From Gammaproteobacteria bacterium (GTDB lineage: Bacteria; Pseudomonadota; Gammaproteobacteria; Magnimaribacterales; D2472), in NCBI GenBank assembly GCA_002721465.1, contig PBKO01000003.1:14218-55711 (forward strand): a DNA stretch of 41,494 nucleotides. The letters run 5' to 3'. Position 1 is the stretch's first letter. Every line of letters begins with the position of its first letter. Positions 1 to 41,494 of this stretch are shown here, piece by piece. The notes below the pieces were generated by a model. It was not told where the DNA came from. It made no database searches and saw only the letters and a program-made list of their open reading frames with translations. The position numbers and the translations under genes were made by a program.

Positions 1-336
1 ATCTTCTTTGGCAGGCAGCATGAGCATTATTAAAATTGGGATTACGCCTATAATTGTTAAAATCCATAATTGATTCCAGCCACTACGGCCTCTGTCATGA
101 AGCCTTCTTGCAGCAACTGACAAACTTGGAAGTATAGTAATAATTGAAAATATTATTGATAGTGGACCATCGGAATCAATAGAGTCAATCATACCAGTAG
201 AAATTTCCACAAATGCAATTAATATGGCAATTAATCCAATGGCCAGCACAAAATACCAATACTCACTTCTTGATGCTCTACCCTTGAAATCAACATACTT
301 TATAAAACCTGATTTAGCTGCATCTATAAAACTCAT
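1..336 (-). CDS. DUF805-family membrane protein (C-terminus truncated by window edge)
   Basis: Reverse-strand translation MSFIDAAKSGFIKYVDFKGRASRSEYWYFVLAIG...SVAARRLHDRGRSGWNQLW resembles the DUF805 pattern (F.F.GRASRSEYW, ARRLHDRGRSGW). Open to the window edge, so absent from the ORF track. Confidence 0.88.
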   Translation of the reverse strand, partial: MSFIDAAKSGFIKYVDFKGRASRSEYWYFVLAIGLIAILIAFVEISTGMIDSIDSDGPLSIIFSIITILPSLSVAARRLHDRGRSGWNQLWILTIIGVIPILIMLMLPAKED

Positions 337-453
337 ACGTTTAGGCTATCATAATTAAATCGGCGTAATTAAAAAACTATGTATAAATTTAAAAGGTATT
401 TTTATTATTCAGAAACAATGAATAATACTTAATCTAATAGTTATAATCTTTAA

Positions 454-1464
454 ATGAAGTTTAGAATAATTTTAATGACATTTTTATGTTTATGCATTTC
501 AAATATATTAATATCTAGAGAATATATTATTGGATTTGGTTCTTGCATTGATCAAAACTTCCCTCAACCTATATGGGATTCAATCGAAAATGAAAATGTA
601 GATGCATTCTTCTTTCTTGGTGATAATGTTTATGGTGATCATCCAAGTGGTGATCTTCAAAAACTAAAGAAAAGCTATTCAATCCAATCAACAAAATTTC
701 CAAAATGGCTAGAAGATAAAAAAGTAATTAGCATTTGGGACGATCATGATTATGGAATAAATGATGGAGGTGGAGATTTCATAAATAAAAGAGATTCTCA
801 AAAGCTGTTCTTAGATTTTTGGAAAATCCCTACTAACGATATTAGACATGAGAGAGATGGACTCTACCATAATGAATTAATCAATTTAGATGGCTTTATA
901 ATTAATATCATCGTTCTTGATACTAGATTTTTTCGTTCAAGATTAAATGCTACCAAAGCTCCCTACTTATCAAATAATAATCCAACAACCACTATACTTG
1001 GAGAAAAGCAATGGAGTTGGCTTGAGAGTGCATTGACGCAAGAAGCAGATCTTACATTAGTTTTATCCTCTATACAGGTTCTAGCTAAAGAACATATTTT
1101 TGAGAAATGGAATTTATTTCCTCACGAAAGATCAAGATTAATAGACCTTTTGAACTCTAATCAATCAAAAACAATTATCCTATCAGGTGATAGACATAAA
1201 GGAGGACTCTATGAAAAAGGTAGCCTTAAAGAATTAACATCATCATCTTTAAATAAACCAATTCTAGCTGCGCGATTAAGCAGAACTCTAAAGGTCATTC
1301 CAAATTCAATGCAAAAACAACTTATTGAAATGGATTCATATCTAAAAACTAAAATTTATAACTATGAAAATTTTGGTTTAATTAAGATAGATACTAAAAA
1401 TAATCAAATTGAAATATCATTAAATGATATAGATGGAAATCTAATTTTTAGTGAGCTAATTTAA
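454..1464 (+). CDS. PhoD-like metallophosphatase / alkaline phosphatase D family protein
   Basis: FGSCIDQ, FFFLGDNVYGD, SIWDDHDYGINDGG, LDTRFFR and LSGDRHKGG motifs typical of PhoD-like phosphatases; N-terminal signal peptide. Confidence 0.85.
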   Translation: MKFRIILMTFLCLCISNILISREYIIGFGSCIDQNFPQPIWDSIENENVDAFFFLGDNVYGDHPSGDLQKLKKSYSIQSTKFPKWLEDKKVISIWDDHDYGINDGGGDFINKRDSQKLFLDFWKIPTNDIRHERDGLYHNELINLDGFIINIIVLDTRFFRSRLNATKAPYLSNNNPTTTILGEKQWSWLESALTQEADLTLVLSSIQVLAKEHIFEKWNLFPHERSRLIDLLNSNQSKTIILSGDRHKGGLYEKGSLKELTSSSLNKPILAARLSRTLKVIPNSMQKQLIEMDSYLKTKIYNYENFGLIKIDTKNNQIEISLNDIDGNLIFSELI

Positions 1465-1485
1465 AAATTTAAAATGGAGTGAAAT

Positions 1486-1755
1486 ATGTATGTAGCAGTA
1501 AGAGCAGAAGTTGAGAGTGTAGATGTCTGGAGAGAACAATTTAAAACTCACAACGAATTATTTAAAAAACAAGGTGTTTCAATCGCCTATATGGGAGCGA
1601 CAGGGGATAACAAAGTATTAGCCATTTTTGATACAAATGATTTGGATGCTTTTATAAAAGTATTTAATGATCCAGTTACAGCTGAGGCAATGTCAAATGA
1701 CAAAATTACTGGTGGTGTTGAGATGTTTGTCATGGATGAGACATATACACCATGA
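1486..1755 (+). CDS. small DUF3764-like / ferredoxin-like fold protein
   Basis: 89 aa; pattern MYVAVRAEVESVDVWREQFKTH...AIFDTNDLDAFIKVFNDP resembles small dimeric alpha/beta-barrel proteins. RBS-like ggag upstream. Confidence 0.6.
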   Translation: MYVAVRAEVESVDVWREQFKTHNELFKKQGVSIAYMGATGDNKVLAIFDTNDLDAFIKVFNDPVTAEAMSNDKITGGVEMFVMDETYTP

Positions 1756-2132
1756 ATAAAAAATCATTTTTTTTAATATTTGTTGCTTCAGGTGTTTTCT
1801 TGATTTCATTATCATATGGAATAGTACCAAGTAAAACCTTGTCTTATTTATACGGTATTGAAGTAGATAGCGTAAATCTATCAAATATATTCAGGGCTGT
1901 AATGGGACTATATATCGGCTTTGTAACCTTTTGGATAACAGGAGCCTTTAATGATTCTCTTAAAATTCCTGCATTGTGGAGTTTAATATTTTTTATGGTC
2001 GGACTAGCATCTGGAAGGTTTCTAAGCTTAATAATTGATGGTATTCCACATCCTCTTTTTGTTCTTTGGATGTTGTTAGAAATTATATTTGGTGTTTTAG
2101 GATATAAATATATAAAGGATTCTAACCAATAA
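1752..2132 (+). CDS. DUF4345-like integral membrane protein
   Basis: 126 aa with about four hydrophobic segments; ATGA overlap with the preceding gene; YGIVPSKTLSYLYGI...NIFRAVMGLYIGF typical of DUF4345. Confidence 0.6.
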   Translation: MNKKSFFLIFVASGVFLISLSYGIVPSKTLSYLYGIEVDSVNLSNIFRAVMGLYIGFVTFWITGAFNDSLKIPALWSLIFFMVGLASGRFLSLIIDGIPHPLFVLWMLLEIIFGVLGYKYIKDSNQ

Positions 2133-2654
2133 TTAGTCGTCTTCAATTAATTTATTTTTATATAATCTTGTTCCAACCAAAAGGTCGCTGTTATATTCTC
2201 TTACTTTATAGATTAAGCTGTCTTTAAACTTAAAAACCCAAACGTATTTATTATCATATTCACCATTTATACCCTCAGCATCTCCTTCTTGAATTATTGC
2301 TACACCTTCAGTATCTGCAATTGTATCAATAGTCTTTAGAACTATTCCATTAGGTAGTAGCTCACCAACAACCGGCCAATAATCTGAAAAAAAATCTTCT
2401 TTCCCATAAGAAACTCCGCCTTTACCATATGGCCCATTTACATTTTCAGTTATGCCCATGTACACAAAGGTAAATTCTTCATGCATCGAATTTTTAACAT
2501 TCTCCAAGTTGTTTGACAAAAGATCGTCTATCCAACTTTGGGCTAATTCAATATTCTCATTTGTAGCTTTGTCGACATCAATATATTGAACATTTGAATA
2601 CTCACATGAATATAAAAACATCAGACCAAAAATCAACGTATAAATTTTTTTCAT
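2133..2654 (-). CDS. putative lipoprotein with NTF2/SnoaL-like domain
   Basis: Lipobox-like LMFLYSC; SnoaL-like pattern (SWIDDLLSNNLENVKNSMHEEFTFVYMG, KYVWVFKFKDSLIYKVREYN). Confidence 0.6.
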   Translation of the reverse strand: MKKIYTLIFGLMFLYSCEYSNVQYIDVDKATNENIELAQSWIDDLLSNNLENVKNSMHEEFTFVYMGITENVNGPYGKGGVSYGKEDFFSDYWPVVGELLPNGIVLKTIDTIADTEGVAIIQEGDAEGINGEYDNKYVWVFKFKDSLIYKVREYNSDLLVGTRLYKNKLIEDD

Positions 2655-2802
2655 AATTAAACTCTCTCTCCGTTACGCATATACTAAATAATATTTAATA
2701 CATAATAAATTATATTTAATACGTACATTTTTTATACTTATTTTTTAAACTTTATATTAAACTTCAAGCTGTTATATTTTTTTAATAAAGAGGAGATTTA
2801 AG

Positions 2803-3540
2803 ATGAATAAATTAATTTTTACAATGAGTTTAATATTTTCATTAAATTCATTTGCGCAAGAAAATAAGTATGAACCTGAAGCAAATAAAGCTGAGTATTA
2901 TGCTGTCAAATATTTACCAGGAAAAAACTATATGGATTTTAGAAATTGGGTTATGGAGAATCAAGAGAAAGTCCTGAATAAAACTGATGTTTATGATAAT
3001 TTTGATATTGCACTATTCCAACCTCAATTTGGTACAGACTTGACACAGTTTGACGCTGTATTTCTAGGGTTATGGCCGAACGCAACTGAAATGTTTGCAG
3101 GCATGGAGTACTGGACAAAAAATGGAGGGGAACAAAATGCTAAAGTTCCTGTAAAAACTGTTCAAGCTGTAGATACTTGGCAATGGGCAGTTTCTGCACC
3201 TGAGGGAGATCCAGACATTGGAGTTGTAAGATTTTCAGATTGTAAAATGAAAGATGGTGTAAATGCTAACCAAGTATTTGATGCACTTAAAGATTTTGCG
3301 ATTGCTGCAAAAGAAACTGGTGATAACCTTGGCAGAAAAATGATTTTTCCAGGATCTGGAGGAACAGAAGGAGATTATGACTATGTCTATTCTCTATATG
3401 CAAGATCAATTAGTGAATTAGGTGTTGGCAACGATAATTATTGGGAAAACATTCTCGGATCTGATGAGGATATTGCTCTTGGAGAACTTCTTGATAACTG
3501 TTCAAACTATAGAATGTATATTACTGAGAGACTAAGATAA
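2803..3540 (+). CDS. secreted hypothetical protein, two-module paralog family (close paralog of 18062..18814)
   Basis: Signal peptide; extended similarity by eye to the 18062 ORF (AEYY, DTWQ/NTWQ, SDC.....GVNA, GRKMI.P, DYDYV.......SI). Confidence 0.85.
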   Translation: MNKLIFTMSLIFSLNSFAQENKYEPEANKAEYYAVKYLPGKNYMDFRNWVMENQEKVLNKTDVYDNFDIALFQPQFGTDLTQFDAVFLGLWPNATEMFAGMEYWTKNGGEQNAKVPVKTVQAVDTWQWAVSAPEGDPDIGVVRFSDCKMKDGVNANQVFDALKDFAIAAKETGDNLGRKMIFPGSGGTEGDYDYVYSLYARSISELGVGNDNYWENILGSDEDIALGELLDNCSNYRMYITERLR

Positions 3541-3546
3541 ATCCCT

Positions 3547-3580
3547 CAAAAAAAAGGTCTTTTTTTAAGGCCTTTTTTTT
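3547..3580 (+). terminator. intrinsic terminator after the 2803 gene
   Basis: aaaaaaaaggtc-loop-ggcctttttttttt hairpin with T-tract. Confidence 0.7.
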
Positions 3581-3642
3581 TCAAATAAGAAAACTATTTT
3601 TATTTTTTTCATGTATGATGAAGGCCTTAATATAAGGAAACT

Positions 3643-3888
3643 ATGAATATATACGTTGGAAATATCTCTTGGGGTTTAAACGACCAAGATCTAGAAAACA
3701 TTTTTGCTGAATACGGTACCGTTACATCAGCAAAAATCATCACTGATAGAATGACAAACAGATCTAGAGGATTTGGTTTTGTTGAAATGAGTGATGGTGC
3801 AGAAGCTGCAATCGAAGCGCTAAATGGATCTGAGCAAGACGGAAGAGCTCTTGTCGTTAACGAATCAAGACCAAAAGATAAAAGTTAA
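3643..3888 (+). CDS. RRM-domain RNA-binding protein
   Basis: RNP2 IYVGNISW and RNP1 SRGFGFVEM motifs; 81 aa single-RRM bacterial protein. Confidence 0.95.
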   Translation: MNIYVGNISWGLNDQDLENIFAEYGTVTSAKIITDRMTNRSRGFGFVEMSDGAEAAIEALNGSEQDGRALVVNESRPKDKS

Positions 3889-4277
3889 TTTAAACCTTCT
3901 AAAGCTTCAATCATTTTTTCCTGTACTTTTTGGACGGCCTGATATGGCCTAATCATTACCTTGAAATCTACTATTTGACCATCTGAATTCCATTCGATCA
4001 TATCGACGCCATTAACTGATATGTCGTCTATAAATGTCTCAAATTCCAATACTGAATACATTCCATCATGAATTTCCTTTGTGTATAAGAACTTCTCCAT
4101 GTTGAAAGATTGACCGGCTGCAGCTAAATACATTTTTGTAATTTCTTTTCCAACAAGAGGCTTAAAGACGACTGGTGAAGAGAAGACAGCACCTTCAGAT
4201 ATTAATTGATCAAGTTTTTTCATTTCACTTGCATTAACAACTTCGTGCCATTTATGAATAAAATCTTTTGCCTGCAT
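3885..4277 (-). CDS. NTF2/SnoaL-like domain protein
   Basis: FIHKWHEVVNASEMKKLDQLISEGAVFSSPVVFKPLVGKE...DMIEWNSDGQIVDFKVMIRP is a SnoaL-like pattern. Confidence 0.8.
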   Translation of the reverse strand: MQAKDFIHKWHEVVNASEMKKLDQLISEGAVFSSPVVFKPLVGKEITKMYLAAAGQSFNMEKFLYTKEIHDGMYSVLEFETFIDDISVNGVDMIEWNSDGQIVDFKVMIRPYQAVQKVQEKMIEALEGLN

Positions 4278-4347
4278 TATATTTTCCTAAAATAAATTGT
4301 TGATATTATTTAGTTACAGTAATATCTTATTATCTTAGGAGTTAATT

Positions 4348-4776
4348 ATGAAGAATTTTTTAATTTTGACATTAATGCTTCCTGGTCTGCTGCTAGGAAT
4401 GCATCATAAAACAAATCCAATTATTTTTTATTTAGATCTTGATGTTGCCGAGGGAAAATCAGATGGTGCAGATAATTTTATAAATTATCTTGTAGAAACT
4501 GTAGAAAAAACTGAACCTAAAACCATGTATTACAAGTACTGGATCTCTGAGGATAAAAAAAGTGTGTCACTGATGGAAGTGTATCACTCAAATGAAGATG
4601 CAATTTTTCATATGAATGCTTTTGCTGAAGCACCTCACAGAGATAAGTTTCTTGAAACTTTTATTGTAAGTAGTTTTCAGGTTTTAGGAGACACTAATGC
4701 TGAGTTAAAAGAAGCTTTAAAAGCCTATACTGATGATCACCGAATGTTAGTTGATGGTTTTCAAAGGAACAAATGA
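4348..4776 (+). CDS. secreted protein with antibiotic-biosynthesis-monooxygenase-like (ferredoxin-like) domain
   Basis: Signal peptide; YYKYWISEDKKSVSLMEVYHSNEDAIFHMNAF resembles the ABM/dimeric alpha-beta barrel pattern. Confidence 0.6.
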   Translation: MKNFLILTLMLPGLLLGMHHKTNPIIFYLDLDVAEGKSDGADNFINYLVETVEKTEPKTMYYKYWISEDKKSVSLMEVYHSNEDAIFHMNAFAEAPHRDKFLETFIVSSFQVLGDTNAELKEALKAYTDDHRMLVDGFQRNK

Positions 4777-5144
4777 GTATGAATAATAAAGAACAAATAG
4801 AAACCTGCATAAATATTTATTATGAGGGTTGCTGCGAATCTGACCCTGCAAAAATTAAAGAAGCATTTGATAAAAATGCAATGATAAGCGGTTATTTACC
4901 AGATGGCTTACATGAAATGAATTTAGATGAATTTGCAGGATTTGTTGCTGATCAACAACCATCACCCAAGGAAAAGGGCGATGAAGAATTTCTAGAAATA
5001 ATTTCATGTGAAATAGTTGGAGATACTGCAATTGTTCAAATAAGAGAGGCATACTTGGGGATGACTTTTATTGATTCATTCTCTTTTTTAAAAAAGGATA
5101 ATTCATGGAGAATATACACAAAGTTATTCCATGTTGAGTCATAA
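4773..5144 (+). CDS. NTF2-like protein (putative lumazine-binding-like family)
   Basis: INIYYEGCCESDPAKIKEAFDKNAMISGYLPDGLHEM...GDTAIVQIREAYLGMTFIDSFSFLKKDNSWRIYTKLFH; ATGA overlap with the upstream gene. Confidence 0.75.
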   Translation: MSMNNKEQIETCINIYYEGCCESDPAKIKEAFDKNAMISGYLPDGLHEMNLDEFAGFVADQQPSPKEKGDEEFLEIISCEIVGDTAIVQIREAYLGMTFIDSFSFLKKDNSWRIYTKLFHVES

Positions 5145-5172
5145 AAATATATATACATAGAGGAGAAAATAT

Positions 5173-6069
5173 ATGTTCTTTAAAAATAAATTGATGATAG
5201 CGTTTGTAATAAGTATTTTATTTGTTACAAGCTGTTCAAATGAGATGTCTAATGAATCTCCTGGAGACAGAAAAGATGCAGAAATTTATGCAGAATTTGT
5301 AGATTCATTGGAAAGCACTGATGGACAAACCTATGTCGAATTTATGGCATGCACACGAGGACCAGACTTCAATGCTGAAAACTCTACAAAGATGATTGCA
5401 GATTGGCAAAAGTTAATAACTGCTGAATCATTGTTTGGTGTTTGGGGATATGTTCCAGCTGCAGATACAAATGCTTTTGGAGATTCGTTATGGTGGGAGC
5501 TGAATTGGAATTCAAAACAAGAAGCGGATGCCGAATGGAATGCTTGGAATCTGAATGAAGAGGCACAAGCTTGGGCTGAAGAATATTCAAATGTAATGGT
5601 TTGTGATGGAGAGGGAAGAAATTCTTTTGATGGCGTGTATCCAATTTTACCTAATACATATGGAGCTGTTAATGAAAGTGGATACTTTTACAGCGAATTT
5701 TATCAATGCAGTTATACCGATGGCTCAGATAGGACAAATGCTGAAGCTTTTTTACCAGGATTTACTGATGCAGTAAGTAACTCTGATTACAATGGAACTG
5801 GTTATTCGTATGCAAATTATTTTGCATATAAAAATGCAGACGGATCTCATACAGATGCAGATGTTGACTTTCTATGGGCAAATTTTTCAAATACTGAAGA
5901 TTCGATGGACAAAGCAGCTCAATCATTTGAAAAGGATGTGAGAGGTGAAATGTTTCCTTTATTTAGTGAGTTTGCAACTTGCGCAGAAGTTCCTGATGTT
6001 TATCATGGTTGGACATTTTACATAGGTGATAAAAAAGAGTTCATGCCTGATTTTTCATCAAGAGGCTAA
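5173..6069 (+). CDS. putative lipoprotein, two-module secreted paralog family
   Basis: Lipobox-like ILFVTSC; internal duplication (YVEFMACTRGPDFNAEN.. / YSEFYQCSYTDGSDRTNAE..), each half closing with VMVCDG or FATCAE. Confidence 0.75.
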   Translation: MFFKNKLMIAFVISILFVTSCSNEMSNESPGDRKDAEIYAEFVDSLESTDGQTYVEFMACTRGPDFNAENSTKMIADWQKLITAESLFGVWGYVPAADTNAFGDSLWWELNWNSKQEADAEWNAWNLNEEAQAWAEEYSNVMVCDGEGRNSFDGVYPILPNTYGAVNESGYFYSEFYQCSYTDGSDRTNAEAFLPGFTDAVSNSDYNGTGYSYANYFAYKNADGSHTDADVDFLWANFSNTEDSMDKAAQSFEKDVRGEMFPLFSEFATCAEVPDVYHGWTFYIGDKKEFMPDFSSRG

Positions 6070-6080
6070 ATCTTAAATAA

Positions 6081-6114
6081 AAAAGGAAGCTGCTTTGTGC
6101 AGCTTCCTTTTTTT
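6081..6114 (+). terminator. intrinsic terminator
   Basis: ggaagctgc-tttgt-gcagcttcc followed by ttttttt; 9-bp perfect stem. Confidence 0.9.
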
Positions 6115-6133
6115 GTGGTACATTCTACATATT

Positions 6134-7225
6134 ATGATTATTGGAGTTCCAACAGAAGTTAAAAATAATGAGAGCCGCGTTGGTTTGACGCCAAGTTCTG
6201 TGCAAAAAATTGTAAGTTCTGGACATAATGTTTTGATTCAAAAAAATGCTGGGGCAAATATTGGTTTTTTTGATGATCAATATTTAAGTTCAGGTGCAAA
6301 AATTTTAGACTCTGCAGAAGATGTATATAAATCGTCAGAAATGATCGTAAAAGTTAAAGAACCTATTCCAGATGAGTATAGTTATTTAAGAGATGATTTG
6401 ACTTTATTTACATACCTCCACTTAGCAGGAGATCCAGAAAACGCAAAAAGATTAATAGATACTGGAGTAACAGGTATTGCTTATGAAACTGTTACTGCTG
6501 CCGATGGCTCAATGCCGCTATTAGCACCTATGAGTACAATAGCAGGCCAATTAGCTTTTGTTGTTGGCTCGTATCATCTTTTAAAACACAATAAAGGAAA
6601 GGGTGTAATGATTGGGAAGATGGAAGATATTGAACCTAGAATTGTTACAGTTGTAGGTGCTGGAGTGGCTGGAACACAATCCATATCAAAAGCATTGGAC
6701 AACAATGCACTAGTGAAGGTTCTAGATACTTCAGAATCGAAATTACAGGCACTAGAGAAGGAATTTGGTTCAAAAAACATCGAGTATATTATCTCTACAA
6801 ATGATTCAGTGCAAACTTCAATCAATGATTCTGATTTGGTTATCGGAAGTGTTTATGTGGTTGGAAAAGAGGCTCCAAAAGTGGTGTCAAAAGATATGCT
6901 TATTTCAATGAAACCTGGAACTGTTATGGTTGATGTTTCAATTGATCAGGGCGGATGTTTTGAAAGTAGCAAACCAACTACTCACGATAATCCAACATTC
7001 GTTAAAAATGATATTGTTCACTACTGTGTTACTAACATGCCTGGTGCTGTTCCTTTGACTGCAACTGAAGCATTAAATAAAGTTACACTTTCTTACATAG
7101 AAAATTTGGCCAACAAAGGAATTGATAAAGCTCTTTCAGAAGATAAACATTTAAGAAACGGTCTTAACATCCAGCATGGAACTATTACTCATCAAGGTGT
7201 AAAAGATTCATTAGAAAAATTTTAA
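6134..7225 (+). CDS. ald: alanine dehydrogenase
   Basis: MIIGVPTEVKNNESRVGLTP start; ITVVGAGVAGT-type nucleotide-binding motif, MKPGTVMVDVSIDQGGCFE, NMPGAVPLTATEALN. Track start at 6095 overlaps the terminator, so the start is reassigned to the ATG at 6134. Confidence 0.96.
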   Translation: MIIGVPTEVKNNESRVGLTPSSVQKIVSSGHNVLIQKNAGANIGFFDDQYLSSGAKILDSAEDVYKSSEMIVKVKEPIPDEYSYLRDDLTLFTYLHLAGDPENAKRLIDTGVTGIAYETVTAADGSMPLLAPMSTIAGQLAFVVGSYHLLKHNKGKGVMIGKMEDIEPRIVTVVGAGVAGTQSISKALDNNALVKVLDTSESKLQALEKEFGSKNIEYIISTNDSVQTSINDSDLVIGSVYVVGKEAPKVVSKDMLISMKPGTVMVDVSIDQGGCFESSKPTTHDNPTFVKNDIVHYCVTNMPGAVPLTATEALNKVTLSYIENLANKGIDKALSEDKHLRNGLNIQHGTITHQGVKDSLEKF

Positions 7226-7235
7226 GGAGAAAATT

Positions 7236-8243
7236 ATGGAAAAAGTATTGGTAACTGGAGCAACAGGATATATTGCATTGCATTGTATTCACCAACTTTT
7301 AAATCAAGGCTATGCTGTTAATGGTTCCCTAAGATCTCCTGAAAGAAAAGATGAGATTATTGAGGCTTTAAAAAAAGATAGTACGCCAGTAGAAAATTTA
7401 AGTCTATTTACATTTAATTTGACCGAAGATGACGGATGGGATGAGGGAATGGAAGGATGTGATTTTTTACTACATGTTGCATCTCCACTTTCTATAAATA
7501 CTCACGATGAAGATTATTTTGTAAAACCTGCTGTGTCTGGTGTTAAAAGAGCATTCAAATTTGCAAAAAAACATAATGTAAAAAAAGTAATTTTGACTTC
7601 ATCAGTTGCTGCCATTTTAGAAACCGGTGAAGATAAAAAATATTTTGATGAAACGGATTGGTCTGATCCAGAAAGCCCTGAAATAAGTCATTATTCAAAA
7701 AGCAAAACTTTGGCTGAGATGGCAGCTTGGGATTTTGTGAAAGAGGAAGGACATCCATTTGAATTAGCAGTCATCAACCCTGCGCTTGTAACAGGACCAT
7801 CTTTAACAAATGATCTTGGTGAGTCTAATAAAGCAATAGAGATGGTGGTAACAGGAAAGATGCCAGTTGCAATACCTATTCAGTTTGGTTTTGTTGATGT
7901 AAGAGATGTTGCAGATGCACATATTCTTGCAATGAAAAGCTCATCAAGCAATGGTGAAAGATTTGCATTATCTGAAAAAGATCTTTGGTACAAAGATATT
8001 GCAAAAATACTTAAAAGCAACGGCTTTAATAAAGCACCAAGCTTAAGCGTACCAATATGGTTGGCTAAATTTTTGGCTAATTTCAACCAGCAACTTAAAA
8101 CTACAGTTCCTTTTATGGGAAGAGTAAGGAGCACAAGCAAAACAACCAAAGCTGAAGATATTCTTGGGTGGAATCCAAGACCTGCAGAAGAGTCTATTTT
8201 AGATGTTGCAAATCAAATTAAAGAGATGGGATTAATTAAATAA
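7236..8243 (+). CDS. NAD(P)-dependent epimerase/dehydratase (dihydroflavonol-4-reductase-like)
   Basis: VTGATGYIALHCIHQLL Rossmann motif, LLHVASP, YSKSKTLAE (YxxxK), VINPALVTGPSL. Confidence 0.92.
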   Translation: MEKVLVTGATGYIALHCIHQLLNQGYAVNGSLRSPERKDEIIEALKKDSTPVENLSLFTFNLTEDDGWDEGMEGCDFLLHVASPLSINTHDEDYFVKPAVSGVKRAFKFAKKHNVKKVILTSSVAAILETGEDKKYFDETDWSDPESPEISHYSKSKTLAEMAAWDFVKEEGHPFELAVINPALVTGPSLTNDLGESNKAIEMVVTGKMPVAIPIQFGFVDVRDVADAHILAMKSSSSNGERFALSEKDLWYKDIAKILKSNGFNKAPSLSVPIWLAKFLANFNQQLKTTVPFMGRVRSTSKTTKAEDILGWNPRPAEESILDVANQIKEMGLIK

Positions 8244-8985
8244 TACCTGGAATTACTGCTTTTCTATTTTTTGGATAGTTCTCAAACCTTTTTTTGTACC
8301 ATTTGTGATGCGCAATGGCTCTTGGAAATAGATTGGCTACTGTCCAAAGAAAGAAGACAAGACCAGCTGTACTTGCAGTTAAAATAGCCCAACCTAACCA
8401 TTCAATCATTTCTCCAAAGTAATTTGGAGATGAGATGTACTTATACAAAAAAGAATTTGGCTGATGATATCCTGGACCATTAATTTTTCTCAATGAAATC
8501 ATATAGTAGTCAGATTTGATATTTATATACATGCCGATAATAAATAAACCAATACCAATACAAAAATAAGGTTTCATAAACCATTGATATGAATATTCAC
8601 CAGAAAGAAAAATTCCATAAAATTGAATACTTACATTGATTAAATTAAAACCCAATGCCGAAATTGGAATACTCACAGGCATTTTTTGGTTTTTCATATT
8701 TACCACAAATGGATAGATAAATGTCCTATGAATGTAATGCATTAACCATAAGATCAAAAATACATAGTGAACAACATTTAGATTTTTATAAAAAATTATT
8801 GTAAAAAAAATCATCAGAACAACACAGGGTGACTCCATAACAATCCATCCAAGCCTGGCTGGAATTTCTTTACCCCAGCCTGTCTTGATATGTCTTCCAT
8901 ACGGAGCATTCTCAAAAAAAAGATAAATGAATGTTATTAATCCAACGATTAACCAAACCATTAAAAAAATATTAAAGAAACTCAT
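8236..8985 (-). CDS. membrane protein with steroid 5-alpha-reductase C-terminal-like domain (3-oxo-5-alpha-steroid 4-dehydrogenase family)
   Basis: Polytopic; SLRKINGPGYHQPNSFLYKYISSPNYFGEMIEWLGWAI...HHKWYKKRFENYPKNRKAVIPGI is the family C-terminal signature. Confidence 0.9.
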   Translation of the reverse strand: MSFFNIFLMVWLIVGLITFIYLFFENAPYGRHIKTGWGKEIPARLGWIVMESPCVVLMIFFTIIFYKNLNVVHYVFLILWLMHYIHRTFIYPFVVNMKNQKMPVSIPISALGFNLINVSIQFYGIFLSGEYSYQWFMKPYFCIGIGLFIIGMYINIKSDYYMISLRKINGPGYHQPNSFLYKYISSPNYFGEMIEWLGWAILTASTAGLVFFLWTVANLFPRAIAHHKWYKKRFENYPKNRKAVIPGII

Positions 8986-9065
8986 AATGTTTTAACTCTA
9001 TTAAAGTTTACATTTATGATTCTAAAACATAAACTTTATTAAAAATATTTTTGAATTTGAGATAA

Positions 9066-10754
9066 ATGAAAAGTTTTGATTTTATAATTTTAGGAGCTGG
9101 TTCAGCAGGATGTGTTTTAGCTAATAGGATAAGTGAAAATACTAATTATAAAGTTTGTCTTGTCGAGGCTGGCTTAAAAGATAGTGATCCAAGACTGCAT
9201 ATTCCAGTTGGTTTTGCTTTTTTGGGAGATGGCAAGGGAAAATATAATTGGGGTTATGAGACAGAACCACAAAAAGAATTCGAGAAAGTTGCAGTAACTG
9301 AGCCGCAAAGAGAGATGGTTGATTCAACTGGTGGTGTTCATAAAGTTGATGCTGAATCCTTCGATCATAGAAGAGGGTATCAACCAAGGGGTAAAACTCT
9401 TGGTGGATCAAGTTCTATCAATGCAATGCTTTATGTAAGAGGTCATAGATGGGATTATGATCATTGGTCTGAGCTTGGTAACAACGGCTGGTCTTATGAT
9501 GAGGTTTTGCCATATTTCTTAAAAGCTGAACACAACGAAATATTTAATGATGAATTTCATGGTCAAGATGGCCCATTAAATGTTACAAAAATTCGTCATG
9601 AAAATAGGCCTACAAAAGATTTTGTTGAGACGGGTTCGAAAATCTTTGGATATAACGATGATTTTAATGGTGAGAAACAAGAGGGAATTGGCTTTTATCA
9701 AACAACTCAAAAAGATGGTAAAAGATGCAGTGCTGCAAAAGCGTATCTAGTTCCCTGCTTAGAAAAAGAAAATCTTACTGTAATGACAGAAACCAATGTA
9801 AGTAAAATAATTATTGATAATAATAAAGCTGTTGGTGTTGAATGTTTAAATGATAAAGGAGAATTATTTTCAATAATGGCCAATAAAGAAGTTCTTTTGT
9901 CTTCAGGTGCATTTGGATCACCACAAATTCTTTTAAGATCTGGTATAGGCCCCTCTGAAGAGATTATCAAACATGATATTGAGCATGTTCATGAACTACC
10001 TGGAGTTGGGAAAAACCTTCAAGATCATATTGACTACCTTTCGGTTCACAGATACAACTCAATGGAATTAATAGGCTTTTCTTTGAAATCAATTTTTTAT
10101 AAATTCCCACTTGAGATTCTGAAATATATTTTTGCCAAAGTTGGTATGTTCACATCAACAGTGGCAGAGGCTGGTGGATTTATTAAATCTAATGATAAAT
10201 TAGATATTCCTGACATGCAGCTTCATTTTGCACCAGCTATGATTATCGATCATGGCAGAACAAGTGTATGGGGACATGGACTTAGTTGTCATGTGTGTTT
10301 GCTAAGACCAAAATCTAGAGGTGAAGTAACACTGAATTCCTCAGACCCAAATGATGATCCAAAGATTGACCCAAAATTTTTATCTCATCCTGATGATATG
10401 CGAGCATTGGTGGAGGGTTATAAAAAAATGATGATGATTTTAAATGAAGAACCATTATCAAAATATACCAGCAATCATGTTGAAAGACCTATAGACTTAA
10501 ATAACGATAAGGATATAGAACAGGCAATTAGAGAAGAAGCAGATACTGTTTATCATCCTGTTGGTACTTGTAAAATGGGCAATGACGATATGTCGGTAGT
10601 TGATGAAAATCTTAAAGTTCACGGTATTGATGGGCTGAGAGTGGTAGATGCATCAATAATGCCAACCCTTATAGGAGGGAATACAAATGCCCCAACAATA
10701 ATGATTGGTGAAAAAGCTTCTGATATTATTCTCGAATATTGGCAGAATAGCTAA
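9066..10754 (+). CDS. GMC family oxidoreductase (choline dehydrogenase-like)
   Basis: FIILGAGSAGCVLANRISE, RGKTLGGSSSINAMLYVRGH, SSGAFGSPQILLRSGIGP, YHPVGTCKMG, VVDASIMPTLIGGNTNAPTIMIGEKASD. Confidence 0.96.
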   Translation: MKSFDFIILGAGSAGCVLANRISENTNYKVCLVEAGLKDSDPRLHIPVGFAFLGDGKGKYNWGYETEPQKEFEKVAVTEPQREMVDSTGGVHKVDAESFDHRRGYQPRGKTLGGSSSINAMLYVRGHRWDYDHWSELGNNGWSYDEVLPYFLKAEHNEIFNDEFHGQDGPLNVTKIRHENRPTKDFVETGSKIFGYNDDFNGEKQEGIGFYQTTQKDGKRCSAAKAYLVPCLEKENLTVMTETNVSKIIIDNNKAVGVECLNDKGELFSIMANKEVLLSSGAFGSPQILLRSGIGPSEEIIKHDIEHVHELPGVGKNLQDHIDYLSVHRYNSMELIGFSLKSIFYKFPLEILKYIFAKVGMFTSTVAEAGGFIKSNDKLDIPDMQLHFAPAMIIDHGRTSVWGHGLSCHVCLLRPKSRGEVTLNSSDPNDDPKIDPKFLSHPDDMRALVEGYKKMMMILNEEPLSKYTSNHVERPIDLNNDKDIEQAIREEADTVYHPVGTCKMGNDDMSVVDENLKVHGIDGLRVVDASIMPTLIGGNTNAPTIMIGEKASDIILEYWQNS

Positions 10755-11071
10755 TGAAAAATCTTTTCACTGTTTTTTTAATACTTATCAGTTCTCAAGT
10801 TTTTTCTAGCGATCTATTTATTATTGATGTAAGGACAACACAAGAATATGAATCTGGTTATATTGAAAACTCCTTGAATATTGAGTGGCAAAATATTGAG
10901 ACAATTCCAAATGTAATTAAAAAAAATGACAAGATATATGTTTACTGCAGAAGTGGAAATAGATCTGGAAAAGCCAAAAGTATTTTAGAGAAACTTGGCT
11001 ACAACAATGTGATAAATATAGGTGGAATTGAGGAAGCCTCACAATATTTAAACAAACCAATAATAAAGTAA
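10754..11071 (+). CDS. rhodanese-like domain protein, probably periplasmic
   Basis: Signal peptide; FIIDVRTTQEYESGYIENSLNI and active-site loop YCRSGNRSGKA. Confidence 0.92.
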   Translation: MKNLFTVFLILISSQVFSSDLFIIDVRTTQEYESGYIENSLNIEWQNIETIPNVIKKNDKIYVYCRSGNRSGKAKSILEKLGYNNVINIGGIEEASQYLNKPIIK

Positions 11072-11090
11072 ATATCTTACTTAGCTTTTT

Positions 11091-12014
11091 ATGAAAAATA
11101 TATTTAGTTTTTTATCAAGATTTTCAAATAAAAAGATATTGTCTTTTGATGGCGGTGGTGTCAGGACAATAGCAGCATTAGTTTTTTTAAAAAAACTTGA
11201 AGCTGAAAGCGGCAGAAAAATTAGTGATTCCTTCGATATGTTTGTAGGTACAAGTGCGGGAGCTTTTAATGCTGCATGTTTTGCGTTTGGTGGATTTACA
11301 GCAGATAAGGTAAAGAGTTATTGGACTGATACTTATCTCAAGAAAATAATGAAAACTTCTTTTTTTTGGGATAAAGCTTCTTTAATTCAAGCAAGACCAA
11401 GATACGAAAATGCTGGTAGATTGGAAGTATTACAAGAGATTTTTGGTGAAAATACTCTTCAGCAATCCAATAAACCCTTTTTATCTCTTTGTTATGATAT
11501 CGAAAATAGAACCCATGTTATTCATAATTCTATAGATACTCCAAATATAACATTTGTTGATGCTTTGGCAGCATCAAGCGCTGCTCCTATGTACTATCCA
11601 ACATATCAAATGCCTGATAAATCCTGGATGATAGATGGAAGCATTGTCACAAATAATCCAACCTTAATAGGATATATACATGCAAAAAAAATTCTTGATA
11701 CACAAAATATAAAGATATTGAGTATAGGGTCTGGTCAAAACAAAAATAAAATTGATGGAAGTGCATCAAAGAAATGGGGTGGAGTAGGATGGTTACGTAA
11801 TGACATTATGGGTATGCTATTAGATTCAGAAATACACAACGAAATTTCTGATGATATATTTAAAAGCAATTACTTCAGAGTAAATTCACCAAGAGGAAAA
11901 ATTAACAAATTTCTGGATGATGATTCTCCAGAAAACCTAGAGAAAATCCACCTAATGGGTTTAGAGTGGTGGTCTGAATATGGCGAGGATGCAATTAAAT
12001 TTTTAACTGACTAA
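11091..12014 (+). CDS. patatin-like phospholipase
   Basis: LSFDGGGVRTI oxyanion loop, GTSAG nucleophile elbow, DGSIVTNNP catalytic Asp motif. Confidence 0.95.
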   Translation: MKNIFSFLSRFSNKKILSFDGGGVRTIAALVFLKKLEAESGRKISDSFDMFVGTSAGAFNAACFAFGGFTADKVKSYWTDTYLKKIMKTSFFWDKASLIQARPRYENAGRLEVLQEIFGENTLQQSNKPFLSLCYDIENRTHVIHNSIDTPNITFVDALAASSAAPMYYPTYQMPDKSWMIDGSIVTNNPTLIGYIHAKKILDTQNIKILSIGSGQNKNKIDGSASKKWGGVGWLRNDIMGMLLDSEIHNEISDDIFKSNYFRVNSPRGKINKFLDDDSPENLEKIHLMGLEWWSEYGEDAIKFLTD

Positions 12015-12114
12015 ATGTTCAGTAAAAATATATAATTTATAGTACTTAACTTGACTTATTTTATTCAAAAAAGTCTAATGATCTATTAAATTTATTAATG
12101 CTAGGGGGACCAGC

Positions 12115-15100
12115 ATGAAAAAGCACTTATTATCTTTAATTTTATTATTGCCGCTATCAACTTTTGTTATTTCTCAGGATGCAGATGAAGAGGAGAATGT
12201 TGAGGAAGTTGTTGTTACTGGTATAAAAGCCAGTCTTATTGATGCATTGGAAATCAAAAGAAACAAGGTTGGTGTTACAGAAATAGTTACAGCAGAGGAT
12301 ATCGGGAAGTTTCCTGATGGAAACCTTGCAGAATCTTTAGCCCGTGTTGCTGGTATATCAATTGAAAGAAGTAATATTGAAGGTTCAACGATTGCTGTTA
12401 GAGGTTTAGGCCCTGAATTTAATATGGTTACTCTTAATGGCAGGCAAATGCCAACTGCACCTGCTGAATTTGGTGGAGGTAGGGCATACGACTTTGGTGC
12501 AATTTCATCACACGGTGTATCAAGACTAGAAGTTTATAAAAGTCCAAACCCATCATTGCCCTCAGGCGGACTTGGTGCAACTATTAATATGGTGACTGCA
12601 AAACCTCTTGAATCTGATAATGGAGGTTCATTTAGCTTTTTATTAATGGGAGATTCAACTAATGAAATAGGTGATGAATATACACCAGAGATTGAATTTG
12701 TTAATTCATACAAAACATCCTTCAATGGACTTGATTGGGGTATTGCTGTTTCTGGTTCTTATCATGATAGAAACAATAGAGAAGAGACAACAAATGAAAT
12801 AACATGGTTCCCAAGTAGCTCAGTTTCAGTTCCAACTTTTGGTCCAAATATCACTAATAATAATGCAAGATCTGATGGAGTTACATTTAGACCAAACTCA
12901 TTTCAGCTCGGTTATAGAGATAATGAGAGAGTTAGAGAAAATTTCTCAGCATCTTTTCAAATTGGTGGCGAAAAAGTTACTTATACTTTAGATACAACTT
13001 TCTCTTCTGTAGAATTTGGAACTAATAGTGATATGGTCGGATCATATTTAGACCATCCTTACAGAACAGATCAATATGGCAACATTAGTGGTTTTGATAA
13101 TGTTATTATTGATAAAAACGGTGTAATGACAAATTTTGATGTCATTGGCTCGGTAGCAGCTTATCAACACACATTAAGATACGAAGATAGCAAATCTACC
13201 AATCAATCAGTAGGTTTTAATATTGAATGGGAAGTAAGTGACAGCTTAGTTATAGAAATAGATGCTCATCAGTCATCAGCTGCTGTCAAAGGAAATCAGG
13301 ATGCACTTAACTTTGGAAATGGATCATGGTCAGGTTATGGAGATGGTTTACCTTTTGATAACGGTAATCCATACAACCAATGGGCTGAACTTGATAAAGT
13401 TACATGGACAGCAACTGACGATATTCCAGGATATGTTCCTGTGTATGATATTGGTTTCCAATATTTTGCTAGAACTGTTAGAGATTTAGAAGCAAGCGAT
13501 ATAACATCTACAACCGCTATGCTTGAGAGTGCAAGAAGAACAAATGACACCAATCAATTCCAATTTAAAGGAGATTGGCAGAATCTTGAGGGTGCACTTT
13601 CTGAGTCACTGGTATCGGTTCAATTTGGTATTTCATACACAAAACAAAATTTCAAAAGAGTAAAAAGAGAAAATCAACTATTCTCTCCTGAGCAATTTGG
13701 TTCAGATGCAGCAGTTATTTGGGGACCAAATAATTGGGATGATTCAGTATTCACTAAAACAAGTTTAGTCGGAATTATGGGCGATAGCACCAGCATTCCA
13801 ACAGTTCCATATTTCTTTAAAATTAGTAAAGCTGATGCAATTGCAGGCTACGAAGCTGGTTATTGGGCTGCCGGATGGGGTTGTCCTAATAATAAGCTAA
13901 CTGGTTGTTATGGAGATGTCTTTGATGATACAAAAGTTGTAGAAGAAACAACAGTTGCATTTGCCCAAGCAAATTTTGAGGGCGAAATGAATTCTAAGCC
14001 TTGGAAGTTAACCGCTGCTCTTAGATATGAAGAAATTGATCTGGCTACTCCTCAAGACTATCAAAGACCGGGAAATTCATTTATTGGTCAATATAGTTGG
14101 GGCGAAGGACCTTACTTAATTTATAAAGATTTTGTAAATGTAACAGGTAACTTTGAGTCTACTGCAGATGAAATATTACCTAGTATAGCTTTTAGTATTT
14201 CGACTACTGAAAATACAGTTGTAAGAGCGAGTATTGGAAGAACAATTGCAAGACCAAATCTTGAGGATTTCTCACCCAACGTAGTATTTCCTCAGTTTCC
14301 AAATCTAGCAGTTAGAAATCAGGCAGCTACTTCTGGAAATCCATCGCTTGAACCACTAATAAGCGATAATATTGATTTTGCTTTTGAATATTATTATGGT
14401 GAAGGAAGTTACATTGCTCTTAACCTGTTCCAAAAAGATCTTTCAAACTTTGTCGGAAACGAAACTGCTATTGGAGTAACTTTCCCTGGCATGTATGACG
14501 TAAGATACGGATTGCCTGGAAAAGGACCAGCAGATACGTCTACTGCAGTTCTTAACTGGCCAAATATGCAAACCATCGACCAGGTTGCTTTTGGTTCAGT
14601 TGATTGGTGGCAAACACTTATGAAAATCTATGTTGCTACTTTACCAGGAACATCATGTTCTCTTGATCAGAGGACATGGAGCGATTATTTCTATTACAAT
14701 AGTATGGAATGTGTTGAAGGAAATGCAACATTTAATCCTTTAGCAGGTTTTGACATATTTAGACCTGAAAATATTAATGAAGGAACTGTTGAAGGTACTG
14801 AGATTTCAGTTCAACACTTCTTTGCAGATACAGGATTTGGTGTAGTTGCAAACTATACAATGATAGATGGAGATACTGAGGGTACACCTGGTAATGTTGG
14901 TGAAGAATTTGCATTGCCTGGATTTGGTGATTCTGGAAACATTTCTGTTTTCTATGAAGATGAAAAGTTTTCTGCGAGAATTTCAAACAATTACAAAGCT
15001 GAAACATATCAAGGATATGATCAATATAATCCTCTATTTGTTGAAGCTAGAAGTCAGATAGATGTTAGCTTTAACTATAATGTTAATGACAACACAACTG

Positions 15101-15225
15101 TGTTTGTCGAAGGCATGAATGTTACTGATTCAGAAGTAAGGCTATTTAGTAGATATGAAAATATGTTATTTTTAGCTCAAAATCATGGACCAGTATATAA
15201 AATTGGGTTCAGAGCTAGATTTTAA
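12115..15225 (+). CDS. TonB-dependent receptor (Xanthomonas/Caulobacter type)
   Basis: Signal peptide, EEVVVTGIKASL TonB box-like, plug KFPDGNLAESLARVAGISIERSNIEGSTIAVRGLGPEFNMVTLNGRQMPT, terminal aromatic YKIGFRARF. Confidence 0.96.
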   Translation: MKKHLLSLILLLPLSTFVISQDADEEENVEEVVVTGIKASLIDALEIKRNKVGVTEIVTAEDIGKFPDGNLAESLARVAGISIERSNIEGSTIAVRGLGPEFNMVTLNGRQMPTAPAEFGGGRAYDFGAISSHGVSRLEVYKSPNPSLPSGGLGATINMVTAKPLESDNGGSFSFLLMGDSTNEIGDEYTPEIEFVNSYKTSFNGLDWGIAVSGSYHDRNNREETTNEITWFPSSSVSVPTFGPNITNNNARSDGVTFRPNSFQLGYRDNERVRENFSASFQIGGEKVTYTLDTTFSSVEFGTNSDMVGSYLDHPYRTDQYGNISGFDNVIIDKNGVMTNFDVIGSVAAYQHTLRYEDSKSTNQSVGFNIEWEVSDSLVIEIDAHQSSAAVKGNQDALNFGNGSWSGYGDGLPFDNGNPYNQWAELDKVTWTATDDIPGYVPVYDIGFQYFARTVRDLEASDITSTTAMLESARRTNDTNQFQFKGDWQNLEGALSESLVSVQFGISYTKQNFKRVKRENQLFSPEQFGSDAAVIWGPNNWDDSVFTKTSLVGIMGDSTSIPTVPYFFKISKADAIAGYEAGYWAAGWGCPNNKLTGCYGDVFDDTKVVEETTVAFAQANFEGEMNSKPWKLTAALRYEEIDLATPQDYQRPGNSFIGQYSWGEGPYLIYKDFVNVTGNFESTADEILPSIAFSISTTENTVVRASIGRTIARPNLEDFSPNVVFPQFPNLAVRNQAATSGNPSLEPLISDNIDFAFEYYYGEGSYIALNLFQKDLSNFVGNETAIGVTFPGMYDVRYGLPGKGPADTSTAVLNWPNMQTIDQVAFGSVDWWQTLMKIYVATLPGTSCSLDQRTWSDYFYYNSMECVEGNATFNPLAGFDIFRPENINEGTVEGTEISVQHFFADTGFGVVANYTMIDGDTEGTPGNVGEEFALPGFGDSGNISVFYEDEKFSARISNNYKAETYQGYDQYNPLFVEARSQIDVSFNYNVNDNTTVFVEGMNVTDSEVRLFSRYENMLFLAQNHGPVYKIGFRARF

Positions 15226-15242
15226 TCAAATTTCACCATATA

Positions 15243-15270
15243 AAAGGGGGCTTTATGCCCTCTTTTTTTT
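15243..15270 (+). terminator. intrinsic terminator after the TonB-dependent receptor
   Basis: aaagggggc-tttat-gccctcttt followed by a T-tract. Confidence 0.88.
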
Positions 15271-15283
15271 ATATAATAAATCT

Positions 15284-17338
15284 ATGAGAGTTATTAGTTA
15301 TTTATTAGCCATGATTTTTTTATCTTCATGCGGTGGAGGTGGTGGTGGAGGCTCCTCGATACCCTTTGAAATAACACTTGCTCCAAACTCATTCTCTGTA
15401 AATGAGGATAATACATATACTGGATCAATTTCTGCGAGTGCAAATGAAGTTGTAACTTTAAATTATGTCATCTCTTCTACTTCATCAAACGGAAGTCTTT
15501 CCTTATCTGGTTCTGGTTCAATTTCTTATGAGCCAAACTTAAATTTTAATGGGCAAGATGAATTTACGTATTCTGTTACTGCTGTCGAAAAGAACATTAC
15601 ACGATCCTCGACAGTTTCAATAACTGTTAACCCAGTCAATGATGCACCTACCATAACAATAGATTCAAAAAGTGAATTTGACGACACAAATCTTTTATTT
15701 GATAAAAATCCAGTTTTTTCAATATCATTTAGTGATGTTGATAATAGTGAAGAGGAGTTAATTTTTAGTGCAAAAGCTAATTCAGTTAGTGTTCCATCTA
15801 CATTTACTTCAACAGGCACCGGAACAGCGGATATAGAGTTAGACCTATCTTCTGTATCAACTGGTGGTTTATTTAATACAGAAATTACAGTAACTGATGG
15901 AGCTCTAAGTGATAGTGATTTATTTACAACTTGGCTAATCTCTAATAAAACTGTTGTAACTATTAATCAGGATGTTAACCCAGAAGATGGATTTGATGGA
16001 GGTGAAAAAATTGCTAAAGATTATTATGTTTATTATCTATCTGGTAATCCAACTTCAAGGGGAAGAACAAAATATCTTTTTATAGGAGATTCTTTGGATG
16101 GACAGGGCGATATTGATCGATACAGGAGGGCACTAATAGCCTCAGTTAATAAACTAAGAAATTCAGATGCATCTGAATTTTTTAGTGAAGATTACTTTAC
16201 GGTTGTCTCTGCAGAGCCTGTTGATCCTGATGGAACATCTCCAGTTGGTGTTAGAACAGGATGTTATGACTTTGATGAAGACATTTATTGTATTGGAGAA
16301 ATGGATGTTGATATTTTTGATGAATTATTACCAGATAATGTTTTAGTTTCTGTTCTTACAAGAGTTGTAAATCCTGATACTGGAATTGGCAGAGGGGTGA
16401 ACCAAGGATATAAGAATATTCAAAGGATAAGAGATGATGATCCAGAAAGAACTCAACATACTTTAATGCATGAATTAGGACATGCACATGGTTATATGGG
16501 CGATGAATATAGAAGCGATGAAAGGGATCTCACAGATAATGGCAATAACGTAAACACCTCAACTCAGTCAGATGTAAATCTTATTAAATGGACACATCAT
16601 ATAGATGATAAGCAAAATGTTTTAGGGAAAGATATTAAAGTTTGCTATAACAGAAGTGATGGAACAATAGCAGACTTTGATGATGTTGGTATTAATATTG
16701 AAGATTGTAATTGTTTTGTAAACAACTGGGATTCAAATGGAAACTTTGTAAGTAAAAACCCTGAATGTAGTCAGGTTGGTTTATTTGAAGGAAATTATTA
16801 TGGTTTATATGACAACTATAGGCCTACTTTTTGTTCAGTGATGGATAAATGCACTAGCGGGGGATACGGAAAAGTTAATGTAGAGGGTTTTGCAGTTGGC
16901 TCAATACAAAACCAAGGTTTTTATAGAGCGGACTCACTAAGGTATACAAGAGATGATAGTGGAGGTAGAAATGGTATTGAAATTGAAATGGATGTTTCAT
17001 ATGACACTTCAAAGATTACGTTAAAGTGGTATGTGAACGGTGTTGAAGATACCACAAAGGAAAATCAAACAACTGTTATTTTTGATAGACCAGTAAATAA
17101 TGCAATTGAATTTTATACTGCAAAGGCAATTGACTTATCAGGTACCATTTCAGTTGATGATGATATTACTGATTACAATGACTTTTATGAAGGTGCATTT
17201 CAGTCATATTTTGGCTGGTATGCTGAAGAAACTGGTTGGGTAATAGAAAATGATTCATCTCAATATTTTAAATATGATTACGGATCTTTATATGGACCAC
17301 TTGGATTTACATGGGCATTTAACTGGGAAAGGCTATGA
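15284..17338 (+). CDS. surface lipoprotein with cadherin/Ig-like repeat and M64-type (IgA-peptidase-like) metallopeptidase domain
   Basis: Lipobox LSSCGGGGGGGSS; ...SGSISYEPNLNFNGQDEFTYSVTA... VNPVNDAPT cadherin-like repeat; HTLMHELGHAHGYMGDEY zinc site followed by downstream Cys-rich segment. Start moved from track 15185 to the ATG at 15284, downstream of the terminator. Confidence 0.85.
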   Translation: MRVISYLLAMIFLSSCGGGGGGGSSIPFEITLAPNSFSVNEDNTYTGSISASANEVVTLNYVISSTSSNGSLSLSGSGSISYEPNLNFNGQDEFTYSVTAVEKNITRSSTVSITVNPVNDAPTITIDSKSEFDDTNLLFDKNPVFSISFSDVDNSEEELIFSAKANSVSVPSTFTSTGTGTADIELDLSSVSTGGLFNTEITVTDGALSDSDLFTTWLISNKTVVTINQDVNPEDGFDGGEKIAKDYYVYYLSGNPTSRGRTKYLFIGDSLDGQGDIDRYRRALIASVNKLRNSDASEFFSEDYFTVVSAEPVDPDGTSPVGVRTGCYDFDEDIYCIGEMDVDIFDELLPDNVLVSVLTRVVNPDTGIGRGVNQGYKNIQRIRDDDPERTQHTLMHELGHAHGYMGDEYRSDERDLTDNGNNVNTSTQSDVNLIKWTHHIDDKQNVLGKDIKVCYNRSDGTIADFDDVGINIEDCNCFVNNWDSNGNFVSKNPECSQVGLFEGNYYGLYDNYRPTFCSVMDKCTSGGYGKVNVEGFAVGSIQNQGFYRADSLRYTRDDSGGRNGIEIEMDVSYDTSKITLKWYVNGVEDTTKENQTTVIFDRPVNNAIEFYTAKAIDLSGTISVDDDITDYNDFYEGAFQSYFGWYAEETGWVIENDSSQYFKYDYGSLYGPLGFTWAFNWERL

Positions 17339-17820
17339 GACTTAAGTTATATATTTTAACTGTATCTTTATTTTTTAATGCATTTATCTCAGCATCAAAG
17401 ACATCAAATGAGATACCAATTGAACAAGATAGAGTTTTTGATAATTTATCATTAGATGATGAAGCAAAGATTTTTTCAATTTCTGGCAATGAAAGAGGAA
17501 TAAAACTAAATGCTATTTCTTTTGAAAGACCATCAAGTTCTACGATAAAAAATCTAAATCCATTTTCTAAACAAGACAAATATGCTCTTCAATTATTAGA
17601 TGAGAATAAAAAAACGATTATGATTTACGGCCTAGGAAATCCTTTTTATATTCATGCTCAGCATATTGACTTTGAGGACAGAGATTTTTTTGGTGGCTAT
17701 ATTGAAGCCAATTTTAAAGTTGCATTCCCAAAAGATTCAGATATTTCTTATTTAATCTTGCTTGAGCAAAATGGTGAAATTTTAAGAAAAATTAATGAAA
17801 TTAGCCTCGATAATAAATAA
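17335..17820 (+). CDS. hypothetical secreted protein
   Basis: ATGA overlap with the M64 gene; N-terminal signal peptide. Confidence 0.7.
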   Translation: MRLKLYILTVSLFFNAFISASKTSNEIPIEQDRVFDNLSLDDEAKIFSISGNERGIKLNAISFERPSSSTIKNLNPFSKQDKYALQLLDENKKTIMIYGLGNPFYIHAQHIDFEDRDFFGGYIEANFKVAFPKDSDISYLILLEQNGEILRKINEISLDNK

Positions 17821-17882
17821 AAATAACCAAAATTTTATTTCTTGAAAGCTTTTCTTTTAAAGAGTATATTAACTCACCAAAT

Positions 17883-17958
17883 GCGGTACTAGCTCAGTTG
17901 GTAGAGCGTCTGCTTGCCAAGCAGAAGGCCGCCGGTTCGAGACCGGCGTACCGCACCA
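17883..17958 (+). tRNA. tRNA-Gly(GCC)
   Basis: GCGGTAC acceptor, TAGCTCAGTTGGTAGAGC D-arm, TCTGC-TTGCCAA-GCAGA anticodon arm, CCGGTTCGAGACCGG T-arm, encoded CCA. Confidence 0.98.
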
Positions 17959-18061
17959 ATATTTGTATTAAAAATATTTGTATCAAATTTTTTTACATTA
18001 ATATTTTTTTAACTTCCCCATTAATAAGATATGATTAATTTTTATTTAATAGGAGTTAATT

Positions 18062-18814
18062 ATGAGAATATTATTAAGCGTATTTTTACTTTCAAGTTTT
18101 CTTGTTTTTGCTGATGATCATGAAGAAGATAAGCCAATGTATGAAGCTAATGTTGCGGAGTACTATTTTTCTTCCTTCAAAGAAGGCAAAGATATGGATG
18201 ACATGATGAAGTGGGCAGAAAAATGGGAAAAATGGGTGACGACTGGCGATGCTGCTGTAGCTAATGCAGATTATAGTGCATCAATCTTAATACCATATTA
18301 TGGTGTTAACTTAGATCAGGTAGATTTTGTATGGCTAGGAATTAATTCAAATCCTGAAATGCAAGCTGTTGGAAATGACTACTGGGTTCAAAATGGTGAA
18401 AAGCTTTTAGCTGAACTGCCAGTTACAAATTCACAAGTTGCAAATACTTGGCAAAGGACTGTTTCTGAGACACCAGATGGCTCTGCAGGATATGTTGTTT
18501 ATTCAGATTGCAGATATGGCGAGGGTGTTAATGCTCAACAGGAATACGATGCATGGTTTGCTTTTGCTCAAGCTGCAAAAAAATTAGGAGATGTCGCTGG
18601 CAGAAAAATGATTTGGCCTACTATGGGGATAACACCTGGATGGGATTATGATTATGTGCAAGCTGTATACACATCTTCAATAACTGATTATGGTAAAAAC
18701 TGGACTAACTTTTGGGGTGCAGATAATGAGATGCCTGAATATGAAGCAATGGTTGCAATGGGTGGTGAGTGTGAAAATGAAAGATCATTTACTATAGTTC
18801 CAATCAAAAACTAA
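18062..18814 (+). CDS. secreted hypothetical protein, two-module paralog family (close paralog of 2803..3540)
   Basis: Signal peptide; conserved AEYY...GK.MDD...W, SDCRYGEGVNAQQ, GRKMIWP, DYDYV. Confidence 0.85.
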   Translation: MRILLSVFLLSSFLVFADDHEEDKPMYEANVAEYYFSSFKEGKDMDDMMKWAEKWEKWVTTGDAAVANADYSASILIPYYGVNLDQVDFVWLGINSNPEMQAVGNDYWVQNGEKLLAELPVTNSQVANTWQRTVSETPDGSAGYVVYSDCRYGEGVNAQQEYDAWFAFAQAAKKLGDVAGRKMIWPTMGITPGWDYDYVQAVYTSSITDYGKNWTNFWGADNEMPEYEAMVAMGGECENERSFTIVPIKN

Positions 18815-18831
18815 TTTTGAGTTTTAGTATC

Positions 18832-18857
18832 AAGGAGGCTTTATGCCTCCTTTTTAT
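18832..18857 (+). terminator. intrinsic terminator
   Basis: aaggaggc-tttat-gcctcctt followed by tttatttt. Confidence 0.88.
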
Positions 18858-18878
18858 TTTATAAGGCATAATTAATAT

Positions 18879-19997
18879 ATGAATGACTATAAAAAACATA
18901 TTGCAATTATTGGAGCAGGGATTGGTGGTCTTGCTCTAGGATGTTTTTTAAAAAAACATAAAATAGACTGTGTTATTTTTGAAAGATCATCTTCAATTAA
19001 TCACCTTGGTGCGGGCATTTCTATTTCTCCAAATGGATCAAATATATTAAAAAAATTAGATTTGATTGATCAAATTAAAAAGATATCAGGTAACCCTAAA
19101 AGAGCATACTTTTATAATGAGCTAGAAGAAATAACATCACTTCCTGTTGATATTGTCACAACATCTCGAGAATCACTTTACAAAGTATTATTAAATAGTT
19201 ATTTATCTAAACAAGGTGAAATTTTATTTAACTATGAATTAAATGATATTGATTTGCATAATAAGAAAATTAACTTTACTAATGGATTTTCAATTAATGT
19301 TAATCATATTGTTGCTAGTGATGGAATAAATTCTAAATGCAGAAAAATAGCTTTTAAAGATGATGACAAGCCATTTTACAGTGGATATTCAGTATGGAGA
19401 TCAATAATATCTCTGGATCAGAAAAATATTGAATTTTATCTTGGTAAAAATTTTCATTCAGTTGTATATCCTATCAATTCTAAACAAGTTAGCTTTATAG
19501 CAGCCGTAAAAACAGATACTAAAACTAATGAATCATGGAGACAAGAGGGCTATTTTAATGAGTTAGCAAATGACATTCCAGCTAATATTCTTGAAAGATT
19601 TCCGGCACTGAAAAATAGTAACTTATTTAAATGGGGTGTTTATATTAGAAAAGATATAACAAAACTTTTTAAAGAAAACATTACTTTCATAGGCGATGCT
19701 GCACATCCAATTGTTCCATTTATGGGACAAGGCGGTTGTTTAGCACTTGAAGATGCATATGTTTTAGGAGAGTTGTTTGTCAAAAATAATAAGAACTATG
19801 GTTTGGCTCAAAAAATTTATAAAAAAAATAGATCAAAAAGAATTAAATATATTCAAAGAAGATCACTCAACCAAGCAAAACTAAATCATATAGAAAATCC
19901 ACTTATATCATCCATTAGAAATATAATTATGAGACACACACCAATTATGTCTTTAATGACCAAAAAGATTTGGGAATACAAACCTATTATTGATTAG
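18879..19997 (+). CDS. FAD-dependent monooxygenase (UbiH/salicylate hydroxylase-like)
   Basis: IAIIGAGIGGLALGCFLKK, ASDGINSKCR (DG motif), FIGDAAHPIVPFMGQGGCLALEDA. Confidence 0.94.
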   Translation: MNDYKKHIAIIGAGIGGLALGCFLKKHKIDCVIFERSSSINHLGAGISISPNGSNILKKLDLIDQIKKISGNPKRAYFYNELEEITSLPVDIVTTSRESLYKVLLNSYLSKQGEILFNYELNDIDLHNKKINFTNGFSINVNHIVASDGINSKCRKIAFKDDDKPFYSGYSVWRSIISLDQKNIEFYLGKNFHSVVYPINSKQVSFIAAVKTDTKTNESWRQEGYFNELANDIPANILERFPALKNSNLFKWGVYIRKDITKLFKENITFIGDAAHPIVPFMGQGGCLALEDAYVLGELFVKNNKNYGLAQKIYKKNRSKRIKYIQRRSLNQAKLNHIENPLISSIRNIIMRHTPIMSLMTKKIWEYKPIID

Positions 19998-20051
19998 AGC
20001 ATATAGATTACATATTAATTTGTTATCAGTTTGAAATGTTATAATTGACAT

Positions 20052-22256
20052 ATGAATTTTCTCAATAAATTAATTAATAATTTTTTAAATAATAAAGAAT
20101 CAAAATCTTTTCAAAACACACTTGAAATTCCTGCAATTCTAAAAGATTTTGTTGCTGATGAGGTTTTGCCTGGACTTAATATTACTCCTGAGTATTTTTG
20201 GTATAAATTTGAAGGTCTTCTTGATAATTTTTCTTCAAGAAATAAAGATTTACTCAAAGTAAGATCTGATCTTCAGCAAAAAATTAATGAGTGGCATATA
20301 AAAAATAAAGGCGAAAATTTTAATTTCAAAGAATATAAAAAGTTTCTTCAACAAATTGGATATTTGGCTCCTAGGAGTCAAAAGTTTTCTATCCAAACAA
20401 AAAATGTTGATCCAGAGATAAGAAAAATAGCAGGACCGCAATTAGTCGTTCCTGTAATGAATGCAAGATTTGCTTTAAATGCTGCAAATGCCAGATGGGG
20501 AAGTTTATATGATGCTTTATATGGAACCAACATCATAAGTGAAGATGATGATGCAAAGAGATCAGGAGGATACAATCCGATTAGAGGTGATAAGGTTATT
20601 TCTTTTGCTAAAGAATTTCTTGATAAAACTATTCCTCTAAATGAAGGTTCATTTGACCAAGTAACAAATTTTAGTTTCGTCAATCATGAATTATCTATAA
20701 CTTTAGAAAACAATAAAAATACATCCTTAAAGCAGAATGATAAATATATTGGCTACATGGATAAAGGAAATGGGGCATTTGGTTTATTGTTTAAAAATAA
20801 TAATTTACATTTTGAAATTCAAATTGATAGATCACATCCAATTGGTCAGGAAGATAAAGCAGGTATAAAAGACATTCTAATGGAGTCTGCAGTAACAACT
20901 ATTCAAGATTGTGAAGACTCTGTTGCTGCAGTTGATGCAGAAGATAAAATTATCGTTTATAGGAATTGGCTTGGACTAATGAAAGGAAATTTAAAAAGAT
21001 CTTTTGATAAGAACGGGAAGTATATAACTAGAGAACTCAATAATGATAGAAAATACTTATTAACAAATGGAAAAATGATTTTGCTGCCTGGAAGAAGCCT
21101 TCTTTTGGTAAGAAATGTTGGTCACTTAATGAAAAATCCAGCAATTAAAGATAGGGATGGAAATGAAGTATTTGAAGGAATTATGGATGCTTTTTTTACT
21201 GTTTGTATTGCAATTCATGATCTTATTGGAAATGGAAAATATAAAAATTCTAAGACAAAAAGTATTTATATAGTAAAACCAAAAATGCATGGTCCTGATG
21301 AAGTGCAATTTACATGTGATTTGTTTAAGGCGATTGAGGATATTTTTGAGCTTTCAGCAAATACAATTAAACTCGGTATAATGGATGAAGAAAGAAGAAC
21401 AACTGTAAATCTCAAAGAATGTATAGAAGTTGCTAAAGATAGAGTTATTTTTATTAATACTGGTTTCTTAGACAGAACTGGTGATGAAATTCATACTAGC
21501 ATGGAAGCAGGTCCAATGGTAACTAAATCAGATATGAAGTCTGAATCATGGATTAATGCTTATGAAAATTGGAATGTTGATATTGGTCTTGAAGTAGGCT
21601 TTGCTGGAAAAGCTCAAATTGGTAAAGGAATGTGGCCAATGCCAGATGAAATGCTAGAAATGTATGAAACTAAAACAATGCATCCTAAAGCTGGAGCAAA
21701 CTGTGCATGGGTTCCGTCACCAACAGCAGCCACCTTGCACGCATTGCATTATCATGAAATTTTTGTTCAATCTGAACAAGAAAAAATTTCAAAAAGAGAA
21801 AAAGCTTCATTAGATGATATTCTGCAAATACCCTTGATACATAAAAATAATTTACCTAGCAAGGATGAAATTCAAGATGAACTCGAAAATAATGTGCAAG
21901 GTATCTTAGGATATGTTGTTCGATGGGTTGATCAAGGGGTTGGATGCTCAAAGGTACCAGACATTAATAACAAAGGCTTAATGGAAGATAGGGCAACATG
22001 CAGAATATCAAGCCAACATATATCAAATTGGCTATATCACAAACTATGTGATCATAATCAAGTTATGGAAGCACTTAAAAAAATGGCAAAAGTTGTAGAT
22101 GAACAAAATAAAGATGATGTAAATTATAAGAAAATGGCACCTTCATATGATGGAATTGCATTTAAGGCTGCTTGCGAATTAGCTATCAGAGGGAAAGAAC
22201 AACCCAGTGGATACACAGAGCCAATTCTTCATGAAATGAGAATCAAAAGAAAATAA
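20052..22256 (+). CDS. glcB: malate synthase G
   Basis: 734 aa; GPMVTKSDMKSESWINAYENWNVDIGLEVGFAGKAQIGKGMWPMPDEMLEMYETK..HPKAGANCAWVPSPTAATLHALHYHEI. Confidence 0.97.
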   Translation: MNFLNKLINNFLNNKESKSFQNTLEIPAILKDFVADEVLPGLNITPEYFWYKFEGLLDNFSSRNKDLLKVRSDLQQKINEWHIKNKGENFNFKEYKKFLQQIGYLAPRSQKFSIQTKNVDPEIRKIAGPQLVVPVMNARFALNAANARWGSLYDALYGTNIISEDDDAKRSGGYNPIRGDKVISFAKEFLDKTIPLNEGSFDQVTNFSFVNHELSITLENNKNTSLKQNDKYIGYMDKGNGAFGLLFKNNNLHFEIQIDRSHPIGQEDKAGIKDILMESAVTTIQDCEDSVAAVDAEDKIIVYRNWLGLMKGNLKRSFDKNGKYITRELNNDRKYLLTNGKMILLPGRSLLLVRNVGHLMKNPAIKDRDGNEVFEGIMDAFFTVCIAIHDLIGNGKYKNSKTKSIYIVKPKMHGPDEVQFTCDLFKAIEDIFELSANTIKLGIMDEERRTTVNLKECIEVAKDRVIFINTGFLDRTGDEIHTSMEAGPMVTKSDMKSESWINAYENWNVDIGLEVGFAGKAQIGKGMWPMPDEMLEMYETKTMHPKAGANCAWVPSPTAATLHALHYHEIFVQSEQEKISKREKASLDDILQIPLIHKNNLPSKDEIQDELENNVQGILGYVVRWVDQGVGCSKVPDINNKGLMEDRATCRISSQHISNWLYHKLCDHNQVMEALKKMAKVVDEQNKDDVNYKKMAPSYDGIAFKAACELAIRGKEQPSGYTEPILHEMRIKRK

Positions 22257-22257
22257 A

Positions 22258-22563
22258 ATGCCAAAAGGATTTTGGATCGTTAGAGGCGAAGTTTTTAATC
22301 CCGAAGATTATTCACAATATATAAAACAAGCAAGTAAAATTATTAACAAATTTAATGGGAAATTTCTTGTAAGGGGTGGGACACAAACAGAATTTGAACA
22401 GCAAGGTTTTAGCCGAACAGTCGTCATAGAATTTAATAATTATCAAGAAGCCCTAGATTGTTATCAGTCTGATGAGTATCAAAAAGCACTAGATATTGTA
22501 AAAATTTCTGCCAATAGGCTAGTTGTAATAGCAGAGGGACTTAGCACAAAAGACTCGCCATAA
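22258..22563 (+). CDS. DUF1330 family protein
   Basis: ANFSYFL-type ferredoxin-like pattern: FWIVRGEVFNPEDYSQYIKQASKIINKFNGKFLVRGG...VVIEFNNYQEALDCYQSDEYQKAL. Confidence 0.92.
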   Translation: MPKGFWIVRGEVFNPEDYSQYIKQASKIINKFNGKFLVRGGTQTEFEQQGFSRTVVIEFNNYQEALDCYQSDEYQKALDIVKISANRLVVIAEGLSTKDSP

Positions 22564-22624
22564 AAATAAAATAAATGCTTTATTTTGTATATTTAAAAAA
22601 TATTAATTTTTTTTAATAAAAGTG

Positions 22625-22657
22625 TTGACATCAGAACTAATAGTAGTAATATTACTA
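22625..22657 (+). promoter_or_regulatory. putative sigma70-like promoter with overlapping 14-bp palindrome
   Basis: TTGACA at 22625-22630, 16-nt spacer, TAATAT at 22647-22652; perfect inverted repeat TAGTAAT|ATTACTA at 22644-22657 covers the -10. Confidence 0.55.
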
Positions 22658-22658
22658 A

Positions 22659-22884
22659 TACCAACAGCGTCCGACCAATGACCAACTGCAGACGGGATAC
22701 TTGGAGAGATGTTGAGGGAAGAGACCGAAGGGTGAAAGCACTTGCAAGAGTCGGCGATAAAAAAGAGCTTGCGAAGTCCACCAAGAATTCAAGAGAAAGA
22801 ATTCGAGGAGCTGAAGAAAATCTCACTTTAGACCCCTGAGGAACTCGAACTTAAGAAAACAGAGCTAGACTCTGTTTTTTTTTT
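22659..22884 (+). ncRNA. putative structured non-coding RNA of unknown family (~225 nt)
   Basis: Starts just after the promoter and ends at terminator aacagag-ctaga-ctctgtttttttttt; ~47% GC over 22661-22860 by hand count, clearly above the AT-rich surroundings; hairpin ACTTGCAAG / CTTGC(G)AAGT at 22740-22748/22768-22777; alternative pairings GAATTC/GAATTC and TTCGAG/CTCGAA. No ORF >=60 aa on this strand. Confidence 0.6.
22856..22884 (+). terminator. intrinsic terminator of the putative ncRNA
   Basis: aacagag-ctaga-ctctgtt followed by tttttttt. Confidence 0.88.
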
Positions 22885-22927
22885 GTCTTGCATATAGGCA
22901 AGTAATCATTAACATGCATCTATTATT

Positions 22928-24340
22928 ATGAACTTCACTAGATCAAAAATAATTTGCACTGTTGGACCTGCTACGGATAGCATACGTAGTTTAAGACAAC
23001 TACAAAAATCTGGTATGAATGTTGTAAGAATTAATATGTCGCATGCAACACATACCTCAGCCCTAAAGGTTATTACAAAGATTAATAAATTAAACGAATC
23101 GTCAGATTCTATGCTACCCAAAATTGGTATTCTGCTTGACACTCAGGGGCCTGAGATTAGGACGGGAGATACATCTATACCAATTGAACTTAAAGTTGGT
23201 GACGAAATTAAGCTAACAATTAGAGATGAAATTGATGTTGAAACCTCTTCTATCAAAGTTAATTATAAAGACTTAGTACATAGTGTTGATGTAGGTTCTA
23301 GAATATCTGTTGATAATGGCCTTATAAATTTTAAAGTTCTTTCAAAAGATTCTGAAACGTTGTTCTGTAAAGTATTACATGGAGGAAAATTAGGATCTAA
23401 ACGACATGTAAATTTGCCAGGAGTAAGAGTAAATTTACCATCTATCACTGCTAAGGATATACAAGATATAAATTTTGGTATTAAGCATAAAGTTGATTTT
23501 ATAGCAGCATCGTTTGTAAGAAATAAAGAAGACTTAAAAATACTTGATGAAATTCTAAAAGATAAAAAATCATCAGCAAAAATTATTGCAAAGATTGAGA
23601 ACCAAGAAGGATTAGACAATATTGATGAAATTTGTCAATCCGCATGGGGTGTCATGGTTGCTCGCGGCGATTTAGGAATTGAAACTAGCCTTACAGACTT
23701 ACCAAATATTCAAAGAGATATTATGTATGCTTGTGCTAAATGGGGTAAAAGGTCGATTGTTGCTACTCATCTTCTCGAATCTATGATTAATAATCCAACT
23801 CCTACAAGAGCAGAGGTGACTGATATTGCTAATGCCATCTATGAAGGCGCTGATGCTATTATGCTTTCCGGTGAAACAAGTATTGGTAAGTATCCCCAAG
23901 AATGTGTTGAATTTCTTAAATCAATTTCTTTCAAAACTGAAAAATTCAAAACTTTGGGCTATGAAAAAAATCTTAATAAAAACTCAGACTGGGAGTACAT
24001 TGGAGTTGCTGCAAAAGATTTAGCAGAATCAATCGATGCAGATGGAATTATTGCTGTCACTAGAACTGGTAAAACAGCAAACTATATTTCAAATGCAAAA
24101 CCAAATGGGATACCAATTTTTACATTTACAAACAATAAAAGCACCTTGAAACAACTATCTCTTGTTGGATCAACGATTCCATTTTATGTTTCAAGACTTA
24201 ATAACCATGACAAAACAATGAAAAATGTTGAAAAAGTAATTCAAAAATATTACGGTCATAAACATAATATGAAATTCATTATGGTCTCAGGGATTTTTTC
24301 TGAGGAACATTCTGAAGCAATACAGATTATAAATTTCTAA
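22928..24340 (+). CDS. pyk: pyruvate kinase
   Basis: RSKIICTVGPATDSIRSLRQLQKSGMNVVRINMSH, DTQGPEIRTG, IIAKIENQEGLDNIDEI, MVARGDLGIE, AEVTDIANAIYEGADAIMLSGETSIGKYP. Confidence 0.98.
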   Translation: MNFTRSKIICTVGPATDSIRSLRQLQKSGMNVVRINMSHATHTSALKVITKINKLNESSDSMLPKIGILLDTQGPEIRTGDTSIPIELKVGDEIKLTIRDEIDVETSSIKVNYKDLVHSVDVGSRISVDNGLINFKVLSKDSETLFCKVLHGGKLGSKRHVNLPGVRVNLPSITAKDIQDINFGIKHKVDFIAASFVRNKEDLKILDEILKDKKSSAKIIAKIENQEGLDNIDEICQSAWGVMVARGDLGIETSLTDLPNIQRDIMYACAKWGKRSIVATHLLESMINNPTPTRAEVTDIANAIYEGADAIMLSGETSIGKYPQECVEFLKSISFKTEKFKTLGYEKNLNKNSDWEYIGVAAKDLAESIDADGIIAVTRTGKTANYISNAKPNGIPIFTFTNNKSTLKQLSLVGSTIPFYVSRLNNHDKTMKNVEKVIQKYYGHKHNMKFIMVSGIFSEEHSEAIQIINF

Positions 24341-24397
24341 TAATTATCAATCCTTATTTTGTTACAATAGATTTTTAACTATCATTACGGGGAAAGA

Positions 24398-25963
24398 ATG
24401 TTTATTACATTAGACTGGCTTATTGTTGGAGCTTATTGCATTGGCATAATTTCTCTAGCAACCTATGTATCAAGAAATCAATCTGGTTCTGAAAGAAGTG
24501 CCGAAGATTATTTTTTGGCTGGTAGATCTCTACCATGGTGGGCTATAGGAGCCTCATTAATAGCTGCAAATATTTCTGCAGAACAAATAATTGGAATGTC
24601 GGGCCAAGGTTTTGTAGTTGGTATGGCAATAGCTGTTTGGGAACTGACTGCAGCAGTAGCACTAATAGTAATGGCAAAGTATTTTTTACCATTATTTTTA
24701 GAAAAGAAAATATATACAATGCCTCAGTTTCTTGAACAAAGATTTGATAAAAGAGTAAGCTTAGTTTTGTCTTTTTTTTGGTTAATTGTGTATATATTTA
24801 TTAATCTTACCTCTGTTCTATGGTTGGGCTCTCTGGCGATAAATGCGTTGACCGGATTAGGTTTGTTTTACGGTTTAGTTTTATTGGCATTGTTCTCCCT
24901 TGCTTACTCCTTATCAGGAGGATTAAAAGCTGTTGCTATGACCGATGTAGTTCAGGTTGTTTTATTGATTTTTGGAGGTTTGGCAGTTTCATATATAGCT
25001 CTTGATAAAATTTCAGAATCAGCAGGTATTTTCGAAGGAATACGGATTGTTGCATCAGAGATGCCTGAAAAATTTGACATGATTCTTTCAAAAGATAATC
25101 CCTCATATCAAAATTTGCCTGGGATATGGATATTATTAGGTTTGGGAGTTTGGATAGGACATTTCTTTTACTGGGGTTTTAATCAATATATCACTCAACG
25201 TGCACTTGGAGCAAAGTCTATTAAAGAGGCGCAAAAAGGCGTCATGTTTGCTGCATACTTAAAATTATTAATGCCAATTGTGATTGTTCTCCCTGGAATA
25301 TGTGCAGCTATATTGTTTCCTGTCTTAGAAAAATCAGATCAAGCCTATCCAACTATGATGTCTTTGTTACCAAATGGTCTTCTGGGTTTAACTTTTGCAG
25401 CTCTTATTGCAGCGATTGTGTCTTCATTGGCTTCAATGAGCAATAGCATAAGCACTATTTTCACAATGGATATTTACAGATATTTTAAAAGTGGTGAGAT
25501 CTCACAATCAAACTTAATTAAAGTAGGAAGATACACAGTGGTTATATCACTTCTGATCGCCTCTTTGGTTGCTCAACCTTTATTAGGAAGTTTCGAATCA
25601 ATTTTCCAATATATTCAAAACTTTACTGGTTATTTTTCACCAGGAATAGTTGTAATTTTCCTAGTTGCACTATTTTGGAAAAAAGCAACTTCTCTATCAG
25701 TGCTTATTGCTGCGCTGATATCATTATTTGGATCGATCTTCATAAGCTTACAATTTCCAGATTTACCATTCATCCATAGAATGACTGTAGTATTTTTGCT
25801 ATCTGCTATTGGTTGTTGGCTAACAACTTTTTTACAAGGATATAAAGATCAAGAAAAAGCAATTAATTTAAATAATATGGATTTTTCAACTTCTAGAGCA
25901 TTTAATATTAATACTTTCATTATAGTTGCAGCTCTAGGCATAATTTATATAACTCTTGGATAA
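24398..25963 (+). CDS. sodium:solute symporter (SSS family, SGLT-like sugar transporter)
   Basis: Polytopic; AEDYFLAGRSLPWWAIGASLIAANISAEQIIGMSGQGF and SLAYSLSGGLKAVAMTDVVQ typical of SGLT-type symporters. Confidence 0.95.
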   Translation: MFITLDWLIVGAYCIGIISLATYVSRNQSGSERSAEDYFLAGRSLPWWAIGASLIAANISAEQIIGMSGQGFVVGMAIAVWELTAAVALIVMAKYFLPLFLEKKIYTMPQFLEQRFDKRVSLVLSFFWLIVYIFINLTSVLWLGSLAINALTGLGLFYGLVLLALFSLAYSLSGGLKAVAMTDVVQVVLLIFGGLAVSYIALDKISESAGIFEGIRIVASEMPEKFDMILSKDNPSYQNLPGIWILLGLGVWIGHFFYWGFNQYITQRALGAKSIKEAQKGVMFAAYLKLLMPIVIVLPGICAAILFPVLEKSDQAYPTMMSLLPNGLLGLTFAALIAAIVSSLASMSNSISTIFTMDIYRYFKSGEISQSNLIKVGRYTVVISLLIASLVAQPLLGSFESIFQYIQNFTGYFSPGIVVIFLVALFWKKATSLSVLIAALISLFGSIFISLQFPDLPFIHRMTVVFLLSAIGCWLTTFLQGYKDQEKAINLNNMDFSTSRAFNINTFIIVAALGIIYITLG

Positions 25964-25969
25964 AACTTT

Positions 25970-27838
25970 ATGAAAAAGTTATTTTTTTTAGTTTTCTTTT
26001 GTGCTTTAACATCAGCAGAAGTTAAATGGTCTGATGTTAATGAATGTGTGCTTCCAGATAATTCTATCTTCATAAATAATATTATTAATAAAATGACTTT
26101 AGAGCAGAAAGTTGGACAAATTATCATGCCTGAAATTAATAACATTACACCTCAAGATGCAAAAAAGTATCATTTTGGAACCATTTTAAATGGTGGAGGT
26201 GGGTTTCCTAATCAGAATAAAAATAGCAAGATAAATGATTGGAAAAAACTGAGTGAAAGTTATTATGATGCTTCTACAGAAGTTGATGGAACAAGAATAC
26301 CAATTCTTTGGGGAACAGATGCAGTTCATGGACATAACAATGTAATTGGAGCAACAATTTTTCCTCACAATATTGGATTAGGTGCAACTAGAAATATAGA
26401 GCTAATTGAGTCTATTGGGCAAGCTGTTGCAAAAGAGGTTCTTTCAACTGGAATTATATGGACTTTTGCTCCAACTATTGCTGTTCCTCGAAATGATACT
26501 TGGGGTCGAACATATGAAGGTTTTTCGGAAAACACAAATCTAGTCTCAAAATTTGGCCAAAGTTTTATAGAGGGACTCCAAGGAGAAGACAAAGAATTTC
26601 TTGATGAATACCATGTGCTTGCTACAGCCAAACATTTTGTTGGTGATGGAGGCACTTTTAATGGAATTGATCAAGGAAATACAATTATTAATGAACAATC
26701 TTTGAAAGATATTCATGGCAAACCTTATTATGATGCTATAGATGCTTGTGCGCTCTCAATTATGGCAAGTTTTAACTCATGGAATGGAAAAAAGATGCAT
26801 GGAAATAAATATTTATTAACCGATGTGCTAAAAGATCAGATGAATTTTAATGGATTTATTGTTGGGGACTGGAATGGGCACGGACAAATTCCAGGATGTC
26901 AGGATGCAGATTGTCCTAATGCAATCAATGCAGGTGTAGATATTTTTATGGTACCAGAACAATGGGAAGGACTTTATTGGAACACTTATGATCAAGTAAA
27001 AGCTGGAATAATATCAATTGAGCGACTAGACGATGCAATTAGAAGAATTTTAAGTGTTAAAAAACATCTTGGTCTTTTTGATGGTAGGAAACCTCATGAA
27101 TTTAAGGATAATTTTTTTGGAAATAATAAGCATAGAGAAATTGCAAGACAAGCCGTTAGAGAATCAATTGTTCTTTTAAAAAACAATGACTCTGTTATGC
27201 CTATGAATCCATCAAAAAACTATTTAATCATCGGAGATATTTCAAAACATATCGAAAATCAAATGGGTGGATGGACAATTACATGGCAAGGTAAAACATG
27301 GGAGGGAGTAGAATTAACAAATGCTGATTTTCCTAACACCAAAAGCCTTTATCAATCCATTTACGATTATGTAACTAAATTTGGTGGCAATGTAGAATTT
27401 TCATCTGATGGTACATATAAAACTAAACCTGATCATATAATCATGGTCTATGGTGAGACTCCATATGCTGAGGGAGAGGGTGATATTGATGATTTAAATT
27501 TCAGCAAAAGCAATAAGGAAATTCTTTCAATGATGTCAGAATTGACTTCAAAGGGCTATCCAATAACCTCATTGTTTCTATCTGGAAGACCATTAGTAGT
27601 AAATGATGAACTTAATATGTCTGATGCATTTGTTAGCTTATGGTTACCAGGAACAGCTATAGAGGGTATCAATGATGTTATATTTTCAAAAAAAGACAAT
27701 TCAATAAACTTTGATTTCAAAGGAAAACTCTCCTATTCATGGCCAAAGAGCAAATCCCAGCATTCAAATATTGGCAACACTGACTACGACCCACTATTCG
27801 CATATGGATATGGCTTAACTTATAAAGATTCAAAATAA
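25970..27838 (+). CDS. glycoside hydrolase family 3 beta-glucosidase-like exported enzyme
   Basis: Signal peptide; KMTLEQKVGQIIMPE, WGTDAVHGHNNVIGATIFPHNIGLGATRN, ATAKHFVGDGGT, GFIVGDWNGHGQIPG (nucleophile region). Confidence 0.96.
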   Translation: MKKLFFLVFFCALTSAEVKWSDVNECVLPDNSIFINNIINKMTLEQKVGQIIMPEINNITPQDAKKYHFGTILNGGGGFPNQNKNSKINDWKKLSESYYDASTEVDGTRIPILWGTDAVHGHNNVIGATIFPHNIGLGATRNIELIESIGQAVAKEVLSTGIIWTFAPTIAVPRNDTWGRTYEGFSENTNLVSKFGQSFIEGLQGEDKEFLDEYHVLATAKHFVGDGGTFNGIDQGNTIINEQSLKDIHGKPYYDAIDACALSIMASFNSWNGKKMHGNKYLLTDVLKDQMNFNGFIVGDWNGHGQIPGCQDADCPNAINAGVDIFMVPEQWEGLYWNTYDQVKAGIISIERLDDAIRRILSVKKHLGLFDGRKPHEFKDNFFGNNKHREIARQAVRESIVLLKNNDSVMPMNPSKNYLIIGDISKHIENQMGGWTITWQGKTWEGVELTNADFPNTKSLYQSIYDYVTKFGGNVEFSSDGTYKTKPDHIIMVYGETPYAEGEGDIDDLNFSKSNKEILSMMSELTSKGYPITSLFLSGRPLVVNDELNMSDAFVSLWLPGTAIEGINDVIFSKKDNSINFDFKGKLSYSWPKSKSQHSNIGNTDYDPLFAYGYGLTYKDSK

Positions 27839-27848
27839 ATTTACAGAA

Positions 27849-28757
27849 ATGAAAAATATTTTATTAGTGGATTTTGGTGGGACCAATATGCGATATGCAT
27901 TCTCAGAATCTGGATCGTCAAAGATTAATAATATTGTAAAGTCTTCATTTAGAAGCATAAATGAATTTGAAGATCAATTAGAAGATTTAATAAGTTCAAA
28001 TGATATAAAAATTTTAATAATTTCAATTGCAGGTCCAAAAATTAACAATGAAGTTAACATGACAAATAGAGTTTATGTTTTTAATTCAGAAAACTTTAAA
28101 GAGAAATATAATTTAAACGAGTGTCACCTCTTAAATGATTGGGAGGCCATCGCACACAGTTATGATTTTGTTGCTGACAGCATAAAGACAATTAAAGATG
28201 GAAATAAGTTTAATAATAATACTCTTTTTGTCGGGCCAGGAACTGGCTTAGGGGTTTCATTTCTAATTGATAATATGCTTGTTAGCCCAACTGAAGTAGG
28301 AAATACATCAAATTCAATAAGTTATCTGAGTAAAAATTTTAGTTTTGGTATAAATCAAAACATCACTCTTGAAGAAATTGTTTCTGGAAATGGCATAGCT
28401 AATTTATTTAAAATAAAGACTAACAAAGATATATCCTCTGAAGAAGTTTTTAAGATGTATGATGATAATGATCTTGATGCCCAAGAAATAGTTCAAGGAT
28501 TTACTAAATCTTTTGCAAATATCCTTTCTGACCTTGCTTTAACTTTTATGCCCGGAAATGGGATATTACTTGCAGGTAGCTTATCTAGAACATTGTTTAA
28601 TATATTGGATAAAGAGCTTTTTATTAGTCATTTTTATGAAAATAAAAAAGCTACTCATAAAGATATTCTTAAAATGATTTCAATTGGTGTAATCTTTAAA
28701 GAGCAGTCACCACTATATGGAAATTTAAATTTTTATAATAAATTAAAAAATAAATAA
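27849..28757 (+). CDS. glk: glucokinase
   Basis: LLVDFGGTNMRYA phosphate motif, LLNDWEAIAHSY, FVGPGTGLGVSFLI; follows GH3 after 10 bp. Confidence 0.92.
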   Translation: MKNILLVDFGGTNMRYAFSESGSSKINNIVKSSFRSINEFEDQLEDLISSNDIKILIISIAGPKINNEVNMTNRVYVFNSENFKEKYNLNECHLLNDWEAIAHSYDFVADSIKTIKDGNKFNNNTLFVGPGTGLGVSFLIDNMLVSPTEVGNTSNSISYLSKNFSFGINQNITLEEIVSGNGIANLFKIKTNKDISSEEVFKMYDDNDLDAQEIVQGFTKSFANILSDLALTFMPGNGILLAGSLSRTLFNILDKELFISHFYENKKATHKDILKMISIGVIFKEQSPLYGNLNFYNKLKNK

Positions 28758-28792
28758 AAATATTAATACATTGTGTATAATCACGTTTAAAT

Positions 28793-28987
28793 ATGGCAGA
28801 TAAAAAACAAACCAAAGTATATTTAATACCAGAAGATGAAACTAGAGATAGTCATACCTATCACTATACTGCTATTAAAACTAGAAAATTTACTCTTGAA
28901 AATAAAAAAATGAGATTAAAAAAGTTTAATCCTGTTAAAAGAGTGCATGAATGGTTTGTAGAAGCTAAGCTCCCACCTCATAATTAA
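28793..28987 (+). CDS. rpmG: 50S ribosomal protein L33 (divergent, Cys-free)
   Basis: TAIKTRKFTLENKKMRLKKFNPVKRVHEWFVEAKL matches the L33 core (..TKNKR..P.KLELKKFDPVVR.HV.YKEAK). Confidence 0.85.
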   Translation: MADKKQTKVYLIPEDETRDSHTYHYTAIKTRKFTLENKKMRLKKFNPVKRVHEWFVEAKLPPHN

Positions 28988-30090
28988 TCTTTAGTAAGTC
29001 TTAACGTTGTAGAAGAAATATCGTCTCTGAAACTTTTCTCTTCAAAACCTGTGCATCGATCTTTAATGACGTCAGGGACTGAAATTTTATCTAAAGAAAC
29101 AAATTTTTTACCAACTTTTCTTCCAAAGACTAAGAAATTAATATTATGATCGTTGAATCTTTGGATATGTTCAATCATATTATCGTAGCTATCATAAAAT
29201 TTTTCATCAAAAACTCTCATTAAGGTATCTGCGCCAATAATAAACACTGAATTAGGAAACATTTTTGCTTTTTCACTAAAACGTCCCGCAGATGTAAGCA
29301 ACCAACTTTCATTATTTTGAAATTGATCTATTGTTCTTTTGATTTCATAGAATGTGAGAGGAGGCTTATCAGCATTATTTGCACAAATTTCAAATGTTGT
29401 ATGAAGTCCAGTTCTTTTCTCAGCAATATCTTTCATTTTCAAATGACCTTCATGCAAAGGATTAAACGATCCAGGAAAAATCAACTCAGGAGCATTTTTA
29501 ACATTTGAAATGTAATCTACTTTATTATTAAATAACTTTTTCCATGATTTTTCTGCATCTATCTGTTCGATTTTAATTTCTTCAGCATGATCAGGAAATG
29601 GATAATCAAGTCTGCATGAGCTTGCCAAAAGACTTATAGCATACTCTGTAATAAGCTCCTCTTCTTGTTGACGAGTTCTTGATCCTTTTTCAAGAAAGCA
29701 CTCAACATATTTTGTATAACTTTCTGTTTGAGCAACAATATAAAATTTATGATCACCAAGTTTAGTGTATGTTGTTGCTAAATTTGCTGTAATTGCGAAG
29801 CCAATCAAATGTTTCTTTTTAGTTTTTGCTTCAACCTCACAGGATTTCTTATAAGCATTCGCAGCCATACTAAGACATGTATCTAGAGAGCAGTAATGAT
29901 CAGGGATTTTCTTCAAGAAAATATTCATCGACTCTTTTGAGTAGGGTATGTAGGATTCAATAATAGTATTACTTGCGCCTGGTACTTCTAATAATGATGA
30001 AATGGCATTAGTACCACCACCACTTGATACAAAAGTTATTTTGTATGGTGACTTATGAATTTTCTTTATTATTTTTTTTATTTGTTTCAA
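28984..30090 (-). CDS. fusion of CinA/PncC-like domain with cytidylyltransferase-like (NMNAT-type HxGH) nucleotidyltransferase
   Basis: N-terminus VSSGGGTNAISSLLEVPGASNTIIESYIPYSKES resembles CinA C-terminal amidase; C-terminus FPGSFNPLHEGHLKM, FIIGADTLMRVFD, DDISSTTLR are nucleotidyltransferase motifs. Confidence 0.82.
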   Translation of the reverse strand: MKQIKKIIKKIHKSPYKITFVSSGGGTNAISSLLEVPGASNTIIESYIPYSKESMNIFLKKIPDHYCSLDTCLSMAANAYKKSCEVEAKTKKKHLIGFAITANLATTYTKLGDHKFYIVAQTESYTKYVECFLEKGSRTRQQEEELITEYAISLLASSCRLDYPFPDHAEEIKIEQIDAEKSWKKLFNNKVDYISNVKNAPELIFPGSFNPLHEGHLKMKDIAEKRTGLHTTFEICANNADKPPLTFYEIKRTIDQFQNNESWLLTSAGRFSEKAKMFPNSVFIIGADTLMRVFDEKFYDSYDNMIEHIQRFNDHNINFLVFGRKVGKKFVSLDKISVPDVIKDRCTGFEEKSFRDDISSTTLRLTKD

Positions 30091-30151
30091 GAGTCTATAA
30101 ATTTTTAAGTATTTTAACCCAATTATTGATTTTGGTTGTTAGAATTAAAAC

Positions 30152-31009
30152 ATGAAATTAGTTTATAGGTTAATGTTTTTGCAAGTGCTTTTTTTAAGCA
30201 CTTTAATCTTTGCTGATGCAAAGATCACTACCTTTGCTTATTGGGACAAACCAGATGTTGATTTATGGTATTCACTTCCTAAAGAGATTAATAAAAACAC
30301 AAAAGTGTTATTTGTAATTCATGGCGCATCGAGAGATGTTAAACGCTATTTCAGAGCAGCTTACAAAGAAGCAAAAGATAAAAACGTAATTTTGGTTGTT
30401 CCTCACTTTAAAAAAGAAGATTTTCGTTATTACTATACCTTAGGTATGTCAACGAATGATGGTGAGATTATTTCAAATGACAATAAACATTTGACATCCT
30501 CAATATCATCTTTCTTCAAATATTTTCAAAGCAAATATCAACTTTTTCAAAAATCATATTTGATATATGGATTTTCCGGCGGATCACAATTCGTTCATAG
30601 ATATATGATGTATGGAGACGATCAAGCCATTGACAAAGCTGCCATTGGAAGTGCAGGTTGGTATACTTTTATAAATAGTGAACCATTCCCATATGGCATT
30701 AAAGATAAACCAATTGATAAAGATCGCATGGCAAGATTTATGTCTAGAGAAGTGCTATTTCTTTTGGGTGAAGAAGACAATAGTCCCAACCACTCTTCGC
30801 TAAATTCAAGCAAGGGTGCTATGAATCAAGGCAATAACAGGCTTGAAAGGGGAATTAGATATTTTCAAAATTTAACTAAAGCATCTGAAAAGCTTGAACT
30901 ATCATTTAGGTGGAGATACAAGCTGGTAAAAGGCTTAGATCATGATACATATGGAATGACAGAAAATGCTTTGCCTTATTTGCTTTCAGATCAAGATTAT
31001 GAAAATTAA
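30152..31009 (+). CDS. secreted alpha/beta hydrolase
   Basis: Signal peptide; VLFVIHGASRDVKRYFRAA, nucleophile elbow YGFSGGSQFVHRYMM, terminal His region GLDHDTYGM. Confidence 0.8.
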   Translation: MKLVYRLMFLQVLFLSTLIFADAKITTFAYWDKPDVDLWYSLPKEINKNTKVLFVIHGASRDVKRYFRAAYKEAKDKNVILVVPHFKKEDFRYYYTLGMSTNDGEIISNDNKHLTSSISSFFKYFQSKYQLFQKSYLIYGFSGGSQFVHRYMMYGDDQAIDKAAIGSAGWYTFINSEPFPYGIKDKPIDKDRMARFMSREVLFLLGEEDNSPNHSSLNSSKGAMNQGNNRLERGIRYFQNLTKASEKLELSFRWRYKLVKGLDHDTYGMTENALPYLLSDQDYEN

Positions 31010-32502
31010 AGAGTATTTTCTTCTATAAATTCTTCAGCTTTTTCAAATATCATTTTTTTTCTATCTAATTTCATATTTGATAATGATCTAGTCATGACTG
31101 CAAGCCTTGGATTTGATTCAAAAAATTTTAAATTTCTTTCAACAAACCTCCAGTAAAGACCATCAACCACATCACACCAGTCACCTTTTTTATAATTCGA
31201 CATTCTAAGCATATAACTAGAACCACAAATATATGGTTTGGTAGAAAATATTCCTCCATCAGCATATGAACCCATACCATATACGTTTGGAACCATGACC
31301 CAGTCATAAGAATCAATATACATTTCCATAAACCATCTATACATTTCATTTGGATTGATACCAGTAAGATTCATAAGATTAGCAATTATCATTAGTCTAT
31401 TAATATGATGAGTATATGCATACTCATTAGATTCTTTTATAGCATCATCTAGAGGAGGGATGCCTGTAGAGCCTTCATACCAATTATTATTGAGTTTTAA
31501 TTTATGTGACCAGTAATTTAAATTTTTGTACTGCGGCATATTTTCCCAGTAAACACCTCTTATAAATTCTCTCCAACCAAGAACCTGTCTAATAAAACCT
31601 TCAACAGAATTAATTGGGATTTTGCCATTGGATTTTCGGTATCTATCTTCTGCTTTTTTTATGCAAAATTCAGGATCTAATAAACCAGAGTTTAAATATG
31701 GAGAAAGCAAAGAATGAAACATAAATGTATTGTCTTTGTTAATAGCATCTTGAAACGAACCATAATTTTCAAAAAATCTATTTAAAAAATCTTCTAAAAG
31801 AAGCTCTGCGTCTTTGTGGGTAGTTGCCCAATTAAAGTTTTCTAGATTTCCAAATGATTTTGGAAAACACTCTTCAACATCAACCATTGTGTTAAATGTA
31901 GTTTTGTTTGATTTTAGTATTTTTCTACTTGGTATTTCTGATTTTAACTGTGAAATACCTTTTCTGTTTTCTTTATCAAAATTCCATTTTTCTCCCACTG
32001 GCTTTTGATCATCTGTCATTAAAATATCGTATTTTTTTCTTAACCATCTATAGTAATATTCTTGTATTCTAGTTTTCTTATCTGAGGCCCATTCTTCAAA
32101 GTCAGAATCAGATGAAATAAATTTTTTATCATCCAATATTGATAATTCAACATCATTTGATTGGCAAAAAAACATTAGGTCTTTGTAAACTTTAAAATCA
32201 GAAGGTTTTGAAATTAATATTTTTTCAAAGTCATTATCATGAAGAATATCTTTTAAATAGTCAGCTAATCTTCGATTTTCACCCTTAGATACTCTATGGT
32301 GAATAATATTTTTATGAGTTTGTTTAGATACTAAACTTCTAAATGCACTTAATAATAATACTAATTTATGCTTATGATGTTTTATTTCATAAAAAGTATC
32401 AATTGGCTCGTAAAACAATAAAAAATCATTGGTATCTATATCTATCAGAACAGGATTATTCTTAGATAATTGATCAGGAAATATAATACGTAAAGACTTC
32501 AT
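31006..32502 (-). CDS. cryptochrome/photolyase family protein, FeS-BCP (deoxyribodipyrimidine photolyase-related)
   Basis: IIFPDQLSKNNPVL, MFHSLLSPYLNSGLLDPEFCI, VEGFIRQVLGWREFIRGVYW, YTHHINRLMIIANLMNLTGINPNEMYRWFMEMYIDSYDWVMVPNVYGMGSYADGG, YICGSSYMLRMSNYKKGDWCD (FeS Cys region). Confidence 0.95.
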   Translation of the reverse strand: MKSLRIIFPDQLSKNNPVLIDIDTNDFLLFYEPIDTFYEIKHHKHKLVLLLSAFRSLVSKQTHKNIIHHRVSKGENRRLADYLKDILHDNDFEKILISKPSDFKVYKDLMFFCQSNDVELSILDDKKFISSDSDFEEWASDKKTRIQEYYYRWLRKKYDILMTDDQKPVGEKWNFDKENRKGISQLKSEIPSRKILKSNKTTFNTMVDVEECFPKSFGNLENFNWATTHKDAELLLEDFLNRFFENYGSFQDAINKDNTFMFHSLLSPYLNSGLLDPEFCIKKAEDRYRKSNGKIPINSVEGFIRQVLGWREFIRGVYWENMPQYKNLNYWSHKLKLNNNWYEGSTGIPPLDDAIKESNEYAYTHHINRLMIIANLMNLTGINPNEMYRWFMEMYIDSYDWVMVPNVYGMGSYADGGIFSTKPYICGSSYMLRMSNYKKGDWCDVVDGLYWRFVERNLKFFESNPRLAVMTRSLSNMKLDRKKMIFEKAEEFIEENTL

Positions 32503-32521
32503 TTTTTAATTATAATTCATC

Positions 32522-33265
32522 ATGATGAAATTCTTTTTTAAAACATTAATAATATTTTTTATTTTTTCATGTTCTGACAGTAAAGATAAATCTTTTTTGG
32601 AAGCTAACTTATTAGTTAATCCAGAGTATAAATTTTCAGATCAATTTATGTATTGCAATTTTAATAAAGGCTTTAACGTATTAAATCTTGAATCATTTTT
32701 ATCAGGATTTATTGAAGATAAGTTCATTGAAGACACTGATTCTTTTGATCTGTCTGTTTTGTTTGCTGATTCAACAAATATAAATGAATTTATTTTCAAA
32801 CTTAGAAATTACTCAAGCAATAATATTTATGAAACTTTTATAGAAAAACTTAGCAATAAAGGTTTTGATGAAATCGCATCTTGTAAATTTAATGAAGAGC
32901 AATTAAGAGGCTATTTAGTTTTAGAGTTAGATAAAAAGATTGATAACTCTTCTTATACAAGCGAAATACTAAATTGTAATTACAACGAGGGTTATAATTT
33001 TGGAACATTTAGAATCGCTCTTGATAGGTTTGTAAGTGAGATTAAAAAGCAAGATATATTATACGAAGCTGAATATCTTCAAAATGATAAATTAGAATCA
33101 AGTTTTATATGGATAAATAAGTATTATGAGGATGATTATTTAGACATGCTTACTGATAAGTGGATTACTAATGATAATGCATCAGGAATAAAAGAGGAGT
33201 TTTCTGAAAATGCAATTTGTGAAGGTTCAAAGATTTATAATTCGTTCCTAATCTCAAAAATATAA
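32522..33265 (+). CDS. putative lipoprotein, two-module secreted paralog family
   Basis: Lipobox-like FFIFSC; two repeats YCNFNKGFN...SCKFN and NCNYNEGYN...AICEG. Confidence 0.72.
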   Translation: MMKFFFKTLIIFFIFSCSDSKDKSFLEANLLVNPEYKFSDQFMYCNFNKGFNVLNLESFLSGFIEDKFIEDTDSFDLSVLFADSTNINEFIFKLRNYSSNNIYETFIEKLSNKGFDEIASCKFNEEQLRGYLVLELDKKIDNSSYTSEILNCNYNEGYNFGTFRIALDRFVSEIKKQDILYEAEYLQNDKLESSFIWINKYYEDDYLDMLTDKWITNDNASGIKEEFSENAICEGSKIYNSFLISKI

Positions 33266-33318
33266 AAGTAAATAAGAAGAAATTACACTTCTTTTTGATT
33301 ATAATCTCTCAACTGAAA

Positions 33319-33394
33319 GCGGGTGTGGTGTTAATGGCTAGCACAATAGCCTTCCAAGCTATTGGTACGGGTTCGAATCCCGTCACCCGCTCCA
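33319..33394 (+). tRNA. tRNA-Gly(TCC)
   Basis: GCGGGTG acceptor, ATAGC-CTTCCAA-GCTAT anticodon arm, CGGGTTCGAATCCCG T-arm, CACCCGC, encoded CCA. Confidence 0.97.
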
Positions 33395-34150
33395 TTAACT
33401 TCTGATTACAGTACCTTTAAAACTAATTCCTTCGAGATTCTGATTTTGATTACACGAAACCATTGCCTGAGCCTTTGCAGGTAGATCAGTTGATTCCCAT
33501 ATTTCAGTATCTGATGCTTTGTCAGCATCAGAGCCCCATAAATCTAACCAAACAAAATCTGGTTTAGGATCATCAGGCACAAACATTGGCTCGAGAAGTA
33601 CATACCAATGATAATCGGAGAATGATTCAATGTTAGCTAATTCAGATCGATATGAGTCTAAGTCACTCATTGCAAAACCTTCATTAAAGTTACAAAAGAA
33701 AAAAGAATTTACAAATGAGCCAGTATCATTTTGTTTTTTTGGAATCCTTCCTGTAGTAGGCTTAAAAAGATAAACATTATCTAAGTCATATTGCATCACT
33801 CCATCAATAGCAGTATCCCAATCTGATTGATAGCTACTACCTTCCCAAGCATTCCAACATTCATCCCTTGCAGATTGAGATGTCCATAAATGAACCCATA
33901 TGAAATCATATCCTTCGTTTGCTGCTTCTGGAGTAAGAATATTTGCACCATTAAGTCTACAATTCATCTCGTCTAGCATTGTATTCCACATAGTAATTAA
34001 CCCAGCTAAATTTTGTGCAGAAAAATTTGGACCAGCTTTCATCCAGGTGTATTCAACCATTGATTCTGGCTGTGAAGATGCTTCTTGTTCACTTTGAGAG
34101 CAAGCACCTATTAAAAAAAGAGATGTAAGTAATAGAAATGATTTTTTCAT
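33395..34150 (-). CDS. putative lipoprotein, two-module secreted paralog family
   Basis: Lipobox-like LIGAC; MVEYTWMKAGPNFSAQNL resembles the 5173 ORF; FFFCNFNEGFAMSDLDSYRSEL matches the 32522 ORF; closing AMVSC. Confidence 0.78.
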   Translation of the reverse strand: MKKSFLLLTSLFLIGACSQSEQEASSQPESMVEYTWMKAGPNFSAQNLAGLITMWNTMLDEMNCRLNGANILTPEAANEGYDFIWVHLWTSQSARDECWNAWEGSSYQSDWDTAIDGVMQYDLDNVYLFKPTTGRIPKKQNDTGSFVNSFFFCNFNEGFAMSDLDSYRSELANIESFSDYHWYVLLEPMFVPDDPKPDFVWLDLWGSDADKASDTEIWESTDLPAKAQAMVSCNQNQNLEGISFKGTVIRS

Positions 34151-34210
34151 AATATATAAATTGTTTTATACCTATTTATAACATATTTAAAATAATTAAA
34201 AATCTTATTT

Positions 34211-34241
34211 TAAAAAAAAAGCAGGCTTATTTGCCTGCTTT
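34211..34241 (-). terminator. intrinsic terminator downstream of the prepilin peptidase gene (minus strand)
   Basis: Minus strand reads aaagcaggc-aaataa-gcctgcttttttttt. Confidence 0.82.
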
Positions 34242-34287
34242 AAGACCTAGGGGACATGAAATAAAGAGGATTTTCAAAGGCCTATAC

Positions 34288-35139
34288 TTATAGGACTAAA
34301 AAATTATCTAAAAGTTCAAAATTTTTCGTTACGAAATATATTATGCTTCCAAGAATTAAAAAAGATCCAAATGGTAGCCTATTGTCATAAACTTCTTTAT
34401 TAATGAGAAAGAAAATACATCCTATTAGCGAGCTTACAAGCAATATAAAACTAAGTGATACTGGACCAAATATGCTTCCAATAGCACCAAATAAAATAAA
34501 ATCACCACCACCAATTCCGTCTTTTTTTCGAATTAATCTATAAAAGAAATTAACTGACCAAAGTGTAAAAAATCCAAAAAAGAATCCATAAAGAGAGAAA
34601 AGTAAACCATTAACATTTAACAAATTAAAGAAGCTATCAACAAACATATTGTAGAAACCATTTGTTGTAAGACCAATTAAAATTAAAGATATGTTTAACC
34701 CAAAAGGCAAATAAAAAAATTTTAAATCTAAAAAAAATAAAATATAATACAAAAAGAATATTAAAAAAGTGATATAAAAAAATAAACTTAGTCCGTACGA
34801 ATAAACTAAAATTAGACCAATTAGTAAAAAAGATATTTCTGCAAGAGGGTATTCTATTGAAATCTTTTCTCTGCATTTAATACATTTGCCTAATTGAAAT
34901 ATAAATCCTAACAAGGGTATGAGATATAGAGGATTTATTTGATTTTTACAGTTTGGACAAAAAGATCTTGGATAAAAAATATTTAATTTTTTTTTATTAA
35001 GTATCTTTGGGTTTGATCTATGAATTACACTTTGTGCAAAACTACCAACACACATGCAAGCAAAAGCAATTATAAATAATTCTAGGTTTGAAAATGAATC
35101 AAAATCTCGATATTGATTGAATTCATAAATATTTAACAA
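34288..35139 (-). CDS. prepilin peptidase (type IV leader peptidase, A24)
   Basis: RSFCPNCKNQINPLYLIPLLGFIFQLGKCIKCREKISIEYPLAEI and KKDGIGGGDFILFGAIGSIFG active-site GxGD region. Apparent TTG start. Confidence 0.92.
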   Translation of the reverse strand: MLNIYEFNQYRDFDSFSNLELFIIAFACMCVGSFAQSVIHRSNPKILNKKKLNIFYPRSFCPNCKNQINPLYLIPLLGFIFQLGKCIKCREKISIEYPLAEISFLLIGLILVYSYGLSLFFYITFLIFFLYYILFFLDLKFFYLPFGLNISLILIGLTTNGFYNMFVDSFFNLLNVNGLLFSLYGFFFGFFTLWSVNFFYRLIRKKDGIGGGDFILFGAIGSIFGPVSLSFILLVSSLIGCIFFLINKEVYDNRLPFGSFLILGSIIYFVTKNFELLDNFLVL

Positions 35140-35140
35140 C

Positions 35141-35230
35141 TTATTTTTTTCTAGTTATATAGAAACAAAATGTAAGTAACAATAATACTGGAAGGGCATA
35201 TATCCCAATTATAATTAACTTATCAATCAT
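35141..35230 (-). CDS. putative 29-aa single-TM microprotein
   Basis: MIDKLIIIGIYALPVLLLLTFCFYITRKK; start codon overlaps the ggt stop region (ATGATTGA) and the stop lies next to the prepilin peptidase TTG start; below the ORF-track length cutoff. Confidence 0.5.
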   Translation of the reverse strand: MIDKLIIIGIYALPVLLLLTFCFYITRKK

Positions 35231-36971
35231 TTATTTCACCAGAAGCATATGCATCAACTCTTCTAAAATCTCCATAACCATAAAACTTTTTGTCTTTATA
35301 CATTATTAGTTGAAGACATGTTAAAGGATCTGTTATTACAATACTATAATTCATGTCCTCTAGTTCTTTTCTTGTTTTGTTATCTAGGGAATATTCGATT
35401 TCTAGAATATCTGGGAACCACTGATGATGAATTCGACGAGCTTTTGTTGTTTCCTCAAGATTCATGTCAAAATCAATTATATTTAATATAGATTGAAGAA
35501 CAGCAGATATGATCCTTGATCCACCAGGGCTGCCCGTAGTAAAAAATAATTCATTATTTTTCATAACTATAGTAGGTGTCATTGAACTAAGAGGCCTTTT
35601 GTTTGGTGCAATCTCATTTGCTTCGGCTCCGAGTAAATTAAATTGATTGGGTATACCAGGCGCAGCCGAGAAATCATCCATTTCATTGTTCATTACAATA
35701 CCTGTTCCCTTAATTACAACACCTGACCCAAAAGTTGAGTTAAGTGTATATGTAGATGAAACGATATTTCCATCTGAATCAGCGACTGAAAAATGAGTTG
35801 TTTCATGGCTTTCTGTTTCAAGATACATACCAGGTTTTACTTCACCAACTGGTTTAGATTGACCAATTTCAATATCATTGAAGATCCTTTTTCCGTACTT
35901 CTTACTAGTAATTTTCTCAATAGGGACATCGTAGAAATCTGGATCACCTAAATACTTTGATCTATCAGAGTAAGCATATTTCATAACTTCTGTTAGCAAA
36001 TTAATATATTCTTTCGAATTATGATTCACTTTTTTTAAATCATAATTCTCTAAGATATTTAACATTTGGATGATGTGCAATCCACCAGATGAGGGAGGAC
36101 CCATAGTAATAACATTATTACCTCGGTATTGCGATATTAAGGGTTTTCTCCAAACAGGATTATAATTTTCTAAATCTGATTTTGTTATAAGTCCATTATT
36201 GTCTTTCATTGCTTTAGCAATTTTGTTTGCAACAGAGCCTTTATAGAATCCATCTCTTCCTTTTTCGGAAATAATTTTAAGTGTTTTTGCTAAATCAGTT
36301 TGAATTAACAATTTTCCTTCAAAATTGGGATAGGATACTTGAAATATATTTTTTGTTTCATTAAAAAAAGATAATTTTTCATTATATTTAAATAAAATAT
36401 CTGCTAAGAAGGGTGTAATCTCAAAACCTTTTTCAGCAAGATTAATAGCATCCTCTAATAAAACAGACCAAGGCAGAGAGCCAAATTTTTTATGAACATC
36501 CCATAATCCTGCAACAGTTCCTGGCACGCCAATTGAAAGATAACCAAAAGTCGATAACATCTGATCATTAAATGAACCATCTTGATTCAAGTACATATCT
36601 TTTGTAGATAATAAAGGAGCTTTCTCTCTGTAGTCTATTGAGTATGATTTTTCAGTTTCTTTATCATACATGACCATAAACCCACCACCACCTATGTTTC
36701 CAGCTCTTGGAAGAACTACTGCTAAGGTAAATGCAATTGCAATAGATGCATCATATGCATTACCACCTTTATTAAGTATTTTTTCTCCTACTCTGGTAGC
36801 TAAAAAATGTTGAGTGGACACCATTCCATTATTGCTCTCAGCAGTCTCAATCTGTGCAGGCGAATACCCAAGGGTATTCATATAGGCTATGGGATCAGAC
36901 CCAGATATATTAAGAGATAAAACAGAACAAATTAAAAGAGAAACGATTGTTCTTTTACATAAGATTTTCAT
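35223..36971 (-). CDS. ggt: gamma-glutamyltransferase (gamma-glutamyltranspeptidase)
   Basis: NGMVSTQHFLATRVGEKILNKGGNAYDASIAIAFTLAVV, GGGGFMVMYD, ETTHFSVADSDGNIVSSTYTLNSTFGSGVVIKGTGIVMNNEMDDF (catalytic Thr), SSMTPTIV, TGSPGGSRIISAVLQ. Confidence 0.97.
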   Translation of the reverse strand: MKILCKRTIVSLLICSVLSLNISGSDPIAYMNTLGYSPAQIETAESNNGMVSTQHFLATRVGEKILNKGGNAYDASIAIAFTLAVVLPRAGNIGGGGFMVMYDKETEKSYSIDYREKAPLLSTKDMYLNQDGSFNDQMLSTFGYLSIGVPGTVAGLWDVHKKFGSLPWSVLLEDAINLAEKGFEITPFLADILFKYNEKLSFFNETKNIFQVSYPNFEGKLLIQTDLAKTLKIISEKGRDGFYKGSVANKIAKAMKDNNGLITKSDLENYNPVWRKPLISQYRGNNVITMGPPSSGGLHIIQMLNILENYDLKKVNHNSKEYINLLTEVMKYAYSDRSKYLGDPDFYDVPIEKITSKKYGKRIFNDIEIGQSKPVGEVKPGMYLETESHETTHFSVADSDGNIVSSTYTLNSTFGSGVVIKGTGIVMNNEMDDFSAAPGIPNQFNLLGAEANEIAPNKRPLSSMTPTIVMKNNELFFTTGSPGGSRIISAVLQSILNIIDFDMNLEETTKARRIHHQWFPDILEIEYSLDNKTRKELEDMNYSIVITDPLTCLQLIMYKDKKFYGYGDFRRVDAYASGEIND

Positions 36972-38574
36972 TTGCTATGTCTTTTGCCCATTTATAGTCA
37001 GCTTTTCCATTAGGCGCTCTTTGTACTACACCTTTGAAGATAATACCTTTAGGTAATTTATAGCCAGCTATAAATTCTCTTGTTGCCTCAAGAAGCTTGG
37101 TTTCAGAAATATCAGCATCTTTTACTAACGAAACTACAGCTATTACTTTTTGCCCAAACTTTTCATCTGGCAAACCAACAACTAAACAATCAAACACCTC
37201 ATCATTTCTTTTTATAGCTTCTTCTACTTCCTCGGGATATATTTTTTCTCCAGCCGAGTTAATGCAATTACTTCCTCTTCCAAGAAGAGTAATTGTTCCG
37301 TCTTGCTCATATTTAGCATAATCCCCTGGAAAACTATATCTGACTCCATCAATTTCTTTAAAAGTCTGTGCAGATTTCTTTTCATCTTTGTAGTATCCCT
37401 CAGGCACAAGACCACTTGTACCAATTAAACCAACTTTATCCGAACCAGGCTCTAATGTTTCTCCGTCATCTGCAAGAATAATTACACCTGGATTGATCGA
37501 AAATTTCGCAGTTTTTGGAGGGTTATCTCTAGTAGATACGGAACTACCCATTCCGCCTTCAGTTGAACCCATAGTATCCATAAGTTGCATATCATGATGT
37601 TCAAGCAAACCATTTTTAACTTCTTCACTCCACATTACACCACTTGAAATAATTGTTCTAACAGATTCAATATTAAATGGATTTCCAGTCTTTTTCGCAA
37701 TATCAAGCGCATTGAGCATTGGTTTGGCAAACGCATCTCCAACGATCACAATATTTGTAACACTCTTATCTTCGACTTGTGACCAAAGCTGATTAGCATC
37801 GAAGCCTAAATTAGGAGTTGTGATAACTGTTCCACCTAAATTAAGTGGAAGAAAAGCTCCCAACCACATACCAGTTCCATGCATAAGCGGACATCCAACA
37901 AGACTTTTTATAAAGTTATTATCTTTATCTTGCTCTTTAATTCGTTCTGTTAAATTATTTAAATCCTCTGGAACATCGTATCCCATAGCTTTAAGTGTTC
38001 TAAACAAGTAAATAAGAAATTCACCTTGCTTATACATTACCCCTTTTGGCATTCCGGTTGTTCCACCTGTATAAAGCATATAAATTGTTTCAGGATCTCT
38101 ATAGATTCTATCCATAGGATTCATTTCAGCAATTAAATTTTCGTAATGAAGACAATCATTAAATTGTGATTTGGTTCCATCAGAGATTTCTATCCAAACT
38201 TTTATATTTGGCAAAGAATTAGATATTCGTTTAATTCTCTCTCCATAGCATGCATGATAAAAAACAGCCTCAGAATCTGAGTTTTCTAACAGATAAATTA
38301 ATTCCTCTTCGACATATCTGTAATTAACATTTATTGGACAACCACCAACTTTAAAAATGGCATTTTGACAAATTAAATATTCATTTGAATTATTTAAATA
38401 AAGACCAGCTTTTGAATTTGAAGATAGTCCAGCCTCTGACAAAGCTGTAGCTATTTTGCTTGATCTCAGATCATATTCTTTCCAAGATACAACTTCTTCT
38501 CCACAAATGAGAGCATCATTATCTGGAATGATGTCAGAGATTGTTTCCCAAACCGAAGCAAAATCTAAATTCAT
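36955..38574 (-). CDS. acyl-CoA synthetase (AMP-dependent, FadD-like)
   Basis: YMLYTGGTTGMPKGVMYKQ, DTMGSTEGG, PGDYAKYEQDGTITLLGRGSNCINSAGEKIYPEEVEEAIK. Confidence 0.95.
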   Translation of the reverse strand: MNLDFASVWETISDIIPDNDALICGEEVVSWKEYDLRSSKIATALSEAGLSSNSKAGLYLNNSNEYLICQNAIFKVGGCPINVNYRYVEEELIYLLENSDSEAVFYHACYGERIKRISNSLPNIKVWIEISDGTKSQFNDCLHYENLIAEMNPMDRIYRDPETIYMLYTGGTTGMPKGVMYKQGEFLIYLFRTLKAMGYDVPEDLNNLTERIKEQDKDNNFIKSLVGCPLMHGTGMWLGAFLPLNLGGTVITTPNLGFDANQLWSQVEDKSVTNIVIVGDAFAKPMLNALDIAKKTGNPFNIESVRTIISSGVMWSEEVKNGLLEHHDMQLMDTMGSTEGGMGSSVSTRDNPPKTAKFSINPGVIILADDGETLEPGSDKVGLIGTSGLVPEGYYKDEKKSAQTFKEIDGVRYSFPGDYAKYEQDGTITLLGRGSNCINSAGEKIYPEEVEEAIKRNDEVFDCLVVGLPDEKFGQKVIAVVSLVKDADISETKLLEATREFIAGYKLPKGIIFKGVVQRAPNGKADYKWAKDIANENLM

Positions 38575-38653
38575 ATTAAACCCCTAAATTACTATTTAAT
38601 TTATTCTATCGTTATAATTACAATCTTAAAAGAAAAATTTATAAGCAATACAA

Positions 38654-40336
38654 ATGAATGAACTAAACAAATTATTTGATGAAATATTATCTGAAAAAAC
38701 AGCTCCTGGTGAGTTGTTTGAAACAAAACTAGTAACAAACGAGAAAGGGGTTACTTTCACAGAATATGCAAACTTTCCAGATAGCATAAGAAATTTTTTT
38801 GATTTTGGTCTCTTACATGCAGAAAAAGATTGGTTGGTATATGAAAACGAAAGATATACCTATCAGGATGCCTTTAAAAAAGGAGCTCAAGTCGCCAATG
38901 CACTATTAGCCGCTGGAATAAAAAAAGGAGATCGTGTTGCGATATGTATGCAGAACAATCCTGAATTTATATTTAGTTACATGGGAGTTGTCGGAATGGG
39001 AGCAGTTTGTGTCCCATTAAACTCATGGTGGGTTCCCGAGGAAGTTAAATATGGCTTAGATCATTCTGATGCTAAATTGATATTTGGAGATAAAAAAAGA
39101 CTTCAAGGTCTTGAATCACTCACAGATGTAAAAAAAATAATTACAACTTATACACCTGATGAAAACTTTATATCTATTCAAAGTTTTATTGAAGATCATT
39201 CTGAGCAATGGCCTGAAGTTTCAATTAATAGAGAAGATCCAGCAACTATTTACTACACTTCAGGATCAACAGGTAAGCCAAAAGGAGTGCTATCTTCACA
39301 GAAAGCTGTAATTGCAACAATGTTTAGTTGGACATGTTACGCCTCTATCATAAGTGAAAGAGAAAGTAGGCTTGGTAATGATAATGTAACACTACTTAAT
39401 CCAGATTTATCAATTCTTTTATGCGTTCCTCTTTTTCATGTTACAGGAAGTCATGTTGGCTTTTTTATGTCAGTTTTGGTCGGAAGAAAAATTGTCATGA
39501 TGAAAAAATGGGATGCTGGCGAGGCGTTAAAACTTATCAATGATGAGAAAATTTCTGATGTCACTGGTGTGCCAACTCAGACATGGGAACTATTAAATCA
39601 TCCTGACAGAGATAAATATGATTTATCAACTCTTAAAAATCTCAGTGGAGGAGGAGGGCCTAGACCAACAGAGCATGTTAAATTGCTTGATGATGGATTT
39701 GAGGGAAGACCTGGCATTGGATATGGACTTTCAGAAACTAATGCATTGGGAACACTGTGTAATGGCGATGAATACGTATTAAATCCCTCTACAGCAGGAA
39801 GAGTGGTACCTCCACTAACTGAGATTAAGATAATTGATGATAAATGGAACGAGTTACCTGAAGGTGAGGTGGGAGAGATAGCAATAAGATCGATTGCTAA
39901 TATGATTGGTTATTGGAAAAATCCAGATGCAACAAAAGAATGTATGAATGAAGAGGGATGGTTTAAATCAGGTGATGTTGGTAAGTTCGAGGGACCCTTA
40001 TTATTTATATCTGACCGAATAAAAGATATGGTTATAAGAGGTGGCGAAAACATCGCATGTCCGGAAGTAGAGAGTGCAATATATCAACACCCAGAAGTAT
40101 TAGAGGCATGTGTATTTGGTATCCCAGATGAAAGATTGGGAGAGCTTTTATGTACTGCAATTTACTTAAGGAATGAATCTAATGCGACCGAAGATTCAAT
40201 ACGTGAATTTTTATCAACTAAACTTGCAGCATTTAAAATACCAGCTGTGATTGAATTTGTTTCAGAGCCGTTACCAAAGTTAGCTTCAGGAAAATTTGAT
40301 AAACCAACACTCAGAAAAATCTATACTATTAATTAA
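38654..40336 (+). CDS. acyl-CoA synthetase / AMP-dependent ligase
   Basis: IYYTSGSTGKPKGVLSSQKA, GYGLSETNALGT, WFKSGDVGKF, RIKDMVIRGGENIACPEVESAIYQHPEV, ASGKFDKPTLRKIY. Confidence 0.96.
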   Translation: MNELNKLFDEILSEKTAPGELFETKLVTNEKGVTFTEYANFPDSIRNFFDFGLLHAEKDWLVYENERYTYQDAFKKGAQVANALLAAGIKKGDRVAICMQNNPEFIFSYMGVVGMGAVCVPLNSWWVPEEVKYGLDHSDAKLIFGDKKRLQGLESLTDVKKIITTYTPDENFISIQSFIEDHSEQWPEVSINREDPATIYYTSGSTGKPKGVLSSQKAVIATMFSWTCYASIISERESRLGNDNVTLLNPDLSILLCVPLFHVTGSHVGFFMSVLVGRKIVMMKKWDAGEALKLINDEKISDVTGVPTQTWELLNHPDRDKYDLSTLKNLSGGGGPRPTEHVKLLDDGFEGRPGIGYGLSETNALGTLCNGDEYVLNPSTAGRVVPPLTEIKIIDDKWNELPEGEVGEIAIRSIANMIGYWKNPDATKECMNEEGWFKSGDVGKFEGPLLFISDRIKDMVIRGGENIACPEVESAIYQHPEVLEACVFGIPDERLGELLCTAIYLRNESNATEDSIREFLSTKLAAFKIPAVIEFVSEPLPKLASGKFDKPTLRKIYTIN

Positions 40337-40400
40337 AATTTACTTTCAAAAAGATCAAAAAAGAGAGAGAATAAATATTGCTAAATTTTAGATTCTTTAT

Positions 40401-41096
40401 ATGAACAAGAATATTCTAGTTATAGAAGATGAGCCAGACATTCGCAAAAACCTTGAATATAATTTAGGCCGTGAAGGATTCATAGTATCCTCTGTGGCTT
40501 CTTTGTATGATGCCGAACAAAAATTACAGAATAATAATGATTTCTCTTTAATACTTTTAGATTTAATGTTGCCTGATGGGTCTGGTCTAGATTTATGTAA
40601 AAAAACTAAAGCAAATCCTGAAACTGAATCAATCCCAATTATTATATTAACTGCAAAAGACGATGAGGTTGATAAAGTGGTTGGTTTTGAATTAGGTGCT
40701 GATGATTATGTAACTAAACCTTTTAGTGTAAGAGAATTAATTCTAAGAGTTAAAGCAATACTAAAACGTGGCAGTAAAAAAAGTGACTTGGTTGAAGTAG
40801 AAAGACAGTTCGGCGATTTAAAAATTGATGTTGATTCTCATGAGGTTCATGTTGACTCTTTACAAATACAGCTCACGGCTCTTGAATTTCGTCTTTTAAG
40901 ACAACTTGTAGACAAAAGGGGTAGAGTTCAGTCAAGAGATCAATTGTTATCCGAGGTTTGGGGGTACAACTCTGATGTTACAACTAGAACAGTTGACACT
41001 CATATAAAAAGACTTAGAGAGAAGCTAGGATCAATGGGTAAATATGTTCAAACTATTAGAGGTGTTGGATATAAATTTTCAAGAACTCCTGACTAA
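40401..41096 (+). CDS. phoB: phosphate regulon response regulator, OmpR/PhoB family
   Basis: ILVIEDEPDIRKNLEYNL, LILLDLMLPDGSGLD, ELGADDYVTKPFSVRELILRVKAILKR; winged helix RTVDTHIKRLREKLG..YVQTIRGVGYKF. Confidence 0.92.
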   Translation: MNKNILVIEDEPDIRKNLEYNLGREGFIVSSVASLYDAEQKLQNNNDFSLILLDLMLPDGSGLDLCKKTKANPETESIPIIILTAKDDEVDKVVGFELGADDYVTKPFSVRELILRVKAILKRGSKKSDLVEVERQFGDLKIDVDSHEVHVDSLQIQLTALEFRLLRQLVDKRGRVQSRDQLLSEVWGYNSDVTTRTVDTHIKRLREKLGSMGKYVQTIRGVGYKFSRTPD

Positions 41097-41098
41097 AA

Positions 41099-41494
41099 AT
41101 GTCATTTAGATTGCGAATATTTACAGTAATATTTATATCTATGGGAATAGGAGTTATGTTCTCATATGTATTAACTCAAAATTCTAATATCCCACTATTA
41201 CTTATAGTACTTTCGCTATTTATAGCTGCGACAATAGCCTCGGTAATTTTTGCTAGCTTTGCGTATAAAAATATCTCAAATTTAGAGGCTCTTACTTCTG
41301 ATATCGCAAAAGGGAGTCTAAAAAAGAAATCTATCAAAGCCTTACAAAAGAATAGAGGTGATTTTGGTAATGTCGCCACAAGCATATCGGAAATATCGGA
41401 GAATTTAAAAAATAAGATTAATCTAATTGGTAAGCAAAGAGATCAATTTGGCTCTGTGCTTGACGATCTTGGGGAAGGAATTGTTGTTACAGAC
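41099..41494 (+). CDS. phoR: phosphate regulon sensor histidine kinase (N-terminal part; runs off window)
   Basis: MSFRLRIFTVIFISMGIGVMFSYVL...two TM segments, then HAMP-like and PAS start DQFGSVLDDLGEGIVVTD; directly follows phoB. Open at the window edge, so absent from the ORF track. Confidence 0.85.
   Translation, partial: MSFRLRIFTVIFISMGIGVMFSYVLTQNSNIPLLLIVLSLFIAATIASVIFASFAYKNISNLEALTSDIAKGSLKKKSIKALQKNRGDFGNVATSISEISENLKNKINLIGKQRDQFGSVLDDLGEGIVVTD

Follow-up and report, generated by a model that had tools for sequence, protein, structure and literature searches.

SAR86 bacteria are among the most abundant of the surface ocean, and their genomes are small, near 1.2 Mb. A stretch of 41,494 nucleotides from one genome of this group (the window) contains five open reading frames that an earlier note had brought together as secreted proteins built on a duplicated module. 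The question raised by the locus is whether these proteins are indeed related, which fold they adopt, and what they may do outside the cytoplasm. The source assembly (986 kb, 80% complete, 21 contigs) has its closest named relatives among SAR86 cluster bacteria, with protein identities of 94–95% for C and 98% for A, the ortholog of the latter being present in another SAR86 genome. The order containing SAR86 has been named Magnimaribacterales (PMC11582366).

The five proteins and their export

All five genes were found where the earlier note had placed them, only the last one lying on the minus strand. Their products, for each of which a tandem ferredoxin-like architecture is predicted, are:

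A, 2803..3540, plus strand: 245 aa, signal peptide; Cys pair C147/C233 in module 2
B, 5173..6069, plus strand: 298 aa, lipoprotein (C21); Cys pairs C60/C144 and C179/C270
C, 18062..18814, plus strand: 250 aa, signal peptide; Cys pair C150/C237
D, 32522..33265, plus strand: 247 aa, lipoprotein (C17); Cys pairs C45/C121 and C152/C233; signature motif in modules 1 and 2
E, 33395..34150, minus strand: 251 aa, lipoprotein (C17); Cys pairs C64/C98 and C153/C233; convergent with D

The export signals claimed for these proteins were recovered, as signal peptides in A and C and as lipoboxes in B, D and E, so that A and C are predicted to be soluble and B, D and E to be lipoproteins. The lipid-anchor Cys of the latter three is invariant in the subfamily alignments (38 of 38 rows for E/B, 20 of 20 for D) and is followed by Ser in each of them, which, by the sorting rule of E. 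coli, predicts a location at the outer membrane. The N-termini of A and C are of the cleavable type with no lipobox, as judged by eye. This last point and the fact that the AlphaFold2 models are uninformative on location leave some room for the alternative that export was misread and that A–E are cytoplasmic proteins with hydrophobic N-termini. Such a reading is very improbable given the invariance of the lipobox Cys, the signal-like character of the A and C N-termini and the coupled Cys pairs discussed below, which fit an oxidizing compartment. Thus, export of the family is strongly supported. Comparison with the nearest genomes yielded dN/dS values of 0.06 for A, 0.07 for B, 0.10 for C and 0.14 for D; these four genes are under purifying selection.

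Signature motif and relatedness

Across the 12,875 residues encoded by 38 non-overlapping open reading frames of the window, there are six instances of the motif C-x-[FYM]-x-[DEK]-G, all of them within A–E; when the A–E sequences are shuffled, a mean of 0.025 proteins carry it. The motif had been described as common to the modules, a description that holds for six of the ten half-modules (module 2 of A, B, C and E and both modules of D) and fails for the other four. In module 2 of the wider family the exact pattern is found in 60 of 124 members and the looser C....G in 99 of 124.

Pairwise BLAST connects A with C (37% identity, E 7e-39), B with E (E 9e-11) and D with E (E 2e-4). For each subfamily, a profile was constructed with homologs from 107 genomes of the same family, and profile–profile comparisons gave, as single-comparison E-values, 6e-84 for A with C, 2.5e-25 for B with E, and 3e-9 for A with E over 234 columns (probability 96%). 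With the signal peptides removed, the A/C and E/B profiles match with a probability of 95.6%, and E/B and D with one of 88%. The direct comparison of A/C with D under the same conditions reached only 2% and gives no support; the kinship of A/C with D therefore runs through E. Among half-module profiles, the best links were those between module 1 of A/C and module 2 of E/B (97%) and between module 2 of E/B and module 2 of D (94.5%), while modules 1 and 2 of E/B matched each other at 58%. The comparison of profiles, half-modules included, that had been suggested as a check on homology thus shows A–E to be homologous, directly or through E, and at the level of sequence A–E are established as one family. 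The shifted profile matches, along with the structural models, also support an internal duplication.

The earlier note had recognized no named family, and the searches bore this out, with no significant match in Pfam, NCBIfam, PHROGs or the sequences of the PDB. A–E gave sub-threshold noise only in the first three libraries, none of 35 plus 38 family members exceeded a curated Pfam cut-off, and family sequences and profiles found only noise in the PDB. A description of the family was not found in the open-licence literature. The family is, therefore, without a name in the libraries searched, and it is a variant of a fold that is itself already known; since neither Pfam nor NCBIfam has a model for it, annotation pipelines that depend on them leave it unnamed.

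Fold and structural neighbours

AlphaFold2 models of C (mean pLDDT 89.8, from a 35-row alignment) and of E (mean pLDDT 89.3, from a 38-row alignment) both exhibit two consecutive beta-alpha-beta-beta-alpha-beta units, the module of the ferredoxin-like alpha+beta barrel superfamily, and Foldseek led from them to tandem alpha+beta barrels. The tandem ferredoxin-like layout proposed from the sequence is, accordingly, found in the models, and a two-module fold of this type is strongly supported for C and E, that of A, B and D being predicted from homology. Both models superpose over their full length on PDB entry 2pgc (marine metagenome protein jcvi_pep_1096685590403), itself a two-module alpha+beta protein, over 222–229 columns with a target TM-score of 0.70–0.76 and an rmsd of 3.5–4.0 Å. 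By analogy with it, the two modules would pack as a pseudo-dimeric barrel. For model C, 2pgc is the top PDB neighbour by TM-score (0.63–0.64 on the query, 0.75–0.76 on the target), but only the sixth by E-value, behind chains of the chlorite dismutase (Cld)/HemQ type with TM-scores near 0.5; for model E it is first by both TM-score and E-value (3.5e-9). The entry, released in 2007 by structural genomics, is described as a marine metagenome protein only. Its identity with C and E is just 9–11%, and it was absent from the matches at E values up to 10 with the profiles of all three subfamilies, so that 2pgc was not linked to the family as a member by sequence.

The structural matches to Cld and HemQ (coproheme decarboxylase), which also have two ferredoxin-like modules per chain, raise the possibility that A–E are haem or porphyrin binders related to these proteins, for haem capture in the periplasm or as peroxidases. 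The matches span both modules (Foldseek E about 1e-8 to 1e-6, probability 1.00), and tandem alpha+beta barrels of the Cld/HemQ superfamily often bind haem, for which the known haem-binding barrels provide a His ligand (PMC4835899). In the present family, the most frequent His column is occupied in only 19 of 124 members, and the His ligand found in the C-terminal module of Cld/HemQ is missing. Furthermore, the TM-scores to these proteins are about 0.45–0.55, lower than the 0.6–0.76 to 2pgc, and searches of the PDB and Pfam with family profiles and members detected no sequence similarity to them. The family also differs from Cld/HemQ in being exported and predicted to be disulfide-bonded. Because no His is conserved, a haem role is improbable, and assignment as Cld/HemQ-type haem enzymes was rejected.

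The module topology of C and E is also that of the small dimeric alpha/beta-barrel domains ABM, EthD, Dabb, DUF1330 and NIPSNAP. A–E differ from them in being tandem, exported and predicted to contain disulfides, and no Pfam model reaches its cut-off in any of the members scanned.

Cysteine pairs

The distribution of Cys residues was surveyed in 124 family members, non-redundant at 80% identity. The module-2 pair is complete in 123 of them, the single exception being a truncated open reading frame. The module-1 pair is present in 63 members and absent in 61, with no case of one Cys alone. In a maximum-likelihood tree, the state of this pair switches three times, both residues changing together on each occasion; with only three switches no significant sign test is possible, and the force of the argument lies in the lack of singletons. 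E-type proteins have a separate module-1 pair, C64/C98, which is also all-or-none (both residues in 12, neither in 8). A second Cys near the end of the module had been noticed earlier as usual; module 1 of A and C has no Cys, and in module 1 of E the pair is the different C64/C98. When the module pairs, C64/C98 and the lipid anchors are added up, no Cys of mature A–E is left unassigned.

In both models, one module-2 residue ends beta-1 and the other opens beta-4 or just precedes it; by the established topology of the ferredoxin-like sheet, these two strands are neighbours. The paired residues are predicted to form a disulfide between adjacent strands, and their placement in the models, along with the joint gain and loss of both residues, supports the strand–strand staple that had been proposed. 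The disulfides may replace the stability that cytoplasmic relatives gain by other means.

Distribution and copy number

Among the 107 genomes of the same family, subfamily searches gave matches in 78 with A, 89 with B, 84 each with C and E, and 81 with D, and the E/B profile matched in 173 of 199 genomes of the SAR86 order. When 369 genomes sampled across the class were searched with the latter profile, it matched four, all within the SAR86 order, and no gammaproteobacterium outside it. A pattern scan across 84,980 species returned 78 loci, nearly all from SAR86. That the family is found in SAR86 only was nevertheless ruled out by A-type members on four Porticoccaceae/SAR92/Cellvibrionales contigs of 44–45% GC, which form one supported clade of their own. 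Contigs labelled Flavobacteriaceae and Hyphomicrobiales are instead probably misbinned, as their sequences are nested among SAR86 rows and their GC content is 33–34%.

The expansion to five members that had been noticed is correct for the window, but five is a local count, since other SAR86 genomes have up to nine members and there are additional subfamilies. With a joint profile, 1–9 matches were obtained per near-complete genome, nine being found in SAR86A, although some matches are fragments of a single gene. Of two weak matches in the genome of the window, one (C20) was out of frame and was discarded, and the other (C14) turned out to belong to a second exported tandem family of SAR86 (L003/L188 type). 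The proteins of this second family, found in 62 of 106 genomes and often encoded near C, are exported, about 240 aa long and internally duplicated (HHalign, 79–92% within each profile). Their profile similarity to A/C (92%) and E/B (68%) is weak and partly driven by the signal peptide, and, unlike A–E, they are without the Cys signature.

Gene neighbourhood and proposed role

Several genes of the window adjoin those of the family:

2133..2654, minus strand: SnoaL-like (NTF2-fold) lipoprotein adjoining A, the stand-alone form of a domain fused to E-type proteins elsewhere
3885..4277, minus strand: small SnoaL_2-like protein between A and B (PF12680, 24.1 bits; cut-off, 27)
4348..4776, plus strand: exported single-domain protein of 142 aa, with a distant resemblance, by eye, to ABM domains (phmmer to A, E 0.014)
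7236..8985, downstream of B: 3beta-HSD-like epimerase (plus strand; PF01073, 52 bits) and steroid 4-dehydrogenase-family protein (minus strand; PF02544, 158.5 bits), not members of the family

The Pfam families Steroid_dh and 3Beta_HSD are both broad. The 142-aa protein has no Pfam or PDB match, and its orthologs are next to B in three further loci (L310, L311 and L314). The E-type fusion proteins, of about 400 aa, have an N-terminal SnoaL-like domain whose PF12680 match is below the cut-off; the N-terminal half of one of them (L057) is 39% identical to the 2133..2654 protein (E 2e-36). Directly downstream of B, the window has a block encoding 3beta-HSD-like, Steroid_dh, GMC, rhodanese, patatin and TonB-receptor proteins. 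This order is conserved in six further loci (L308–L311, L314 and L317) spread over four or more genera, whereas genera g3, g5 and g7 do not keep it. Immediately 3′ of C there is a gene for a FAD monooxygenase, both in the window and at 35 related loci.

The organization of the family genes themselves could indicate that the paralogs are structural or assembly subunits, which would associate as envelope hetero-oligomers and play no part in handling small molecules. D and E are a conserved convergent pair, 128–183 nt apart, with a tRNA-Gly gene in the gap within the window. In other genera, D is directly upstream of an A/C gene on the same strand (16 loci), the A/C gene is in turn followed by another paralog, in most cases 1–3 nt away, to give operon-like groups, and in one genome (G110) five family genes form an array. 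The low conservation of residues other than Cys between subfamilies would also be in keeping with such subunits. On the other hand, many genomes keep A/C with no adjacent partner gene, and the SnoaL fusion and the oxidoreductase and TonB context point toward small molecules, making a purely structural assembly rather unlikely.

With small molecules as the target, A–E might be cofactor-independent monooxygenases or isomerases similar to ABM or EthD proteins, whose substrates outside the cytoplasm would be aromatic or polyketide-like. The fold class is identical, a SnoaL-like domain is the partner in the fusions, and the FAD monooxygenase encoded after C would fit such chemistry. However, the catalytic residues of either family were not recognized in A–E, no Pfam model matches, and the conserved residues vary from subfamily to subfamily, so that this activity is unlikely. 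That few residues other than Cys are conserved across the subfamilies, among 124 members, makes any common catalytic site doubtful, and a role in pure binding, or a structural one, is possible.

The role that we tentatively propose, as the likeliest of those considered although possible rather than probable, is the handling, within the cell envelope, of small hydrophobic molecules. The proposal is based on the class of fold, the fusions with a SnoaL-like domain, the neighbouring genes and the published use of lipids, steroid-like and aromatic compounds by SAR86, which is described as rich in TonB receptors (PMC11582366). Neighbourhood counts as weak functional evidence here, because SAR86 genomes are small and syntenic. 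The two-module barrel would leave a pocket lined by aromatic residues, in which the paralogs would bind steroid-, isoprenoid- or aromatic-type compounds, and some of them may transform their ligands with no metal or haem. They would act together with the SnoaL-like lipoproteins, as a step linking TonB-dependent import across the outer membrane to the oxidoreductases of the adjacent genes, the copies having diverged for different ligands or acting as partners.

Concluding remarks

By extending this proposal, SAR86 would have evolved its own envelope handlers of small molecules through repeated duplication of a tandem barrel with disulfide bonds. Some members would be lipoproteins of the outer membrane and others their soluble partners in the periplasm, and together they would pass compounds of the steroid or isoprenoid type from TonB receptors on to enzymes. 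This full scheme is speculative and, taken as a whole, doubtful; if true, the SAR86 set would be an analogue of the lipoproteins that assist TonB systems in sugar uptake, although unrelated to them in fold.

The all-or-none Cys pairs are a clean example of disulfides gained and lost as units, and the family gives 2pgc, solved in 2007 with no function, its nearest biological context. Up to nine genes of a small SAR86 genome are devoted to one uncharacterized exported family, which, being kept in most of these streamlined genomes and under strong purifying selection, is probably central to SAR86 feeding or to the protection of its envelope. With the availability of a SAR86 isolate, HIMB1674 (PMC11582366), direct tests of the family have become conceivable.

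Additional family members and other exported proteins

Besides the five exported two-module proteins of the window (A to E), a further paralog was found beside the signal-peptide subfamily (A/C), together with a second exported family and exported single-domain proteins encoded near C or B orthologs.

L215:4417-5193, further family member directly 3' of A/C, other genus
L223:8762-9541, the same, other genus
L174:8751-9527, the same, other genus
L003:1501-2214 (own genome, contig C14), second exported family
L188:4687-5433, second exported family
L186:7564-7986, single-domain protein, about 140 aa
window 4348-4776, single-domain protein, about 140 aa

In the L174 paralog the two module-1 cysteines are jointly absent. 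The convergent D-E pair of lipoprotein genes is tandemly duplicated in SAR86A (L049; G054:C1:313404-316658). The second family (about 240 aa, internally duplicated, present in 62/106 genomes) lacks the Cys signature, and in several genomes its gene lies immediately 5' of the C ortholog. By eye, the sequences of the two single-domain proteins look like single ABM-type domains; neither has a match in Pfam.

Two contigs (L194, L206), deposited under the labels Flavobacteriaceae and Hyphomicrobiales, are probably misbinned, since they are nested inside SAR86 in the tree and their GC is SAR86-like.

IMES-1 RNA

The window also carries an IMES-1 RNA, flanked by a DUF1330 gene and pyruvate kinase.

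22665-22858, + strand, IMES-1 RNA (RF02034), 187 bits

Matches above the Rfam cut-off were obtained in 70 of the 121 genomes of the SAR86 order, some with two or three copies, as opposed to none of the 14 control genomes; IMES-1 RNA thus evidently has one of its main hosts in SAR86.
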